DNA from: Winogradskyella sp. MH6
GTDB lineage: Bacteria; Bacteroidota; Bacteroidia; Flavobacteriales; Flavobacteriaceae
NCBI RefSeq assembly: GCF_022810765.1
Contig: NZ_CP094494.1
Coordinates: 372,001 to 436,000, forward strand
Direction of reading: 5' to 3'
Length of the DNA stretch: 64,000 nucleotides
Shown: positions 1 through 64,000 of the stretch, piece after piece
Position numbering within the stretch: the stretch's first letter is position 1
Layout of the letters: each line of letters starts with the position of its first letter
Notes under the pieces: model-generated
What the model saw: the letters and a program-made list of their open reading frames with translations, nothing else
What the model was told of the DNA's origin: nothing
Database searches by the model: none
Made by a program: the position numbers and the translations under genes

Positions 1-1568
1 TAAAACCCTTCAACCTCTTTATCAAACCCTTCGTTTGCATAAATAACTGTTTCTGCTACCATGAGATCAAAGCTTACCAATCCTGTTTCATCTAAACTAT
101 CACACGCTTCTAAAGTAACAGATTGAGACAACTCAGTATTTACAACCAAAAGTACTTCTGCCTGATTACTACATTGTGTTATTGTATTGGTTGCTACAAC
201 AAAAACGGTTTGATTATTGACTGTATTGATATAACTCTGATCATCAATCTGATTTAAAAAATCGGCATCAGAATAGTATGCAACCTCGATATTAGACAAA
301 TCTCCACTTACAATAGCATCATTGTATTCACTTAGATTGAAATTTGCAGAACCATCTATAACCTCATCCTCACATTGTACTATTGTAATATCGTTTACAC
401 TTGGTATTGGATTAACCGTTACCGCAACAGGAAAACGCTGTGATGCGTTAGAACACATTGACACGGAAGGATCTATCCAAAACGTTGTAGATTCTGTTAA
501 CATAACATTATATGAAAGCCCTGAATAGACTGGAATTATAGAAGTTTCTGAAGTATACCAATCCGCTTGGTTAGTTGAAGACTCTATATTTATTGTTACC
601 TGTTCTGTACCACAAACGGATACATCTTCAGACAAAATCCTCGGCATTATAATAGTACTATATGCGGAGAGATTAATTTCGGGCTCATTGGGCAATCCTC
701 CAAATTCTACAATATATCCTTGAGGATGATAATCACCACCAGGATTTGTATCTCCTGTAACAGCTAGATCATTCCAAGACCCAAGGATACCAATATTTGG
801 TGAAGTTATATGTGCATAATCTTCATCACCTGCGTTGTTAGGTTCTCCAGAATTCCAATATGAAAACTCACCATTTACTGGATTGCCATTAGCAGTACCT
901 TGCCAAAAAACGGTACCTGCTTCTGGTCCTGTTTCCCATTTCCACGTTCCCTCTGTTTCTGCATCTGATGCACCTATCCATCCGGTACCAGAGGTTTGCT
1001 CACCAGTTAATTGTACTTCTTCTTCTGAAGTTATTGTTGCCAAATAACCTGTTAATCCATAATAATCTTGATTAGCAGCTGCGTCTCTAGCTTGCGTCCA
1101 AGTTATACCAGGACTAGAGACATAAAAATAATAATGACCTGTACTTGGTAAATAATTAGCATTACCAAGATTTATAGAAAACTGTCTATCTTGTGTAAAG
1201 TTGGTTTGAGTGGTCTGAAAAAGCACATCCTCAATTGCAGATTCGAACTCTGCAAAAGTTGCTGGTCCAAATAATGCAAGTTGCCCCTGAGCTGCATTCC
1301 AAACTGAAGAGATATTTGGATGTACACCACTTAAAACTAATGTATCTTCACCTAACTCATAACCTTCTGCAATTTGTATAAATACCTCTTGTAAGGTTGT
1401 ATCTTCTGGGTTTGGGTCTGTAATAGAAACAGATGTCACAATATTCATTGGAGTATCTGAACAATAATACTGCTCTCCTATTACACTTATTTCTGGCGGA
1501 GCGTCTTGAGCAAATAGCCTAAATGATAGTACTAATGCACCAAACAAAAACAACTTATGGATTTTCAT
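1..1568 (-). CDS. Secreted C-type lectin domain protein, partial (C-terminus outside window)
   Basis: The frame opens at an ATG at 1568 on the minus strand and stays open to the window edge, so about 522 residues of the N-terminal part are seen. Residues 1-21 form a Sec signal peptide ending in FAQ. Residues about 144-291 are a C-type lectin-like domain with the WIGA segment, an EPN sugar/calcium motif (about 242-244) and a WND motif (about 265-267). Cys-containing beta-sandwich repeats follow. In Flavobacteriia this layout usually ends in a gliding-motility/type IX secretion C-terminal domain; that end is not visible here. Likely surface adhesion or polysaccharide binding. It is transcribed in the same direction as der, 16 bp after der ends, but is probably a separate function. 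Confidence 0.8.
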   Translation of the reverse strand, partial: MKIHKLFLFGALVLSFRLFAQDAPPEISVIGEQYYCSDTPMNIVTSVSITDPNPEDTTLQEVFIQIAEGYELGEDTLVLSGVHPNISSVWNAAQGQLALFGPATFAEFESAIEDVLFQTTQTNFTQDRQFSINLGNANYLPSTGHYYFYVSSPGITWTQARDAAANQDYYGLTGYLATITSEEEVQLTGEQTSGTGWIGASDAETEGTWKWETGPEAGTVFWQGTANGNPVNGEFSYWNSGEPNNAGDEDYAHITSPNIGILGSWNDLAVTGDTNPGGDYHPQGYIVEFGGLPNEPEINLSAYSTIIMPRILSEDVSVCGTEQVTINIESSTNQADWYTSETSIIPVYSGLSYNVMLTESTTFWIDPSVSMCSNASQRFPVAVTVNPIPSVNDITIVQCEDEVIDGSANFNLSEYNDAIVSGDLSNIEVAYYSDADFLNQIDDQSYINTVNNQTVFVVATNTITQCSNQAEVLLVVNTELSQSVTLEACDSLDETGLVSFDLMVAETVIYANEGFDKEVEGF

Positions 1569-1583
1569 AGCAAAGTAAAGATA

Positions 1584-2888
1584 TTACTTTTTTCGCATGT
1601 AAACACTTACAGGTACTCCATTAAAATCAAAGTGATCTCTAAGTTGATTTTCTAAAAAACGTCTGTAAGGATCTTTAACATATTGAGGTAAATTACAGAA
1701 AAATGCAAACTGTGGTTGCGGAGTTGGCAACTGCATAATATACTTTATCTTCACATATTTTCCTTTGTATGCTGGCGGAGGATTATTTTCTATAATTGGT
1801 AAAAGCGTTTCGTTTAGTACACTTGTTTTAATACGCTTCGTACGGTTTTTATAAACTTCAACTGCCGTTTCAATCGCTTTAAATATTCGTTGTTTATTTA
1901 ATACCGAAATAAATATAATTGGCACATCTGTAAAAGGTGCTATTTCTTTTCTGATATACTTCTCAAATTCTTTGGCTGTTTTGTTATCTTTTTCAACCAA
2001 ATCCCATTTATTTACCAGAATTACAACCCCTTTTCTGTTACGTTCAGCTAACCAAAAAATGTTCTGAACCTGACCATCAAATCCTCTTGTTGCATCTAAA
2101 ACTAACAAACATACATCACAATGCTCTATAGCTCTTATGCTTCGCATTACTGAGTAAAACTCTAAATCCTCTTTAACTTTAGATTTACGACGAATACCAG
2201 CAGTATCTACAAGATTAAATTCAAATCCAAAACGATTATACTTCGTATCTATAGAATCTCTTGTGGTACCAGCAATATCTGTTACGATGTAGCGATCTTC
2301 TCCAATTAATGCATTTATAAATGATGATTTACCAGCATTAGGACGACCAACTACAGCAAATCTTGGCAGTTGCTCTTCTTCTACTTCTTCTTTTTCTGGT
2401 AAGGCTTCTACAACAGCATCTAATAAATCTCCCGTTCCACTACCATTAATACTCGCAATGGTATAATACTCACCTAAACCAAGCGAATAAAATTCAACAG
2501 CATCTTCACCTCGCTTATTGTTATCTACTTTATTTACAACAAGGAAAACCGGTTTTTCTACCTTTCTCAACAACTTAGCCACGTCCTCATCCATACCAGT
2601 AACACCTGTCTCTACATCTACCATAAAGATGATGGCATCTGCTTCGTCTATAGCCAACTCTACTTGCTTGTCTATTTCGGCTTCAAAAATATCATCACTA
2701 CCAACGACATAACCACCAGTATCAATGAGTGAAAACTCTCTTCCATTCCAATCGGTTTTGCCATAATGACGATCTCTAGTTACACCACTAACGGCATCAA
2801 CTATAGCTTCACGCCTTTTTATTAAACGATTAAAAAACGTTGATTTACCAACATTTGGTCTTCCTACTATTGCAACAATGTTTCCCAT
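1584..2888 (-). CDS. der: GTPase Der (EngA), ribosome assembly
   Basis: Essential GTPase needed for maturation of the 50S ribosomal subunit. The 434 residues match the family length. Two tandem GTPase domains are visible: the first has [13 protein letters not shown] and NKVD, the second [16 protein letters not shown] and NKWD. A C-terminal KH-like domain ends in basic residues. ATG start at 2888. The next gene to the right is divergent, and era, the other ribosome-assembly GTPase, is close by. Confidence 0.97.
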
Positions 2889-3031
2889 AAATTATAATTT
2901 AATCTGCATTACATATCCTGTAAGCGGTAGCAAAGGTAGGGTTTAATTTTAGATTAACGATTTATGTATTTGGAATTTAAGTTTTGAGTTTCATTAAGAA
3001 AATATGTAAATTGAAATTAATATTATTTGCA

Positions 3032-3553
3032 ATGGAACTTTCTAACGAAATTATTTTAAGACCACGATTTAAATTCAATGTCAATCAAGACAATGAAAGT
3101 TTGCTTTCACTATTTGAAACTGAAGGTAAAAACCAGTCAGAATTTATAGTAACTCGTGTCGATGACCATGTATTTATAAAGATACCAAAAGTCAATCAGC
3201 ATTTTTGGTCACCACAATTGCATCTTGAAATCAATGAGGATTACGACAATAAGCAGCTTAGCACCATTTATGGCCTATTTGGACCTAACCCAACAGTATG
3301 GACCATGTTTATGTTCTTTCACTTTGCTGTTGCAGGTTTCTTTATTGGCTTTGGGATTTGGGCTTATGTTAATTGGTCTTTGGGAAATAATTTTGCCATA
3401 CAACTTTTTGTTACCTTACTTATGGTAGTTGTATGGTTTGCTCTTTATTTTAGTGGAAGACTTGGTAAAAAAGCTGGTATGGAACAAATGCACCAGCTAC
3501 ACCACTTTATGCGAGACACCTTACGTAGTAAAGACATCCATGCAGTCGAATAA
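3032..3553 (+). CDS. Conserved two-TM membrane protein of unknown function
   Basis: Frame open from 2984, but the N-terminal extension is low-complexity and the ATG at 3032 begins a normal soluble start (MELSNEIILRP), giving 173 residues. Residues about 1-85 are a hydrophilic N-terminal domain; two membrane segments follow at about 95-118 and 123-145; the C-terminal tail is rich in His and Met. It lies between der and era and ends 1 bp before era's stop codon on the other strand. I do not recognise a function. Homologues of this kind seem common next to era/der in flavobacteria, but that is from memory. Confidence 0.75.
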   Translation: MELSNEIILRPRFKFNVNQDNESLLSLFETEGKNQSEFIVTRVDDHVFIKIPKVNQHFWSPQLHLEINEDYDNKQLSTIYGLFGPNPTVWTMFMFFHFAVAGFFIGFGIWAYVNWSLGNNFAIQLFVTLLMVVVWFALYFSGRLGKKAGMEQMHQLHHFMRDTLRSKDIHAVE

Positions 3554-3554
3554 T

Positions 3555-4436
3555 TTACTTTTGATTATAACCAAAACGTCTTAGCTGATTTTGGTTACTT
3601 CTCCAGTTTTTGTTCACCTTAACATACAATTCTAAGTGAATTTGCTTACCAAAAAACTTTTCTAAATCTTTTCTAGCTTCTACTCCAACGCGTTTTAAAG
3701 CTGAACCTTTATGACCAATTATGATACCTTTTTGCGTATCGCGCTCTACCATAATAACAGAACGAATTCTTATAATATTTTCCTCTTCAAAAAACTCTTC
3801 GGTATCAACCTCTACAGAATATGGGATTTCCTTTTTATAGTGCAGTAATATTTTTTCTCTAATCGCTTCATTAACAAAAAAGCGCTCTGGCTTATCGGTT
3901 AATTGATCCTTTGGATAAAATGGAGGTGACTCTGGTAATAACTCAATTATTCTCTGAAATACATTTTGAACATTAAATCCATTTAAAGCAGAAATTGGAT
4001 AAAACTCAGCATTAGGCACTTTACTTTGCCATAGCTCAGCTTGCGCTTCTAATTGCTCTTGATTTGAGTTATCAATTTTATTCAGTAGTAATAATACTGG
4101 AATTTTAGAGTTGGTAATCTTCTTAAAAAAGGCTTCATCCTTAAGTTCCTTCTCGCCTATTTCTACCATGTAAATAAGTACATCAGCATCTTCAAAAGCA
4201 GATTTTACAAAATCCATCATTGAGGATTGCAGCTCATAAGCAGGTTTTATAATTCCTGGTGTATCACTTAACACCATTTGGAAGTCTTCACCATTAACAA
4301 TTCCCAAAATTCGGTGTCTTGTCGTTTGTGCTTTTGAGGTTATAATAGACAGCTTTTCACCAACAAAGGCATTCATTAAGGTAGATTTACCGACGTTGGG
4401 ATTACCAATAATATTTACAAAACCAGCTTTATGCAT
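3555..4436 (-). CDS. era: GTPase Era, 16S rRNA maturation
   Basis: Binds the 3' end of 16S rRNA during 30S assembly. The 293 residues match the family. The GTPase domain shows GNPNVGKST, a TTRHRI switch segment, DTPG and NKID; the C-terminal KH domain shows the GxxG loop in GIIIGHKGSALKRVG. ATG at 4436 next to the fhs promoter region, which fires in the opposite direction. Confidence 0.97.
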   Translation of the reverse strand: MHKAGFVNIIGNPNVGKSTLMNAFVGEKLSIITSKAQTTRHRILGIVNGEDFQMVLSDTPGIIKPAYELQSSMMDFVKSAFEDADVLIYMVEIGEKELKDEAFFKKITNSKIPVLLLLNKIDNSNQEQLEAQAELWQSKVPNAEFYPISALNGFNVQNVFQRIIELLPESPPFYPKDQLTDKPERFFVNEAIREKILLHYKKEIPYSVEVDTEEFFEEENIIRIRSVIMVERDTQKGIIIGHKGSALKRVGVEARKDLEKFFGKQIHLELYVKVNKNWRSNQNQLRRFGYNQK

Positions 4437-4508
4437 GTATCAAAGTTTTGGCAAAGTTACAACCTTTAACTTTATTAGTTTTAGAATTGATGACTACATT
4501 TCTTCACA

Positions 4509-4551
4509 TGACAAAAATCACCATTTATCTAAATCCAAAGGTCTAAATTTG
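4509..4551 (+). promoter_or_regulatory. CRP/FNR-type box plus -7 element upstream of fhs
   Basis: TGACAAAAATCA at 4509-4520 fits TGAY-N4-RTCA. A perfect Bacteroidota -7 element TAAATTTG lies at 4544-4551, its first base 29.5 bp from the box centre (4514.5). The predicted start is about 4556, 23 bp before the fhs ATG, placing the box at about -41.5. Same geometry as thirteen other sites in this window. Confidence 0.75.
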
Positions 4552-4578
4552 AATTTGTATTAATTCATATCAAAAAAA

Positions 4579-6246
4579 ATGACTGATCTTCAGATTGCCA
4601 AAAAAGTAAAACTAAAGCCCATAACCGAAATTGCCGAGAAGTTTGGTATTGATCCAAATAATATTGAAATGTACGGTAATGATAAAGCCAAGCTTCCTTT
4701 GTCTTGCATTAACAGAAATAAAGCCAAGAAAAGTAATCTTATACTGGTTTCTGCAATCTCACCTACTCCTGCCGGCGAAGGTAAAACAACTATTTCCATC
4801 GGGTTATCTGAAGCCCTCAACCAATTAAACAAAAAAACAACTGTTGTTTTAAGAGAACCTTCTTTGGGTCCTGTGTTTGGTATAAAAGGAGGAGCAACTG
4901 GTGGTGGTTATTCGCAAGTTTTACCTTTAGAAGATATTAACTTACACTTTACTGGTGATTTCTCAGCCATTGAAAAAGCACACAACTTATTAGCTGCAGT
5001 AATAGACAATAATATACAAAGCAAGACCAATTCTCTTGGTTTAGACCCAAGAACCATTACATGGAAACGTGTTGTGGACATGAATGACAGAGCGCTACGA
5101 CGTATTATTGTTGGTCTTGGAGGTACATCGTCTGGTATACCAAGAGAAACAGGATTTGACATTACAGCCGCTTCTGAGATTATGGCAATTTTATGTATTT
5201 CAAAAGATCTTAGTGACCTCAAGAAGCGACTAGGAAATATCTTTATTGGTTACACATTTTCGAAACAGCCTATATATGCTAGAGACTTAAAAGTCGCTGG
5301 AGCTATGGCCACACTTTTAAAACATGCTATAAAACCCAATTTAGTACAAACCATTGAAGGTAATCCAGCTATAATTCATGGCGGACCATTTGCTAATATT
5401 GCTCAAGGTACCAACTCCGTTATAGGCACTTTAATGGGAATGTCTTTTTCTGATTATACTGTAACTGAAGCTGGTTTTGGTTTTGACTTAGGTGCTGAGA
5501 AATTTTTTGATATTAAATGCCAAAGTGCCAACATATCTCCAAAAGCTGTCGTGTTAACCACAACAATACGTGCCCTTAAATATCATGGAGGTGCCGATTT
5601 AAAAACTTTAAATGAACCAAATGTTGAGGCACTGAGACAAGGCCTTCCTAATTTGGAAAAACATCTTGAAAATATTAAACAATTTGGAGTTACTCCTATT
5701 ATAGCTATCAACAAATTTAAATCTGATACCAAAGAAGAAATTCAACTCATAAAAGATTTAGCTAAGATTAAAAATATTAGAGTTGCCGTAGCTGATGTTT
5801 GGGCTAAAGGAGGTAAAGGAGCGTTAAAACTTGCCGAACATGTTATTGAAGTTGCAGAAGCCAGTAAAGCAAAATTTAAACCGCTTTACGATTGGAATAT
5901 GGATATTGAAACAAAAATTGAAACCATTGCCCAAAAAATATATGGCGCAGAACATGTAGATTATAACACCAATGCAAAACGGCAACTAACCAGAATAAAG
6001 GAGCTTGGCTTGGAAAACTTACCTGTTTGTATAGCCAAAACTCAAAAATCATTGTCAGATAATCCTAAATTACTGGGCAGACCAAAAGATTTTATAATTA
6101 CGGTACGTGAGATTGAGATTGCATCTGGAGCTGGTTTTTTAATTCCTATTACTGGCGAAATAATGCGTATGCCTGGTTTACCAACGCATCCAGCATCTGA
6201 AGGTATTGACATTAGCGACAGTGGTGAAATTAGTGGTTTGTTTTAA
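4579..6246 (+). CDS. fhs: Formate-tetrahydrofolate ligase
   Basis: ATP-dependent ligation of formate to tetrahydrofolate giving 10-formyl-THF, in cytoplasmic one-carbon metabolism. The 555 residues match the FTHFS family. The P-loop is PTPAGEGKTT (about residues 62-71), followed by the typical GGATGGGY segment and a C-terminal MPGLPTHPASEGID signature. ATG at 4579. It has its own promoter carrying the shared CRP/FNR-type box, so it appears to be co-regulated with stress and anaerobic genes. It ends 8 bp from the convergent methylase gene, with no clear terminator. Confidence 0.97.
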   Translation: MTDLQIAKKVKLKPITEIAEKFGIDPNNIEMYGNDKAKLPLSCINRNKAKKSNLILVSAISPTPAGEGKTTISIGLSEALNQLNKKTTVVLREPSLGPVFGIKGGATGGGYSQVLPLEDINLHFTGDFSAIEKAHNLLAAVIDNNIQSKTNSLGLDPRTITWKRVVDMNDRALRRIIVGLGGTSSGIPRETGFDITAASEIMAILCISKDLSDLKKRLGNIFIGYTFSKQPIYARDLKVAGAMATLLKHAIKPNLVQTIEGNPAIIHGGPFANIAQGTNSVIGTLMGMSFSDYTVTEAGFGFDLGAEKFFDIKCQSANISPKAVVLTTTIRALKYHGGADLKTLNEPNVEALRQGLPNLEKHLENIKQFGVTPIIAINKFKSDTKEEIQLIKDLAKIKNIRVAVADVWAKGGKGALKLAEHVIEVAEASKAKFKPLYDWNMDIETKIETIAQKIYGAEHVDYNTNAKRQLTRIKELGLENLPVCIAKTQKSLSDNPKLLGRPKDFIITVREIEIASGAGFLIPITGEIMRMPGLPTHPASEGIDISDSGEISGLF

Positions 6247-6254
6247 ATAAAAAC

Positions 6255-6713
6255 TTACGATCTAGGCTTATTAATTCCTCTGTCGTACATTACAATACTA
6301 CCTGCTACAGACACATTAAGGCTTAATTGTGATTTGAATTTCACCAAAAAATGACTCTTTTCTATGGCTTGATTAGAGAGTCCATGGTCTTCGGCTCCGA
6401 GAAGATAAACACATCGTCTTGGATGATGAAATGTTTCTAAATCTACCGCTTCATCTGTTAACTCTACACCTACTAAACGCGCACCTTTAGGTAAATTATT
6501 AAAAAATTCATCAAAAGTTTCATAATGAAAATAAGGCATCGATTTTACAGCATTATGTGTATCGCAGGCTTGTTTTGCATACCGATTACCAATGGTAAAA
6601 ATAAAACTAGCACCTAAGTTTTGGGCTGATCTCCATAGTACACCAAGATTCTCTGGCGTTTTACCATTTTGTATACCTATACCAAAAAATTCGTTTACAA
6701 AATTGTCTGTCAT
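6255..6713 (-). CDS. SpoU/TrmH-family RNA 2'-O-methyltransferase
   Basis: SPOUT-fold methylase acting on tRNA or rRNA ribose. The three SpoU motifs are visible: motif 1 (NPENLGxxxR-like: TPENLGVLWRSAQNLGA), motif 2 (LLGAEDHGLS) and motif 3 (LNVSVAGSIVMYD). I place the start at the ATG at 6713 (MTDNFVN) rather than the upstream ATG at 6740, whose extension is not conserved in character. About 152 residues, the short single-domain form. The exact RNA target cannot be told from sequence. Confidence 0.88.
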   Translation of the reverse strand: MTDNFVNEFFGIGIQNGKTPENLGVLWRSAQNLGASFIFTIGNRYAKQACDTHNAVKSMPYFHYETFDEFFNNLPKGARLVGVELTDEAVDLETFHHPRRCVYLLGAEDHGLSNQAIEKSHFLVKFKSQLSLNVSVAGSIVMYDRGINKPRS

Positions 6714-6813
6714 AGTTGCAAAAATAAGACATACTGACAAAATGTAAGTTCATATTGAAATGGCATTTTTTTTGATTTTTTGGAGGCAGATGTCTAATTT
6801 AAAATTGTAAAAA

Positions 6814-7353
6814 ATGAAAAAAGTAATGCTCTTTTTATTTGTAGCAATTTTAGCTACAAGTTGTAATGCTCAAGACACTGAGAATTCTTCTAAAAATTCT
6901 TCAGATTTAGAAAGTCAAAAAGATAGCCTTCTAAAACCTAAAGGCACATGGAAAGTAAATAAAGAAGTTGATGAAAATGGCAATATAATCCGTTACGATT
7001 CTATTTACAGCTGGTCGTCTTCTGGAAATATAAAAGGTATGGAGAGCGATAGCATTCTTAACCAAATGCACTCCATGATGCAAAAGCGTTTTTCTATGCT
7101 ACAGTCTCCAAGACTAAATGGATTCTCAGAACGAGATTCGATTATGAGACAATTCTTTTCTGATGACTTTTTTAAAGATGATTTCTTCTCTAATGGTATG
7201 CCTTCTGGATTTCAAAACATGGATGATATATTAAAGCAAATGGAAGCTATGCGACAAAACTTTTTTAACGATACGCATAGATATATTATCCCACCAGAAA
7301 AGACAGAACCTAAAGAAAAGAAAACAAATTTTATCGAAAAGAAACAGGTGTAA
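6814..7353 (+). CDS. Hypothetical lipoprotein
   Basis: 179 residues beginning with a lipoprotein signal (MKKVMLFLFVAILATSC, lipid cysteine at 17). The mature part is Ser/Asp/Met-rich, with a phenylalanine-rich acidic segment around residues 100-130 (FFSDDFFKDDFFSNGM) that resembles the region of Hsp20 proteins with repeated DDFF. No catalytic motif recognised. Cell-envelope location is predicted; function unknown. Confidence 0.7.
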   Translation: MKKVMLFLFVAILATSCNAQDTENSSKNSSDLESQKDSLLKPKGTWKVNKEVDENGNIIRYDSIYSWSSSGNIKGMESDSILNQMHSMMQKRFSMLQSPRLNGFSERDSIMRQFFSDDFFKDDFFSNGMPSGFQNMDDILKQMEAMRQNFFNDTHRYIIPPEKTEPKEKKTNFIEKKQV

Positions 7354-7388
7354 TAATTTCTATGGTTTAATAATTAAAACATTAGATT

Positions 7389-7571
7389 ATGAAAAATAAG
7401 CCTATAAAAGTCAAGTTAATCAATCAAGAGGGAAACGTTTACCATATAAAATTCCCTAATCTCGAAGTACCAGTTAAAGTAAACAAACATCTTTACCGTA
7501 AGATGTTACATAGTCCAGATTATCAATTCTGGTCTACTAATGCCAATGTAAAGCAATCTTTTTCTGCTTAG
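7389..7571 (+). CDS. Small conserved hypothetical protein (60 aa)
   Basis: ATG at 7389, 60 residues, basic, no membrane segment; beta-rich pattern (KVKLINQEGNVYHIKF). It is followed directly by a strong intrinsic terminator (7594-7631), which supports a real transcription unit ending here. Function not recognised. Confidence 0.6.
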   Translation: MKNKPIKVKLINQEGNVYHIKFPNLEVPVKVNKHLYRKMLHSPDYQFWSTNANVKQSFSA

Positions 7572-7593
7572 CCTCATATAGAGTTGAAACAAT

Positions 7594-7631
7594 AAAAAAT
7601 GATTGCTCACTTACAAGCAATCATTTTTTAT
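7594..7631 (+). terminator. Intrinsic terminator
   Basis: Perfect stem: AAAAAATGATTGC (7594-7606) pairs with GCAATCATTTTTT (7617-7629) around a 10-nt loop and runs into U-rich sequence. The stem could act in both directions. Confidence 0.85.
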
Positions 7632-7669
7632 TTCACTAAACTTAAACTACTGTTTATTAATTTTTTAGC

Positions 7670-7712
7670 TGACAAATATCATGAGAAAATTTGAATCTTA
7701 GTTATAACTTTA
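7670..7712 (+). promoter_or_regulatory. CRP/FNR-type box plus -7 element upstream of usp/ldhA
   Basis: TGACAAATATCA at 7670-7681 and -7 element TAACTTTA at 7705-7712, with centre-to-element distance 29.5 bp. Predicted start about 7717; the following USP begins at 7742. This promoter position rules out translation from 7691. Confidence 0.75.
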
Positions 7713-7741
7713 GATGCAAAGAATTACAAAACCTGTTGATT

Positions 7742-8575
7742 ATGTTATCTGTCTTGTTGCCTACCGATTTTTCAGAGAATTCTAAAAATGCTATTACCTA
7801 CGCTTTAGAATTATATAAAAATGAAGACTGTAAATTTCACTTTTTGCACTGCTATCCTCCAGTCATCTTTTCTTATGAATATCAAATAGAGAAAGGACTT
7901 ATTGGAAAAGATATCCATAAAATTCTTCAGGAAGAATCTAAAGAGCGACTTTATGAGTTTGCGCTTTCTTTAATGCGAAAACATGGTATGGAACAAGAGT
8001 TCGAGGTTGAAGTCGTAAAAGGCTTTTTACCAGATCGTATTTCGAGAGCAGTGTCTGATAATAATATAGATCTCATTGTCATGGGAACAAAAGGAGAAAC
8101 AGACTCTGACAGAGTAATTTTTGGCAGCAATACCACACAAATTATAAACAAACGTTGCTGTCCTGTTATTGCTGTACCAGATGATTATAAGTTTGCTGGT
8201 TTAGAGAATATATTATTCCCTTCAGATTTAAATCTGTCGTTTAAACACAAGCATTTTCAACCAATCCTAAAAATATTAGAATTACATAAAAGCAATATTA
8301 AAGTTCTGCATATAACAATGCAAGAACTCACATCCTTACAAAAAATTCATAAAGAGTTTATAAAGGAAACATTTACGGATTACAAAACAACATACGATAT
8401 TTTAGAAGAGAAAGACATTGCAGATGTGGTCTATGATTATCAACAAGAGCATAAATCTGAATTACTTGTGATGATTAACAACAAACATTCCTTTTTTGAA
8501 AACCTGTTCTTTAAACCAACAATATCAAAAATTGCAATGCATTTACAGACACCTTTTATGGTGATTCCTGCGTAA
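7742..8575 (+). CDS. Universal stress protein, tandem UspA domains
   Basis: About 277 residues from the ATG at 7742 (MLSVLLPTDFSENS). The frame extends to 7691 but that start lies upstream of the predicted transcription start. The N-terminal UspA domain carries the nucleotide-binding motif G-x2-G-x9-G-S/T (MGTKGETDSDRVIFGSN); the second domain lacks it and ends with the HSFFENLFFK segment shared with paralogues at 18632 and 19499. Probably co-transcribed with the D-lactate dehydrogenase 35 bp downstream, which suggests a role in the low-oxygen or energy-starved state. Confidence 0.93.
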   Translation: MLSVLLPTDFSENSKNAITYALELYKNEDCKFHFLHCYPPVIFSYEYQIEKGLIGKDIHKILQEESKERLYEFALSLMRKHGMEQEFEVEVVKGFLPDRISRAVSDNNIDLIVMGTKGETDSDRVIFGSNTTQIINKRCCPVIAVPDDYKFAGLENILFPSDLNLSFKHKHFQPILKILELHKSNIKVLHITMQELTSLQKIHKEFIKETFTDYKTTYDILEEKDIADVVYDYQQEHKSELLVMINNKHSFFENLFFKPTISKIAMHLQTPFMVIPA

Positions 8576-8610
8576 AAATTAGATATTATAACTGAAGTAA
8601 AATTAAAGTC

Positions 8611-9603
8611 ATGAAAGTTCTTGTTTACAGCACCAGAGATTTTGAGAAAGCGTATTTAGAGCAAGCTAATAACAATAAGCACAGTCTTACATTTACCAAA
8701 GAAACCTTATCATCATCAACAGCTATTAAAGCTGTAGGTTACGATGCAGTTTCTATTTTTTCTGCAGATGAAGCTTGCTTTTTAACCATAGAAAAACTTC
8801 ACGGTTTTGGTGTTAAGTATATTAGCTTACGATCTGTGGGATACGATAATGTAAACATTAAGGCTGCTAAACGAGAAGGTATTAAAGTTGCCAACGTACC
8901 AGCATATTCTCCCAATGCTATTGCAGAACATGCAGTAACACTTCTTTTGGCTTTAAACCGAAAACTTATCGAAGCCAATAATAACATTAAACGTTTCAAT
9001 TTTGATTTAAATCACCTCATCGGTTTCGACCTTAATGGTAAAACCGTAGGTATTATTGGAACTGGAAAGATTGGCTCTGTTATGGCTAAAATCATGCATG
9101 GATTTGGATGTAAATTATTAGGTAATGACCTTGAAGAAGACCACCTATTGACAGAACTCTACGGCTTACAATATGTTTCTCTAGAGAATTTATGTGAGCA
9201 GTCAGATATCATCTCCCTTCATGTACCACTAAATAGCGACACACACCACATGGTTAACGAAGACTTATTTGATATAATGAAGGAAAATGTATATCTCATC
9301 AACACAGCACGTGGTGCTATAGTTAATACAGATGACCTAATTATAGCTTTAGACCACAAAAAAATTGCAGCTTATGGCATGGATGTTTATGAGAATGAAA
9401 AAGGCATTTATTTTAAAGATTTGTCTCATGACATTCCTGATGACGATGCTCTAATAAAGCTTATAGCCATGCCAAATGTATTGGTTACTGGCCACCAAGC
9501 ATTTTTAACCAATGAAGCTCTAACCAATATTGCTGAGACTACCATTTACAATCTAGATTGTTGGGAAAACAACATAGTAAACGACAATGAATTAACAGGA
9601 TAG
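8611..9603 (+). CDS. ldhA: D-lactate dehydrogenase / 2-hydroxyacid dehydrogenase
   Basis: 330 residues, the usual size of NAD-dependent D-2-hydroxyacid dehydrogenases. The Rossmann motif GTGKIG is at about 150, the substrate-binding SVGYDNVNI segment at about 76, the catalytic Arg within INTARGA, then a Glu (YENEKG) and a catalytic His (GHQAFLT). The long C-terminal insert before GHQAF is typical of fermentative LdhA. Reduces pyruvate to D-lactate in the cytoplasm. It sits directly after a box-controlled USP gene, which fits oxygen-limited redox balancing. Another 2-hydroxyacid specificity is possible. Confidence 0.88.
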   Translation: MKVLVYSTRDFEKAYLEQANNNKHSLTFTKETLSSSTAIKAVGYDAVSIFSADEACFLTIEKLHGFGVKYISLRSVGYDNVNIKAAKREGIKVANVPAYSPNAIAEHAVTLLLALNRKLIEANNNIKRFNFDLNHLIGFDLNGKTVGIIGTGKIGSVMAKIMHGFGCKLLGNDLEEDHLLTELYGLQYVSLENLCEQSDIISLHVPLNSDTHHMVNEDLFDIMKENVYLINTARGAIVNTDDLIIALDHKKIAAYGMDVYENEKGIYFKDLSHDIPDDDALIKLIAMPNVLVTGHQAFLTNEALTNIAETTIYNLDCWENNIVNDNELTG

Positions 9604-9635
9604 TACATTTTGTATCACCGAAAATTCAACATCCT

Positions 9636-10418
9636 ATGGAACAAACTACTTCCATAAACAAACAATTAAAATCCTTTTTCACAGAAATTGGAGACCTCTC
9701 ATATTTCACCATTAGATATTTTAAAGAAGTTTTTAAGACGCCTTTTGAGTTTAAAGAACTGCTTCGCCAATGCTATAATATGGGAAATCGATCACTGCTT
9801 TTAGTGGGAATCACAGGATTTATAATTGGCTTGGTATTAACCCTTCAAACCAGACCAACGTTAATGGAATTTGGTGCGGTATCATGGATGCCATCAATGG
9901 TTGGTATATCTATCGTTAGAGAAATTGGTCCAATTATTACGGCTTTGGTTTGTGCAGGTCGTATTGGCTCTGGTATTGGTGCAGAATTAGGCTCTATGCG
10001 AGTTACAGAGCAGATTGATGCCATGGAAGTCTCTGGCACAAATCCTTTTAAATTTTTAGTAGTTACGAGAGTTTCGGCAGTAACATTAATGCTCCCTTTG
10101 CTTGTAATCTTTGGTGATACCTTGGCATTATTTGGCTCATTTCTGGTAGAAAATGTAAAAGGTAATGTGTCTTTTACGCTTTTCTTTAATCAGGTTTTTA
10201 ACTCTTTAGAATTTGGCGACATTATTCCGGCGACCATCAAAACTTTCTTTTTTGGTTTAGCTATTGGTATTGTAGGATGTTATAAAGGTTATTACAGCAC
10301 AAAAGGAACTGCTGGTGTTGGGAAAGCCGCAAACTCTGCTGTTGTATTTACATCACTTTTACTATTTATAATAGACTTTATAGCTGTTTTTGTTGCTGAT
10401 ATTTTTTATGACTTATGA
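9636..10418 (+). CDS. MlaE-family ABC transporter permease
   Basis: 260 residues with about five membrane segments and the MlaE/YrbE signature region (GAVSWMPSMVGISIVREIGPIITALVxAGRIGS...). Permease of a phospholipid/lipid transporter of the inner membrane. Overlaps the ATPase gene by 4 bp (ATGA) and is followed by an MCE protein, giving a complete three-gene set. Substrate is inferred from family only. Confidence 0.92.
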   Translation: MEQTTSINKQLKSFFTEIGDLSYFTIRYFKEVFKTPFEFKELLRQCYNMGNRSLLLVGITGFIIGLVLTLQTRPTLMEFGAVSWMPSMVGISIVREIGPIITALVCAGRIGSGIGAELGSMRVTEQIDAMEVSGTNPFKFLVVTRVSAVTLMLPLLVIFGDTLALFGSFLVENVKGNVSFTLFFNQVFNSLEFGDIIPATIKTFFFGLAIGIVGCYKGYYSTKGTAGVGKAANSAVVFTSLLLFIIDFIAVFVADIFYDL

Positions 10419-11182
10419 ATGAAAACACAGACATATCAAAAAGAGACGTTGTTCTAAAAATCAAAGACCTGCACAAAAGCTTTGGTGATAATCATGTATT
10501 GAACGGTTTTAATCTAGAGTTACACCAAGGTGAAAATCTCGTTATCATGGGAAAATCTGGTTCTGGAAAATCTGTGATGATAAAGTGTCTCGTCGGTCTT
10601 ATGGAAGCTGATAGTGGTACAATATCCGTGATGAAAAACGACATTACCAAACTAGATAGAGAAGCGCTTGATATTTTAAGAGCTGATATCGGATTCCTAT
10701 TCCAAGGTAGTGCATTATATGACTCTATGAGTGTTCGTGAAAACTTGGAATTTCCATTGCGTCGTCATTCAAAAAAATTTAAAAAAGATACAGATACCGA
10801 AAGTATGATTATTGAAGCATTAGAAAATGTAGGTTTGGCCAGTGCCATAGATTTAATGCCTTCTGAATTATCTGGTGGAATGAAGCGACGCGTAGCATTA
10901 GCAAGAACGCTAATACTTCAACCAAAAATTATTCTGTACGACGAGCCAACAAGTGGATTAGATCCTATTACTGCCAAAGAAATTATTATCTTAATGCAAA
11001 GCATTCAGAAAAAATATAACACCTCAGCACTCATTATAACACACGATGTGGATTGTGCAAGAGTTATTTCTGATAGGATGATTTTACTCATAGACGGTAT
11101 TGACTATGCTGAAGGCACTTACAAAGAGCTTTCAGCATCAGAAGACCCAAAAATTAAAGCATTTTTTAAACAAGAATTATGA
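10415..11182 (+). CDS. MlaF-family ABC transporter ATPase
   Basis: 255 residues. Walker A GKSGSGKS (about 47-54), signature LSGGMKRR, Walker B ILYDEPTSGLDP, H-loop ITHD. Powers the MlaE-like permease encoded just upstream, with a 4-bp overlap indicating translational coupling. A 13-nt perfect hairpin (GCCCATAATGGGC, 11185-11197) immediately follows the stop codon. Confidence 0.93.
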   Translation: MNENTDISKRDVVLKIKDLHKSFGDNHVLNGFNLELHQGENLVIMGKSGSGKSVMIKCLVGLMEADSGTISVMKNDITKLDREALDILRADIGFLFQGSALYDSMSVRENLEFPLRRHSKKFKKDTDTESMIIEALENVGLASAIDLMPSELSGGMKRRVALARTLILQPKIILYDEPTSGLDPITAKEIIILMQSIQKKYNTSALIITHDVDCARVISDRMILLIDGIDYAEGTYKELSASEDPKIKAFFKQEL

Positions 11183-11271
11183 AAGCCCATAATGGGCATT
11201 TGAGAGGCAATGAATACCGCTAAAGAAAGAAAGAAATTACAGAATCACAGGTTCTCGAAAATTTGAAACAC

Positions 11272-12264
11272 ATGAAAAAAACAGCATCACAAAAAACCAA
11301 GCTTGGCATATTTGTTATTATTAGTACCATCTTATTTGTGGTAGCCGTTTATATGATTGGTCAAGGTAAAGATCTGTTTAAAAAAACCTTTACCATTAGC
11401 GCCTATTTTCAGAATGTAAATGGTTTACAAAATGGCAACAATGTTAGATATGCAGGTATTGATATTGGTACAGTAAAATCTATTAACATGGTTAACGATT
11501 CAACCATTAAAGTAGATATGAATATAGAGGAAAAAATTATACAACATATTAAAAAAGATGCCATTGCCACAATAGGTTCAGATGGATTGGTGGGTAATAT
11601 GATTGTAAATATTGTTCCTGGAAAAGGTACAGCATCTATTATTGAAAACGGTGATATTATTGAGTCATTCAGCAAAATAGGTGCCGATGATATTCTTAGC
11701 ACATTGAGTGTCGGCTCAGAAAATGCAGCGTTGTTAACTGTTGATTTACTAAAAATCACAACCGAGATGCTCGAAGGTGAAGGCACCATTGGCTTGTTAC
11801 TAAACGACACCATTATGGCACAAGACCTTAAACAGTCGGTCTATAATCTTAAAACAGCAAGTAAAGGGGCAACAAAAGCCATAAATGAATTAACGGATAT
11901 TATTTCTTCAATAAAAACTAATGACGATTCTGTTTTGGGCATGGTATTGAATGATTCAATTTCAGGAAAACAACTAAAAAGTATAGTAAATAATCTTGAA
12001 ACGTCTAGTAATGAAATCAATTCAATTTTAAACAACATAAATACCGTTGTAAATGATTTGAACTCTAGCGAAGGTGCCTATAACTATATTACAAAAGACA
12101 CTGCTCTGGTCAATGATTTAAAATCCACCATAAAAAACATTAATGAAGGCACCGAAAAGTTTAATGAAAACATGGAAGCTTTGAAGCATAACTTTTTAAC
12201 ACGTGGTTATTTTAGAAAGTTAGAACGCCAAGAAAAGAAAGCTGCCAAAGCAAAAAGCGATTAG
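11272..12264 (+). CDS. MlaD-family MCE protein
   Basis: About 330 residues. A single N-terminal membrane helix (about 12-32) is followed by the MCE domain (about 40-120, VNGLQNGNNVRYAGIDIGTV) and a long helical, Asn/Thr-rich tail that may form a periplasmic channel or tunnel. ATG at 11272 is preferred over the TTG at 11263. Third gene of the Mla-like transporter; ends before a bidirectional terminator at 12283-12314. Confidence 0.92.
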   Translation: MKKTASQKTKLGIFVIISTILFVVAVYMIGQGKDLFKKTFTISAYFQNVNGLQNGNNVRYAGIDIGTVKSINMVNDSTIKVDMNIEEKIIQHIKKDAIATIGSDGLVGNMIVNIVPGKGTASIIENGDIIESFSKIGADDILSTLSVGSENAALLTVDLLKITTEMLEGEGTIGLLLNDTIMAQDLKQSVYNLKTASKGATKAINELTDIISSIKTNDDSVLGMVLNDSISGKQLKSIVNNLETSSNEINSILNNINTVVNDLNSSEGAYNYITKDTALVNDLKSTIKNINEGTEKFNENMEALKHNFLTRGYFRKLERQEKKAAKAKSD

Positions 12265-12282
12265 GAATAAACATTTTAAAAT

Positions 12283-12314
12283 AAAAGCTGAGCAACTATG
12301 TCGCTCAGCTTTTT
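12283..12314. terminator. Bidirectional intrinsic terminator
   Basis: AAAAGCTGAGC pairs with GCTCAGCTTTT around a short loop, A-rich on the left and T-rich on the right. It sits between two convergent genes and can end transcripts from both. Confidence 0.85.
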
Positions 12315-12340
12315 AAGTTCAGTTTTTACTGTAGAAACGA

Positions 12341-12709
12341 CTAATTGGCAATAACCTCTTTATTTCTACTTTCAGCAAATTTTTCAATTAAATCTGGTAC
12401 TTTTTCAAATGCAGCTGCAAGACCATGAGCTTTACCAGCTTCAATAAAAGAGATTTCATTTTCTCGAGTAACTAAAAATCCTAAAGGTTCAATTCCTACA
12501 CCTGCTCCTGCACCTATACCTTCACCTTTTTTACCCTTAGTTTCAGAACCTTCTCCTCCACCTGAGCCAAATCCCATGCCTACTTTTATTACAGGTACAC
12601 ACTTAAATTCTCCCAGCTGAAACTCTTTACCAATTACAGTATCGGCATTAGCTTCTGTTTTCATAAAATCTGTCACTTGTCCTAATAATTCTTCTAAATG
12701 TAGTTCCAT
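12341..12709 (-). CDS. GerW (YtfJ)-family protein
   Basis: 122 residues. Contains the family's glycine-rich centre (VGMGFGSGGGEG...GIGAGAGVGIEPLGFLV) and an N-terminal helix with a repeated Leu pattern. In Bacillus and relatives YtfJ/GerW is a spore germination protein; here the organism is not a spore former, so the role must be different. The gene is 13 bp downstream of a DUF2953-like gene, the same pairing seen in Firmicutes (ytfI-ytfJ, from memory). The pair is headed by a promoter with the shared CRP/FNR-type box. Confidence 0.8.
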   Translation of the reverse strand: MELHLEELLGQVTDFMKTEANADTVIGKEFQLGEFKCVPVIKVGMGFGSGGGEGSETKGKKGEGIGAGAGVGIEPLGFLVTRENEISFIEAGKAHGLAAAFEKVPDLIEKFAESRNKEVIAN

Positions 12710-12721
12710 AATATTAATATT

Positions 12722-13222
12722 TTAAATGTTGAAAAATGATTTTATAATGCGTATTGGTCTATTCTCAACAGCCAATACTAATGTGTTTTGACCTTTATAG
12801 TTAACATGGAATCCTCCAAATTGATAGTTTAAAAAAGAAAATACTGGGTACAATTTTGAGTTTGCAATACAATCTCCTGTATCTATGTTCATGTAAAACT
12901 GTGTTACTTTAAAGGATTTTATAATTCTTATTACAGTTCTAAAGCTTAATTTCTTTGTTTTTTTATCAACCTTTATTGCTTTTGATGTTTCAGATTTCTT
13001 TTCTTTTTTGGCTTTTAGCGGATGGATGTAAAATTTTAAAAAGAACAACTTTAATCTTATTATAAAAATCTCTTTATCATCTTTAATTACATCTGCCCTT
13101 GCAAGGCCTTTTAACTGAATATAATATTGCTCATTATTTGTATCTATAACCAAAATCATTGGCATTAACAATAGGTACATAATCAACGATAAAAACAACA
13201 ATATGATAATAGTTAACAACAT
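12722..13222 (-). CDS. DUF2953-like membrane protein
   Basis: 166 residues. One N-terminal membrane helix (about 2-22), then a basic segment (KAKKEKKSE) and a C-terminal domain whose pattern FYMNIDTGDCIANSKLYPVFSFLN resembles DUF2953 (YtfI). It precedes the GerW-like gene in one operon. Function unknown; assigned by pattern and neighbour, so moderate certainty. Confidence 0.65.
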   Translation of the reverse strand: MLLTIIILLFLSLIMYLLLMPMILVIDTNNEQYYIQLKGLARADVIKDDKEIFIIRLKLFFLKFYIHPLKAKKEKKSETSKAIKVDKKTKKLSFRTVIRIIKSFKVTQFYMNIDTGDCIANSKLYPVFSFLNYQFGGFHVNYKGQNTLVLAVENRPIRIIKSFFNI

Positions 13223-13237
13223 ATCTTAAATTTTATC

Positions 13238-13280
13238 CAAAGGAAAGCAAACTATAAATATAGCACAATGATATTCATCA
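13238..13280 (-). promoter_or_regulatory. CRP/FNR-type box plus -7 element upstream of DUF2953-gerW
   Basis: TGATATTCATCA at 13269-13280; reading leftward, the -7 element TTCCTTTG occupies 13245 down to 13238, with 29.5 bp spacing from the box centre. Predicted start about 13233, 11 bp before the DUF2953 ATG. Confidence 0.65.
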
Positions 13281-13357
13281 ACTTAGGTGATTTTTTATGC
13301 ACTTTAACAAATTTAAATGAGCAAGAAAATTGATTCTATTTAGACTTCGTATTAGAA

Positions 13358-13732
13358 CTATTCTTGTAGCTTCTTAAACTCAAGACTCAACTTTACCATA
13401 AAGTTTAATTCAGATTTATTGATTTTAGCAAAAGCATAGGCAATGTCATTCCCAGTCTTAAGAATGAGCTTTTGTAATTCCTCTGTAAATAATTTAGGAT
13501 TTCGATGTAGAAATTCAATAAACCTAGAAAAGCTGTTTTCTGCTGAAGCATTGTCTTTTTGTAATGTATTGAACTGATTTTTTATGACATCTTGTTCAAG
13601 TTCCGTAAGATGAAGCCATCGCTTTTTTAGGCTTTCAGACAACTTTACATATTCTTCAAAAGACAAGTTATTATCTGCCTTAGAAATAGCATAAAACACA
13701 TATCCTAAATGTATTAAAAAGTCCCTATTCAT
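13358..13732 (-). CDS. Hypothetical helical protein, TerB-like
   Basis: About 124 residues from the ATG at 13732 (MNRDFLIHLGYVFYAISKADNNLSFEE). The frame is open to 13804, but that extension passes through the predicted -7 element. The N-terminal pattern (hydrophobic helix, then ADNNLSxEE acidic turn) resembles the TerB-like helical fold. Divergent from the LOV kinase gene and sharing its regulatory region, so possibly an accessory of that system. Function not known. Confidence 0.6.
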   Translation of the reverse strand: MNRDFLIHLGYVFYAISKADNNLSFEEYVKLSESLKKRWLHLTELEQDVIKNQFNTLQKDNASAENSFSRFIEFLHRNPKLFTEELQKLILKTGNDIAYAFAKINKSELNFMVKLSLEFKKLQE

Positions 13733-13754
13733 TTTGATAAAAATTACCGCATAC

Positions 13755-13797
13755 AAAAGATATTTAAATCCTAAGAAACAAAGAATGATATTGATCA
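13755..13797 (-). promoter_or_regulatory. CRP/FNR-type box plus -7 element, leftward (TerB-like gene)
   Basis: TGATATTGATCA at 13786-13797 serves a leftward -7 element TATCTTTT (13762 to 13755) at 29.5 bp. It overlaps by six bases the box used for the rightward kinase promoter. Confidence 0.6.
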
Positions 13798-13834
13798 TTA
13801 TCATAAAATAATCACTATTTATTGCTTACCTTTA
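13792..13834 (+). promoter_or_regulatory. CRP/FNR-type box plus -7 element upstream of the LOV kinase
   Basis: TGATCATTATCA at 13792-13803 and -7 element TACCTTTA at 13827-13834, with 29.5 bp spacing. Predicted start about 13839, 22 bp before the kinase ATG at 13861. Points to autoregulation if the adjacent regulator binds here. Confidence 0.7.
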
Positions 13835-13860
13835 AAGGATACACCAATTACTTGTTTGGC

Positions 13861-15747
13861 ATGATTAAACAAGACCAGGAAATATTCAATATTCTTCTCG
13901 AAGCCGTCTCAGAAGCTATAATTATTGTTGACGAAAAACAACATATTATTGAAGTTAACAGTATGGCAGAACATGTATTTGATTATAAAAAGTCTGAGCT
14001 CAAAGACAAATCGATAGACATTCTCATACCTTCTAACTACCACAAATCTCACAGTAAAAATGTAGAACGTTTTATTGAAGATTACAAGCGTACTAAAATG
14101 GGAAAAACCGCAGATGTTTATGGCCTAAAAAAAAATGGAGACATCATCCCAGTTGAGGTTGAGCTTAATCCTTTTAATATCTATAACAAAACCTATGTTA
14201 TGGCATTGGTTAGAGATATTTCTAAGCAGAAGGAAAATGAATTTGATTTTATGCTTAGAAGCAAGGCACTAGAATCTGCAAGTAATGGTATTTTAATTAC
14301 AGATGCTTTAAAACCAGATAATCCTGTTATTTATTACAATCCTGCTTTTGAAAAATTAACAGGTTATTCAAAAAAAGAAATCTTAAACAAAAACTGTAGG
14401 TTTCTACAAGGTAATGACAGAGATCAAAAAGGATTACCTAAACTAAGAAAAGCCATAAAAAATGGTGAAAGCTGTATCGTAACACTTAGAAATTACAGAA
14501 AAGATGGCACCCTTTTTTATAATGACTTGTACATCACTCCCATCACCAACAAAAGAGGTATTGTAACACACTTTATTGGTGTACAAAACGATGTTACCGA
14601 ACGCGTAAGAGCTGAAGAAGAAAAGAACCATTTAGCTAAAATTTTTAATGAGTCACTTAACGAAATTTATGTTTTTGATGCTGAAACCCTCAAGTTTATC
14701 AATGCCAATAGAGGAGCTCTTAAAAACATTGGCTACACTTTAGACGAGCTTAAATATATGACACCTGTTGATTTAAAATCTGGTATAGATGAAACAACTT
14801 TTAGAAAAAATTACATTTATAAACTTCTAAAAAATCAAGAAGAGCAGATAGAGTTTGAAACCATTCATATTAGAAAAGATGGCACTTCCTATCCTGTAAT
14901 GGTACATTTACAGCTTTCATTTTTAAAAGACAAAAAAGTGTTTGTTGCCATAGTTGTAGATATTACAGAGCAAAAAAACTACACCATAAAGCTCGAAAAA
15001 ACGGTACAAGAAAGAACCTTGCAACTACAAGAAGCATTAAGTAAAGAAAAAGAACTCAACGAATTAAAAACAAAATTCTTATCGCTTGTATCGCACGAGT
15101 TTAAAACACCATTAAGCGGCATAGCCACATCTTTAATGCTTTTAGAAAAGTATAAGCTCACAGAAGAACAACCAAAACGCAACAAACACTTAGCCATCTT
15201 AAAGGACAAAGTAAATTACCTCAACACCATATTAAATGACTTTTTATCTATTGAAAGATTAGAAACAGGAACATTTAACTATTCCTTTTCTGACTTTAGA
15301 TTAAGTAAGGTTATTAATGAAGTGGTTTACAATTCTAATATGCTTTTAAAAGAAGGACAACACATAAATTACCCAGCTGATATTGATGACATATCGATGT
15401 ACCAAGATGAAAGAATTATTGAAATTATCCTATCCAACATCCTTCAAAATGCCGTGAAGTATTCTGGTAAAAATTCAGAAATAGATATTAGGATTCGCCA
15501 AAACAAAAACGATACTATTTTTGAGATTGAAGACCATGGTATTGGCATACCAAAAAAAGATATGGAAAACATATTTGCACGTTATTATCGCGCAGAAAAT
15601 GTGCTCAATATGCAAGGCACCGGAATTGGTCTTAACATTGTAAAAACACATTTGGAAAATTTAGGCGGACACATAAAAATTGAAAGTATAGAGCACAAAG
15701 GCACACTCGTAACATTAAAAATCCCTAACAAAGCTAAATATGACTAA
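13861..15747 (+). CDS. Blue-light type sensor histidine kinase, PAS-LOV-PAS-HK
   Basis: 628 residues from the ATG at 13861 (TTG at 13822 lies upstream of the predicted transcript). Order: PAS 1 (about 8-122, FixL-like spacing), LOV domain (about 135-248), PAS 3 (about 258-372), coiled coil, then HisKA with phospho-acceptor His412 (SLVSHEFKTPLSG) and HATPase with N (NILQNAVKYSG), G1 (DHGIGIP) and G2 (GTGIGLNIV) boxes. The LOV assignment rests on NKNCRFLQG with adduct Cys179, the flavin-contact residues Asn160, Asn211, Asn221 and Gln242 (FIGVQ) and the NYRKDG segment. No membrane helices, so cytoplasmic. Overlaps the regulator gene by 8 bp. Confidence 0.93.
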   Translation: MIKQDQEIFNILLEAVSEAIIIVDEKQHIIEVNSMAEHVFDYKKSELKDKSIDILIPSNYHKSHSKNVERFIEDYKRTKMGKTADVYGLKKNGDIIPVEVELNPFNIYNKTYVMALVRDISKQKENEFDFMLRSKALESASNGILITDALKPDNPVIYYNPAFEKLTGYSKKEILNKNCRFLQGNDRDQKGLPKLRKAIKNGESCIVTLRNYRKDGTLFYNDLYITPITNKRGIVTHFIGVQNDVTERVRAEEEKNHLAKIFNESLNEIYVFDAETLKFINANRGALKNIGYTLDELKYMTPVDLKSGIDETTFRKNYIYKLLKNQEEQIEFETIHIRKDGTSYPVMVHLQLSFLKDKKVFVAIVVDITEQKNYTIKLEKTVQERTLQLQEALSKEKELNELKTKFLSLVSHEFKTPLSGIATSLMLLEKYKLTEEQPKRNKHLAILKDKVNYLNTILNDFLSIERLETGTFNYSFSDFRLSKVINEVVYNSNMLLKEGQHINYPADIDDISMYQDERIIEIILSNILQNAVKYSGKNSEIDIRIRQNKNDTIFEIEDHGIGIPKKDMENIFARYYRAENVLNMQGTGIGLNIVKTHLENLGGHIKIESIEHKGTLVTLKIPNKAKYD

Positions 15748-16789
15748 GATTTTACTCATAGAAGATGATACTGTTTTAAGAGAAAACACTGCTGAACTTT
15801 TAGAACTTTCAAACTTTGAAGTCATTACAGCACCAAATGGTGAGCTTGGCTTAAAAGCCATAAACATTAATACACCAGATATTATAGTTTGTGATATTAT
15901 GATGCCAAAACTTGATGGTTATGGCGTTTTAAACGAAGTAACCAAAAACAGTAAAACAAAGCATATTCCTTTTATTTTCTTATCTGCAAAAACCGAACAT
16001 CAAGACGTTAGAAAAGGTATGAATTTGGGAGCAGACGATTACATCACCAAACCTTTTACTGAAGACGAATTAATAAGTGCCATAAAAAGCAGACTGGCCA
16101 AAGCCAGTATCTTGAAGGATAAAGGTCAAGACAATGTTCAAAATTACTCTGAAAAAGACGAATTAATCAACCTTAACGATTTAAAAAATTTCTTTGACGA
16201 TTACGGTAATGAATTTACATATAATAAAGGCGATGTCATTTACAGAGAAGGTGACCACTCAAATTTTATATACCTCATTACAAAAGGTGCTGTAAAGTGC
16301 CACAAACTAGACAGCAAAGGCAAAGAATTAGCCACAAGCCTTTACAAAGAAGACGATTTGTTTGGTTACACCTCTTTTACCCATAATTTACCGCATAAAG
16401 AAACAGCTACAGCTATAAAAAAAACAAAATTGGTGGGTCTATCAATACTTCAATTATCAGAAATCATAAAGAACAACAACAAACTAGCCGTTGCCCTAAT
16501 TGATCATCTAACAGACGATTTGTCTCACATTAAAGACCAGCTTTTGGAAATGGCATATAGTTCGGTTAATAAAAAAACGGCTAGTACTATTCTTCAATTT
16601 GCAGAAAAAATAAATCGCAGACCTAACGACCCAATCAAAATATCTAGAAATGACTTGGCTAGTGTTGCTGGTATAGCCACAGAAACCTTTATTCGTACGT
16701 TAACTAATTTTAAAGAACAAGGATTAATTAAATCTGAAGGAAGAAACATCGTTGTTTTAGATGTTGAAGGACTTAAACAAATTAAATAA
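15740..16789 (+). CDS. Response regulator with cNMP-binding and Crp-type HTH domains
   Basis: 349 residues. Receiver domain (1-125) with acidic pair Asp9/Asp10, phospho-acceptor Asp52 and a Lys in ITKPF; then a cyclic-nucleotide-binding beta barrel (about 145-260); then an HTH_Crp domain (about 285-345). The recognition helix reads GIATETFIRTLTNF: the Glu and Arg four residues apart match those that CRP (RETVGR) and FNR (ETISR) use to contact TGA. No cysteine cluster for an Fe-S centre, so control is by phosphorylation, ligand or both. Partner of the LOV kinase by 8-bp overlap. Best candidate to bind the TGAY-N4-RTCA boxes of this window; that is inference. Confidence 0.93.
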   Translation: MTKILLIEDDTVLRENTAELLELSNFEVITAPNGELGLKAININTPDIIVCDIMMPKLDGYGVLNEVTKNSKTKHIPFIFLSAKTEHQDVRKGMNLGADDYITKPFTEDELISAIKSRLAKASILKDKGQDNVQNYSEKDELINLNDLKNFFDDYGNEFTYNKGDVIYREGDHSNFIYLITKGAVKCHKLDSKGKELATSLYKEDDLFGYTSFTHNLPHKETATAIKKTKLVGLSILQLSEIIKNNNKLAVALIDHLTDDLSHIKDQLLEMAYSSVNKKTASTILQFAEKINRRPNDPIKISRNDLASVAGIATETFIRTLTNFKEQGLIKSEGRNIVVLDVEGLKQIK

Positions 16790-16805
16790 GTGCATCTTTC
16801 TAAAA

Positions 16806-16848
16806 TGATTCTTGTCATTTTAAAATCCGTTTTTAGAACCTACATTTA
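16806..16848 (+). promoter_or_regulatory. CRP/FNR-type box plus -7 element upstream of usp (16870)
   Basis: TGATTCTTGTCA at 16806-16817 and TACATTTA at 16841-16848, 29.5 bp apart by the same measure. Predicted start about 16853, 17 bp before the ATG. Confidence 0.75.
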
Positions 16849-16869
16849 AGATATTAAATTATTGATATC

Positions 16870-17718
16870 ATGAAAAATGTGCTTTTACCAACGGATTTTT
16901 CAGAAAACTCGTGGAATGCTATAAAGTATGCCATCCATTTTTTTAATTCTATTGAATGCGGCTTTTATGTATTACATGTTAATAGCTTAAACAACTTTAT
17001 TCCGCAAGATGAAACATTAACATTAGATTCTTACTATCTAGAAAGTACCTATACTATACCTGCAAAACAAAAATTGCGCAGTTTTATAAAACGTATTTCT
17101 AAGTTAAGCCCAAACAAAGACAAACACAAATTCTTTGCTCTTACTGAAACTGGTTTTTTTATTGATTCTATTCGGAAGATTGTAAAAGAGAAGCAAATAG
17201 ATTTTATTGTAATGGGAACCAAAGGCGCTTCTGGTTTAAGTGAAATTATTCTTGGAACCAATACGGCAGACGTTATTACCAAAGTTAAATGCACCACACT
17301 TGCTGTACCCGAAAATGCAGAATTTGTACCACCAAAAGAAATTGCTTTTCCTACAGATTTAAACTTAACATATAATCTTGATGTATTGCATCCTTTAAGT
17401 GAAATAACTGAGCACTTTAAAGCATCACTGAGAATACTTCATATCAATAAAAACAAAGAACATTTAAACGAAGATCTAGACGAAAACATAACGTTGCTCA
17501 AAGACTATTTTACAGATATTAAAAGTAGTTTTCATCATCTAACTAACAAAAAAGTAGAGGATGCTGTGCAATGTTTTGTAGAAAGCAGAACTATAGATCT
17601 TATTTGTATGGTAGCCAAAAACCTCAACTATTTTCAACAAATATTTTTTCACAGTAAAGTTGAAAAAATAAGCTACCACACCGACAAACCATTATTAGTA
17701 TTACACGAAAAAAATTAA
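16870..17718 (+). CDS. Universal stress protein, tandem UspA domains
   Basis: 282 residues beginning MKNVLLPTDFSENSWNA. Domain 1 has the nucleotide-binding motif (MGTKGASGLSEIILGTN); domain 2 is degenerate. Follows the two-component pair by 80 bp with its own boxed promoter, and is followed 7 bp later by a small membrane protein gene. Cytoplasmic stress or energy-limitation role inferred from family. Confidence 0.93.
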   Translation: MKNVLLPTDFSENSWNAIKYAIHFFNSIECGFYVLHVNSLNNFIPQDETLTLDSYYLESTYTIPAKQKLRSFIKRISKLSPNKDKHKFFALTETGFFIDSIRKIVKEKQIDFIVMGTKGASGLSEIILGTNTADVITKVKCTTLAVPENAEFVPPKEIAFPTDLNLTYNLDVLHPLSEITEHFKASLRILHINKNKEHLNEDLDENITLLKDYFTDIKSSFHHLTNKKVEDAVQCFVESRTIDLICMVAKNLNYFQQIFFHSKVEKISYHTDKPLLVLHEKN

Positions 17719-17725
17719 CAAAGCC

Positions 17726-18112
17726 ATGGAAAATTCACTATTCTTTACAAAATTTTGGGGCTGGTATCTTATCATTTTCTTTTTTATACTCAGCTTTAAT
17801 CCAAAACGTATTAAACAGATATTTAGCAACCTTAAAGACGAAAAATTTTTAATTCTGGCTGCTTTTATTTGTATTACGCTAGGACTAACCACTATTATTT
17901 TACACAACATTTGGGAATTAAATTATAAACTGGTAATTACATTAATAGGATGGTCATTCTTGTTTTCTGGTTTAGCGCTCTTTATTTTTCCCAACAAAAC
18001 GGTATCGTGGTTAATTTTAACCAATGTTAAAATGGTTCAGCTTATTTATATGCTATTATTTTTAGTAGGACTATTTTTGTTAAATATAGTCTATCAAATT
18101 ATACCTTATTAG
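17726..18112 (+). CDS. Small integral membrane protein
   Basis: 128 residues with four predicted membrane segments (about 8-24, 43-61, 71-88, 100-122). ATG at 17726 (MENSLFFTKFWGWYLI), 7 bp after the USP gene, so in the same operon. The WGWYL-IIF start resembles small membrane proteins of unknown function in Bacteroidota. No motif recognised. Confidence 0.7.
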   Translation: MENSLFFTKFWGWYLIIFFFILSFNPKRIKQIFSNLKDEKFLILAAFICITLGLTTIILHNIWELNYKLVITLIGWSFLFSGLALFIFPNKTVSWLILTNVKMVQLIYMLLFLVGLFLLNIVYQIIPY

Positions 18113-18119
18113 CCAAAAT

Positions 18120-18162
18120 TGATATTTATCATTTTCTAATATTAACAAGTTATTTATGTTTA
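18120..18162 (+). promoter_or_regulatory. CRP/FNR-type box plus -7 element for candidate sRNA 1
   Basis: TGATATTTATCA at 18120-18131 and TATGTTTA at 18155-18162, exactly 29.5 bp from box centre. No start codon follows before a strong terminator at 18213-18243, so this promoter appears to drive a short noncoding transcript. Confidence 0.65.
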
Positions 18163-18167
18163 ATATC

Positions 18168-18243
18168 TAATATTAAAATAGGGTAATTTAATATCAGGTG
18201 CTATTAATCACGAAAAAAGCCAGAGCAATCTCTGGCTTTTTTT
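18168..18243 (+). ncRNA. Candidate small RNA 1 (about 76 nt)
   Basis: Bounded by a predicted start about 5 nt after the -7 element (18155-18162) and by an intrinsic terminator with stem GCCAGAG/CTCTGGC and a seven-T tract. The body is AT-rich and has no ATG. Shape and control recall the FNR-controlled sRNA FnrS of enterobacteria; no sequence relation is claimed. Confidence 0.5.
18213..18243 (+). terminator. Intrinsic terminator of sRNA 1 / upstream operon
   Basis: AAAAAAGCCAGAG (18213-18225), 4-nt loop, CTCTGGCTTTTTTT (18230-18243). Perfect stem. May also stop read-through from the USP/membrane protein operon. Confidence 0.9.
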
Positions 18244-18276
18244 GGTAAACACATTATTGTTATTTCTTACCAAAAC

Positions 18277-18319
18277 TGATTTTCCTCATTTTAGAAAACA
18301 GACCTAGTAATTACATTTA
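18277..18319 (+). promoter_or_regulatory. CRP/FNR-type box (one mismatch) plus -7 element for candidate sRNA 2
   Basis: TGATTTTCCTCA at 18277-18288 deviates from RTCA in one base. -7 element TACATTTA at 18312-18319, exact 29.5-bp spacing. Predicted start about 18324, with no substantial reading frame downstream. Confidence 0.5.
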
Positions 18320-18323
18320 TAAT

Positions 18324-18526
18324 GCTATTAAAAGTGCATTCATATTTAATTTATTAGTCGAGGATTTATGAATAAAAAAAGTGTTTAATGCTTTGGTTGA
18401 ATTAAAAGTAATCCTTTGTAATTCTTTTTTGTAAGAGGATTTTTAGGGTTTTCAAAATAAGAGGTGAATTATAGAATTAAACACTTTTTCGGAAACAGGA
18501 AGTTTAAGCTTCCTGTTTCTTTTTTC
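18324..18526 (+). ncRNA. Candidate structured small RNA 2 (about 200 nt)
   Basis: A 14-bp perfect long-range inverted repeat, AAAAAGTGTTTAAT (18376-18389) with ATTAAACACTTTTT (18476-18489), closes an 86-nt interior that holds a further AATCCT/AGGATT pairing. Directly after it comes a terminator: GAAACAGGAAG (18492-18502) with CTTCCTGTTTC (18509-18519) and six T. Only a six-codon frame (from 18368) is present, so a noncoding or cis-acting RNA is likelier than a protein. Confidence 0.5.
18492..18526 (+). terminator. Intrinsic terminator of sRNA 2
   Basis: Perfect 11-bp stem with a 6-nt loop followed by a T tract; lies 39 bp before the next USP promoter box. Confidence 0.88.
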
Positions 18527-18565
18527 TCTCATATAAATTCCACAAGACATCCAGATTATATTGTA

Positions 18566-18608
18566 TGATAAATATCATTGTAAAATGGTGCTAAATACCT
18601 TAGCTTTA
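18566..18608 (+). promoter_or_regulatory. CRP/FNR-type box plus -7 element upstream of usp (18632)
   Basis: TGATAAATATCA at 18566-18577, itself part of the palindrome ATGATAAATATCAT, and TAGCTTTA at 18601-18608; 29.5-bp spacing. Predicted start about 18613. Confidence 0.75.
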
Positions 18609-18631
18609 GTAAGCTATAAAATGAATTTATC

Positions 18632-19480
18632 ATGAGAAATATTCTAATTCCAACAGACTTTTCCGCTAATGCCATGAATGCATTAAAATATGCATCTGAG
18701 TTGTTTAAATACGATAAGAGCCGATTTTTTATAATGCATGCTTACCAAGATGAGATTTTTGAGGACGAAGAACTCATTAAAGAGGAAACTTTGGTTAAAG
18801 TTACCAAACGCATTGCAGATAAATCGCAATCTAACCTAGAGAAAGTCTTAGATGAGATTAAAAAGATTTCTCCAAATCCAAGACACAGCTACGCTATTAT
18901 TTCTGCCAACAATATGCTTGTAGACGAAGCAGATAAAATTGTAGATGAAGAAAATATAGATATTATCGTTATGGGTACTCGTGGTAATACCAACAATAAA
19001 AAACTAACCTTTGGTAGCCACACGCTTCAAGTATTAAGATACGTGCAGAGTCCTGTACTGGCCATACCAGAACATTATGCTGGCATTCAGCCTAGACATA
19101 TCCTCTTCCCTACCAATTATTTAATTCCGTATAAAAGAAGAGAATTAAAATTACTGTGCGAACTGGCTTCACCATACAGAGCTACTATAGATATGCTCTA
19201 TGTGTCTGACAACGATAATCTTTCTATGAGACAGCAAAACAACCAGAGCTTTGTAAGGGATGAGTTGTGCAAAAATGAGATTAATTTTAAGACTGTTAAA
19301 GATTCTAGTATTACTGACGCTATTTGCAATTATATAGATAAAAACAATGTAGATATGTTAGTGATGGTTAACACAAGACACTCCTTTTTTGAAAACATAT
19401 TCTTTAAATCTAAACTAGATGAAATAACCTTACGAATTGATATTCCGTTTTTGGCACTGCAAAACATTAGACGTTATTAA
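18632..19480 (+). CDS. Universal stress protein, tandem UspA domains
   Basis: 282 residues, MRNILIPTDFSANAMNA. The nucleotide-binding motif is present but divergent (MGTRGNTNNKKLTFGSH). Ends with the HSFFENIFFK segment shared by paralogues. First of two USP genes read from this promoter; the next starts 18 bp later. Confidence 0.93.
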   Translation: MRNILIPTDFSANAMNALKYASELFKYDKSRFFIMHAYQDEIFEDEELIKEETLVKVTKRIADKSQSNLEKVLDEIKKISPNPRHSYAIISANNMLVDEADKIVDEENIDIIVMGTRGNTNNKKLTFGSHTLQVLRYVQSPVLAIPEHYAGIQPRHILFPTNYLIPYKRRELKLLCELASPYRATIDMLYVSDNDNLSMRQQNNQSFVRDELCKNEINFKTVKDSSITDAICNYIDKNNVDMLVMVNTRHSFFENIFFKSKLDEITLRIDIPFLALQNIRRY

Positions 19481-19498
19481 CTTTTAAAATCTATCGTC

Positions 19499-20341
19499 AT
19501 GAAAAAAATATTATTACCAACGGATTTTTCGGATAATGCATGGAATGCCATTACATATGCATTACAACTATATAAAAATGAAAAATGTAATTTCATTTTA
19601 TTGAATACGTATACTCCCATTATGTATCAGGTAGAGTTTATGCAATCTAGCGAGCCTCAGTTTCAGCTTATGGAAGCTGTTAAAGAAACCAGCAAGAAAA
19701 AACTTCAGGATTTAGTGGGAAAAATAGAAACTGAGTTTCCTAATCCTAATCACCATTTTACAACCATTTCATCCTTTAACACACTTACAGGTGAGATTAG
19801 CGAATTGTATGAAGGCAATGTAATGGACCTTATAATTATGGGTACTAAAGGAGCATCTGGCGTAAAAGAAGTTTTATTCGGATCTAACACTATGCACGTA
19901 CTTAATAATGTTAAGTGCCCTGTAATTGCTATACCTAGCGATTTTAATTTTGAAAGACCACACGAACTGTTATTTCCTTCAGATTATGACATTGAGTTTA
20001 ACGACCAGCACTTAGATCCGCTTATAGATATTGCTAATCTGTATAACATTCGTATCAATATTATGCATGTGCACTATGGGGAAACGTTAACGGAAAGACA
20101 AGAAAGCAACCGACAAAAACTAGAAACAAAGTTTAAAGGTATTGCACATTTATTCCACAATATTAAAAATAAAAATATACCAGAAGCAATTACAGAATTT
20201 CAGATAAAAACACGTATTAACCTGTTAGTGATGATTAACAATAAGCATTCTTTTTTTGAAAATCTATTCTTTAAATCTAACATAAAACATATAGGTTTTC
20301 ATCTTAATGTGCCTTTTATGGTTATCCCATCGCAACTGTAA
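19499..20341 (+). CDS. Universal stress protein, tandem UspA domains
   Basis: 280 residues, MKKILLPTDFSDNAWNA, with a canonical motif MGTKGASGVKEVLFGSN. Closely similar to the 7742 protein over the C-terminal HSFFENLFFK...PFMVIPS segment, indicating gene duplication. No promoter box in the 18-bp gap, so it is read from the 18632 promoter. Confidence 0.93.
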   Translation: MKKILLPTDFSDNAWNAITYALQLYKNEKCNFILLNTYTPIMYQVEFMQSSEPQFQLMEAVKETSKKKLQDLVGKIETEFPNPNHHFTTISSFNTLTGEISELYEGNVMDLIIMGTKGASGVKEVLFGSNTMHVLNNVKCPVIAIPSDFNFERPHELLFPSDYDIEFNDQHLDPLIDIANLYNIRINIMHVHYGETLTERQESNRQKLETKFKGIAHLFHNIKNKNIPEAITEFQIKTRINLLVMINNKHSFFENLFFKSNIKHIGFHLNVPFMVIPSQL

Positions 20342-20348
20342 TTAAGAC

Positions 20349-20391
20349 TGATTATAATCATTTCAAAACGTAAAAGTTAAAAGTAACTTTT
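20349..20391 (+). promoter_or_regulatory. CRP/FNR-type box plus -7 element upstream of usp (20416)
   Basis: TGATTATAATCA at 20349-20360, a perfect 12-bp palindrome, and TAACTTTT at 20384-20391; 29.5-bp spacing. Predicted start about 20396. Confidence 0.7.
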
Positions 20392-20415
20392 GCTGAAAGA
20401 CTAAAGCTAATCGCC

Positions 20416-21246
20416 ATGAAAAACATACTATTACCAACGGATTTTTCGGATAATGCCTGGTGTGCAGCCGTATATGCACTTAAGCTCTATGAGAAAGAAG
20501 AATGCACATTTTATTTTCTACATTCTTATAAAATGAAAACTTCTGCAATGTCTAATATTTCAAATAAATTATTGAGATATATGGCAGATAATGCAAATCA
20601 AGAGTTGTTAGATCTTAAAGACATGGCAGAAAGAGCCAATGATAACCTTAACCATAACTTTGAGATTCTACTTAGTGCAGATGCTATGGATAATGCTATT
20701 GATATGGCTATAAACAAATACAATATAGACCTCGTTGTTATGGGAACAAAAGGTGCTACTGGTGCCAAAGAGATTTTTATGGGTAGCAATACCGTTAAGA
20801 TTATTAATCACGTAAAGTCTTGCCCTATTCTTTTAGTTCCTAATGAATTTGATTTTGAAGAACCAAAACAAATTACATTTCCAACAGATTTTAATCGGTT
20901 TTATGGAGAAGAATTATTGCATCTGAAAGAACTCTCTAAACTTTATAATTCTAAAATTAGAATACTACATATTAATAAAGAAAAAAATCTAAGCCACCAA
21001 CAAGATTATAATTTGGCAATGCTAAAGGCCTATTTAGAAGATTATCCGCATACCTTCCACTGGATGCCAGATTATAGTAAGAAAGAAAATGCAATACAGG
21101 ATTTTATTGAAGAACTGAATACAGAGATTTTAGTAATGGTTAACTATGAACACAGCTTTATAGAGAGCATTATAAACGAGCCTGTGATAAAGAAAATAGG
21201 TTTCCATGCCACAATACCATTTTTTGTAATTCCGTCTTCTGCTTAG
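20416..21246 (+). CDS. Universal stress protein, tandem UspA domains
   Basis: 276 residues, MKNILLPTDFSDNAWCA. Motif MGTKGATGAKEIFMGSN in domain 1. The C-terminal half keeps the FPTDF repeat start typical of the second UspA domain. Probably co-transcribed with the next USP (47-bp gap without a box), the ATP-cone nuclease and the beta-CASP hydrolase. Confidence 0.93.
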   Translation: MKNILLPTDFSDNAWCAAVYALKLYEKEECTFYFLHSYKMKTSAMSNISNKLLRYMADNANQELLDLKDMAERANDNLNHNFEILLSADAMDNAIDMAINKYNIDLVVMGTKGATGAKEIFMGSNTVKIINHVKSCPILLVPNEFDFEEPKQITFPTDFNRFYGEELLHLKELSKLYNSKIRILHINKEKNLSHQQDYNLAMLKAYLEDYPHTFHWMPDYSKKENAIQDFIEELNTEILVMVNYEHSFIESIINEPVIKKIGFHATIPFFVIPSSA

Positions 21247-21293
21247 ATTAATAAACGATAGACTCAAAAAACGACAACTTAAAACATACAATC

Positions 21294-22148
21294 ATGAGGC
21301 ATAAGATATTATTACCAACAGACTTTTCGGACAATGCTTGGCATGCTATAGATTATGCCACTAAGCTTTATAAAAATGAGCCGACCGATTTCTACATCCT
21401 CAATGTATTTTCTGCAACAGGAAACCTTGTAGAGAGTTTAATGAAACCTCAAACAGGAAGTGATATTTACGAATCTAAAAAATGGGATTCAGAAGATGGA
21501 TTAGCTAAAGTTTTAGACAAGTTAGTACTAACAAAGAAAAACAACCCGAAACATCATTTCAAAACTGTATCCATGTTTAATAACACTATTGATGCTATTA
21601 AAGAAATTGTAGATAAAAAGGATATAGAAATGATAATAATGGGCACTAAAGGCGAAACGCACTCCAGAGCTACTGCCTTTGGTAGTACAGCAATTTATGT
21701 GATGGAAAAAGTGCGTAATTGTCCAGTCATTGTAGTTCCGCTAGAAGCGGAAATAAAACTACCTAAAGAAATTGTTTTTCCTACAGGTTTTGAAGTACCA
21801 TACAAACGTAGAGAGTTGGTTTACCTAACAGATATTGCTAAAAAATCTGAGGCATCAATTATAGTTTTACACGTTAAGGAAAAAGATGAATTAGACGGTA
21901 ATCAAAAAGATAACAAAGCACTTTTAGAAGAAATCTTAGAAGGCTCAACATACAAACACCATACATTATCGCATAATTCAGTAATTGCAGCAATAAATGT
22001 ATTTGTTGAAAGTAGAGACAGCGATATGGTAGCCTTTATCAATAAAAAGCATAAGTTTTTTGGCAGCATACTTACTAGCCCATTGGTTAAGGAAATTTCA
22101 TTTCACTTAAATGTTCCAATACTAGCGATGCACGATCTTAGAAATTAA
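21294..22148 (+). CDS. Universal stress protein, tandem UspA domains
   Basis: 284 residues, MRHKILLPTDFSDNAWHA. Motif MGTKGETHSRATAFGST. The C-terminal IPYKRRELVYL segment is like the 18632 protein. Fourth in the 18.6-22.1 kb tandem array, in line with local duplication. Confidence 0.92.
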   Translation: MRHKILLPTDFSDNAWHAIDYATKLYKNEPTDFYILNVFSATGNLVESLMKPQTGSDIYESKKWDSEDGLAKVLDKLVLTKKNNPKHHFKTVSMFNNTIDAIKEIVDKKDIEMIIMGTKGETHSRATAFGSTAIYVMEKVRNCPVIVVPLEAEIKLPKEIVFPTGFEVPYKRRELVYLTDIAKKSEASIIVLHVKEKDELDGNQKDNKALLEEILEGSTYKHHTLSHNSVIAAINVFVESRDSDMVAFINKKHKFFGSILTSPLVKEISFHLNVPILAMHDLRN

Positions 22149-22207
22149 GTTTTAGAAATTACCTAGACCAAAAATGTTTTAGGCAGCATTTTTTTAATTG
22201 AATTGAA

Positions 22208-23059
22208 ATGCAAAACGATGGCATCATAATAACCAAATCATCAGGTGATAAAGTAAAATTTTCACTTAATAAATTGCGCTCATCCTTAAAACGAACTGGA
22301 GCAGATAGAGAAACCATAGACCAAATCATAGATAAGGTTAGAGATGAGTTGTATCAAGGTATTTCTACCAAGGAAATTTACAATAGAGCATTTGCCTTAC
22401 TAAAGAAAAAGAAAAGTCATTTTGCTTCTAAATACAAACTCAAAAAAGCCATCTATGAATTAGGTCCAACAGGATTTCCGTTTGAGCGTTTTGTCGGAGC
22501 CGTTTTAAAGTACTCTGGTTATAATGTGAAAATTGGAGAAGTTTTACAAGGCAAATGCGTCACTCATGAGATTGATGTTGTAGCGCATAAAGGCAATGAA
22601 ACTACAATTATTGAGTGTAAATTTCATGGTGAGCAAGGTATTAACTGTAATGTAAAAGTGCCACTATATATCAACTCGCGCTATCAAGATGTAAAAGCAC
22701 ATTGGAATGCAAATCCTAAAAACGGAACAACCTTAACAAAAGCTTGGGTAGTAACTAATACCAGATTTACAGAAGATGCCATTCAATACAGCAAGTGTTG
22801 TGGACTGTTTTTACTAAGTTGGGATTATCCTGAAAACAACGGATTAAAAGACCGAATTGACCGTTTGGGACTATATCCAATTACCGTTTCAACCTTACTA
22901 TCTAACAGAGAAAAACAATTTTTATTAAGCAGAAATGTGGTTTTATGCAGAGAGCTGATACACGATAAATTCTATCTAGATCATTTGGGAATTTCTGATG
23001 CCAGAAAAGAAAAAATACTAAACGAAATCTCAGAACTCTGTACCATTAAAAGTGAATAG
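22208..23059 (+). CDS. ATP-cone domain fused to Mrr-like restriction endonuclease
   Basis: 283 residues. Residues 1-90 are an ATP-cone (IIITKSSGDKVKFSLNKLRSSLKRTGA...), the nucleotide-sensing domain of ribonucleotide reductases and NrdR. Residues about 95-190 show a PD-(D/E)xK nuclease core of Mrr type (GPTGFPFERFVGAVLKYSGY, then HEIDVVA and IIECKFH). The C-terminal part is helical and ends near a KEKILNEISEL helix. No methyltransferase nearby, so not a classical restriction system. Ends 2 bp before the beta-CASP gene, so translationally coupled. A nucleotide-gated nuclease in a stress operon is a reasonable reading but unproven. Confidence 0.8.
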   Translation: MQNDGIIITKSSGDKVKFSLNKLRSSLKRTGADRETIDQIIDKVRDELYQGISTKEIYNRAFALLKKKKSHFASKYKLKKAIYELGPTGFPFERFVGAVLKYSGYNVKIGEVLQGKCVTHEIDVVAHKGNETTIIECKFHGEQGINCNVKVPLYINSRYQDVKAHWNANPKNGTTLTKAWVVTNTRFTEDAIQYSKCCGLFLLSWDYPENNGLKDRIDRLGLYPITVSTLLSNREKQFLLSRNVVLCRELIHDKFYLDHLGISDARKEKILNEISELCTIKSE

Positions 23060-23061
23060 TC

Positions 23062-24435
23062 ATGGAAAAGTTTGTAAAGGTTAATTTTTTAGGTGCCTCT
23101 GGTGTAGTTACTGGTTCAAAGTTTTTAATAGAAACCTCTGAGCAAAACATTTTAATAGACTGTGGTATGTTTCAAGGTTTAAAAACGTTGAGAGAACTTA
23201 ACTGGTCTAATCTTCCTGTGGATGTTAAATCTATAGACATTGTACTTTTAACGCATGGTCATCTAGACCACGTAGGTTATCTACCAAGACTTTTAAAACA
23301 AGGCTTTAGAGGCAAAATTGTGGGTACAGCACCAACATTGGCCATTGCCGGAATTATTCTAAAAGACAGCGCCAAAATTCACGAAGAAGAAGCCGAAAAA
23401 GCCAACAAAGAAAAGTACACCAAGCACCATCCTGCTTTACCGTTTTATACCGTTGAAGAAGCAGAAGAAACCATTAAATTATTTCATACAGAAGTAGATG
23501 ATAAATGGATCTATTTATCCGAAAACATCTCATATCGCTTTCAATATAATGGTCATATTATTGGTGCCATATTTATAGAATTAGATATTGATGGTAAACG
23601 TTTTGTATTCTCTGGAGATATAGGAAGAACCAACGATTATTTACTTAATAACCCAAAAACACCTGAATGGGCAGATTATCTGTTTATTGAAAGTACCTAT
23701 GGCAACAAACTACATCCAGAAGAAGATGTAGAAACCATTTTAGAAGATATCATCAAAGAAACGATTCAGAAAAAAGGGAATCTCATCATACCGAGTTTTG
23801 CAGTAGAGCGTTTACAAACACTGATGTATATTTTATGGCAATTGTACAAACAACGTAGAATTCCCAACATTCCTATTTTTATAGATAGCCCTATGGGAAA
23901 CAACGTTCTTGAGGTCTTTAAACGTTTTCCTAAATGGCACAGACTTTCAACCGAAGATTATCATGCCATGTGCAATCATGTAAACATTGTACAATCTTAC
24001 AGAGAAACCTGGGAAACCATAGATGACAAGCGCCCAAAAATAGTTATTGCTGGTAGCGGAATGGTTACAGGAGGACGCGTTCTCACTTACTTGCAACAAC
24101 TTATAGATGAACCTTCAACTACTGTGCTTTTGGTTGGTTACCAAGCCGAAGGTACACGAGGACGACAACTAAAAGAAGGTGTGCACGAAATTCGATTTTT
24201 CGGAAAATATTATCCTATAAAAGCCACTATAAAAAGTATCGAAAGTCTTTCTGCACATGGAGATCAAGAGGATTTACTCAATTGGATGAAAACCATTAAA
24301 AACATTCCCGAAATGGTCTATCTCATTCATGGCGAGCCAACAGCCTTAGATGCCTTTAGATCTAAAATTGAAAACACTTATGGTTGGCGTGTAAAAATCC
24401 CTCAATTGACTGATGTAGAAAAACTCATTATTTAA
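23062..24435 (+). CDS. Beta-CASP metallo-beta-lactamase RNA hydrolase
   Basis: 457 residues, the usual size. MBL motif HGHLDHVG at about 68, further metal ligands in the YNGHIIGA and FSGDIG segments, beta-CASP motif region (PSFAVERLQTL, GSGMVTGGR) and C-terminal SAHGDQEDLLNW. Related to CPSF73/RNase J-type and YSH1-like bacterial enzymes; probable RNA endo- or exonuclease in the cytoplasm. Coupled to the ATP-cone nuclease gene. Confidence 0.9.
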   Translation: MEKFVKVNFLGASGVVTGSKFLIETSEQNILIDCGMFQGLKTLRELNWSNLPVDVKSIDIVLLTHGHLDHVGYLPRLLKQGFRGKIVGTAPTLAIAGIILKDSAKIHEEEAEKANKEKYTKHHPALPFYTVEEAEETIKLFHTEVDDKWIYLSENISYRFQYNGHIIGAIFIELDIDGKRFVFSGDIGRTNDYLLNNPKTPEWADYLFIESTYGNKLHPEEDVETILEDIIKETIQKKGNLIIPSFAVERLQTLMYILWQLYKQRRIPNIPIFIDSPMGNNVLEVFKRFPKWHRLSTEDYHAMCNHVNIVQSYRETWETIDDKRPKIVIAGSGMVTGGRVLTYLQQLIDEPSTTVLLVGYQAEGTRGRQLKEGVHEIRFFGKYYPIKATIKSIESLSAHGDQEDLLNWMKTIKNIPEMVYLIHGEPTALDAFRSKIENTYGWRVKIPQLTDVEKLII

Positions 24436-24457
24436 TTTTGAACAACTTGCTTCAAAC

Positions 24458-24500
24458 TGATCAAAATCATTTCAAAACCATCTTTAGATCAGTAAATTAG
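24458..24500 (+). promoter_or_regulatory. CRP/FNR-type box plus -7-like element upstream of hsp20
   Basis: TGATCAAAATCA at 24458-24469. At the fixed 29.5-bp distance lies TAAATTAG (24493-24500), a weaker -7 element than at the other sites. Predicted start about 24505. Confidence 0.6.
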
Positions 24501-24540
24501 AGACAGTAAAATCGAAGTTTAACACTAAAAATTTAGAGCT

Positions 24541-24993
24541 ATGTCACTAATTAAATTTAACAACAGACAACGCTTGTTCCCAAGTTGGACAAATGAGGGC
24601 TTAAAAAATTTTTTAAGCAGCGATGATTTCTTTAACAACGACTTTTTTGAAGAAGATAGCTTAATGCCAGCTATGAATGTTAAAGAACATGATGATGATT
24701 TTGAAATAGAGTTTGCAGCTCCTGGTTTCAACAAAAAAGATTTTGAGGTAACTATAGACGATAATATTCTTAACGTATGTGGTGAGAAAAAACATGAAGC
24801 TGAAGAAAAAGAAGAAGACTTTACTCGTAAAGAGTTTAGCTACAACTCATTTAAAAGATCTATGACCCTACCTAAATCTGTTAATACAGATCAAGAAGTT
24901 AAGGCTACCTATAAAAATGGCATCCTTAAACTAAATCTTCTAAAAAAAGAAGAGGCTAAAGCAAAACAACCTAAAAAGGTTGAAGTTATCTAA
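24541..24993 (+). CDS. Hsp20 / alpha-crystallin small heat-shock protein
   Basis: 150 residues, usual length. N-terminal arm with repeated DDFFNNDFFEED, alpha-crystallin domain about 43-130 (FEIEFAAPGFNKKDFEVTIDDNILNV, then the YKNGIL motif), Lys-rich C-terminus. ATP-independent holdase for unfolding proteins in the cytoplasm. Controlled by the same box as the USPs, a pairing also seen in the mycobacterial dormancy regulon. Confidence 0.95.
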   Translation: MSLIKFNNRQRLFPSWTNEGLKNFLSSDDFFNNDFFEEDSLMPAMNVKEHDDDFEIEFAAPGFNKKDFEVTIDDNILNVCGEKKHEAEEKEEDFTRKEFSYNSFKRSMTLPKSVNTDQEVKATYKNGILKLNLLKKEEAKAKQPKKVEVI

Positions 24994-25007
24994 AATCTCT
25001 TAATTAA

Positions 25008-25047
25008 GGCAGAGTGTACGTTTAAGACCATACACTCTGCCGATTTA
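25008..25047 (+). terminator. Strong hairpin downstream of hsp20
   Basis: GGCAGAGTGTA (25008-25018) pairs with TACACTCTGCC (25031-25041), 11 bp perfect, loop 12 nt, followed by only a broken T tract. Either a partial terminator reducing expression of the next genes or a 3' stabilising stem on hsp20 mRNA. Confidence 0.65.
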
Positions 25048-25060
25048 AATTTTATGAATC

Positions 25061-25510
25061 ATGAAAACAATACATACCAATGCCAAACATACCGAATGGC
25101 TGAGTGCAGACGAAATGCACTTCGAATCCAAAAAATGGCTTTCAGAATTAGAGTTTTGTAAAGAAGAACAATGGTTTTTTGAAGACTTAATTCGTTCTTA
25201 TACACTTCAGATTATAGACAACAATCACTTTGATGAAAGTAAAAGACTCATTGATAAACTAACAAAAATTGTAGATCAAACACAGACATTACTTAATGCT
25301 GTTAAAAAACATGAAAAAAAATTATCTATAATGGTAGACGGTATAGACCAGATAGAGGAAGAAACAGCATATAAAAATGAACACCGTAATCTTACAGAAC
25401 TTGTTGATGAATTTAGAAAACGATACAGAGTTCTTAAGGCTAAGTTCTTTAAGTTTATAAAAGCAGTAATGAAAGAAAGTAAACAAAATTACTTATTAGA
25501 AAAGGAATAA
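25061..25510 (+). CDS. Hypothetical coiled-coil protein
   Basis: 149 residues, almost entirely helical with heptad-like Leu/Ile spacing and many Lys/Glu; no signal peptide or membrane helix. N-terminal HTEWLSADEMHFESKKW. Lies 67 bp after hsp20 behind the strong hairpin and 7 bp before a lipoprotein gene. Function not recognised; possibly a stress-associated accessory. Confidence 0.7.
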   Translation: MKTIHTNAKHTEWLSADEMHFESKKWLSELEFCKEEQWFFEDLIRSYTLQIIDNNHFDESKRLIDKLTKIVDQTQTLLNAVKKHEKKLSIMVDGIDQIEEETAYKNEHRNLTELVDEFRKRYRVLKAKFFKFIKAVMKESKQNYLLEKE

Positions 25511-25517
25511 CCTTATT

Positions 25518-26177
25518 ATGAAAAAGCTGATAATTCTAATTTTAATAGCTCTTGTAAGCAGCTGTACCTCAACACAGTTAACAGACAGCTGGAAAAATCC
25601 GGATATAGAAACCTATGCTCCTTCTAAAGTTTTGGTTGTTGGACTCACTTCTAATATAGAAGCCAAACAAAAATTTGAGACTAAGCTTAAGGACGAGTTT
25701 CTTATGCGAGGTACAGATGCTTATACTAGTTTTGAAGTTTTTCCTAAATCCTTTAAAACCGAAAAGCTTACTACAAATGAATTAGATTCTCTAGAACAAC
25801 AGCTTTCACAAGATGGTTTTGACACCATCATCTTCTCAAAAGTAGTAGGCTCTGAAGATAAAATAGCATATACCAAAAACTTTGATGTGTACGATGAAAC
25901 CATTATAAAATTTAAAGAAGATTATTTAAGATATCAGGACAGTTTCTACAATCCTGAATATTATGAAGAATACACGGTTTACCATGCAGAAACTTCAATA
26001 TTTTGTATTTGCCCAACAAAAGAAAGTGAACTACTCTGGAAAGGCTCAATAAACATTGTAGACCCTCAATCTATAGACAAAACTGTAAATGATTACATTA
26101 ATTTAATCATTGAAACTCTAGAAGTTGAGCAGTTAATAAACCCAATTGCACTAAGCACTGAAAAGGAAACAAGCTAA
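25518..26177 (+). CDS. Hypothetical lipoprotein
   Basis: 219 residues with a lipoprotein signal (MKKLIILILIALVSSC). The SSCTSTQLTDSWKNPD start followed by a YAPSKVLVVGLTSN strand resembles DUF4136-like envelope lipoproteins. Tyr-rich stretch around 130-160. Same operon as the coiled-coil protein. Envelope role unknown. Confidence 0.72.
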   Translation: MKKLIILILIALVSSCTSTQLTDSWKNPDIETYAPSKVLVVGLTSNIEAKQKFETKLKDEFLMRGTDAYTSFEVFPKSFKTEKLTTNELDSLEQQLSQDGFDTIIFSKVVGSEDKIAYTKNFDVYDETIIKFKEDYLRYQDSFYNPEYYEEYTVYHAETSIFCICPTKESELLWKGSINIVDPQSIDKTVNDYINLIIETLEVEQLINPIALSTEKETS

Positions 26178-26208
26178 TCAACTAATTCTATTTGTATAGA
26201 ATAATGAT

Positions 26209-27042
26209 TTACACATGAAACACAAGTAACGGCACTTTAAGTTTCTTACTAATCTCAGTCGTTGACGAACCTGTAAAGAATCTCTCAAAAAGGCTTTCTT
26301 TCTGCACCAATAAGGCAATCGCATCTATATTATGCGTCTGTGTATAAGAATTCACCACATGGTCCATTGGTGTATCACTTACAACATGATATTCATAATT
26401 GATATCTTTTAGGTGTTTTTCAATATGCTCAGTATCGCTATGTTCCTCTGGTGAAACTTCATTATTAGGCTTTATTCTCAGAAGGTGTAATTTTTCAGAA
26501 TATGTATTCGCAAATGTCAACAAATTTGAAAAAGCTTCTCCTCCAATTGAATCATTAAGATCTAGTGGTAATAGTATCTCCTTTGGTGATGTGTATGTAA
26601 AGTCTTCTGGAATTACCAGAGTTGGGCAAGTTACCTTTCGTATAACGTTGATTGTATTACTTCCAAATAGCACTTCTTTTGCACCTGTAACTCCGTTGGT
26701 TCCCATAACAATTAAGTCAATCTCCTTTGATGCTACAACTTGATTTACAGAATCTGCAAACACATCATGATCTATAAGCATCTCAAAGTTGAAATTTTCA
26801 TCCTTAGATACTTCTTCTAATTCAGCGACGATGTTTTTCAATCTGTTTTTTGGTTTTTTCACTAGTGAATCATAGATACTTTTATTTCCAGCCACCATTA
26901 AATCATCTGTCAAAAACGTATTAGCAGCTTCTACATACAACACAAAAAAATTGTTGCTAGCTCCACTAAACAACTTTAAAGCATAGTGTAAGGCATTAAT
27001 AGAATTATCTGAAAAGTCGGTAAGTAATAATATATTTTTCAT
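26209..27042 (-). CDS. Universal stress protein, tandem UspA domains
   Basis: 277 residues, MKNILLLTDFSDNSINA, motif MGTNGVTGAKEVLFGSN. The only USP of the seven on the minus strand; it closes the stress region and has its own boxed leftward promoter. A 7-bp perfect hairpin (26185-26202) separates it from the convergent lipoprotein gene. Confidence 0.93.
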   Translation of the reverse strand: MKNILLLTDFSDNSINALHYALKLFSGASNNFFVLYVEAANTFLTDDLMVAGNKSIYDSLVKKPKNRLKNIVAELEEVSKDENFNFEMLIDHDVFADSVNQVVASKEIDLIVMGTNGVTGAKEVLFGSNTINVIRKVTCPTLVIPEDFTYTSPKEILLPLDLNDSIGGEAFSNLLTFANTYSEKLHLLRIKPNNEVSPEEHSDTEHIEKHLKDINYEYHVVSDTPMDHVVNSYTQTHNIDAIALLVQKESLFERFFTGSSTTEISKKLKVPLLVFHV

Positions 27043-27046
27043 AAAC

Positions 27047-27089
27047 TAAATGTAGTAATCATAATCCAAATTTAGTATGATTTTAGTCA
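27047..27089 (-). promoter_or_regulatory. CRP/FNR-type box plus -7 element, leftward, usp (27042)
   Basis: Box at 27078-27089 (plus-strand TGATTTTAGTCA) and leftward -7 element TACATTTA at 27054 to 27047; 29.5-bp spacing. The -7 element is only 5 bp before the ATG, so the transcript would be almost leaderless. Confidence 0.65.
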
Positions 27090-27247
27090 TTCTAATTAAC
27101 AATAGTCTTGAAAATTAAAATCGATAAGGATTAGATTTTTACTAATTACTATGATTTTCTGTTTTAAAAATACAACAGCTCTTTTTTTACTAAATTAGAC
27201 ACTTCAGAACCTGCAATTGTTACTTTAACCGAATTTAATAGTTACTT

Positions 27248-27595
27248 ATGCAAAATTCAAATTCATCAATCAAACCTGGCTTTTGGCAATCTGCTGGCAA
27301 CAATCCGTTTTGGATAAACGTTGTAAACAACCGTGTATTTTGGTTAGGTATGAATCAAAAAACCAACGATGTTAATTTTGGTGAAAATTGGTGCCATGTT
27401 GGTCATGGAACCATAAAGGGCAACAAAATAGAACTCTCTTGGGCTGATATTCCTGCTGGTGAAGATCAATTGTCTGGAAAAATAATCATCCAAATAATTG
27501 ACGAAACGCATATTAAAGTCATTGAAGATTCTGGTAATTTTGGAAAATCTGAATGGAGATGGGCAGATGCTATTAAAAATTTCTCAAGCTTATAA
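27248..27595 (+). CDS. Hypothetical small beta-rich protein
   Basis: 115 residues, no signal peptide, many Trp/Asn/Gly; pattern of alternating strands (GKIIIQIIDETHIKVIEDSG) suggests a small beta-barrel. Convergent with the LytTR regulator gene. Function not recognised. Confidence 0.65.
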   Translation: MQNSNSSIKPGFWQSAGNNPFWINVVNNRVFWLGMNQKTNDVNFGENWCHVGHGTIKGNKIELSWADIPAGEDQLSGKIIIQIIDETHIKVIEDSGNFGKSEWRWADAIKNFSSL

Positions 27596-27607
27596 ATTAA
27601 ATCTTGC

Positions 27608-28315
27608 TCAAGAAGAAATTAAGCTTTCCATCACTTGTTGCTTATAATTATTGCCAATAGGTATCTCAATTTTTCCAATTTCAATATCGTGCTTTGTAAA
27701 TGCTGAAATAGCGTCCTTATTAACAATAAACGACCTGTGAACTCTTAAGAAGCGATGATCTAATAATTCATTAAAGGCTGTAATGCTATATTTAGTCATC
27801 ACACTATCTTCCTTAAGATATATTTTTATATAATCCTTTAAACTCTCTATATACAAAACATCATCAAACTGAATTTTAATGTTTTTTCGGTTAGCCTGAA
27901 CAAAAACAAAGTCTGTTGACAATGATGCTTCATCCTTTTCTGCTTCTTCAGTTTTTAGCTGCACGCTTTCTAAAAATTTTTGAATGGCTTTAAAAAACCG
28001 CTCAAAAACAATGGGTTTTAGCAGATAATCAACCGCATTAAGCTCAAACCCTTCTATGGCGTAATCTCTGTAAGCGGTTGTAAAAATCACTTTAGGCATA
28101 TTGCTGAGGCTTTTTAAAAAATCGGTTCCTTTAAGAACTGGCATTTCAATATCCAGAAACAATAAATCGATCGAATTTGAAGCCAGTACTTTAGTAGCTT
28201 CCAAGGCACTTTCGCAAGATGCCACCAACTCAAATTCATCGAGTTGAGAAAGATGTGTCTCTATTAACTCTCTAGCAAGTTCTTCGTCATCTACAATTAC
28301 GCACTTATACTTCAT
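27608..28315 (-). CDS. LytTR-family response regulator
   Basis: 235 residues. Receiver domain with phospho-acceptor Asp in DLLFLDIEMP and Lys in YLLKPI; C-terminal LytTR DNA-binding domain (about 130-230, RVHRSFIVNKDAISAF). Start overlaps the stop of the sensor gene by 4 bp, so the two form one operon. Target genes are not evident; the divergent secreted-protein genes at 29580 onward are candidates by position. Confidence 0.94.
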   Translation of the reverse strand: MKYKCVIVDDEELARELIETHLSQLDEFELVASCESALEATKVLASNSIDLLFLDIEMPVLKGTDFLKSLSNMPKVIFTTAYRDYAIEGFELNAVDYLLKPIVFERFFKAIQKFLESVQLKTEEAEKDEASLSTDFVFVQANRKNIKIQFDDVLYIESLKDYIKIYLKEDSVMTKYSITAFNELLDHRFLRVHRSFIVNKDAISAFTKHDIEIGKIEIPIGNNYKQQVMESLISS

Positions 28316-29355
28316 TTTGTCTCAATTTTCAAATTAACCTTAAACATTTGGCCATCTTTACGAACCTCTAATATATGTTTATCAGGATAAATTAACTCCA
28401 ACTGTTTTTTAACATTGCTTAGACCAATGGCTTCTCGATTTTCCTCATCATACTCATGGGTGGAGATGGTGTTTTCAATATAAAAATGAATGACACTTTC
28501 TTCTGTTTTTAATCTTGCCTTAATGCTCGCTTCTCTAATTTCCTGACTCACTCCATGCTTAAAAGCATTTTCAAAAAAAGTAAGTAAAAGTAAAGGCGCT
28601 ATTGTTATTTTATTATCCACATTACTCTCAAAACTTATGTTTACTCTTTTTCCGTACCTAATTTTCTCTAGTGCTATATAGTTACTCAACAACTTGACTT
28701 CATCACTAAGTGCTACAAATTCGCTATTGCAGCGGTAAAGTATGTAATCTAAAATCTCAGATAATTTTGCAATCACCTCTGGAGTTTGATCTGATTTTTT
28801 AATTGCCAATGCATACAAACTATTAAGAGTATTGAACAAAAAGTGAGGATTCAATTGATTTTTTAACGCATTAAGCTCAGCACTTCTTTTTTGCTCACGT
28901 AATTCTAAAGTTTCTTTTTGATGATGGTAATTACGTAAAGCCATAAGTAAAACAGCAGGTAGAAAAAACCAAATAACATTGCGTACAAAATAATAATAGT
29001 CTGTTGCTCGCCACCAAAAGTCTACTTCTTTGGGTACTTTATAAAATTCTGGAAATATCGTTTCAAATCCATAGTAGCGCAAAAAAGTGTACAGTACAAA
29101 AGAGAGATATAATGTTGCAAAAGTGGCTAAACCAAAAAGTATTTTACCCCATTTATTAAGTATATATGGCACCAATACAAATATCATAGTATAGGCCACA
29201 AACATTTGTGGCAGTAGCTTGGTAGCATAAGCACATGTATAGGCCAACTTCATTTCTTGATAGCTTATAGTTGGCAGTACAGAAAACAAGAACAAGAGTA
29301 TCCAAAAAATGGCATGACTCGCAACCGTATTCAATATGCGTTTAATTTGTAGCAT
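28312..29355 (-). CDS. LytS-type sensor histidine kinase
   Basis: 347 residues. About four membrane helices in residues 15-150, then a coiled coil and a His_kinase domain with NPHFLFNTLNSLYA (phospho-acceptor His in the F-N-x-L motif), followed by a short HATPase domain (FFENAFKHGV, ENREAIGLSN). Inner-membrane sensor with unknown stimulus; partner of the LytTR regulator. Confidence 0.93.
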   Translation of the reverse strand: MLQIKRILNTVASHAIFWILLFLFSVLPTISYQEMKLAYTCAYATKLLPQMFVAYTMIFVLVPYILNKWGKILFGLATFATLYLSFVLYTFLRYYGFETIFPEFYKVPKEVDFWWRATDYYYFVRNVIWFFLPAVLLMALRNYHHQKETLELREQKRSAELNALKNQLNPHFLFNTLNSLYALAIKKSDQTPEVIAKLSEILDYILYRCNSEFVALSDEVKLLSNYIALEKIRYGKRVNISFESNVDNKITIAPLLLLTFFENAFKHGVSQEIREASIKARLKTEESVIHFYIENTISTHEYDEENREAIGLSNVKKQLELIYPDKHILEVRKDGQMFKVNLKIETK

Positions 29356-29579
29356 CTAATAAATTTACACCAAACGACTAACTTAAAGAATTTTCCTTTA
29401 CACAATTACTTTAATAGATAAATAAGCATTAGAAGTAGATGAAAACATAATCTACGTAGCCAAAAACCCTTCTTGCAGACAACTCCCTTTCTATTTGCTA
29501 AAACCTCTTGTACATCTACTTTTAAATTGGAGAGCAACTCTATAATGTTTATTTGCATATCATCAAATACTCAAAAAAA

Positions 29580-30845
29580 ATGAATAGACACATCATATCT
29601 CTGGTAATTCTTTGTTTTTGCTTTGGTCTACAAGCACAGAATCAAAAGCGCAAAAAACATTTTAGACACATTAGATACAATCATGTTTCTCTACATGTAC
29701 CTCTTATGGGAATATACCCAATATCACAACAGGAAGCGGACTCTACTTCGCATTATGTTTTTATCTATAACGACAAAAAGCAGCTCGTAGAAATTGAAAA
29801 CCATCATTATAATACACAACGCCAACATCCACTAACAACATTTGGTGCTTACCGAATTGTATTTACATATAATGGTAACCAAGAAACACGAACATTTCAA
29901 GATCCAAACGGTAAATATGTTACCAACGATAGAGGTGTTTACAAAGAGGTATATACAAAGAACAAAAATGGTTTTATAACTGATTTGAATTTTTACGACT
30001 TAGAAGACAACCCTATGCTTTCTAACTGGAATATAAGCCGATACCATTGGAAAAAATACAAAAAAATGGTAATTGAAAATCGGTATAACTTAGAAGGTTC
30101 AACAGTTAATATTTCACCTTACTTTGAGTTTGGTACTACCGGAATTGTATATAACAAAAAAGGATTTCCTAAAGCCAATTACAACCTAGACAAAAATCTA
30201 AAACCTGTTGAAAATGCTTCAGGTGTAGCCTCTTATCATGATACGTATGATGAAAACGGCAACCACATTAAATATGAATATCACGACAAAGATGACAACC
30301 TTACAATAAATCAATGGGGTTTTTCCATTGGAGAAAAAAAATACGATGCCAAAGGAAATCAAACTGGTAGAGCAGTATATGACGTTGACAACAACTTACT
30401 CAATGAAAGAATTGATTTCTCTAATGTTTACACTAAGATGGCCTCTCCTATTTCAAAGGAGGACTCCACTGAAATAAAGCGGATAGCACTAGGCTATTTA
30501 ATCGCGTTGCAACAGTTAAAACCTAAGCTCATGGAAGAAGTAATGCACCAACAACTAGCAAAACGTACTATCGGATATGATTTTAGAGAGAAAAAGGAAA
30601 CTATTAGAGAAACTACCCACGAGCAGATGCTGAAATTTGCTGAATCTTGGAATAAATCTGGAGCAAAATTCCCAACAAATCCTAAAAATCATGTGACAAT
30701 ATTAGATGCATACCAAAAAGCCGCTTCTGTAAAACTAGTATCAGATAACTGGGTTGAATATTTACACTTAGCAAAAGTTAATGGGCAATGGAAAATTATC
30801 AATCTATTATGGCTTTATAAAGATTCTCGAAAGAACAATTATTAA
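29580..30845 (+). CDS. Secreted protein with RHS-like segments and a C-terminal lumazine-binding-like domain
   Basis: About 421 residues from the ATG at 29580; the frame's TTG start at 29553 is rejected because the ATG begins a clean signal peptide (MNRHIISLVILCFCFGLQAQ). The middle consists of repeated YDxxGN-type segments (DENGNHIKYEYHD, YDAKGNQTGRAVYD). The C-terminal 120 residues resemble the NTF2-like Lumazine_bd_2 family (KVNGQWKIINLLW). First of four secreted-protein genes in a row. Confidence 0.7.
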   Translation: MNRHIISLVILCFCFGLQAQNQKRKKHFRHIRYNHVSLHVPLMGIYPISQQEADSTSHYVFIYNDKKQLVEIENHHYNTQRQHPLTTFGAYRIVFTYNGNQETRTFQDPNGKYVTNDRGVYKEVYTKNKNGFITDLNFYDLEDNPMLSNWNISRYHWKKYKKMVIENRYNLEGSTVNISPYFEFGTTGIVYNKKGFPKANYNLDKNLKPVENASGVASYHDTYDENGNHIKYEYHDKDDNLTINQWGFSIGEKKYDAKGNQTGRAVYDVDNNLLNERIDFSNVYTKMASPISKEDSTEIKRIALGYLIALQQLKPKLMEEVMHQQLAKRTIGYDFREKKETIRETTHEQMLKFAESWNKSGAKFPTNPKNHVTILDAYQKAASVKLVSDNWVEYLHLAKVNGQWKIINLLWLYKDSRKNNY

Positions 30846-30886
30846 TTTTATATGCGCATACAATTTTCAAACCTGAACCCATCTAA

Positions 30887-32530
30887 ATGAATTATTTAAA
30901 AAAACATTTCAGTCTGCTACTGTTGATAGTTGTAGCATTTTCGTGCTCTCATTCTACCAATACAGATGCCATACGTATTTTATTTATTGGAAACAGTTAT
31001 ACCTATTTCAATAGCTCCCCTGAATTGCTAAAAGCATTAATACAGGAAAAGCATCCAGAAAAAGTTGTAGAAACAAAGTTGATTAGTGATGGTGGCATGA
31101 CCTTGGCCCATCATTGGAAGGACAACAGAGCGTTAGAAGCTATTCAATCTGGTAAATGGGATTACGTTGTGCTACAAGAACAAAGCAAACTCGGAATGGC
31201 TGTTATGATCGATAAAGACATCTTTTTCGGGCAAACAAACAAGTTCTTTGAATACGCTCGAAAGTTTGATGCTGAAGTAAAAAAAGCTGGATCTAAAACT
31301 GTATTCATGATGACCTGGTCGGTTAAAGATCGGCCAAATGAGCAAGCAATTTTATCGCATGCTTATGCCTCTATTGCTAAGGAGCTAGATGCAATTGTGG
31401 CACCTGTTGGTTTGGTGTGGGACCATGTTCGATCTAACCCCAATATTAACCTATATGCCAATGATGGTAATCACCCATCTACTGCTGGCTCTTATTTAAT
31501 AGCCTCAACACTTTATGGAACATTGCTTGGCGAAGATCCGATAGGATTATCAGGAACGCTCACAGGACATCGATTATCCAATAGTGGCGAACCTTCTTCC
31601 AATCAAGAGCAATTGGTCGATCTCAATACTGAGGACGCTCAACTGATTCAAAATGCAAGTTGGAAAGTAGTAAATGCTATACAAAAAGCAGATGATTACC
31701 TCAATTTCGAAAAGCCCGATCCAACCTATACAATTCCTGTACTTGCCAAGGGCGAAAAAATTGAGCTTGCCAATATTACCGGTAGATGGTTTGGCACTAG
31801 CACATATGGCTCTGACTATCTAGGCCAAATCATGAAAATTGAAAACATGGATGGGAAACCTAAAGTGAGTCTCTCATTTTATTCTCCTCATGCACAAGAT
31901 TGTATGAATATTACAGACGCAGTAATTGAAGAAAATGAATTGATACTGACCCAGTATGACTCATTAAGAAATCTAAATTCAACAATTCGAATTTCTTTGA
32001 ATAAGGAAGAAATGACTGGTATTTTAGAATCTACTGGTGTATTAAAAATTTACAAGCATTTAAACTTTTCAAAAGAACCAGTACAGAATGAAATAGACCT
32101 TTCAGCGGTTAATGTACTAATGCAATCCTTCGAGTCCAACACTTTAAAGGAGAGCTATGTGAAAGCTGCAATCAAACACTATGAACAATACAGTCAATTA
32201 ATTGGGGAAACCTACAAGCCCGAAGAATTTTATTTGAATGCTGAAGGATACAATCTACTGCGTGAAGATAAAGTGAACGATGCTCTCGGTATTTTTGAGT
32301 TAGCCATGATTTATTATCCTCAGTCAGTAAACACATACGATAGCTATGCTGAAGCTTTGATTATGGCCGGACGTAAAAATGAAGCATTAGCCATTTACGA
32401 AAAGGCGTATGAACTAGCCAAAAAAACAGGTTATAAAAACATAAACTACATAGAAGCGAATTTGAACAAATTGAGAAACAACATGGCTGTGGATATAGAC
32501 AGGGAATTACCTCCTCCACCTCCGCAATAG
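30887..32530 (+). CDS. Lipoprotein with SGNH-hydrolase domain and C-terminal TPR
   Basis: 547 residues. Lipoprotein signal with lipid Cys near residue 20 (VAFSC). SGNH-type hydrolase start RILFIGNSYTYFN with the nucleophile Ser in GNSYT, Asn/Gly block and a catalytic D-x-x-H in NDGNHPST. A beta-rich domain follows and the C-terminal 100 residues hold tetratricopeptide repeats (YPQSVNTYDSYAEALI) ending in a proline tail. Likely an envelope esterase; substrate unknown. Confidence 0.78.
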   Translation: MNYLKKHFSLLLLIVVAFSCSHSTNTDAIRILFIGNSYTYFNSSPELLKALIQEKHPEKVVETKLISDGGMTLAHHWKDNRALEAIQSGKWDYVVLQEQSKLGMAVMIDKDIFFGQTNKFFEYARKFDAEVKKAGSKTVFMMTWSVKDRPNEQAILSHAYASIAKELDAIVAPVGLVWDHVRSNPNINLYANDGNHPSTAGSYLIASTLYGTLLGEDPIGLSGTLTGHRLSNSGEPSSNQEQLVDLNTEDAQLIQNASWKVVNAIQKADDYLNFEKPDPTYTIPVLAKGEKIELANITGRWFGTSTYGSDYLGQIMKIENMDGKPKVSLSFYSPHAQDCMNITDAVIEENELILTQYDSLRNLNSTIRISLNKEEMTGILESTGVLKIYKHLNFSKEPVQNEIDLSAVNVLMQSFESNTLKESYVKAAIKHYEQYSQLIGETYKPEEFYLNAEGYNLLREDKVNDALGIFELAMIYYPQSVNTYDSYAEALIMAGRKNEALAIYEKAYELAKKTGYKNINYIEANLNKLRNNMAVDIDRELPPPPPQ

Positions 32531-32572
32531 GCGCATGATAATAGATAATTTTATTAATAATACTACAATATC

Positions 32573-33727
32573 ATGAAAAAATTTACTGTAATACTATTCT
32601 GCTTGATTTCGGCTATCAGTGCAAACTATGCTCAAGAAAACAACCAAATTAGCATAGGTTTTAAAGACCAACTGTTTTCAAATGTCTTAAATGAGAATAG
32701 AGAATTTTGGGTAAATCTTCCGGAATCCTATTACGAGGAAGGTGCATCATACAAGAGGTATCCTATATTAATAGTATTAGATGGAAACATTCATTTCCAA
32801 TCCATAACAGGGATGGTAGATTATATGAGCGCTGGGCATAACGGCAATCTACAAATTCCAGAAATGATTGTGGTGGCTATTCAAAATGTTAATAGACGAA
32901 GAGATTTCACACCTGATAAAATTATTACCAAAAGGAAAAACGATACTGGTGGAGGGGAAAAATTCCTAAGTTTTTTAGAAAAGGAACTCATTCCTAATCT
33001 AGACAAAAAATACAGAACCGAACCCTATCGTATACTTTTTGGACATTCTCTTGGTGGATTACTCGCTACGTACACTTATATGAAGGAGTACACACTTTTT
33101 AACGCCTTTATTGCAGTTGACCCAAGTTTTGGAACATGGGATTCAGAAACCATGGACAGTAAATTAGATTCATTAACAGAACAGTCTTTTAAAAGATTTA
33201 TTTACATCGCTACGGCCAATTGGGGAAAAAGGAATATCAGAAATCGTGATAGACATGTAAGATTTTATGAATCATTGAATAGTAAATGTGAAGGAATTTT
33301 TCCTGCTAAACTAGAATATTTTGAAAATGAAAATCATGGCTCCGTGCCCATTTTAGCTTTTTACAATGGCATATCTGCAATTTTTGAAGGCTATGGAGTA
33401 TACTATCGAAACATATTGAGCACAGAACAGCTAACTCAGCACTTTGAGAAGCTTTCTAATCGACTTTCATGGAATGTAAAACCACCTGAAGCACTTGTTA
33501 ACCGAATTGGGTATTACTGGTTACAAATGGGTAAAGAGAAAGCATTAGAAATGTTTAAACTCAACACTCTACTCTACCCTCAGTCGTATAATGCTTATGA
33601 CAGTTTAGCTGAGGCAAATATGACCTTAGGTAATACTGAGCTCGCTATTGCAAATTATGAAAAATCACTAGAGCTAAATCCAAATAATGAAAATGCAAAA
33701 TCAATATTAAAAACACTTAAAAAATAG
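32573..33727 (+). CDS. Secreted alpha/beta-hydrolase esterase with TPR tail
   Basis: 384 residues, signal peptide (MKKFTVILFCLISAISANYAQ). Alpha/beta hydrolase of the esterase D/IroE-like family with GHSLGG nucleophile elbow (about 161-166), acid and a C-terminal His (ENENHGS). Residues about 300-384 are TPR-like and share YPQSxNAYDSLAEA with the preceding lipoprotein, suggesting exchange or common origin of that tail. Overlaps the next frame by 1 bp only if that gene starts at its GTG. Confidence 0.83.
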   Translation: MKKFTVILFCLISAISANYAQENNQISIGFKDQLFSNVLNENREFWVNLPESYYEEGASYKRYPILIVLDGNIHFQSITGMVDYMSAGHNGNLQIPEMIVVAIQNVNRRRDFTPDKIITKRKNDTGGGEKFLSFLEKELIPNLDKKYRTEPYRILFGHSLGGLLATYTYMKEYTLFNAFIAVDPSFGTWDSETMDSKLDSLTEQSFKRFIYIATANWGKRNIRNRDRHVRFYESLNSKCEGIFPAKLEYFENENHGSVPILAFYNGISAIFEGYGVYYRNILSTEQLTQHFEKLSNRLSWNVKPPEALVNRIGYYWLQMGKEKALEMFKLNTLLYPQSYNAYDSLAEANMTLGNTELAIANYEKSLELNPNNENAKSILKTLKK

Positions 33728-33735
33728 TGCTAACA

Positions 33736-34683
33736 ATGATTTATAAAACAAAACTAATTTGCGTTTTAAGTTTGGCTATATTTATTGGCAAATGTTCTGA
33801 GCCAGCTGATAACTTTACAGTTACCAATGTTTCAGAAAATGTTTACAGCATTGTTTCTCCATCCATTGGATTACCCACTCCTGAGAACAAAGGCTGGAAT
33901 TCTAATGTTCATTTTATAGTTACTGGTAAAGGAGTGTTGCTTTTTGACACGGGTTCTTCTGAGTTAATTGGAAATAAAATTAAGAGTACCATCAAGTCTA
34001 TTACAAACCAACCTGTTCGCTGGGTGATTAATTCGCACAGTCATGCAGACCATTGGTTAGGTAATGCAGCATTTGCTGATGCAGAAATTATTGCTAGCAA
34101 CCAAGCCTTTGAAACAATGAAAAAGTATGGAAAAGATGATGTTGCATTTTATGCTAAAGTAACCAATGGCACAATTGGATCAACGAAACTAAAGTATCCT
34201 AATCTATTGTTACACGAGCCACAGAAACGTACTTTCGGAGGACTGGAAGTTGAGTTCATTTTCGCTAACGATGGCCACTCTGAAGGCGATGTTTTAATGT
34301 GGTTGCCAGAACAGAAAATTATCTTTGGAGGAGATGTATTGAGTTCAGATTGGATGCCAATAATTACCAATTACAGCAACCTTTCGAATTTAATCAATAC
34401 GCTTCAAACTGTAGCAAAGCTAAACCCTTCTGTTGTGTTGACTGGACATGGAAATGTAACAACAGCAGCGTCCGTATTAAGAGACGTTCAATTATTATCG
34501 AGTGTTTGTGAGCAGGTAAAACTAGACTATGAAAAAGGACTTACACCTACTGAAACACTATTAAAGGTATCGGCTAATCTTGGTCCAAAATACGAACCTC
34601 TATATAAAGATTTTGAAACAGAAATTGAGCGTTATATTAACCTTATGTACCAATTCAATAAGAAAATAAGAAGTGAAAACTAG
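33736..34683 (+). CDS. Metallo-beta-lactamase fold hydrolase, secreted
   Basis: About 315 residues from the ATG at 33736; the GTG at 33727 is the alternative. Hydrophobic leader with Cys near residue 20 (FIGKCSE), so perhaps a lipoprotein. Zinc-binding motif NSHSHADHWLG (HxHxDH), later DGHSEGDV and LTGHGN supply further ligands, the pattern of class B beta-lactamase-like enzymes. Whether it hydrolyses beta-lactams cannot be decided from sequence. Confidence 0.82.
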   Translation: MIYKTKLICVLSLAIFIGKCSEPADNFTVTNVSENVYSIVSPSIGLPTPENKGWNSNVHFIVTGKGVLLFDTGSSELIGNKIKSTIKSITNQPVRWVINSHSHADHWLGNAAFADAEIIASNQAFETMKKYGKDDVAFYAKVTNGTIGSTKLKYPNLLLHEPQKRTFGGLEVEFIFANDGHSEGDVLMWLPEQKIIFGGDVLSSDWMPIITNYSNLSNLINTLQTVAKLNPSVVLTGHGNVTTAASVLRDVQLLSSVCEQVKLDYEKGLTPTETLLKVSANLGPKYEPLYKDFETEIERYINLMYQFNKKIRSEN

Positions 34684-35131
34684 TTTTAAAATTAAGTATT
34701 TAAAGCAAAAAACAAGCACAATATACCTGTAGATATATCTTTATGAATAGTTACTTTCTAAATGAGAAGTTTTCAAACTCTCATACTTTTAGAGGAACTA
34801 AATCTCATTCCACTGAGCTCAATACAAACTTCTCTTGCAAAACCTATTATAACAAAATAAAAAAAGAGCTAACATTACTGTTAACTCTTTGCTTAGTAGA
34901 GCGTACAGAAAAAATATCGAACCAATTATTACAAGAAATCAATAAATTTAATCAGTTAACTGAACTTTGAACAAAAGTCATCATTGTGAAAACAAAAAAA
35001 TGCATCATATTCTTATAGTTGTTTTAAGCATTACAGTAATAACATGTATCTATAGTTGTACAACGCAGATAACATATAATTAAGGTGTATTACTAATGGA
35101 TTCTATAAATTACAAGATGGAAACGACAATA
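34684..35131. other. Intergenic region with doubtful small frames
   Basis: 448 bp without a convincing gene. A 75-codon plus frame (34743-34970) has no recognisable features and may be chance. A 27-codon frame (35000-35083) looks like a lipoprotein signal peptide only (VVLSITVITCIYSC) and could be the remnant of a lost gene. No terminator hairpin or regulatory box seen. Confidence 0.4.
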
Positions 35132-35563
35132 TCAAAGCGGTAGTATGGACTTTCCACTTGCTATGTGTTTCCTTAAATCTTCAAGAGTCGTATGTTCTAA
35201 CCTTTGTTTAATCTTATGTTTTTCTTCATAGACCAAATGATGTAACGAACATGGATTATCACTATTACATTTCTCAAGACTCAATAAGCAAGAGTTTAAC
35301 CGCTCTTCACCATCAACCGCTTCTATAATTTGCATGACATTAGTTTGAAACTGATTTTTTGTTAAATAGAACCCTCCTTTGGGACCTCGAGTTGAAGATA
35401 TAATATCTTTTTTGGAAAGAGCTTGTAAAATTTTGGCAATATATGCTGATGGTACATTGATTGGTTCCGCTATATCTTTTATGACTAACTTATTTACCTC
35501 ACTAGAATTAACCGCAAGAAAAAGACAAGCTTTTATAGCATACTTAGCTGTATTAGAAAACAT
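35132..35563 (-). CDS. Rrf2-family regulator, Fe-S type
   Basis: 143 residues. Winged-helix N-terminus (KYAIKACLFLAVNS) and three cysteines in the spacing C-x6-C-x5-C (SCLLSLEKCNSDNPC), as in Fe-S containing Rrf2 proteins such as NsrR/IscR. Divergent from the nos operon, the usual position of its regulator. One of three such paralogues in this window. Signal (NO, oxygen or Fe-S status) is inferred from family. Confidence 0.9.
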   Translation of the reverse strand: MFSNTAKYAIKACLFLAVNSSEVNKLVIKDIAEPINVPSAYIAKILQALSKKDIISSTRGPKGGFYLTKNQFQTNVMQIIEAVDGEERLNSCLLSLEKCNSDNPCSLHHLVYEEKHKIKQRLEHTTLEDLRKHIASGKSILPL

Positions 35564-35595
35564 AGTAATATAAATTTAGAAGCTAAAATAAAAAA

Positions 35596-35609
35596 GACAT
35601 TTTTATCTT
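35596..35609. promoter_or_regulatory. Candidate Rrf2 operator
   Basis: GACATTTTTATCTT, close to GGATGTTTTTATCTT (51845-51859) near ric and GGATATTTTTATCTT (52360-52374) near another rrf2 gene. Sits in the divergent rrf2/nos intergenic region, just left of the CRP/FNR-type box. Confidence 0.45.
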
Positions 35610-35614
35610 AAATA

Positions 35615-35657
35615 TGATTTTTATCATAAAATATCGATTCTATCCTTGCTAAATTTG
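35615..35657 (+). promoter_or_regulatory. CRP/FNR-type box plus -7 element of the nos operon
   Basis: TGATTTTTATCA at 35615-35626, within the longer palindrome TATGATTTTTATCATA, and a perfect -7 element TAAATTTG at 35650-35657; 29.5-bp spacing. Predicted start about 35662, 17 bp before the cytochrome gene. Confidence 0.78.
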
Positions 35658-35678
35658 CTCTAATTTAATTTAAATCTT

Positions 35679-36158
35679 ATGAAAACAATATCAAAAATTT
35701 GCATTTTAGCTTTAACGCTATTTCTTTTCAATTGTGGAGGTGACACTAAAAAAAAGGAAGATCCTTATGCTAAAAAAACACCTGAAAAAACAGAAAAAAA
35801 AGAACCAGCATCAAAAAGAGTTGAATTAACTAATAAAGGTGTTGGGCCAGTTTCTAAAGTAGATTTAGCACTTGTAGTGGACCATGAAATGGCTGCCAAC
35901 GGAAAAATAATATATGAAAAAATGTGTACAGCATGTCATAAACCAGACAAAAAACATATTGGACCTGCCCCAAAAGGTATATTATCACGACGCTCACCTG
36001 AATGGATAATGAACATGATTCTAGCACCTGAAAAAATGGTAAAAGAAGATCCTTTAGCAAAGGACTTATTAATTGAGTTTAATGGATCACCTATGGCTAA
36101 TCAAAATTTAACCAAAGATGAAGCTAGAGCTGTCCTTGAATATTTTAGAACACTCTAA
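35679..36158 (+). CDS. c-type cytochrome lipoprotein of the nos cluster
   Basis: 159 residues. Lipid anchor Cys19 (LFNC), Lys/Glu-rich linker (about 24-48), then a single-heme cytochrome c domain with heme motif C83-x2-C86-H87 and an axial Met near GSPMANQ. Probable periplasmic electron donor to NosZ, as in other clade II nos clusters. First gene of the operon, directly after the boxed promoter. Confidence 0.9.
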   Translation: MKTISKICILALTLFLFNCGGDTKKKEDPYAKKTPEKTEKKEPASKRVELTNKGVGPVSKVDLALVVDHEMAANGKIIYEKMCTACHKPDKKHIGPAPKGILSRRSPEWIMNMILAPEKMVKEDPLAKDLLIEFNGSPMANQNLTKDEARAVLEYFRTL

Positions 36159-36186
36159 ACTTCTCGTTTAATTAAATGTTATAACC

Positions 36187-36768
36187 ATGAAAACACTAAT
36201 CAAATCACTATTACTCTTTGCTTTTTTGGGATGCTTTATAGCATGTAATAATTCAGCAAAGTCATCTGAAGACAATGCCCAAACCACAACCAATGACACA
36301 TCTAACGAAAAAACCGGACAGGCCTTTATAAAAGATGAAGGAGGTACACCAAATGCACTACAATTGGCAATGCAATCAGAAGACCATACAACATTGGTTA
36401 CCGCTGTACAAGCTGCTGGCGTAGAAAATGCACTAGTCAATGTTGGGCCTTTAACGGTTTTTGCACCTAATAATACAGCATTTTCTAAAATTGACGAAGC
36501 TACCTTAAACGATCTTCTAAAACCGGAAAACAAAGGCAAATTAGCCTTAATACTAACAAACCATGTAGCTCCAAGTAATTTTCCTGTTGAGATGCTGAAA
36601 AAGAACGCTGAAAAAAATCGAAAACTTTACATGGCCTCTGGAGAATATGTAGAGGTTACACAGCAAGATGGTGACTTATACGTTGGCGGCACCAAAATTA
36701 TTGCAACAGTCAACGTGAGTAACGGTTGGGTACATATTGTTGAAGACGTTATTCTTCCAAAAAACTAA
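36187..36768 (+). CDS. Fasciclin-domain lipoprotein
   Basis: 193 residues with a lipoprotein signal (FLGCFIAC). One fasciclin domain (about 60-190) with the H1 and H2 motifs (TVFAPNNTAFSKI and NGWVHIVEDVI). Fasciclin proteins are often found between cytochrome and nosZ in Bacteroidota. Exact job unknown; cell-surface or periplasmic. Confidence 0.88.
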   Translation: MKTLIKSLLLFAFLGCFIACNNSAKSSEDNAQTTTNDTSNEKTGQAFIKDEGGTPNALQLAMQSEDHTTLVTAVQAAGVENALVNVGPLTVFAPNNTAFSKIDEATLNDLLKPENKGKLALILTNHVAPSNFPVEMLKKNAEKNRKLYMASGEYVEVTQQDGDLYVGGTKIIATVNVSNGWVHIVEDVILPKN

Positions 36769-36795
36769 AACTATTAACTAAATAAATCATTAAAA

Positions 36796-38748
36796 ATGAA
36801 CAAACTAAGCAAATACGTATTAGCTATTGCTGTCTCGGCTTTTTTAGTCAATTGTGGCAATAACAACAATACAAAAAACTCAAGTGCTATGACTTCTAGC
36901 AAGGCTGAGAAAGTTTATGTAGCACCTGGCGAACACGATGAGTATTACGGCTTTATGTCTGGTGGCTATAGTGGAAACATTACAGTATATGGCATACCAA
37001 GTGGACGAATGCTAAAAGAAATTCCTGTATTTTCTCAATTTCCTACTTCTGGATATGGATACTCTGAAGAAACAAAACCTATGTTAAATACTTCGTTTGG
37101 ATTTGTTCCATGGGGAGATTCTCACCATCCAGACATTTCTCAAACCAATGGAGAGTTAGATGGCAGATGGATTTTTATCAATGAAAACAATACTCCTCGT
37201 ATTGCAAGAGTGAGTTTAGCAACATTTGAAACTGAAGAAATCATTGAGATACCAAATAGCGCAGGTAACCACGCTTCTTCATTTATTACGGAAAACACAG
37301 AATATATAGTTGCTGGTACTCGATTTGCTGTACCAAACCCACAAAAAGATATGCCAATTAATGAGATGAAAGGGAAATTCAAAGGCCCATTATCTTTTGT
37401 AAGCATTGCTGATAACGGTAGGCTTAACTTAGATTTTCAATTAAACATGCCTGGCTTTAACTATGACCTCTCCCACCCTGGACGTGGAAAATCTCATGGT
37501 TGGTTCTTCTTTACAAGTTATAACACAGAAGAAGCAAACACTCTATTAGAGGTAAATGCATCACAAAATGATAAGGATTTCATTGCTGCAATTAACTGGA
37601 AAAAAATTGTAGAATATGTAAAAAACGGTGGAGGAACCAAAGTTGATGGAAAATATGCACATAACATATATGACGAAAAGACACATACTGCAACATCTAC
37701 TATAAAAGAAGGTGTTATTTCGGTTGACCCAAGAGATGTAGAAGGTTCTGTTTTTTATATCCCAATACCTAAGTCTCCTCACGGTTGTGATGTTGACCCA
37801 ACAGGACAGTATATTGTAGGTAGTGGTAAATTGTCTACAGATTTGAGCGTTTACGATTTTGATAAAATCCAAACCGCAATTGCCAATAAAGATTACGAAG
37901 GTGATGCTTATGGAATACCTATTTTAAGCTATGAAAATACTCTAGCAGGTGTTGTACAACAGCCAGGACTAGGGCCTTTACACACAGAGTTTGACGGCAA
38001 AGGAAATGCTTATACGACTTTCTTTATTTCATCTGAAGTGGTTAAGTGGAAATTAGGTACTTGGGAAATTTTAGACAGACAACCAACATTCTATTCTGTA
38101 GGCCATCTAATGATACCTGGAGGAAACTCTCGTAAGCCTTTTGGTAAATATTTAATTGCCATGAATAAGATTACAAAAGACCGTTACTTACCAACTGGTC
38201 CTGAGTTAGAGCACTCTGCTCAACTGTACGACATATCTGGTGACAAAATGGAACTCTTATTAGACTTCCCTACTCATGGAGAACCTCATTACGCTGCTGG
38301 TATTAGAGCTGACATCATAAAGGAAAAAAGTAAAAAGTACTATGAATTGGCTGAAAACGAACATCCTTACGTAGCTAAAAGTGAAGCAGATGCAAAAGTT
38401 ACTAGAAATGGTAACGAAGTTCATATCAACATGACTATGATACGCAGCCACTTTGCACCTGACAATATTGAAGGTATAAAAGTTGGAGATAAAGTGTACT
38501 TCCATCTAACAAATCTAGAACAAGATTTTGATGTACCGCATGGTTTCTCAATGATTGGCGCTAATACTTCTGAAATTCTAGTAATGCCAGGTCAAACCAA
38601 AACAATTGTTTGGGAGCCTAAACGCGAAGGTGTATGGCCTTTCTATTGTACAGATTTCTGTTCTGCATTACACCAAGAGATGCAAGGATATATAAGAGTA
38701 TCTGGGAAAAATTCTAACACTCCTCTAAAATACACTTTAGATGAATAA
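36796..38748 (+). CDS. nosZ: Nitrous oxide reductase, clade II
   Basis: Reduces N2O to N2 in the periplasm, the last step of denitrification. 650 residues. The leader has a lipobox (FLVNC, Cys20) and no twin-arginine motif, so export is by Sec and the enzyme is probably membrane-anchored; this is the clade II type. Seven-bladed propeller with CuZ histidines (SHHPD, GNHASS, HGCDVD, GPLHTEFD), then the cupredoxin CuA site Cys618-x3-Cys622-x3-His626-x2-Met629. Presence without norB or nirS/K in the window suggests use of external N2O. Confidence 0.97.
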   Translation: MNKLSKYVLAIAVSAFLVNCGNNNNTKNSSAMTSSKAEKVYVAPGEHDEYYGFMSGGYSGNITVYGIPSGRMLKEIPVFSQFPTSGYGYSEETKPMLNTSFGFVPWGDSHHPDISQTNGELDGRWIFINENNTPRIARVSLATFETEEIIEIPNSAGNHASSFITENTEYIVAGTRFAVPNPQKDMPINEMKGKFKGPLSFVSIADNGRLNLDFQLNMPGFNYDLSHPGRGKSHGWFFFTSYNTEEANTLLEVNASQNDKDFIAAINWKKIVEYVKNGGGTKVDGKYAHNIYDEKTHTATSTIKEGVISVDPRDVEGSVFYIPIPKSPHGCDVDPTGQYIVGSGKLSTDLSVYDFDKIQTAIANKDYEGDAYGIPILSYENTLAGVVQQPGLGPLHTEFDGKGNAYTTFFISSEVVKWKLGTWEILDRQPTFYSVGHLMIPGGNSRKPFGKYLIAMNKITKDRYLPTGPELEHSAQLYDISGDKMELLLDFPTHGEPHYAAGIRADIIKEKSKKYYELAENEHPYVAKSEADAKVTRNGNEVHINMTMIRSHFAPDNIEGIKVGDKVYFHLTNLEQDFDVPHGFSMIGANTSEILVMPGQTKTIVWEPKREGVWPFYCTDFCSALHQEMQGYIRVSGKNSNTPLKYTLDE

Positions 38749-38791
38749 AATGAGTTAATAGTTTTAGTGTTAAATATCAATTAACTCAGAC

Positions 38792-38825
38792 ATGGGCGAG
38801 TGTATTGCTCGCCCATAATTTTTAA
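38792..38825 (+). terminator. Hairpin after nosZ
   Basis: ATGGGCGAG (38792-38800), 7-nt loop, CTCGCCCAT (38808-38816), then AATTTTTAAAA. Nine-bp GC-rich stem. Likely reduces read-through into the accessory nos genes, making nosZ the most abundant message. Confidence 0.8.
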
Positions 38826-38837
38826 AATAAATTAAAC

Positions 38838-39455
38838 ATGAAATCCGCTAGTATATTAATGATCATAGGTTCCGCATTGCTTTTAGGTTTATTTATATTT
38901 CCTTTGTGGAGTATATCTCTAGAAGCACCTCAATATCCAAGTGGTATCGGTATGAATATTCACTTAGATGGGTTAGTAGGAAAAGAAAAACACGATTTAC
39001 AGAACATTGATGGACTAAACCATTATATAGGTATGAGCAAGTTGCCTAAACCAAATGAAATGTGGGAGTTTTCAGTATTTCCAATGGTTGTTGGAGGTAT
39101 GGCCTTATTTGGTATCTTACTTGGTTTTTTAGGATTATTTAAAGGTATTTCACCAAAGTGGTTTTTGGGATGGCTCATTTTAATGGTTATATTAGGTGTG
39201 TTAGGAATGTACGATTTTAATGCTTGGATGGTAGATTACGGTACCAATTTAGATCCTAAAGCTATTATGAAAATGACAGACGCAAATGGTAATCCTTTAA
39301 GTTATAAACCACCATTATTTGGAACAAGACATATCTTAAATTTTGTGGCTCATTCTTATCCGCATACAGGTGCCTACATGATGGGATTTGGAATGTTCTT
39401 AACCTTTATAGCCTATTGGTTAGGTAATAAAAAAATGAAAACTGTTAAAGCATGA
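38838..39455 (+). CDS. Membrane protein of clade II nos clusters
   Basis: 205 residues with about four membrane helices (about 5-25, 75-95, 105-125, 170-195). A soluble loop (about 26-70) contains a HYIGM motif that might bind metal or heme. ATG at 38838. Stop overlaps nosL by 4 bp. Such a protein between nosZ and nosL is typical of Bacteroidota clusters; function not established. Confidence 0.8.
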   Translation: MKSASILMIIGSALLLGLFIFPLWSISLEAPQYPSGIGMNIHLDGLVGKEKHDLQNIDGLNHYIGMSKLPKPNEMWEFSVFPMVVGGMALFGILLGFLGLFKGISPKWFLGWLILMVILGVLGMYDFNAWMVDYGTNLDPKAIMKMTDANGNPLSYKPPLFGTRHILNFVAHSYPHTGAYMMGFGMFLTFIAYWLGNKKMKTVKA

Positions 39456-39880
39456 AACGTCTAAGTCTATTAATATTTTTATGCAGCTTTTTTAGTTGTA
39501 GTAAAACACCTCAAACTATAAATTACGGAACAGATATGTGCCATTTCTGCCAAATGACCATTGTTACAAAAACACACGCGGCACAAATGGTTACCACTAA
39601 AGGCAAACAATATAAGTTTGATGCTATAGAATGTATGATTCGCTTTTTAGAAGACAAACAAGATATTATGGCTTCTGGCAACTTATTCATTGCCAATTAC
39701 AATCAACCTGGCACAATGATAGATGCAAAAACCGCTACATATGCTGTTTGTGAAGAAATTACTAGTCCTATGGGAGCAAATCTCTCAGGTTTCAAAAATA
39801 CCGAAACAGCGAAAAAAATCATCAATGGCAGACCAGCCCAATACTATGATTGGGAAGGTATTTTTAACAAAATTAATTGA
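39452..39880 (+). CDS. nosL: NosL copper chaperone lipoprotein
   Basis: 142 residues. Lipobox CSFFSC near residue 16. Copper-binding C-x2-C-x-M motif (DMCHFCQM, about 29-36) and the conserved KYKFDAIECM segment. Delivers Cu(I) for NosZ CuZ assembly in the periplasm. Four-bp overlap with the preceding gene. Confidence 0.94.
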   Translation: MKRLSLLIFLCSFFSCSKTPQTINYGTDMCHFCQMTIVTKTHAAQMVTTKGKQYKFDAIECMIRFLEDKQDIMASGNLFIANYNQPGTMIDAKTATYAVCEEITSPMGANLSGFKNTETAKKIINGRPAQYYDWEGIFNKIN

Positions 39881-39884
39881 TTGG

Positions 39885-41132
39885 ATGAACCCTAAAACAA
39901 CTATTAGCTTTTTATTATTTCTTTTCTCAACCTGTTTTGTATTTGCTAAAACAATAACCATTTGCAAAACAGGTTGTGATTTTAATTCCATTAAAACTGC
40001 TGTAGATAGTTCTAAAAGTGGAGATAGTCTTTTTATTAAAACTGGTCTGTACAAGGAATCCAATATTGTCATCTACAAAAAATCACTTTATATAACAGGA
40101 GAAAAAGGCACTGTAATAGACACTCAGAATAAAGGCTACGGATTTTCTGTAGAGGCTACCGATATTATCATCAAAAACTTAACAATAAAAAATATTGAAG
40201 TTAGTTATACAAAAGAATATGCAGCAATTTTGCTATTTAAATCATATGACTTTGTTATTGAAAATATTACAGTAGAAAGAGCCTTTTTTGGCCTTTTAGT
40301 TCAAAAATCTAAGGATGGTATTATAAAAAACAATACTATATCTGGTGAAGGCAAAGCTGAAGCAGATTCTGGTAACGCCATACATCTTTGGCATTGTGAA
40401 AATGTAAAAGTTCTAAACAATGATGTGCGCAGAATGAGAGATGGCATATATCTAGAGTTTGGGAACAGCAGCTATATTGCCAACAACTACTCTACCCAAA
40501 ATATGCGTTACGGTCTTCATTTTATGTTTTCTAATGACAATGCTTATGAAAATAACACTTTTGAAGCCAATGGTGCTGGTGTTGCCGTAATGTTTTCTAA
40601 GCGAATAAAAATGTTCAACAATTTGTTTAAGAAAAATTGGGGAACAGCATCTTATGGAATTTTACTTAAGGAGATTAACGATGCAGAACTACAGAACAAT
40701 ATCTTTGAAGACAACACTATTGGTGTTAATGCAGATGGCACCAATAGAATAACATTTACCGAAAACACATTTAAAAATAATGGATATGCTATAAAGGTAC
40801 ATGGAGCTTGTTATGATAACATTTATTCAAAAAATAACTTTTTGCACAACTCTTTTGACTTATCTTATTCAGGCAAACTAAACAGTAATAAGTTTGAAAA
40901 TAATTACTGGAGTAATTACACAGGTTACGATTTAGATAAAGATGGTATTGGAGACGTTCCCTACAGACCAGTAAAATTGTTTTCATATTTGGTAAATCGC
41001 ACTCCAGAAAGTATTGTACTACTTAGAAGCTTATTTATTGATATAATTAACTTTTCTGAAAAAGTATCACCAGTTTTTACACCAGAAAATCTCATTGATA
41101 ACAAACCACTAATGCATAAGGTAACATGGTAG
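39885..41132 (+). CDS. nosD: NosD copper-site maturation protein
   Basis: About 415 residues from the ATG at 39885 (MNPKTTISFLLF), 4 bp after nosL ends; the longer frame from 39723 only reads nosL in another frame. Signal peptide, then right-handed beta-helix repeats (NNTISGEG, NNYSTQNMRYG, NNLFKKNWGTA). Works with NosF and NosY in copper-sulfur cluster assembly on NosZ. Overlaps nosF by 7 bp. Confidence 0.94.
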   Translation: MNPKTTISFLLFLFSTCFVFAKTITICKTGCDFNSIKTAVDSSKSGDSLFIKTGLYKESNIVIYKKSLYITGEKGTVIDTQNKGYGFSVEATDIIIKNLTIKNIEVSYTKEYAAILLFKSYDFVIENITVERAFFGLLVQKSKDGIIKNNTISGEGKAEADSGNAIHLWHCENVKVLNNDVRRMRDGIYLEFGNSSYIANNYSTQNMRYGLHFMFSNDNAYENNTFEANGAGVAVMFSKRIKMFNNLFKKNWGTASYGILLKEINDAELQNNIFEDNTIGVNADGTNRITFTENTFKNNGYAIKVHGACYDNIYSKNNFLHNSFDLSYSGKLNSNKFENNYWSNYTGYDLDKDGIGDVPYRPVKLFSYLVNRTPESIVLLRSLFIDIINFSEKVSPVFTPENLIDNKPLMHKVTW

Positions 41133-41833
41133 AAATAGTAGATCTACATAAAAAATTCGGTAAAAATAACGTACTAAACGGTGTAGACCTTAACATAAAT
41201 GAAGGAGGTATATTTGCTGTTTTAGGTCCTAATGGCTCTGGAAAAACCACCATTATAAAAAGCATTTTAGGGATGGTAATACCAGACAATGGCACAATTA
41301 AAGTTTTTAACACAAACATTAAAAAGAACTCTAATTATAGAAGCAAAATAGATTATCTCCCTCAGATAGCTAACTTTCCCAGCAACCTCAAAGTCATAGA
41401 GCTCATTAAAATGATAAAAGACCTTAGGGGACAAACTAACAACGATCAAAAACTTATAGAAACCTTTAAGCTTCAACCTTTTTTAAACAAAAAATTGGGA
41501 ACGCTTTCTGGCGGTACAAAGCAAAAGGTTAATTTGGTGCTCACCTTTATGTTCGATAGTCCAATTGTAATTTTAGACGAGCCAACGACAGGCTTAGATC
41601 CTATTTCTTTAATACGTCTAAAAGAGTTAATTACAGTAGAAAAGAAAAAAGGAAAGGCCATTTTAATTACATCTCACATAATGAGTTTTGTTGAAGAAGT
41701 AGCTGATCAGATTGTATTTATTCTAGAAGGAAAAATATACTTTAAAGGCAGCATAGAAGAGCTTAAAACCAAAACAGAACAGAACGATTTTGAACATGCC
41801 ATTGCTAACATTTTAAACAAAAACCATGCTTAA
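41126..41833 (+). CDS. nosF: NosF ABC transporter ATPase
   Basis: 235 residues. Walker A GPNGSGKTT, signature LSGGTKQK, Walker B ILDEPTTGLDP, H-loop ITSH. Energises the NosDFY complex for NosZ maturation. Overlaps both neighbours by 7-8 bp. Confidence 0.95.
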   Translation: MVEIVDLHKKFGKNNVLNGVDLNINEGGIFAVLGPNGSGKTTIIKSILGMVIPDNGTIKVFNTNIKKNSNYRSKIDYLPQIANFPSNLKVIELIKMIKDLRGQTNNDQKLIETFKLQPFLNKKLGTLSGGTKQKVNLVLTFMFDSPIVILDEPTTGLDPISLIRLKELITVEKKKGKAILITSHIMSFVEEVADQIVFILEGKIYFKGSIEELKTKTEQNDFEHAIANILNKNHA

Positions 41834-42608
41834 GATTTTAAAATACAGTTTTTTCGATTTAATGCGTAGCAGTTGGAGTTATGTTTACTTTGCCTTTTAT
41901 CTGCTGTTGGGTATTGTACTGCTTTTTCTAAATAGTGATTTATCTAAGGCTGTTATTACACTAATGAATGTTATAATAGTTTTGGTCCCTCTAATAGGCA
42001 CCATTTTCGGCGTAATGTATTACTACAATTCAAAAGAGTTTACAGAGCTTCTACTCGCTCAGCCTTTAAAACGCTCGTCCATTTTTTTAGGACAGTATTT
42101 TGGTGTTGCACTTTCTTTATCAATGAGTTTAATCTTAGGTCTTGGTATTCCATTTATTGTTTATGGTTTATTTAAATCTAATGCCATTTGGGATTTTTCA
42201 TTGCTACTAATAGTAGGCGTGTTTCTAACATTTATATTTAGTGCTTTAGCCTTTAATATTGCGCTATCTAACGAAAATAAAATTAAAGGATTTGGTTACG
42301 CCATTCTTATGTGGCTATTTCTTGCCATTATTTACGATGGATTATTTTTAATGTCATTAATAATTTTTGAAGATTACCCTCTTGATAAAGTCTCTTTAAT
42401 TGGCACAATGCTCAACCCAATAGACCTGTCCAGAACACTTATTCTTTTAAAGCTAGACATCTCTGCATTATTAGGATATACAGGTGCTGTTTTTAAACAG
42501 TTTTTTGGCACTAGCTTTGGGTTGATTATTTCTATCTTTGCCTTAATTATTTGGGTAGCTCTTCCAGTTTTACGAATTATCCATAAATCAAAGAAAAAAG
42601 ACTTTTAG
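41826..42608 (+). CDS. nosY: NosY membrane permease
   Basis: 260 residues with six membrane helices, ABC-2 type; KEFTELLLAQPLKRSSIFLGQY is the family's cytoplasmic segment. Membrane partner of NosF. Confidence 0.93.
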   Translation: MLKILKYSFFDLMRSSWSYVYFAFYLLLGIVLLFLNSDLSKAVITLMNVIIVLVPLIGTIFGVMYYYNSKEFTELLLAQPLKRSSIFLGQYFGVALSLSMSLILGLGIPFIVYGLFKSNAIWDFSLLLIVGVFLTFIFSALAFNIALSNENKIKGFGYAILMWLFLAIIYDGLFLMSLIIFEDYPLDKVSLIGTMLNPIDLSRTLILLKLDISALLGYTGAVFKQFFGTSFGLIISIFALIIWVALPVLRIIHKSKKKDF

Positions 42609-42609
42609 T

Positions 42610-43026
42610 ATGAAGCTCAAAACAGTTTATGGTATTGCACTTCTATTTATATTGGCTTTGTTTGGATGTAAAAACAAAAAAACAGAGGCTAACATCGTTT
42701 TAGAAGGCCTAGCTCTAAACAATGGTAAACAGTGGGTAGCAAACCAGGAAACGCACATCGGAATGAAACGCATCGATTCCATCTTAAAAACAGAAACCTC
42801 AATTGATACAAAAACATTAGGCAACGTCCTTTCAAAAGAGACTAGTTACATCATTAAAAGTTGCAACATGAAAGGTGAAGCACACGATCAGCTTCACATT
42901 GTTCTTGTACCTATACTTGAAGAAATATCAGATTTAAAAGACGAAGAAAATGATACTGCTAAAGCACAAAAAATAAAACGATTAAAACTTCTTGTTGCCA
43001 AGTATTTTGAGTTTTTTAAAGTTTAA
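42610..43026 (+). CDS. Hypothetical lipoprotein of the nos operon
   Basis: 138 residues. Lipid Cys about residue 20 (LALFGC). Otherwise helical with MKGEAHDQLHIVLVPILEE, a Met/His segment that could bind copper. Starts 1 bp after nosY, so part of the operon. Function not known. Confidence 0.7.
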   Translation: MKLKTVYGIALLFILALFGCKNKKTEANIVLEGLALNNGKQWVANQETHIGMKRIDSILKTETSIDTKTLGNVLSKETSYIIKSCNMKGEAHDQLHIVLVPILEEISDLKDEENDTAKAQKIKRLKLLVAKYFEFFKV

Positions 43027-43033
43027 TTTCTCA

Positions 43034-43076
43034 TGACATTTATCATCTTATTTAAGACATTTTAGTCCGAAATTTG
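43034..43076 (+). promoter_or_regulatory. CRP/FNR-type box plus -7 element of the copper operon
   Basis: TGACATTTATCA at 43034-43045, within ATGACATTTATCAT, and -7 element GAAATTTG at 43069-43076; 29.5-bp spacing. Predicted start about 43081, exactly at the GTG of the next gene, so a leaderless message is possible. Confidence 0.65.
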
Positions 43077-43080
43077 TATC

Positions 43081-43476
43081 GTGATCGCTCAAGTACTACA
43101 TAAAGCCTTAGCAATAATATTAACTATTGCGTTGTTATTTAACAACATTAAAACTGTTGTTATAGTTGCAGATTTTGTGATTAACCAAGACATAATAGCG
43201 AAAACACTTTGTATTCAAAAAGACGAACAAAAGGGTTGTAATGGAAAATGTCAGTTACGTAAAGAGCTAAAAGAAAGCAACAGTAATACACCAAATAATC
43301 CTCTACAAAAAACAGAACGTACACGATTAGATGTTTTTGTCTTTTTAAATGAAGAACACAGCGCAGAAGAGCAAATCATTATTAATAATGACAGAAGTAG
43401 TCAAGTGAATTTTTACGCTAAGAGTACAATCTCTATATACTACGATATAGATACTCCTCCACCTATTTTAGGTTAA
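43081..43476 (+). CDS. Small membrane-anchored Cys-rich protein
   Basis: 131 residues with a GTG start at 43081; no ATG near. One N-terminal membrane helix (about 8-30), then CIQKDEQKGCNGKCQLRKEL, whose cysteines could bind copper, and a C-terminus ending DTPPPILG. Similar proteins precede copper-related TonB receptors in flavobacteria as far as I recall. Role in copper handling is inferred. Confidence 0.65.
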   Translation: MIAQVLHKALAIILTIALLFNNIKTVVIVADFVINQDIIAKTLCIQKDEQKGCNGKCQLRKELKESNSNTPNNPLQKTERTRLDVFVFLNEEHSAEEQIIINNDRSSQVNFYAKSTISIYYDIDTPPPILG

Positions 43477-43578
43477 TTTTTTATCGGCACGCTTAGAGCG
43501 TATAACTTCTTAAAATGGGCTTTTAAAAGCTTTATTTAAGATGACTACACATTAAAATTAACTTAAAATAAAAATAAA

Positions 43579-44424
43579 ATGAAACTTAAATATATTTTAC
43601 CATTAGTGCTGATGGCACTTATATTCTCGTGCTCAACAGACGACAACGACGACACAACACCTGATAATGAAGTCGCTAATTTATTTCTCATTCAAGAAAT
43701 CACAAATGGCGACCAAACCATTGAATTATTCAATAAAACAGGGATGTTTAAAACTGGTTACAATGCGATAAGTCTTAGAATAAAAGACAATACCACTAAC
43801 ACCTATATTGAAGATGCTTCTTTATCCTGGATGCCAGTAATGCAAATGCCTACGATGCAACATTCATGCCCTAAATCTAATATTACAAAAGCTATAGGGA
43901 AGAATACCGTTTATGAGGGCTTTATAATTTATCAAATGACAAACACAGATGGTTCTGGTTGGTCACTTACAATTAATTATAACATTAATGGTGAAGCGTA
44001 TAGTGTTACAGAAACCATTGATGTGTTTCAGTATGAAAACCAGAATGTAGCAAGCTTTATAGGTACTGATGATACGCGTTACATTTTAGCTTTAATTGAA
44101 CCTATAAATCCAAGCATTGCTATTAACGAAATGAAAGTAGGCTTATTTAAAATGGAAAACATGATGACATTTCCTGTGGTAGAAAATTATACAATTGCTT
44201 TAGATCCTCGTATGCCTGGTATGGGTAATCATAGCTCGCCTAATAATACCGATTTATCATTCAACAACGCAGATAGCTTTTATTACGGAGATTTATCATT
44301 GACTATGACAGGATATTGGAAGTTAAATCTAAAACTTTTAAATGTAGAAAACGACGTATTAAAAGGTGAAGATGTAACCGAACAAAATGAATCGAGCAGT
44401 CTGTATTTAGAACTTGAATTCTAG
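43579..44424 (+). CDS. Lipoprotein with Met-rich copper-type motif
   Basis: 281 residues. Lipid Cys about residue 18 (LIFSC), then Asp-rich start. Motif SWMPVMQMPTMQHSCPKSN (about 87-105) has the Met/His/Cys pattern of periplasmic copper proteins of the FixH/YtkA kind, and the beta-sandwich pattern repeats in the second half (MVGLFK...MGNHSSPN). Upstream of the TonB receptor; probably a copper-binding surface or periplasmic partner. Confidence 0.72.
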   Translation: MKLKYILPLVLMALIFSCSTDDNDDTTPDNEVANLFLIQEITNGDQTIELFNKTGMFKTGYNAISLRIKDNTTNTYIEDASLSWMPVMQMPTMQHSCPKSNITKAIGKNTVYEGFIIYQMTNTDGSGWSLTINYNINGEAYSVTETIDVFQYENQNVASFIGTDDTRYILALIEPINPSIAINEMKVGLFKMENMMTFPVVENYTIALDPRMPGMGNHSSPNNTDLSFNNADSFYYGDLSLTMTGYWKLNLKLLNVENDVLKGEDVTEQNESSSLYLELEF

Positions 44425-44451
44425 ATTCCCTTCAAGCTAAAACATTGTTTT

Positions 44452-44498
44452 GTAGAGTTAGCAGTCGAGAGTTACTACAACTCTCGGCTACGCTCTAC
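44452..44498 (+). other. Nested hairpin before the TonB receptor gene
   Basis: Outer arms GTAGAG (44452-44457) and CTCTAC (44493-44498), middle arms TAGC/GCTA, inner arms CGAGAGTT/AACTCTCG around a 5-nt loop. No T tract follows. Could be a cis-acting RNA structure in the mRNA or a dispersed palindromic repeat. Confidence 0.5.
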
Positions 44499-44531
44499 TA
44501 TGAAAATCATATAATCTAAAACCTTTTAGCT

Positions 44532-46535
44532 ATGAAACAGCTAATCTTTATAATTGTTTGCTCCGTCTTTTTTAATCATGGTTTTTCTCAAGAAAAAGAA
44601 ATTAAAGAAGTAAAGAATGACACCACAGAACTCGAGGAAGTCATTATAGTAACTAGAAGAAAACTAAGTAACAACAGACAAGAAAAAACCTTATCTAGTA
44701 TTGATGATTATTTAGAAAAGTCTAACGACATCACTATGATAAAAAGAGGTAACTACGCCTGGGAACCTGCTATAAACAATATGGTAAGTGATCGTTTGGT
44801 TGTTACCATTGATGGCATGCAGATTTTTGGAGCTTGTACTGACAAAATGGATCCTATAACCTCTTATGTAGATGTTTCTAATCTAGAAAAAGTAACTATT
44901 GGCTCTGGCCAATCGGGCACTGAGAATGGGCATTGCGTTGGTGGTGGCATAGACTTAAAGCTACCAACATCTAAATTTACAGATACTGGTCTAAAAACCA
45001 GCACAGATTTAGGCTACGAAACCAATGGTAATTTTTTTGCAACAGGTATAGATATTGAATATACAGGTAGTAAATTTTACATCAGTGCAGACGGTATCTT
45101 AAGGAAATCTGATAATTATGATGCTGGAGGCAACCAAGAAGTATTATTTTCTCAGTTTAAAAAGTATAATATCTCATTGCAGTCAGGATATAAGTTTTCC
45201 GAAACTCAGCATATCGATGCTAACATCATTTATGATAGAGCAACAGATGTCGGTTATCCTGCATTACCAATGGATGTTTCGTTGGCAGAAGCTTTAATCA
45301 CATCTTTAACTCATTATTACAGCCCAGAAGAGAAAAGCTTAAAATCTTTAGAAACCAAGTTGTATTTTAACACTATAACCCACATTATGGATGATAGTAA
45401 GCGCCCAGATGTACCTATTCGGATGGATATGCCTGGTTGGAGCGATACTTATGGCTTTTACAGTAAAGCAGATATTGTTATAAACAACCATCATTTTACC
45501 TTTAATGCAAATGGTTTTTACAATCGTTCTTTGGCTGAAATGACTATGTTTTCTAACAACCCAAATGAACCAGACATGTTTATGCTTACATGGCCAGATA
45601 TAAGAACACTTTATACTGGTATTTTTGCTAAAGACGATTGGCATATCAATAGTAACAAAACACTATCTACCTCATTAAGACTTGGGCACCATACCAATAA
45701 AATTGAAGACAGAGTAGGTGTTGAAAGCCTTCAGATTTTTCACCCAAATATTAGCGATCGTAAAAACCGTTTGTTAATGAGTCTTTCTTCATCTTATAAC
45801 ATTAAAAAAGATACAAAGAATGTATCATTTGGGTTAGGTTATGGCGAACGTGCTCCCTCAGTTAGTGAAGGTTACGGATTTTATTTATTCAATAGTTTTG
45901 ATAATTATGATTATATCGGTAATCCGAATCTAAAAAATGAAAAAGCTATAGAAGCTAGTTTTGGCTACAAACAATCTTTTGGCAATTTAAAACTAGGATT
46001 AGAATCATCATATTTCTACATTATGGATTATATTATTGGAGAAATTGCACCAAATATTAGCTCTATGACTATTGGAGCTAATGGTGTACGTGTTTATGAA
46101 GCTTTAGACCATGCTTCTATTTTTGATGTGTACCTTAACGGCAGCTATAAGTTTTCTGACCATTTCTCTACCAACACTACAATTGGATATAACTTAGGAA
46201 AAGGAAGCAATGGTGAAAATTTACCATTAATAAGACCCTTTAGCTACTTTGCAGAACTTAACTATACACAACACAACTTTAACGCTGCAATACAGCTAGA
46301 AGGTAATGGTAACCAAAGTCACTTTAGTAGCTTTTATGGTGAAAATGAAACCGCATCATATGCTGTATTAAATCTTAATTTGGGGCATGCGTTTTATGGA
46401 AATCATGGTAGAACAATTTTAAAATATGGTGTTGAAAACATTTTAGATACCAACTATTCAACCTTTGCAGATTGGAATAACATACCAAGACAAGGACGAA
46501 ATTTTTATATCAACTTATCTTATTTATTTCCTTAA
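44532..46535 (+). CDS. TonB-dependent outer-membrane copper receptor (NosA/OprC-like)
   Basis: 667 residues with signal peptide (FNHGFSQ). Plug domain with the GACTDKMDPITSYVD segment, which resembles the metal-binding HRMDP...YV stretch of OprC/NosA, then a 22-strand barrel with aromatic C-terminus (INLSYLF). Takes up copper across the outer membrane; placed next to the nos genes and under the same box, which fits supply of copper for NosZ. Confidence 0.85.
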   Translation: MKQLIFIIVCSVFFNHGFSQEKEIKEVKNDTTELEEVIIVTRRKLSNNRQEKTLSSIDDYLEKSNDITMIKRGNYAWEPAINNMVSDRLVVTIDGMQIFGACTDKMDPITSYVDVSNLEKVTIGSGQSGTENGHCVGGGIDLKLPTSKFTDTGLKTSTDLGYETNGNFFATGIDIEYTGSKFYISADGILRKSDNYDAGGNQEVLFSQFKKYNISLQSGYKFSETQHIDANIIYDRATDVGYPALPMDVSLAEALITSLTHYYSPEEKSLKSLETKLYFNTITHIMDDSKRPDVPIRMDMPGWSDTYGFYSKADIVINNHHFTFNANGFYNRSLAEMTMFSNNPNEPDMFMLTWPDIRTLYTGIFAKDDWHINSNKTLSTSLRLGHHTNKIEDRVGVESLQIFHPNISDRKNRLLMSLSSSYNIKKDTKNVSFGLGYGERAPSVSEGYGFYLFNSFDNYDYIGNPNLKNEKAIEASFGYKQSFGNLKLGLESSYFYIMDYIIGEIAPNISSMTIGANGVRVYEALDHASIFDVYLNGSYKFSDHFSTNTTIGYNLGKGSNGENLPLIRPFSYFAELNYTQHNFNAAIQLEGNGNQSHFSSFYGENETASYAVLNLNLGHAFYGNHGRTILKYGVENILDTNYSTFADWNNIPRQGRNFYINLSYLFP

Positions 46536-46844
46536 TTTACAAACACTTAAACATAAACAAAAAAAAAAAAAAAAAAAAAGAATTTACATATTAAAACATT
46601 TGAAGTTAAGTTTGCGATACAGTTAAAATAACAACACTGTTAGAAGGTTTATCTGCCTTAATTAACTTTATGATAATGGGTGCTAAATCATGCATGGATC
46701 ATCGTTTTTGGTGTTGCATGCATAATTTTGGGATTTTATTAGTTATTAGCTTAATCACAACAGCAGGTGCAGTAGCCTTAAGTCACGGCTGTTTTGGATA
46801 AAATAAGACTAATCGATCTTTTTATATCTTTATAAAAAAATACT
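46536..46844. other. Intergenic region with 21-A tract and small ORF
   Basis: Holds an uninterrupted run of 21 A (46559-46579) shortly after the TonB receptor gene, a small cysteine-rich frame (46670-46801), and TAACTTTA (46663-46670), which matches a -7 element. Confidence 0.7.
46670..46801 (+). CDS. Possible 43-residue Cys/His-rich membrane peptide
   Basis: ATG at 46670 (or 46676). Cytosolic-like start with CMDHRFWCCMHNF (three Cys, two His within 13 residues), then one hydrophobic helix (FGILLVISLITTAGAVAL) and a short tail with SHGCFG. Position between copper uptake genes and an Rrf2 regulator suggests a metal-related role. Too short to be sure; conservation is untested. Confidence 0.4.
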   Translation: MIMGAKSCMDHRFWCCMHNFGILLVISLITTAGAVALSHGCFG

Positions 46845-47294
46845 ATGATTTCTAATGCTGCAAAGTATGCAATAAGAGCTGTTTTATATCTCGCAAAATA
46901 TAGTGATACCCAAAATAAAATAGGCTCAAAAACAATTGCTAAAGACATACAGGCTCCACCTCCTTTTTTGGCAAAGTTATTACGAGATCTTGCTTCTAAA
47001 GAAATTATTTCATCATCTAAAGGGCCAACTGGCGGTTTCTACCTTACAGATAACGATAAACATAAAAACATTTTGAACATCATAATTAATATAGATGGCA
47101 CTACTAAATTTGATAGTTGCTTTTTAGGATTATCGCGTTGCGATGACCAAAACCCATGCCCTGTTCACTACATAGTTTCACCCTTTAAAGAACAAATACT
47201 TGCAGACTTTAAAGAAAAAACAATAAATGAATTAGCAAATGACATTGAGGCGAACAAAACCTTAATATCTTTAAAAGGATTAGACATCAATTAG
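46845..47294 (+). CDS. Rrf2-family regulator, Fe-S type
   Basis: 149 residues; SNAAKYAIRAVLYLAKYS start and the same C-x6-C-x5-C pattern (SCFLGLSRCDDQNPC) as the paralogues at 35132 and 51878. Convergent with nrdD. GATCTTTTTATATCTT just upstream (46815) loosely resembles the other Rrf2-associated motifs. Confidence 0.9.
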   Translation: MISNAAKYAIRAVLYLAKYSDTQNKIGSKTIAKDIQAPPPFLAKLLRDLASKEIISSSKGPTGGFYLTDNDKHKNILNIIINIDGTTKFDSCFLGLSRCDDQNPCPVHYIVSPFKEQILADFKEKTINELANDIEANKTLISLKGLDIN

Positions 47295-47305
47295 CACACT
47301 CTTTC

Positions 47306-49174
47306 TTAGCTATAAGCAGCATGGTCTTTAATGGCATCTATTTTACTTAGATAATGTTTTACCTGAGCTATTCGTTTTTTATTTAGTGAATCATCTTTTT
47401 CTTCTCTATGATAGTGTCTTAAATGATGTTCTCGCTGTCTTCCTGAACTGAAATTAGAGACTCTTTTTAAATAGCCTATAACACGAGTGGCATGGTCAAC
47501 ATCTGTTGAATTGCATTTCTTACAAACCGAAGTAGTTTTTTTGTCGATATGAGAGCAGTGATTACAAATAGTAATTCGGATATTGAAACAAAAATAATTA
47601 CAACCTGCTTTTGCGGTTGCGTTTATAAGATTTATAAAACCAGCTTTATTTGGTGTTTCTTCTAAATTAAGGTGCAATGCAGAACCACCATCCAAGTATT
47701 TGATGGTCTCTTTTCCGTGAAGGATTATTTTATCTAACGCATTAATATTATGATCTTCAACGGCATAAAAGTAAGAATTATAGCAATCTCTTTTTACAAC
47801 AAAACCATCCTCTCTATCCCATTTAGCATTTTTTACACCTAAGTTTTCTGCAGGCACAAACTCCGTATTAAACATGTAGCCATACTTGCTTTTTGCTACT
47901 TTGTTTTCAACAAAAATTAATTTTAGATACTTGTTTACAAAGCTTTTATACGTTTTGTTATTACCAACAGTGATTCCTTTACTCTCAGCAGCTTCAACCA
48001 TACCATTAACACCAATGGTGAGAAATTGCTTGTCTAACGAAATAAAACCAGCATTATAAGCAGGTAAAAGTCCTGCATTATAATATGCTTCCATTAGTCT
48101 TCTATAGGCTACTTGGTATTTATGGAGTTTTTGTACTTCTTCCAAAATATTGGCATTCTTCTGAATAAGTCTACTCATATTAAGGGTAATTACGTTAATA
48201 GAACCAGTAGCTACACCACCTGCGCCTAATGAATAACTAAAGGTATTATCACTTATCTCATTTCTTAAACGACAGCAAGACGCTAAACTATCTGCATTTT
48301 CAGACTGATATATGAAAAACGAATTACCTTCACTGAGCTCTTGTGCACACATTTCTGTAAAATTTAAGTCCACAGGACTGCCTTCCTTGGTTAGCATTGC
48401 AGCTGTAACAACAGGAAAGGTTAAAATAGCCTTTGTTCTCTCTTTGTTAAACCATGACATAAAAAATTCCTGAAGTTGTTTTAAACTACTCCATTTAGGC
48501 TTCTTCATATCAGGAAATACAAAATCACCAAACATACTATTAAAATAAGGCTCATCATACAACGAAATATTCCAAAAAACAGATTGATAGCCTCTGGCTG
48601 CTGCAGGTTGGTTTATGGCATAAACAACATGTTGTAAATGATTTTCAATTGTTTTTTGATGAGTTTGAAGATAATGTTCACCATAATCTATTGATGCAAA
48701 ATAATCAAAATACATTAAGAACTCTACCGTTGCTAAAGCACCAGCAAACTGGGAACTAATAGCAAAAACAAGGTTTACAAATTCACCGCAAAAGCTTTCT
48801 AAATGCTTTGGAGCTCTACTTTCTCCACCTAATTTTGTAAGACCATCTAACAAAAATGGATACATACTAATAGATGTACAATAAGGTTTTAGAGATGTTT
48901 CATCATGAACATATATTTCGTGATCTTCAATTTGACGGATATATTCATTGGCTAATTGGTGTCCGAAGAGTTCTTGTATCTTCTGTTTTATTAATTCACG
49001 ATTAACCTGAATGTTAATATCCTTATTTATTTCGGCCTCCATTGTTGCAATATTCTTGGATGTAACATTTGCATTTGCATCCATTTTAGAGCCATCTGCT
49101 GCATTTGCAGAATGTAGGTAATGCTGAATAAAATCAATCTTTTTGTTTATTTGCTCTTGAGATAATCTTATCAT
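47306..49174 (-). CDS. nrdD: Anaerobic ribonucleoside-triphosphate reductase (class III)
   Basis: Makes dNTPs without oxygen through a glycyl radical. 622 residues. The usual N-terminal ATP-cone is not present: the catalytic barrel begins within the first 60 residues. SCCRLRNE cysteine region in the middle; C-terminal zinc site with two CxxC pairs (ICNHC, VCKKC) and a radical segment RVIGYLKR, where E. coli has a Cys before the glycine. nrdG lies 6 bp upstream in the same operon. Indicates true anaerobic growth. Confidence 0.94.
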   Translation of the reverse strand: MIRLSQEQINKKIDFIQHYLHSANAADGSKMDANANVTSKNIATMEAEINKDINIQVNRELIKQKIQELFGHQLANEYIRQIEDHEIYVHDETSLKPYCTSISMYPFLLDGLTKLGGESRAPKHLESFCGEFVNLVFAISSQFAGALATVEFLMYFDYFASIDYGEHYLQTHQKTIENHLQHVVYAINQPAAARGYQSVFWNISLYDEPYFNSMFGDFVFPDMKKPKWSSLKQLQEFFMSWFNKERTKAILTFPVVTAAMLTKEGSPVDLNFTEMCAQELSEGNSFFIYQSENADSLASCCRLRNEISDNTFSYSLGAGGVATGSINVITLNMSRLIQKNANILEEVQKLHKYQVAYRRLMEAYYNAGLLPAYNAGFISLDKQFLTIGVNGMVEAAESKGITVGNNKTYKSFVNKYLKLIFVENKVAKSKYGYMFNTEFVPAENLGVKNAKWDREDGFVVKRDCYNSYFYAVEDHNINALDKIILHGKETIKYLDGGSALHLNLEETPNKAGFINLINATAKAGCNYFCFNIRITICNHCSHIDKKTTSVCKKCNSTDVDHATRVIGYLKRVSNFSSGRQREHHLRHYHREEKDDSLNKKRIAQVKHYLSKIDAIKDHAAYS

Positions 49175-49180
49175 AGTATA

Positions 49181-49627
49181 TTATTTAAGGAATAAATGGT
49201 TTAGTTTCTTCTTTGTTGCAACTTCTATAAACTGTTGGTTTGTATTTGGGCTACTTAGTCCGCCTTTTGTAAAATCCCATTTACCTGTTTTTAACCAGGT
49301 AAGATGCTTGGTAATTTTAGAGTCTATGGTTTCTTCTCCAGTATATAAACAAGTTTTATAGCCTTGTGACTTTGCATATTTTAATTTATAAATTAGTTCC
49401 TTTGCATGCCATTCACCTCCCATAAAAACAACACAAGTGGCAAAACTGAGATATTTGCATAGTATCTCGTTGTATGCTTTGTTGGTGAGTTTAGAACCAC
49501 TCCCCTCTTTCCAAAGAAAGGGAGAATGACACCCTTTACATCTTAATGGGCAGCCAGATATGGTAAAACATAAACTTATTTCTCCTGGCACTTCCTGAAG
49601 CACTACATTAAAATCATGATAATACAT
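49181..49627 (-). CDS. nrdG: NrdD-activating radical SAM enzyme
   Basis: 148 residues, usual length. Radical SAM motif C-x3-C-x2-C (SGCPLRCKGCHSP) with MGGEW as the GGE motif. Generates the glycyl radical on NrdD. Unlike many genomes, nrdG comes before nrdD. A 7-bp inverted repeat AAAAGAC/GTCTTTT (49638-49657) lies in the 5' region. Confidence 0.93.
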   Translation of the reverse strand: MYYHDFNVVLQEVPGEISLCFTISGCPLRCKGCHSPFLWKEGSGSKLTNKAYNEILCKYLSFATCVVFMGGEWHAKELIYKLKYAKSQGYKTCLYTGEETIDSKITKHLTWLKTGKWDFTKGGLSSPNTNQQFIEVATKKKLNHLFLK

Positions 49628-49786
49628 ATTAACAATAAAAGACCTTTTAGTCTTTTATAAAAATACCCAAATAGTTTTCTATAGAGAATTTTAGTTGCTT
49701 ATAGTTATTAAAAAGGTTATTAACAGTATCCCAGAAGGCTCCTAAAAAAAAAGAAAATGGATGTATAAGATAGTGTTAAACTATTT

Positions 49787-51004
49787 TTAACCAATAGAAA
49801 GGTCTAACTCATCTTGTTGCTTTGGTATAGAAAATATGATGCTTAATGTAATTAAAAAAATACCTAAAGAAAGAAAAATACTTGCTACAAATAATAATGT
49901 ATTATAGTTCTCAATTCCAGATTCCCAAAAGTAATAGCTAATCGCCTGATATAGAATAAGGAACTCAGCTGTAACAAAACCAAAATAAAAACTATAAAAT
50001 CCTAATTTTAGCACCACTGGTTTTTGATACAAAAAACTATTTAGCAACATATAAAACAATAAGCCCGTAATAACACCAAGCATCACTAAATGTATAAATC
50101 CTATTATTAAACTGTGATATTGATATAATTCTTCTGCTAACTCAGGAATTAAAGACAAACCTTGTGTTAGTACCTTAAACCCAATACAACTCAACACAAA
50201 CGCATAAGTAAAAATACTCAAGGAAGACCAAGTGGGTTTTGATTTCTTTATATGAAGATAAATTAATCTAAATAATATAAGTACAGCAATTAATTGTAAA
50301 AAAACACCCAATCCATTAACATAAAATAAGACAATACTAGGTTGATTCCAGTAAATGGGTAGAGCAATCGTAGCTATGGTAGCAAAAGTGAGTAAAAGAT
50401 AAAATGGTTTGAATAAAGTGCTATTTTTCATATTCAATTCTTTTATTAATAAAGCTAACACTCCAAACAAAAACCAACCATTGAATTGAAAATGAAGAAA
50501 GAATTGAATAGCGATATCATAATACATTGAGCCACTTCCATATATTGCAATAATTGGTCCTAAGGACCAAATACCAATAGTTGATACTAGCATAAATACT
50601 AAAGCAGATTTCAACATAAGTACAGAAGCTCCAGTTTTATTTTTCAAATCTTTCCAAATCCAAAAAACAAAGAGATAACTACACAATATGTGTAAGGTGG
50701 AAAAGCATATGGATACGGCGCCATATCCTTGAAATGGAAAGCTAAAGAGCATTCCTAAAACCGAAATTTGAGTGATCCAAAAAAGTCTGATATATTTTTT
50801 TCGATTCACTTTTATAAAGATAAAGACAATAAAGGAGAACAGCATTAAATACACCCAACCCAACATTGCTATATGAGAATGTGCATGAGTAAGATATCTA
50901 TAGTTAATACCCATTGAATCTACTGATGCATAACGCAACAAAAGTCCTAATACCGAAGCTATGAAAAAATTAGAGAGACAAATTATACTAAACTTTTTAA
51001 GCAT
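49787..51004 (-). CDS. Heme-copper-oxidase-like / NnrS-like polytopic membrane protein
   Basis: About 405 residues from the ATG at 51004 (MLKKFSIICLSN); the frame extends to 51055, but that part lies in the terminator of the preceding gene. About twelve membrane helices. Histidines in THAHSHIAMLGW, QFFLHFQFNGW and YHSLIIGFIHLVMLG resemble heme ligands of subunit I of heme-copper oxidases or NnrS. Downstream of ric, so probably NO-related. Assignment to one family is not secure. Confidence 0.65.
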   Translation of the reverse strand: MLKKFSIICLSNFFIASVLGLLLRYASVDSMGINYRYLTHAHSHIAMLGWVYLMLFSFIVFIFIKVNRKKYIRLFWITQISVLGMLFSFPFQGYGAVSICFSTLHILCSYLFVFWIWKDLKNKTGASVLMLKSALVFMLVSTIGIWSLGPIIAIYGSGSMYYDIAIQFFLHFQFNGWFLFGVLALLIKELNMKNSTLFKPFYLLLTFATIATIALPIYWNQPSIVLFYVNGLGVFLQLIAVLILFRLIYLHIKKSKPTWSSLSIFTYAFVLSCIGFKVLTQGLSLIPELAEELYQYHSLIIGFIHLVMLGVITGLLFYMLLNSFLYQKPVVLKLGFYSFYFGFVTAEFLILYQAISYYFWESGIENYNTLLFVASIFLSLGIFLITLSIIFSIPKQQDELDLSIG

Positions 51005-51042
51005 AGTCCTTTTAGTTTTTATTCCAATTAAAAATATATAGA

Positions 51043-51073
51043 AAATCCCAGACACAACAACGCTCTGGGATTT
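51043..51073 (-). terminator. Intrinsic terminator of ric
   Basis: AAATCCCAGA (51043-51052) and TCTGGGATTT (51064-51073) form a 10-bp stem; read leftward it ends in T-rich sequence. Separates ric from the downstream membrane protein gene, though read-through is possible. Confidence 0.75.
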
Positions 51074-51095
51074 AACTAAGCTTTAGTTTTAAGGG

Positions 51096-51824
51096 TTATC
51101 TGAGTGCATTTTCTAGTTTAATTGCATTTGGGAACAGAATATTATTTTCTAAATGAATGTGTAAATGCAGATCCTTCTCAAACTCATCTAACATAGCATA
51201 CGTAACTCTGAATGTATTACAGGCATCTGCCGGAGGAGTATAGTCGTTTGTTAACTCTGCTATTTGTCTAAAACGCTGGCCTTCATTATCATGTTCATGT
51301 TTCATCATTGCAATTGGGTTTTCAACAGTTCCAAATTGAGGAGATGTTATTGTGGTATTACTCAAATTAGCTTCTACCATACGTCTCACAAAAGGAAAAA
51401 GTATAAGTTCTTCCTTTTTCATATGAGCTGTTAACTCTCCAGCCGAAGCCATAAAAAGCTCATAAATTTTTAGAAGTTCGGGATGTCTCTTACCATGTAC
51501 TTTACAAAGCTTATCGAGAAACTGACGAAGCACTGGTATTTTTTCTTCAACATACCTATGATGCTTTTTTTCTATATAGTCCATAAGTAAATCCAAAGGC
51601 CAAGACTTATAATCAATCGTTTCTTCAGAAACAGAATTTAAGATAAAATGTATTTCTTCTTTTACCTTTTGCTCATCTACACTTTTGGTTTTGCAAGCTT
51701 CTGAAACGGTACGATTGCCATTGCAGCAAAAATCAATTTTGTATTTAGAAAATATGGCAGCAGTTCTAAAATCCTCGGCTACATACTCTCCTATTTGTTT
51801 TTCTTTATCCATTGTAAGTTCCAT
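51096..51824 (-). CDS. ric: RIC (ScdA/YtfE/DnrN) iron-sulfur cluster repair di-iron protein
   Basis: 242 residues. N-terminal ScdA_N domain with FCCNGNRTVSEAC, then a hemerythrin-like four-helix bundle supplying His/Glu ligands (KKHHRYVEEK, KKEELILFP, KHEHDNEG, HIHLENNILFP). Repairs Fe-S clusters after NO or oxidative damage. Divergent-style spacing with an rrf2 gene upstream, the usual regulator. Start at ATG 51824; an ATG at 51812 is possible. Confidence 0.93.
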   Translation of the reverse strand: MELTMDKEKQIGEYVAEDFRTAAIFSKYKIDFCCNGNRTVSEACKTKSVDEQKVKEEIHFILNSVSEETIDYKSWPLDLLMDYIEKKHHRYVEEKIPVLRQFLDKLCKVHGKRHPELLKIYELFMASAGELTAHMKKEELILFPFVRRMVEANLSNTTITSPQFGTVENPIAMMKHEHDNEGQRFRQIAELTNDYTPPADACNTFRVTYAMLDEFEKDLHLHIHLENNILFPNAIKLENALR

Positions 51825-51844
51825 AATATATAATTTTTTAATTC

Positions 51845-51859
51845 GGATGTTTTTATCTT
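51845..51859. promoter_or_regulatory. Candidate Rrf2 operator upstream of ric
   Basis: GGATGTTTTTATCTT, matching the motif near the rrf2 genes at 35563 and 52312 in 13 of 15 positions or better. Lies 21 bp before the ric start. Confidence 0.5.
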
Positions 51860-51877
51860 ATTTTGATGTAAATTTTT

Positions 51878-52312
51878 TTATGTTTTAAGGTAAGATAGAC
51901 CATTCTCAATTCCTAAAGCTAACTGTTTTAAATTAGTAGAATCTAAAAGCTGTTTTAAGTCTTCTCTAATCGTTTTATATTGATAATGTACTGGACAAGG
52001 ATGATTTTCATTACAGACATCAAGCCCCAAACCACAACCGTCGTATAGTTTGTCACCATCTATAACTTTAACAATTTTTGATAGTGAAATCTGGTCTATT
52101 TTAGCTTTATCTATTTCAAATCCGCCATAAGCACCTCTATATGAATCCACCAAATCACTTTTCACTAATTCTTGCATAATTTTTGCAGTAAAAGCTACTG
52201 GAGAATTTATTTGATCAGCGATTTGTTTTGGCGTCACACGTTCATTTCGCATGGAACTTTTTGCGACAAAAATGCATGCCTTAATAGCATATTCACAAGC
52301 CTTTGAAAACAT
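51878..52312 (-). CDS. Rrf2-family regulator, Fe-S type
   Basis: 144 residues; KACEYAIKACIFVAKSS start, winged helix with VTPKQIADQINSPVAFTAKIMQ, and C-x6-C-x5-C (GCGLGLDVCNENHPC). 54 bp upstream of ric in the same direction, so the likely NO-responsive regulator of it. Confidence 0.9.
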   Translation of the reverse strand: MFSKACEYAIKACIFVAKSSMRNERVTPKQIADQINSPVAFTAKIMQELVKSDLVDSYRGAYGGFEIDKAKIDQISLSKIVKVIDGDKLYDGCGLGLDVCNENHPCPVHYQYKTIREDLKQLLDSTNLKQLALGIENGLSYLKT

Positions 52313-52331
52313 ATTTTTTTACTTAATGATA

Positions 52332-52374
52332 CAAAGTTAAGGAATAATATTCTTAATTAGGATATTTTTATCTT
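52332..52374 (-). promoter_or_regulatory. Promoter with candidate Rrf2 operator (rrf2 at 52312)
   Basis: Leftward -7 element TAACTTTG at 52339 to 52332, a perfect match to TAnnTTTG. GGATATTTTTATCTT at 52360-52374 lies over the -33 region, a position suited to repression and so perhaps autoregulation. The remaining 225 bp up to the helicase stop hold nothing recognisable. Confidence 0.6.
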
Positions 52375-52600
52375 AATTAATAAACTTTAAATAGTTTTTA
52401 GTCGAAAAAAACTAAGTGATAATTATACGGTAACAATAAATTTTATATAAATCAAATAAACAGATTAATAACCAAAGAAAAACTCATTATATGATTTTAG
52501 ACTATATTATATAAGGGCTGTAAGATTATCGGACACAAATTGGAAACAATCATTTTAGACATTGAAAAAAGTAAGTCTGTCTAATCTTTCGTATAAGTAG

Positions 52601-55600
52601 CTAATTTATTTTGTCCAGAACCCCAACTATACAAGCAGCAATTTTATGATCAATATTTTCATTCACAGGTAAATCTTCCAAAATTGATTGAAGTCTTTCA
52701 TAAGAAATTTGAATCCGACTTATTTCTGCCTTAGTTGTCAAACTATTTAAATTATAAACATAGCGAGAGGATTTATATCGATTTCTTTTTTCTTCTAGAT
52801 ATGGCTGTAGAATGTCTATCCAAATTTTTGCGTATGCTTCAAAGTCAACATCCTTTTTTCTTGGGTGAAATAAATCTAGAAGCTCTCTAACTTTTAACTT
52901 GTATTTATAGTCAAGTTTTTTATCCTTTAATTTTGCCTTTAAAATAATTTCTGCAACTTTCAATGCCCTTCGCTTCTTGACTGGAAGCAAGTCTATTTCT
53001 TTATCTTGAAGGATTTTCAGATACTTTCTAAGATACTTGTCATTCCATTTCACTGAACTACTTTTCTTTGAAATATGACTTCTAAGCTGATCGCATATTT
53101 CAGGAAACTCAGTATAAATACCTTTTTCAGAACTCGGTTTGATAAAATACCATTTCGGACTTTTATTCCCATCCCCTCTAGTTGCAAAAAAACACCATTC
53201 AGATTCGGTCTTCAAAAAACTAACTTTTGTTTTTACTGTATTCTTTATCCCTTTGTATTGTTCATATTCCTTTTCTGAAATCAACTGTTTATCCCCTTCT
53301 TTTAAATCCATTATTGGCTGAAAGCTATCATGTATCCCTTCCCATGAGCTATCTTCGGAAAGGTAGTTTTCAAACTCTTCAATAATATCATCGATACTTT
53401 CAACATTTTCAAAATGCCTATGCTTTAATTCTTTTGGTGGCTGAAAATTTGCGCCCCACATTGTTGAAATAATATCATTTAGCTTAAGTAACCTTTTATC
53501 TCCTTTTAATGAATAAACCTCTGAATCAATAGGCCAATACATGTCTATAGATTTGTGTAAAGTATCCATGCGATCAACTCTTCCAAAGCGTTGCTCAACT
53601 ATTCTAATGACACTCGGTAAATCCAAAAGGGTCACGGAAGAAGCTAACTGTAAATCCACGCCTTCTGACATTTTATCAGAACACAGGGCTATTATGCGTT
53701 CTTTATTCTCTGAAGTTAGATTAAACTTCTTTAAAACAACTTCACTATCCTTTTTATTTGAACCTGTGGCAGCCAAAACATTGATTTTCGGATAGTTTTT
53801 CTTAATCAAATGTTTAAAATAATTTAAGGTTACTACAGAACTATCAAAAGCAATGATTTTTTTATGTCTGTTCATTTGATCAACCAAAACATCAACCTTT
53901 CCCATAGCTCTGCTATTGGAAAGTGTTTTTGTCAAATCGGCGATTTCCATGTAGGTTTTATACTCCACTTCACATGCATTGATGTACTCTGCTAAATCTG
54001 TTAGCCATAAAGGCTTTTCACAATCTTTGAAAATTCTGCTGATTGTTGGAACTTTGTTATTAGTGATCAACTTATTGATTTCTGATAGCTTAATTTTATT
54101 TTGCTGATTTTTAGGACAATGAAAATCCTCCATCTTAAGAACCTCATCCAGTCCGATAATATGCTCTAATAAAGCCATCTTAGAAGATCGCAGTCTCGAT
54201 CGAATCATGTAAATTGATAATTTTTGCGCAGCATGAATTCTATTGTTCAAGTAACCTTGCTTGTGCTCCTCATCAAGCTCAAATTTTGGTTTGTTTATTC
54301 GTTTTAAATATGTCAGTCCTTTCAATTTCTGACATAGAGCATTAATCTTCACAACGGTTTGTGTGTCCCATTCGGTCTCTCTTGTATGATACGTTTTTGC
54401 TATTTGATTTGGAAAACGACATTCGGTTCCAAGGGCATTTATATACTTTTCAGGTTCTTTATCAATCTGCTTGTTAAGAATAACTTTTGTACGCCTAACC
54501 GTAAATTTACTGACAAAGCTTCTGAGCATTTCAATATTGGCCTCGTTCTCTAAATTCGGCTTACCCTTCAATTCCGAATACGCCTTAAAACTATCATCAT
54601 CCAAATTATCCACATCCAATAATTCTACAATTTTCAGCAGATCATTGATTCTTTTATTTATTGGTGTGGCTGTAATCAAGATTTTAAAATCCGCTGTATT
54701 TTTACGAATTGCTTCACTTCTTTTCGTGGAAAGATTCAGATAATTGTGCGCTTCATCAATGGCAAGAATATTCGCCAGTTTCAATTCGTTAAGTGCTTTC
54801 TCAAGAGTTTGCTTTTTAGCATTACTAAGTATCCCTGAGGAAGTCTGATTATTAGTTATTGTAGAAAGGCTCAAAAATTCCTTCCGCCATTTGTCAACCA
54901 CCAAAGGCGGACATACAATCAGCGAATTGTCTTTGTCTCTTCTTCCCGTTTCCCATAGCCAATTCTTCAGTGCTAAAACAATGGTCGAACATAACTTCGT
55001 TTTACCTGCACCTGTGGGATCTGCAATCAATACGTTTGAATTTTCTTGCAATATTGAAATAGCTTGCGCCAGCCCTCGCCATTGGGTTGGCCAAAGTTTA
55101 GTGTTCTCCAATTTAGACATGAGTAGTTTATATTCATCGAGCCACTCACCTTCCAAAACTTCTGCTATTGCTCTGGCCAAAGCATCTTTCCAACCTACCT
55201 CTTTTATTAAATCCTGTAAAAGATCAATAATCTTATCGTAATCATTTGCCCTGTCAAAATAGTTATTCGCTATCGATTTAATATCTGTATACTTATCACG
55301 ATCAACATGTGCCAACACCCTTATATTAGCTTCAGTTTGAATAGTCAAACCATTCTTACTAAAATTAGAAGAGCCCAGCATGGCCATTCGATCACTTGCA
55401 TAAATTTTTGCATGTAGTTTATCATAAAATCTAATGTGAACCGATTTGTTTTTGATTTTTTGAATGAGGTTGATTACACTTCCTCCAGAAAGAATTGACA
55501 AGCCCTCTTTTAACCAATATTCCCTTATCTCTTTTTCAAGTGGCCAAACGTGATAACGTTTTCTTCCTAACGGATTCGGCTCAAAGCCAAGTACAATTTT

Positions 55601-55849
55601 GATGTCTTTTAAATTCTCAAGTTTCTTATTTCCGAAGGTATCGATAAGATGGGAAAGCGATGTAAAACCTGTTAAAATAGTCAACTCCTTAGAAGATTCT
55701 ATATCGCCTTGCAGAGTTTCTTGAACAGTTCTGTTATACGTTTTTAAGTTAAGTGGGAAATGTTCTTGCTTAGGCCAAGACTCTGGCGGTGCGATTTGCT
55801 CGTTACCAAAATCTAGAATATATTGTCCAGTATGTTGATTTTCAATCAT
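52601..55849 (-). CDS. PLD-domain SNF2-type helicase, probable defence protein
   Basis: 1082 residues. Residues about 40-200 are a phospholipase D-like domain with one HKD motif (His146-x-Lys148-x4-Asp153, then GSSNFS), often a nuclease. The superfamily 2 helicase follows: Walker A ADPTGAGKTK (about 270), DEAH box (AIDEAHNYLN), motif III ITATP, then motifs V and VI (SEGVDLQ, QRFGRVDR). A long C-terminal helical part has no known domain. PLD-helicases of this sort occur in phage-defence islands. Divergent from the CBASS operon. Confidence 0.85.
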   Translation of the reverse strand: MIENQHTGQYILDFGNEQIAPPESWPKQEHFPLNLKTYNRTVQETLQGDIESSKELTILTGFTSLSHLIDTFGNKKLENLKDIKIVLGFEPNPLGRKRYHVWPLEKEIREYWLKEGLSILSGGSVINLIQKIKNKSVHIRFYDKLHAKIYASDRMAMLGSSNFSKNGLTIQTEANIRVLAHVDRDKYTDIKSIANNYFDRANDYDKIIDLLQDLIKEVGWKDALARAIAEVLEGEWLDEYKLLMSKLENTKLWPTQWRGLAQAISILQENSNVLIADPTGAGKTKLCSTIVLALKNWLWETGRRDKDNSLIVCPPLVVDKWRKEFLSLSTITNNQTSSGILSNAKKQTLEKALNELKLANILAIDEAHNYLNLSTKRSEAIRKNTADFKILITATPINKRINDLLKIVELLDVDNLDDDSFKAYSELKGKPNLENEANIEMLRSFVSKFTVRRTKVILNKQIDKEPEKYINALGTECRFPNQIAKTYHTRETEWDTQTVVKINALCQKLKGLTYLKRINKPKFELDEEHKQGYLNNRIHAAQKLSIYMIRSRLRSSKMALLEHIIGLDEVLKMEDFHCPKNQQNKIKLSEINKLITNNKVPTISRIFKDCEKPLWLTDLAEYINACEVEYKTYMEIADLTKTLSNSRAMGKVDVLVDQMNRHKKIIAFDSSVVTLNYFKHLIKKNYPKINVLAATGSNKKDSEVVLKKFNLTSENKERIIALCSDKMSEGVDLQLASSVTLLDLPSVIRIVEQRFGRVDRMDTLHKSIDMYWPIDSEVYSLKGDKRLLKLNDIISTMWGANFQPPKELKHRHFENVESIDDIIEEFENYLSEDSSWEGIHDSFQPIMDLKEGDKQLISEKEYEQYKGIKNTVKTKVSFLKTESEWCFFATRGDGNKSPKWYFIKPSSEKGIYTEFPEICDQLRSHISKKSSSVKWNDKYLRKYLKILQDKEIDLLPVKKRRALKVAEIILKAKLKDKKLDYKYKLKVRELLDLFHPRKKDVDFEAYAKIWIDILQPYLEEKRNRYKSSRYVYNLNSLTTKAEISRIQISYERLQSILEDLPVNENIDHKIAACIVGVLDKIN

Positions 55850-56168
55850 ATCAGCCTAATTTACAACAAACTGATAAAAAATCTAGAGTGTTAAAGCTTT
55901 TTGAAATATTTCTAATTCGCTTCTATATGTTTTCAAGATGTATTAAAACGAATTAAAGCATTTTCAAGATGGATTAAATTATTTTAATCAAAATTAAATT
56001 TGCAAATTTTTAATGTGCTTAAAATTACTGTACGTAATTATTTTTTCTGTATATAGTTTATAACATATCTGCCAAGTTGGCATTATTCACCAAAATTACT
56101 TTGACATAAATAGCTGATATTGAATTTGGCAGCATTATTGACACTGAAATTCTTAAAATATTAGGAAT
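55850..56168. promoter_or_regulatory. Divergent regulatory region, helicase / CBASS
   Basis: 319 bp without a gene. Contains two copies of TTTTCAAGATGKATTAAA (55930-55947 and 55961-55978; one base differs) spaced 31 bp, i.e. three helical turns, on the same face of DNA; a perfect palindrome AAATTTGCAAATTT (about 55995-56008); and a CBASS-side promoter candidate TTTG (about 56101) with GAATTTG near 56126. Confidence 0.6.
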
Positions 56169-57134
56169 ATGGCAACAAACAAACAAGAATACCTGCAAAA
56201 CGTACTAGAGACACATCGAATGACACACGTTCAGAATCTAGTGGACAAATTCAAGACCAAAAGAAATGAAGTAAAAGAAGCTTTAGAATCTCACTATGGT
56301 TCTAATATATACAACCCTTTTAATTCAGGTTCATTCAAAAAGCATACTGCAATAAATACAAAATTTGATTTAGATGTAGTTGTACCTTTTAAAAAAGATT
56401 CATTCGAGACACTCGATAAAATGTTTGATAGCCTTTATGATTTCCTTTATGATGAATACGGTGAAGTTGCCCAAATAAGAAAACAAAAAGTATCAATCGG
56501 GATAATTTTTGATGAAGATGACGATGGAGATGTAATTAGCTTAGATATTGTTCCGGGGAGAGAACTTAATCAAGACCAATATTCAGAAGACAACAAGTTA
56601 AATCTTTTTGTTTTCAGCAAATATGGGATTTTCTCAAGCAGCACTTATATACAAACTAACATCCAAGCGCAAATTGACCATATAAAAGCTAAAGAAAACG
56701 AAAGAAAAATTATCCGTTTATTAAAAATATGGAATAATAACGATGGTAAAGAATATAAATCCTTTTTATTAGAACTTATTACGATAAAAGCCTTTGACAA
56801 GGAAAGTATTTCGGGTAATCTTTGGGAAAAATTGGAGAAAGTGATGGAGTATATTAAGGATAAAGTTGCAGAAGATGGATTTAAATTAATTGACCCAGGA
56901 AACAGCAACAATGATTTAATGGACACCTTGGAAAGTTGGGAAAAAACCAATTTATCAAACAGAATGGAAAGGATGCTTGAAAGGATTAATAGCAATAGCG
57001 ATAATATCAAAAGTTATTTTCCAACAAATAAAGATTTTGAAGATGATGACAAATCATCAAGTAGTAGCGGTTACGGAATAAAAACTGGGGGATCAGCCTA
57101 TTCTACACCACCAAAAAATGAACGTTTCGGATAA
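56169..57134 (+). CDS. CD-NTase (cGAS-like nucleotidyltransferase) of a type II CBASS system
   Basis: Makes a cyclic oligonucleotide signal on phage infection. 321 residues. The active site is Gly54-Ser55 followed by Asp67-x-Asp69 (GSFKKHTAINTKFDLDVVV) and third acid Asp126 (SLDIVPG), the full catalytic set. C-terminal tail from about residue 285 is disordered, Ser/Gly-rich, and ends in Phe-Gly, suited to conjugation by Cap2. The stop abuts the next start with no gap. Confidence 0.92.
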   Translation: MATNKQEYLQNVLETHRMTHVQNLVDKFKTKRNEVKEALESHYGSNIYNPFNSGSFKKHTAINTKFDLDVVVPFKKDSFETLDKMFDSLYDFLYDEYGEVAQIRKQKVSIGIIFDEDDDGDVISLDIVPGRELNQDQYSEDNKLNLFVFSKYGIFSSSTYIQTNIQAQIDHIKAKENERKIIRLLKIWNNNDGKEYKSFLLELITIKAFDKESISGNLWEKLEKVMEYIKDKVAEDGFKLIDPGNSNNDLMDTLESWEKTNLSNRMERMLERINSNSDNIKSYFPTNKDFEDDDKSSSSSGYGIKTGGSAYSTPPKNERFG

Positions 57135-58784
57135 ATGGGGTTTTTAGATGATGTTACAAAACTTATTAGCGATATTCCATTTGTTGAAAAAGCCTATGAT
57201 TTTGTAGAGGAAGATTTACTAATAAAGGGAAAGGTTAAAATATCTCTCAAAGAATTATCAACCCCTTTAGAATTCGTAGTAGAGGTATTCAAATGCTACC
57301 CTCTAAAAAATTATGATTCAGATTCCATAAAGTTTAAAAACTTGAGTCTATTGGAGTATAGACACGTAATGGGAGATGGCGCTATATGTATTCACACATC
57401 GCATCACACAAATTTAAAATCAAAGCTAAATTATGATTTCCATTCTTTGAAGAATTGGATAGTTAAATACTTCATCAATAATGACCTAGATGACCATTAC
57501 GAACATATTATAGTTGATGAAAAATTAATAAACAATCAGTATCGCTCATTTCTGTTTACAGATACTGGGCATAGCTTTGAAAAAGGAGAATTTGGAGATG
57601 TAACAATTACCGCACTTCAACCCGGAGGGTTTAGAGGCGATTCCATTTCAAACCATATAGTTCAAAGCTTTATTAGAAGAAGTGGTGAACAATTAGATTG
57701 CCAATGGAGCAATCTTTATAAGAATATGGGTATTTCATATTACGGAGCCTATTTGTTTATAGAAACACCTCCCGCTACCTATGGTAAGTTCATTTTTACT
57801 AAATGGTTAGATTTACAAGACCACCTTCCTGAAGCATTTTTAAATTTTCTACTCGAATTTCAAAAAAAATTCATCAAAGAAAGAGGGAAATTGTTCCCTG
57901 TTTTTTTTGGGTATAAAATTGATGAAGTCAATATACATTGGCAAGTTGCTTTATTGGAAATAGGTGATTTTCCGATTTTAGGTTATCAATTACCAAACGA
58001 AGAATGGATAACAACCTCAAGATACGAATTAGATATAAATTGGGGTATCACTAGAAATTCTTCATATAAGTATTTTTTCGGGAGAGGTTCTTTTTCACAA
58101 AACTTTACTGAAAAGAAAATACTGATTATCGGAGTTGGTGCATTAGGAAGTATGGTTGCTAAAATACTAGCAAGATGCGGTTGTAAATTCATTGATATTG
58201 CAGATTATGACATTAAGGAACCAGAAAATGTATGTCGGTCAGAATATCAGTTTAATACTGGATTGATGGATAAAACCGAAGAACTTAAAATTATTCTAGG
58301 TACGATTTCTCCATTTGTTGAAACCAGCATAGTTGAGAAGGACTATTTTCAAGGTATCATAAAGCTATATCACAAAGAAAAAGGAGCAAAAAGCAGTTTT
58401 GAAAAAGGCTTAAATCAATACGGTTTAGTTTTTGATTGCACAACAGACAATGACCTCATGTACATTCTTGATTCGCTCGATATAAAATGTGATTTAATAA
58501 ACCTTTCTATTACAAACTTTGCAAAAGAATTGATTTGCGCCTTTAACCCCAATATCTACAATTTTGTAATGAATCAGTTTATGAATGTTTTAGAAAATGA
58601 CACATCTGATTTATATAATCCGACTGGTTGTTGGAATCCAACTTTCAAGGCATCCTATAATGACATATCATTGTTAGTTCATCTGGCGATAAAACATATT
58701 CATCATTTGTATGAAACTGGCTTGAGAAAAAACAACTTTATTATTGAAAGTGATTCTTCCAACTTAAAAATAGTAGAGTATTGA
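57135..58784 (+). CDS. cap2: Cap2: fused E2-E1 ubiquitin-like transferase
   Basis: 549 residues. E2-like N-terminal domain with catalytic Cys85 (GDGAICIHTSHH); central adaptor-like region; E1-like ThiF domain with nucleotide motif GVGALGS (333-339), Asp357/Asp359, Asn365/Arg368 and catalytic Cys499 (PTGCW). Activates and transfers the C-terminus of the CD-NTase to targets, priming the enzyme. Starts directly after the CD-NTase stop. Confidence 0.92.
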   Translation: MGFLDDVTKLISDIPFVEKAYDFVEEDLLIKGKVKISLKELSTPLEFVVEVFKCYPLKNYDSDSIKFKNLSLLEYRHVMGDGAICIHTSHHTNLKSKLNYDFHSLKNWIVKYFINNDLDDHYEHIIVDEKLINNQYRSFLFTDTGHSFEKGEFGDVTITALQPGGFRGDSISNHIVQSFIRRSGEQLDCQWSNLYKNMGISYYGAYLFIETPPATYGKFIFTKWLDLQDHLPEAFLNFLLEFQKKFIKERGKLFPVFFGYKIDEVNIHWQVALLEIGDFPILGYQLPNEEWITTSRYELDINWGITRNSSYKYFFGRGSFSQNFTEKKILIIGVGALGSMVAKILARCGCKFIDIADYDIKEPENVCRSEYQFNTGLMDKTEELKIILGTISPFVETSIVEKDYFQGIIKLYHKEKGAKSSFEKGLNQYGLVFDCTTDNDLMYILDSLDIKCDLINLSITNFAKELICAFNPNIYNFVMNQFMNVLENDTSDLYNPTGCWNPTFKASYNDISLLVHLAIKHIHHLYETGLRKNNFIIESDSSNLKIVEY

Positions 58785-59245
58785 AGCTGTACAATAAGCA
58801 TAGAAAAGTAGAACTAATAATAGACCAAGAGTTGCTCGAAAAAATTGGTAAGACGGGAATAGATCATTTTCCGAATGAATTTGGAGGATTTTTGATTGGT
58901 AAATATTCAGATGATTACAAAACATTATTTATAACCGATTATATTCTCCCCAAAAGCTATAAAGGCAGTAGGTATTTATTTGAAAGAAGTTCTAAAGGAA
59001 TGAAGTCTTTTTTTTCTAAATTATTCAAAAAGAAAAAAGAATTTTATGTTGGTGAATGGCACACCCACCCGAATGGAAGTACTGGCTTTAGTGATATCGA
59101 TTTAAACGCAATGATTAACATCGAAGCATCTCCAAGTGTTAATATTAAGAACCCTGTTTTACTCATTTTGAGTATTTCAGAAAAGCAACTTAACCAAGCA
59201 ACTTTTTACATTTACGATAACAAAAAATTAATACCTTATGAGTAA
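58781..59245 (+). CDS. cap3: Cap3: JAMM isopeptidase
   Basis: 154 residues. Zinc protease motif Glu33 ... His94-x-His96-x7-Ser104-x2-Asp107 (GEWHTHPNGSTGFSDID), complete. Cleaves CD-NTase conjugates made by Cap2. TTG start inside a TTGA overlap with the cap2 stop; no ATG nearby, so the TTG start is chosen. Confidence 0.91.
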   Translation: MKLYNKHRKVELIIDQELLEKIGKTGIDHFPNEFGGFLIGKYSDDYKTLFITDYILPKSYKGSRYLFERSSKGMKSFFSKLFKKKKEFYVGEWHTHPNGSTGFSDIDLNAMINIEASPSVNIKNPVLLILSISEKQLNQATFYIYDNKKLIPYE

Positions 59246-60062
59246 AATAGATATAAAATTACTATTCGCTGGGCTTCAAAAACAAATGATTGCCCAACTA
59301 AATACAAATAGAGAGTTTATTACCCACCCTGGCTCCAAAGGAGACTCATTAGAAAATGCTTGGATTGAATGGCTTAGAACATATTTGCCAAATAGATATA
59401 ATGTGGATAAGGCAATTGTAATAGATTCAGAGGGCAGTACTAGCCATCAAATGGATATAGTAATTTATGATAACTGGTACACTCCCTTCATTTTTACTCA
59501 AAACGGGTTTCATTACATACCTGCGGAAGGAGTTTATGCCGTTTTTGAAGTAAAGCCAGATATTAAAGGGAATGTTGATGACAAAAATTATATTGAGTAC
59601 TCGGCTGAAAAAATTGAAAGCGTAAGGGTTCTTAAAAGAAAAGCAGCAGGCTTTATTAACGGTGGAATTCCTAGACCAGCGAGACCATTAACCAAAATTA
59701 TTGGGGGTATTCTTTGCAGTACGAATACTTATACTAGGAATAACAACAGTACAATTAAAGGACACATTCAAAATCAAACTAAGCTGAAAACGATAGATTT
59801 GGGGTGTATTGCAGATTACGGAAGTTTTTATGTCGATTACGACCCAAACGATGAAATAATTGATGCTGGTCATAAAGCTTACTTAGAATTTTATAACAAT
59901 AGAACATTCAAAAGCATAAAGTTTAGCAAGGCTGATAATTCAATGGTTACATTCTTTTTTCAATTAACAAGGTATTTACAACAAGCAATAGGCACTATAC
60001 CAGCAATCAATCTGAAAGAATACCTCGACAATATTGGGGAAAAATTAGATGAAGAAATTTAA
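59238..60062 (+). CDS. DUF6602-like PD-(D/E)xK protein, candidate CBASS effector
   Basis: 274 residues in the effector position of the operon, overlapping cap3 by 8 bp. Residues 30-110 match a DUF6602-type nuclease core: HPGSKGDSLENAW with Glu39, SHQMDIVIYD with Asp73, and YAVFEVKP with Glu104-x-Lys106. The C-terminal 160 residues are unassigned; no SAVED, CARF or TIR domain and no membrane helix is visible, so the cyclic-nucleotide sensor is not evident. Nuclease activity is inferred from the motif set. Alternative: an accessory protein of the system. Confidence 0.75.
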   Translation: MSKIDIKLLFAGLQKQMIAQLNTNREFITHPGSKGDSLENAWIEWLRTYLPNRYNVDKAIVIDSEGSTSHQMDIVIYDNWYTPFIFTQNGFHYIPAEGVYAVFEVKPDIKGNVDDKNYIEYSAEKIESVRVLKRKAAGFINGGIPRPARPLTKIIGGILCSTNTYTRNNNSTIKGHIQNQTKLKTIDLGCIADYGSFYVDYDPNDEIIDAGHKAYLEFYNNRTFKSIKFSKADNSMVTFFFQLTRYLQQAIGTIPAINLKEYLDNIGEKLDEEI

Positions 60063-60104
60063 ATAGTATTTAAACTTCCATTTTATTTAATCTCAGCAAC
60101 ACCT

Positions 60105-60326
60105 TTACGCAAAATAATTTTCGTCTAATGAGCTAGCGTTTCTTCTTAGGGTATTCTTTTGGTACAAGTTATAAGCCGTAAAGCCAACTAACGCTAGCCC
60201 AATGATTATAATCCCATATTTTAAAAACTTGTTTTCCTGCTTCAATTGCCTCACATTGGAAAGCTCAACCATATTTATGTCCTGTGGAGACAAAATTTCA
60301 ATATCATATAGATCAGTATCAATCAT
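60105..60326 (-). CDS. Small single-TM protein
   Basis: 73 residues from the ATG at 60326 (MIDTDLYDIEILSP), overlapping the zinc-finger gene by 8 bp; the longer frame reads through that gene. One membrane helix (about 38-56) then a short charged tail. Function unknown. Confidence 0.55.
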   Translation of the reverse strand: MIDTDLYDIEILSPQDINMVELSNVRQLKQENKFLKYGIIIIGLALVGFTAYNLYQKNTLRRNASSLDENYFA

Positions 60327-60690
60327 TTGTGCAAATTTTATAGTGTTCGTTATCAACTTTATAATAGTGAACTGTATGTAGCGCATAACAGTTCTTCTCT
60401 ATTGTTTCATTGTAGTGGATATGTGTAAAGAGAGAAAAATTTACCCCAATACCTCTGAGGTATTCCTTGTGCACTGTAACTTCTTTTTCACCTTTTAACA
60501 ATCCTAATAGTGCATAATATTGCTTCTCTATCGGTTTAAACAATTTGGCCAGTTCTTTTCGCTTGGCGTTATTTCTTTTGTTGTGATGCGCCGTCCTGCA
60601 ATCGCCATTATGAAATATCTGATTAGATCGTTTTGGTATAAACTCTAATCCACAATGAGGGCAAATCCGATTTTCAATTTCGTTTTTCAT
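60319..60690 (-). CDS. Zinc-finger protein of mobile-element type
   Basis: 123 residues. N-terminal C-x2-C ... C-x-A-H-H finger (CPHCGLEFIPKRSNQIFHNGDC) resembling proteins found in Bacteroidota islands; a second member of the same type is cut by the right edge of the window. Basic middle (KRNNAKRKELAKLF) suggests nucleic-acid binding. Divergent from a MerR-like gene. Confidence 0.68.
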   Translation of the reverse strand: MKNEIENRICPHCGLEFIPKRSNQIFHNGDCRTAHHNKRNNAKRKELAKLFKPIEKQYYALLGLLKGEKEVTVHKEYLRGIGVNFSLFTHIHYNETIEKNCYALHTVHYYKVDNEHYKICTND

Positions 60691-60714
60691 AGTAATTCGC
60701 TCAAATAATATTTA

Positions 60715-60752
60715 CAAATATAGCTTTTTTAAAATTTTAAAATGTACATTTG
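60715..60752. promoter_or_regulatory. Divergent promoters around a 16-bp palindrome
   Basis: Leftward -7 element TATATTTG (60722 to 60715) and rightward TACATTTG (60745-60752), both perfect matches. Between them lies the palindrome TTTTAAAATTTTAAAA (60727-60742), a possible operator for the MerR-like protein. The rightward promoter makes the ATG at 60769 the real start of that gene. Confidence 0.65.
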
Positions 60753-60768
60753 TGTAAATTTTAATTTT

Positions 60769-61629
60769 ATGAACGATCAATTCTATATCAAATTCGGAGA
60801 ATCCTTCTACGAAAAATACATTCTGCCCAAGGATCTGGGCCTTAAGTCTCGACAGGTTTCCTATTGGAGAGAAAATAAAGTCATTCCCTATTTCTTTGAG
60901 ACACATCAAAAACATGGTCGGATGAACATACCTGAAGCCATTTGGATGATGATACTGAAGGAACTCAGCGACATTGGCATCAGTACTGAAAAATTGAAAA
61001 TCCTATCCTATCAGGTATGGAATGTTCCAAAGAAGAACAAGTATGCCGACCAGGTCATCTTAAAGTATATTCATTCAAAAAAACCTCTGGTGTCAGAAAC
61101 GGGAAAATCCAGTCTAAAAGATACCCTGTCAAATGAAATGGTCATGGACACCCTTAGGGAAGAAATAAACCAATATACCGATATGCTAAAGTCGTGCATA
61201 GCCAACGTAAGCCAACCACATGGTATGGTTTACAGTCCGTTGACGAATGAACATTCATTTTTGGTAAACAACGATATTCTACTAAAAAAACTTGGGAGTC
61301 TATCTTTTGATTACCCCCTGATTTCCATCCCTATATTGGGCAAACTGTCTAAGATCATAAGTATCGATCTCAATATAAAACACAAGAAACTGAAATACCT
61401 GAATGACCTCGAAAACCAGATCAGAGAAATTGTACTTTTCAAAAAACCAAGAATAGTGGAGATTGCTTTTGATGATGGACACATCAAACCTAGAACCATT
61501 ACCGAAAAGCACGTGAAGCAGGACGAACTGGCCGACTTCCTTTTAAAAAATAAAATTCCTAAAGGATCAAAGCTTTTAATTGACCCTAGAAGCCAAGACA
61601 ATTATAAATTAACTTTAATTACAAAATAG
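60769..61629 (+). CDS. MerR-like HTH protein of the island
   Basis: About 286 residues from the ATG at 60769; the upstream ATG at 60742 precedes the predicted promoter. N-terminal winged helix (KDLGLKSRQVSYWRENKVIPYF) like MerR. Remainder helical with SKIISIDLNIKHKKLKYL and a C-terminal GSKLLIDPRSQ. Heads a run leading to the recombinase and may control it. Ligand unknown. Confidence 0.68.
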   Translation: MNDQFYIKFGESFYEKYILPKDLGLKSRQVSYWRENKVIPYFFETHQKHGRMNIPEAIWMMILKELSDIGISTEKLKILSYQVWNVPKKNKYADQVILKYIHSKKPLVSETGKSSLKDTLSNEMVMDTLREEINQYTDMLKSCIANVSQPHGMVYSPLTNEHSFLVNNDILLKKLGSLSFDYPLISIPILGKLSKIISIDLNIKHKKLKYLNDLENQIREIVLFKKPRIVEIAFDDGHIKPRTITEKHVKQDELADFLLKNKIPKGSKLLIDPRSQDNYKLTLITK

Positions 61630-61694
61630 AATGAAAACCTATGTAGAACCCATTCAGTCCCTGAAAAAACAGCCTGATTTAATCCTATCTCGTT

Positions 61695-61862
61695 ATGGGC
61701 CGAAAATCAAGTCAGGAACTTCAACAGAAACAATTACTTGACAATAATGAACTCGAAGACTACCTAACTAAAGAATTCATTGATTTAAACGAAGCACAAA
61801 AAAATGAATTAGCCTTGAGTATATACCAATTCACAAAACTCATTTTTGATTCAGCTAAATAA
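61695..61862 (+). CDS. Small hypothetical protein (55 aa)
   Basis: ATG at 61695, 55 residues, acidic and helical (QELQQKQLLDNNELEDYLTKEF), no TM. Lies between the MerR-like gene and the recombinase and ends 7 bp before the recombinase ATG. An overlapping 36-codon frame from 61631 is less convincing. Function unknown. Confidence 0.5.
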   Translation: MGRKSSQELQQKQLLDNNELEDYLTKEFIDLNEAQKNELALSIYQFTKLIFDSAK

Positions 61863-61869
61863 CTTTTAT

Positions 61870-63510
61870 ATGAGCAGAAAGAACGAAGTAACAATTTCAG
61901 ACTTTAAAGGAGCTATTGTATGGTCATACACACGCGTGTCCTCAAAAGAGCAATTTTTAAAAAACGGAAGTATTGAGACCCAAGTCAAACGGCTCAAAGA
62001 ATGTGCTTCTGACAACGGTTTAATTATTACCAAGGAATTCGATGCTGAGTACGAAAGTTCGAGGCGAATCAATACCCAAAAGACTTTGAACGAGTTGTTG
62101 AATGCTATTAAAACCACTCCTAAAGCACAAAGGCCCCAGATCATACTTATTTGGTCTCCCAGTCGGTTTGGACGTGCCGGATCGGAACATATTGAACTGT
62201 TCGTCAGTCTTAGACGTAAGTACAATGTGTATCTGTATTCTGTGAGTACTGGCCATAATACGTTTACTGAGCGCAATGAAAACGAATTCTCTACGCAACT
62301 ACTATATGCACAAAAAGAAAATTTTAACCGTCAAGATGTTATCATACCTGGAATGATCAACGTTCTTGAGAAAGGTACATTTCTCGGAAGAGCTCCAAGA
62401 GGTTACGATCACTTTGGCCCTAGAGTTTCCGACCCATCTAAAGTACAAGCAAAGCAGGAGATTAAACTTAACGCTCACGGAAAACTGATTAAAGAAGCGT
62501 TTAGACTAAAACTTTACAAAAATCATACTGATAAGGAAATTCAAGATCTCTTAAAGCTAGAAGGTCTGTACATCCCAAAACAGACGCTGAGTAAAATGTG
62601 GTCTAACCTGTTTTATGCAGGATACTTTACGAACAGTTTAGTTCCCGATACCGAAATCAAAGGCCATTGGAAACCAATCATTACAAGAAAGGAATTTGAT
62701 CTGCTTCAAAAGAAGCTAAATAATTCAAACCAAATAGGAATCCCTAAAATAAATGGCAATACCGAAACCCCTTTGGTGCCAAAGTTTCTGGTCTGTGATG
62801 ATTGCGACACCAACATGACCTCATATAAAAACAAACGAAAGCAGATCTTATATTATAAATGTTCATCATGTAATAAAACTGTAAATGCAAATACAAGAAT
62901 GAAATCACTTTCAGCTGGTATGCATCAGCAGTTTTCTGAAGTATTAGAATCATTGAAGTTATCAAAAGCATTTCAAAATCTGTTCTCAAAGCAACTTGAG
63001 AAGATTATTGAAAATGAAATATCATCCAGTACGAATAAAAAAAGACAACTAAGCTCTGAAATCAATAAGCTTCAGGAACAATTTGACAAAATAGAATTCA
63101 GGTACGCTACAGATGAAATATCGAAAGAAATTTTTGAAAGACATGGATTAAAACTTAAACAACAAATTGAAAAGAAAAAACAATTTCTTCTGAATCTGCC
63201 ATCAAAAATATCGAACCACAAAAAAGTAATGAAATTCTTTCTTAAAATTGCCGAAAACCCAAGTCAATTCTACGAATCACTAGATTACCATAATAAAAGG
63301 TTACTACAAAATATCCTTTTTCCTGAGGGTTTCCGTTTTTCCATGAAAAACAAGGAATGTCGAACCAGTAAAATGAACCTATTATTTGAACTAACTAATT
63401 CATTTTTAACACAATATGACCAAAAAAAAGAAAAGACCCAAACAGAAAAACTGCTTGAGTCTCATTTAGTAGCGGGAACTGGACTCGAACCAGTGACCTT
63501 CGGGTTATGA
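61870..63510 (+). CDS. Serine site-specific recombinase
   Basis: 546 residues from the ATG at 61870. Resolvase catalytic domain with nucleophile Ser in YTRVSSKEQ (about residue 22) and conserved Arg residues (SPSRFGRAG), recombinase DNA-binding domain (about 165-270), zinc ribbon CDDC ... CSSC (about 310-335), then coiled coil. The last residues AGTGLEPVTFGL are encoded by the reverse complement of an initiator-tRNA 3' half, so the gene ends inside its attachment site. Large serine integrase of the island. Confidence 0.92.
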   Translation: MSRKNEVTISDFKGAIVWSYTRVSSKEQFLKNGSIETQVKRLKECASDNGLIITKEFDAEYESSRRINTQKTLNELLNAIKTTPKAQRPQIILIWSPSRFGRAGSEHIELFVSLRRKYNVYLYSVSTGHNTFTERNENEFSTQLLYAQKENFNRQDVIIPGMINVLEKGTFLGRAPRGYDHFGPRVSDPSKVQAKQEIKLNAHGKLIKEAFRLKLYKNHTDKEIQDLLKLEGLYIPKQTLSKMWSNLFYAGYFTNSLVPDTEIKGHWKPIITRKEFDLLQKKLNNSNQIGIPKINGNTETPLVPKFLVCDDCDTNMTSYKNKRKQILYYKCSSCNKTVNANTRMKSLSAGMHQQFSEVLESLKLSKAFQNLFSKQLEKIIENEISSSTNKKRQLSSEINKLQEQFDKIEFRYATDEISKEIFERHGLKLKQQIEKKKQFLLNLPSKISNHKKVMKFFLKIAENPSQFYESLDYHNKRLLQNILFPEGFRFSMKNKECRTSKMNLLFELTNSFLTQYDQKKEKTQTEKLLESHLVAGTGLEPVTFGL

Positions 63511-63512
63511 GT
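63468..63512 (-). other. Half tRNA-fMet gene at attachment junction
   Basis: Read on the minus strand, this is an initiator tRNA from the CAT anticodon loop (CTCATAACCCGAAGG) through the T arm (GGTTCGAGTCC) to the acceptor 3' strand (TCCCGCTA). The matching 5' half does not follow on the right (63513 onward), so this is an integration scar, not a working tRNA. No second copy is found in this window. Confidence 0.8.
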
Positions 63513-63670
63513 TCTAATTTTATCTCAAAAACACCCTAAATCAACTATTATTCCGCCTTAATTAGCTTAAATCGTGTTCCAAAACGTGTTCAGTTTCGTG
63601 TTCACTTTGTTAAGGTATAAATATATTCTTTTTTTAGAAGACATAAAAAGTAATTTCAGTTTAATCCATT
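63511..63670. other. Intergenic region right of the junction
   Basis: 160 bp, AT-rich, no tRNA 5' half and no gene. Probably the end of a second element or a remnant of flanking DNA. Confidence 0.5.
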
Positions 63671-64000
63671 TCAATAGTTCATGTAATCCTGCCACTTAAT
63701 TAGTACAAATTTATCATTACTATTCTCCTTTTTTCTCAAAAAGCCAAATTCATATACAAACAAATAAACATCTCCCTTTTTGTTCTTCCAATAATGTGTA
63801 AAGAAGTTAGGATCAAAACCTTCTTTAATCAAAACCGACTGTCTAACTATAGCTTTACCTGCCCTATTGTATTGCTTCAACAACCTTCTGTTCAAACGTA
63901 ATTTGTTATCTACCTTATTGTAAAATCGCTCTGGGCGTTCCCTCTCGATCTTATACTGATTTGCGCTCTTGCACCTCGCATCACAATACTTTTTATCTAT
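63671..64000 (-). CDS. Zinc-finger protein, partial (N-terminus outside window)
   Basis: The frame is open to the window edge; only its C-terminal 109 residues are seen. Starts KKYCDARCKSANQYKIERERPERFY, a C-x3-C segment plus basic linker like the zinc-finger protein at 60319. The TTG at 63895 is not the start, because the cysteine segment upstream is in frame. Ends FVLIKWQDYMNY. Mobile-element cargo; function unknown. Confidence 0.65.
   Translation of the reverse strand: MDKKYCDARCKSANQYKIERERPERFYNKVDNKLRLNRRLLKQYNRAGKAIVRQSVLIKEGFDPNFFTHYWKNKKGDVYLFVYEFGFLRKKENSNDKFVLIKWQDYMNY

Follow-up and report, generated by a model that had tools for sequence, protein, structure and literature searches.

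A Crp/Fnr-type regulon with fixed promoter geometry is strongly supported by the sequences examined here: the box TGAYN4RTCA lies at one exact distance from the promoter -7 element, sites with this spacing are enriched in the host genome and across the Flavobacteriaceae, and their number is associated with the presence of either of two regulator genes. The window (the whole stretch of 64,000 nucleotides that was analysed) had been described in an earlier note as holding a fourteen-site regulon spanning 39 kb. As a unit, this proved too narrow. The host genome contains 38 intact-box sites at the same spacing, 13 of them within the 39-kb cluster, so a regulon limited to the window was rejected and the set is better described as a genome-wide and probably low-oxygen regulon. 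Sites outside the window precede genes for the cbb3 oxidase, hemN, PPDK, PEPCK, a CBS protein, and a ribosome-hibernation factor.

Box and Spacing in the Window, the Genome, and the Family

The window contains 17 matches to TGAYN4RTCA where 4.7 were expected, and none of 100 shuffles gave more than 10. The 3.5-Mb genome holds 214 boxes and 197 matches to the reversed pattern; the bare box is therefore barely enriched over the genome, and density alone would give approximately 3.9 boxes per window. Thirteen exact boxes, together with the one-mismatch box at 18277, are followed exactly 23 bp downstream by an 8-mer that departs from TAnnTTTG at no more than one position, a gap that equals 29.5 bp from the box centre to the first base of the -7 element. 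The geometry claimed for the fourteen listed boxes thus holds for every one of them. The four remaining boxes (9003, 14415, 31462, and 59861) fall within ORFs. When gaps of 0-60 bp were compared in the window, gap 23 accounted for 13 exact boxes and the mean of the other gaps was 0.52. In 300 simulated windows the mean at gap 23 was 0.13 and the maximum was 1, and the earlier view that constant spacing is hard to explain by chance was upheld, the pairs being rarer in simulated DNA. The -7 elements match TAnnTTTG perfectly at two of the 14 sites (4544 and 35650), end in TTTA at seven and in TTTT at two, and carry another single mismatch at three, so the label "TAnnTTTG type" is true only loosely. 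The base after the box is T at 13 of the 14 window sites.

Across the host genome, the count at gap 23 was 47, versus 10 for the reversed control. For pairs of a box with TAnnTTTG over gaps 9-38, 10 of 22 were at gap 23 (two of the 10 in the window), and the reversed-pattern control gave eight over all gaps. The scan at the 29.5-bp spacing that had been proposed for related genomes was carried out on 120 Flavobacteriaceae genera and returned 1,858 sites at gap 23 versus 109 per spacing for gaps 24-33, the only off-spacings used at the family level (approximately 17-fold); the reversed control at gap 23 was 65. Chance spacing was rejected on the basis of the enrichment in the window, genome, and family counts. 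The E. coli-type FNR box has the consensus TTGAT-N4-ATCAA. This canonical form was also rejected, since the flanks of 156 sites have A after the box in 0% and T before it in 7%; T follows the box in 94%.

It could be argued that the boxes are mostly chance occurrences in AT-rich DNA, or that they belong to a repressor or an architectural protein, as the near-equal genome-wide counts of the bare box and its reversed pattern would allow. We regard this as extremely improbable given the 17-fold excess at 23 bp over the mean of gaps 24-33, a spacing count that is near background in genomes with neither regulator, and the recurrence of the site before orthologous ccoNO genes; one exact spacing is also not needed by a repressor. 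A box at a single fixed distance from the core promoter is the arrangement of class II Crp/Fnr promoters, and the enrichment of gap 23 reproduces it. The class II activator position (-41.5) fits if transcription starts approximately 5 nt after the -7 element.

Predicted Promoters and Their Targets

The predicted promoters are given here with the box and the -7 element, in that order, in brackets. On the + strand, 4509..4551 (TGACAAAAATCA; TAAATTTG at 4544-4551) precedes fhs (PF01268), and 7670..7712 (TGACAAATATCA; TAACTTTA) is predicted to serve the USP at 7691-8575 and the ldhA-like gene at 8611-9603 (2-Hacid_dh). The likely ATG of this USP is internal to these coordinates. Two promoters are predicted on the - strand nearby. 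The first, at 13238..13280 (-7 element TTCCTTTG after its box), would drive 12722-13222, whose product gave no match in a Pfam search, and the GerW/YtfJ-like gene at 12341-12709 (PF09579). The second, at 13755..13797 (TGATCAATATCA; TATCTTTT), belongs to the TerB-like gene at 13358-13804, for which the start is likely internal and the TerB match is under its cutoff. The + strand site at 13792..13834 (TGATCATTATCA; TACCTTTA) lies ahead of the kinase and REC-Crp genes, where autoregulation is possible. Directly behind them, 16806..16848 (TGATTCTTGTCA; TACATTTA; + strand) precedes the USP at 16870-17718; relatives also have a box at this position, and G039 lacks it.

Farther along the + strand, 18566..18608 (TGATAAATATCA; TAGCTTTA) is the predicted promoter of the USPs at 18632-19480 and 19499-20341, and 20349..20391 (TGATTATAATCA; TAACTTTT) that of USP-like genes at 20416-22148 and 22208-23059 and a beta-CASP nuclease at 23062-24435. 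The site at 24458..24500 (TGATCAAAATCA; TAAATTAG; + strand) precedes hsp20 (24541-24993), and a box ahead of hsp20 was also found in three relatives (L089, L090, and L095). On the - strand, 27047..27089 (TGACTAAAATCA; TACATTTA) is predicted to drive the USP at 26209-27042, whose transcript is possibly leaderless with a start codon 4 nt past the -7 element. The last two sites, both on the + strand, are 35615..35657 (TGATTTTTATCA; TAAATTTG) ahead of the nos cluster (35679-42608) and 43034..43076 (TGACATTTATCA; GAAATTTG) ahead of 43081-43476, a lipoprotein-like gene (43579-44424), and a TonB receptor gene (44532-46535). The name "copper operon" given earlier to this last group was not confirmed, its first gene (43081-43476) having no Pfam match.

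Two + strand sites, 18120..18162 (TGATATTTATCA; TATGTTTA) and 18277..18319 (one-mismatch box TGATTTTCCTCA; TACATTTA), are the predicted promoters of noncoding transcripts, as the earlier note had supposed. The first, short RNA would span 18166..18243 and the second 18323..18525 (+ strand, putative starts), and each ends at an intrinsic terminator with the stems AAAAGCCAGAG and GAAACAGGAAG, respectively. No match was found with Rfam at gathering scores anywhere in the window, both predicted RNAs included. The noncoding RNA that precedes the second group of USPs contains the string GCTATTArT, which was also present in four of the five relatives first examined but at the corresponding place in none of 20 further regions. 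The claim is therefore restricted to the layout of box plus terminator, which recurs in several relatives and makes the two transcripts plausible.

Two Regulators and a Sensor Kinase

The domain search identified the protein encoded at 15740..16789 (+ strand), here called REC-Crp, as a receiver (Asp52) followed by a cNMP-binding fold and HTH_Crp_2 with the recognition helix ATETFIR. A separate Fnr-like protein is encoded beside the cbb3 genes, with boxes on both sides of its gene. Both regulators match PF00027 and PF13545 above cutoff. The response-regulator phospho-acceptor residues Asp52, Ser/Thr82, and Lys104 are present in 30/30 REC-Crp sequences. The recognition-helix signature A-x-E-[ST]-x-I-R was found in 30/30 REC-Crp and 30/30 Fnr sequences, all of which were chosen with no filter on the helix letters; it is stated in this form because the Thr of the string ATE occurs in 25/30 and 28/30, respectively. 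In the Fnr-like protein, Cys4, 7, 29, 53, 59, and 106 are invariant (30/30). A subset of them could ligate an Fe-S cluster, but their spacing is unlike that of E. coli FNR. REC-Crp lacks these N-terminal Cys residues. Its pocket region, considered for a possible cAMP sensor, does not carry the CRP signature, and no solved chain spanning a receiver and a Crp domain was found among the best 60 of 241 hits. The locus of REC-Crp and the kinase is conserved, and REC-Crp adjoins boxed genes across genera.

The 120 genera were sorted by regulator with E-value cut-offs chosen after seeing the data (1e-50 for Fnr and 1e-40 for REC-Crp), and two ambiguous genera were set aside. In a comparison that ignores relatedness, genera with both regulators (n = 34) have 7.06 sites/Mb, those with REC-Crp only (n = 27) 5.15, those with Fnr only (n = 42) 3.01 with a median of 10 sites, and those with neither (n = 15) 0.27, or 0-2 sites per genome, with a reversed control of 0.14. 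The genomes with neither are smaller on average (2.4 Mb). Few sites were found despite Fnr in G023 and G085 (two each) and in G042 and G107 (three each). The best-scoring pair within approximately 600 bp upstream of ccoNO (gaps 21-25) was also examined in 21 of the 27 REC-Crp-only genomes, leaving out six with a plain Crp approximately 36% identical, and in nine of the 42 Fnr-only genomes, picked among those with many sites. Where ccoNO was present, the exact site was found at its promoter in 19/20 and 7/9, respectively; it is missing in G037 and G091. Crp-type matches were read in eight of the REC-Crp-only genomes (26 of 33; the remaining seven are below the family cut-off). Among these matches, REC-Crp was the sole protein with such an E-x-x-x-R helix in G050, G060, G086, and G098, and other Crp proteins with Fnr-like helices were present in G024, G039, G048, and G114.

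One regulator for all sites was rejected, as sites are kept where either gene occurs alone. The regulator at 15740-16789 had been put forward as the reader of the fourteen sites. It is of the Crp family and, of the Crp proteins that were read, is in some genomes the only plausible reader. The sites are nevertheless not assignable to one regulator because the Fnr-like protein has the same signature. If the Fnr-like protein were the sole activator and REC-Crp a neighbour regulating something else, the Fnr-only genomes with their retained sites, the six invariant Cys, and the boxes around the fnr-like gene would find a ready account; we nevertheless judge this unlikely in view of the higher site density in the 27 REC-Crp genera with no close Fnr, the ccoNO site in nearly all of those tested, and the position of REC-Crp, with its matching helix, beside boxed genes. 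The converse division, with REC-Crp alone controlling the 39-kb cluster and Fnr confined to respiratory genes elsewhere, appears quite improbable: the common recognition signature and the consensus that the window sites share with the rest speak against it, even though REC-Crp and its kinase lie inside the cluster with boxes ahead of and directly behind them.

The sensor histidine kinase (13861..15747, + strand, with ATG at 13861 taken as the true start) comprises, by domain and structure comparison, a heme-PAS-like domain, a LOV domain (NCRFLQG), a third PAS, HisKA, and HATPase. The best solved relatives of the first PAS are DosP and then FixL, and a LOV structure ranked second in the fold search. 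A short-form relative of the kinase matches S. meliloti FixL at 1.6e-17, its best PAS match. The window kinase has the proximal His aligned with that of DosP and FixL, as do 119 of 132 kinases (13 lack it); the role of this residue is described in PMC10765370. The distal Arg (BjFixL Arg220) is Ala in the window kinase and is retained in 5/115 long kinases and 15/17 short relatives. Oxygen sensing by the window kinase is therefore less sure than in the short relatives. The solved relatives and the proximal His suggest a first PAS of the FixL/DosP heme type with oxygen or redox as its input. For residues 146-292 the best solved relatives are mostly LOV proteins, and the flavin-Cys motif NCRFLQ within a PAS fold points to putative photochemistry, with flavin binding and blue light as the probable input.

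We consider it probable that these components make up a two-protein version of the FixL-FixJ-FixK pathway, in which one protein combines FixJ and FixK, and that this pathway uses the same promoters as Fnr, in class II geometry. Crp/Fnr-family dimers would bind the ATGAY...RTCAT half-sites at about -41.5 and contact RNA polymerase, class II style, at Bacteroidota-type promoters (TAnnTTTR at -7). The same code would be read by the plain Fnr-like protein and by REC-Crp. The latter probably receives its phosphoryl group from the kinase whose gene immediately precedes its own, in response to oxygen or redox via the first PAS and, in this lineage, also to blue light via LOV. The genes switched on would be those of low-oxygen respiration (cbb3, nos, and hemN), central carbon (ldhA-like, PPDK, and PEPCK), and a set reminiscent of dormancy (USPs, HSP20, CBS protein, and ribosome hibernation). 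A bolder version is offered tentatively, and we lean against it: the FixL-FixJ-FixK pathway collapsed into two proteins, the output protein took over the promoters of Fnr and in some genera replaced it entirely with no change of box or spacing, and the oxygen sensor of the LOV clade partly became an integrator of light and oxygen, so that daylight may gate the programme of anaerobic survival and N2O respiration; REC-Crp and Fnr may heterodimerise where both exist. With one or both regulators in 103 of the 120 genera and the same kind of promoter, the family amounts to a natural experiment on how one regulator replaces another. A working LOV domain would bring an anaerobic programme under the influence of light.

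Comparison with Known Systems

Searches of open-licence literature listed no paper describing the REC-Crp/kinase pair or a regulon of such geometry in the Flavobacteriaceae, which is weak evidence of absence; REC-Crp architectures may be catalogued in a census of signalling proteins (PMC1183210). Class II activation by FNR and FixK resembles the present case in the Crp/Fnr HTH, the TGA...TCA dyad at about -41.5 by geometry, and targets that include the cbb3 oxidase, hemN, and nos genes. The half-site here is ATGAY, not TTGAT, and the promoter is of the Bacteroidota -7 type. Rhizobial FixL-FixJ-FixK consists of a heme-PAS kinase, a separate FixJ (REC with a LuxR-type HTH), and FixK. Similarities to it are the heme-PAS-type kinase beside a receiver protein, the FixK-like DNA-binding domain, and the cbb3 and hemN targets. 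Here, however, REC is fused to the Crp HTH in one protein with no FixJ HTH, the kinase has LOV and an extra PAS and has lost the distal Arg, and stress genes are in the regulon.

In the mycobacterial DosS/DosT-DosR system, DosR is a NarL/FixJ-type regulator with its own motif, and its targets include USPs and an alpha-crystallin HSP. The parallel drawn earlier with this regulon stands at the level of function (USPs and HSP20 in the window, CBS and ribosome-hibernation genes elsewhere, and a probable heme-type kinase) and fails for the regulator, which is REC-Crp rather than a member of the DosR family; N2O and cbb3 respiration are also included here. The NmpRSTU oxygen-utilisation regulon of Myxococcus xanthus, as described in PMC11841059, has a heme-dependent kinase and comprises a USP, a CBS-domain protein, cbb3 oxidase, a P-type ATPase, and hemN. 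It is similar to the present system in its kinase, which is putatively of heme type here, and in these regulon members; it differs in its globin sensor, several kinases, and NtrC-like regulator, the DNA-binding protein being unrelated. In Herbaspirillum seropedicae, a pair of Fnr proteins jointly controls a common set of promoters, and heterodimers were proposed (PMC5934665). Two regulators probably share one promoter group here too, but one of them includes a receiver domain and is without the N-terminal Cys residues that the other has.

Spacing between the box and the −7 element

The earlier note placed fourteen TGAYN4RTCA boxes of the window at one constant promoter distance, and all fourteen sites were read. 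Thirteen carry an exact box, the one at 18277 has a single mismatch, and the constant distance was borne out: exactly 23 bp beyond each box starts an 8-mer that differs from the −7 element TAnnTTTG at one position at most (perfect in 2 of the 14, ending in TTTA in 7). The window holds 17 exact boxes versus 4.7 expected from shuffles; the four absent from the earlier note all lie inside ORFs and are without the 23-bp geometry. Over gaps of 0–60 bp between box end and −7 element, 13 pairs were found at gap 23 versus a mean of 0.52 at the other gaps. In 300 simulated windows the mean was 0.13 and the maximum one.

In the 3.5-Mb genome the box by itself is hardly commoner (214 occurrences) than the reversed pattern (197). 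At gaps 9–38 it is paired with TAnnTTTG 22 times: 10 pairs are at gap 23 (only two of them in the window), two at gap 22 and one at gap 21. The reversed pattern gave 8 pairs summed over the same gaps. When one mismatch was allowed, the 23-bp spacing was enriched in this genome scan, proposed in the earlier note, with 47 sites versus 10 for the reversed control. The box is intact in 38 of the 47, and 13 of these belong to the window cluster. The 25 intact-box sites elsewhere comprise 20 between ORFs (as called here), four inside ORFs and one inside an ORF of uncertain start; at least 16 have an ORF start within ~115 bp downstream. Seven of the nine damaged-box sites are inside ORFs.

Targets in the window are fhs, an ldhA-like gene, USPs, hsp20 and nos; the protein encoded at 43081–43476 has no Pfam match. 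Outside the window the sites precede ccoNO, a ccoI-type ATPase gene and hemN (PF04055) with a USP, all three identified by eye and neighborhood, and genes for triosephosphate isomerase, PPDK, a CitMHS-family transporter followed by PEPCK, a CBS protein, a ribosome-hibernation (S30AE) protein and a pyridine-nucleotide oxidoreductase resembling sulfide:quinone reductase. A malate-dehydrogenase-like gene, assigned by eye, has a pair at gap 22.

The related genomes scanned were 120 Flavobacteriaceae, each from another genus. The arrangement box-N23-TAnnTTTR occurs 1,858 times and in 113 of the 120 genomes, versus 65 times for the reversed control and 109 times per spacing for the ten spacings 24–33 (1,092 in all). 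The 156 distinct sites from fetched loci give the consensus [AC]TGAY-N4-RTCAT, with a T-rich stretch at the position expected for a −33 element. Since the base after the box is T in 94% of these sites and A in none, the half-site is ATGAY, unlike the TTGAT of E. coli FNR.

Two candidate readers of the box

The MH6 genome encodes four HTH_Crp_2 proteins, and two share a recognition-helix signature that the others lack: REC-Crp (IATETFIR), a receiver–Crp/Fnr fusion encoded at 15740–16789, and an Fnr-like protein (GTATESAIR) whose gene at 2,414,543 adjoins the cco genes. All 30 REC-Crp and all 30 Fnr sequences compared have the motif A-x-E-[ST]-x-I-R. Of the 120 genera, 61 have REC-Crp (E to 1e-40) and 76 have the Fnr-like protein (E to 1e-50). 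After two ambiguous genomes were set aside, the site densities, which ignore kinship, were 7.06 per Mb with both regulators (n = 34), 5.15 with REC-Crp only (n = 27), 3.01 with Fnr only (n = 42) and 0.27 with neither (n = 15; reversed control 0.14). Genomes with neither, which are smaller, have 0–2 sites each; some Fnr-bearing genomes are likewise low, with only 2 or 3.

An exact site lies upstream of ccoNO in 19 of 20 REC-Crp-only genomes (none in G037; G069 lacks ccoNO). Seven of nine Fnr-only genomes have one as well; of the other two, G075 shows a damaged box at gap 22 and G091 no site. Among 26 of the 33 Crp matches in eight REC-Crp-only genomes, no second E-x-x-x-R helix of this kind was found in G050, G060, G086 and G098; G024, G039, G048 and G114 have further candidates. 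The simplest reading of these sequences is that REC-Crp and the Fnr-like protein both read one box code. The earlier assignment of the boxes to REC-Crp thus stands in part: the helix signature and the sites in REC-Crp-only genera favor it, but the Fnr-like protein shares that signature.

Gene order and the sensor kinase

REC-Crp occurs in 43 of 296 Bacteroidota genomes and 33 of 139 genera (E to 1e-55). In 11 fetched neighborhoods the recurrent order is kinase, REC-Crp, box and USP, and many continue with a gene for a small membrane protein, a noncoding stretch headed by a box, and more USPs; box-hsp20 is present in some. Another 20 regions were read downstream of REC-Crp: 19 open with a box and a gap-23 −7 element (one mismatch or none), and L182 does not. 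In four genera (G054, G062, G095 and G118; loci L094, L174, L177 and L192) the REC-Crp/USP genes are followed by that for Fnr, which links the two regulators physically.

Within the USP cluster, genes for an ATP-cone/Mrr-like protein and a beta-CASP nuclease (22208–24435) recur in many of the neighborhoods, which suggests that nucleic-acid processing is part of the low-oxygen program. Two box-driven, ORF-free stretches at 18112–18640, both of which run into a strong intrinsic terminator, have no Rfam match and are possible low-oxygen small RNAs; the box-plus-terminator layout before the second USP group is seen again in several relatives. At 27042–27054, the USP encoded at 26209–27042 has its start codon 4 nt past the −7 element, and a leaderless mRNA is therefore predicted. 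The nos cluster and an Rrf2-family regulator gene (35132–35563) are divergent, and through this regulator the nos promoter may receive a second input, from NO or Fe-S.

The window kinase (13861–15747) has three PAS domains, the second being a LOV domain with an NCRFLQG motif. The first gave 16 matches to solved sequences (E to 1e-3): six DosP/Ec DOS, seven FixL, one other heme PAS and two YtvA, a LOV protein. In a fold search with its model (mean pLDDT 79), DosP came first and heme domains of FixL ranked high; because a LOV structure ranked second, heme cannot be proved from this fold alone. A short relative of the kinase gave 14 matches (E to 1e-6), all heme-PAS and the best to S. meliloti FixL (1.6e-17).

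The proximal His and distal Arg, whose roles are taken from PMC10765370, were compared in 132 kinases (the window kinase, 120 homologues and 11 from the loci), a set skewed to long forms because its members are all related to the PAS domain of the window kinase itself. The His is present in 119 of the 132. Among short kinases (503 aa or less) 15 of 17 have the Arg, and among the long ones, which are mostly LOV-bearing, 5 of 115; in the window kinase it is Ala. Given its His/Arg retention and heme-PAS matches, the short form has the look of a genuine FixL; in the LOV form oxygen sensing may differ, or light may be the main signal. In most LOV-bearing kinases the heme His is retained but in nearly all the Arg is lost; most of their short LOV-free relatives retain the Arg. 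A single orthologous kinase may have moved from oxygen to light as its signal.

Proposed pathway and known systems

The motif, its spacing and its co-occurrence with the regulators are the steps demonstrated here; we infer all of the biochemical steps, and the direction of control from the target genes. Low oxygen, and perhaps light, would set the state of the kinase, which would phosphorylate Asp52 of REC-Crp (present in 30 of 30 sequences). A REC-Crp dimer would then occupy ATGAYN4RTCAT at −41.5 and contact RNA polymerase in the manner of a class II activator. Fnr, whose sequences have six invariant Cys and which may carry an Fe-S cluster, would act likewise on the same sites.

No paper on this system was found in an open-access literature search. 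The proposed working resembles that of FixLJ-FixK, except that the receiver and Crp parts are here in one protein, and it is like the DosR pathway, but the regulators are unrelated. According to PMC11841059, the heme-dependent kinase system NmpRSTU of M. xanthus controls USP, CBS, cbb3 and hemN genes; its working and target types are similar to those described here, again with unrelated regulators. Promoter sharing of the kind proposed here for REC-Crp and Fnr is reported in PMC5934665 for two Fnr proteins of Herbaspirillum.
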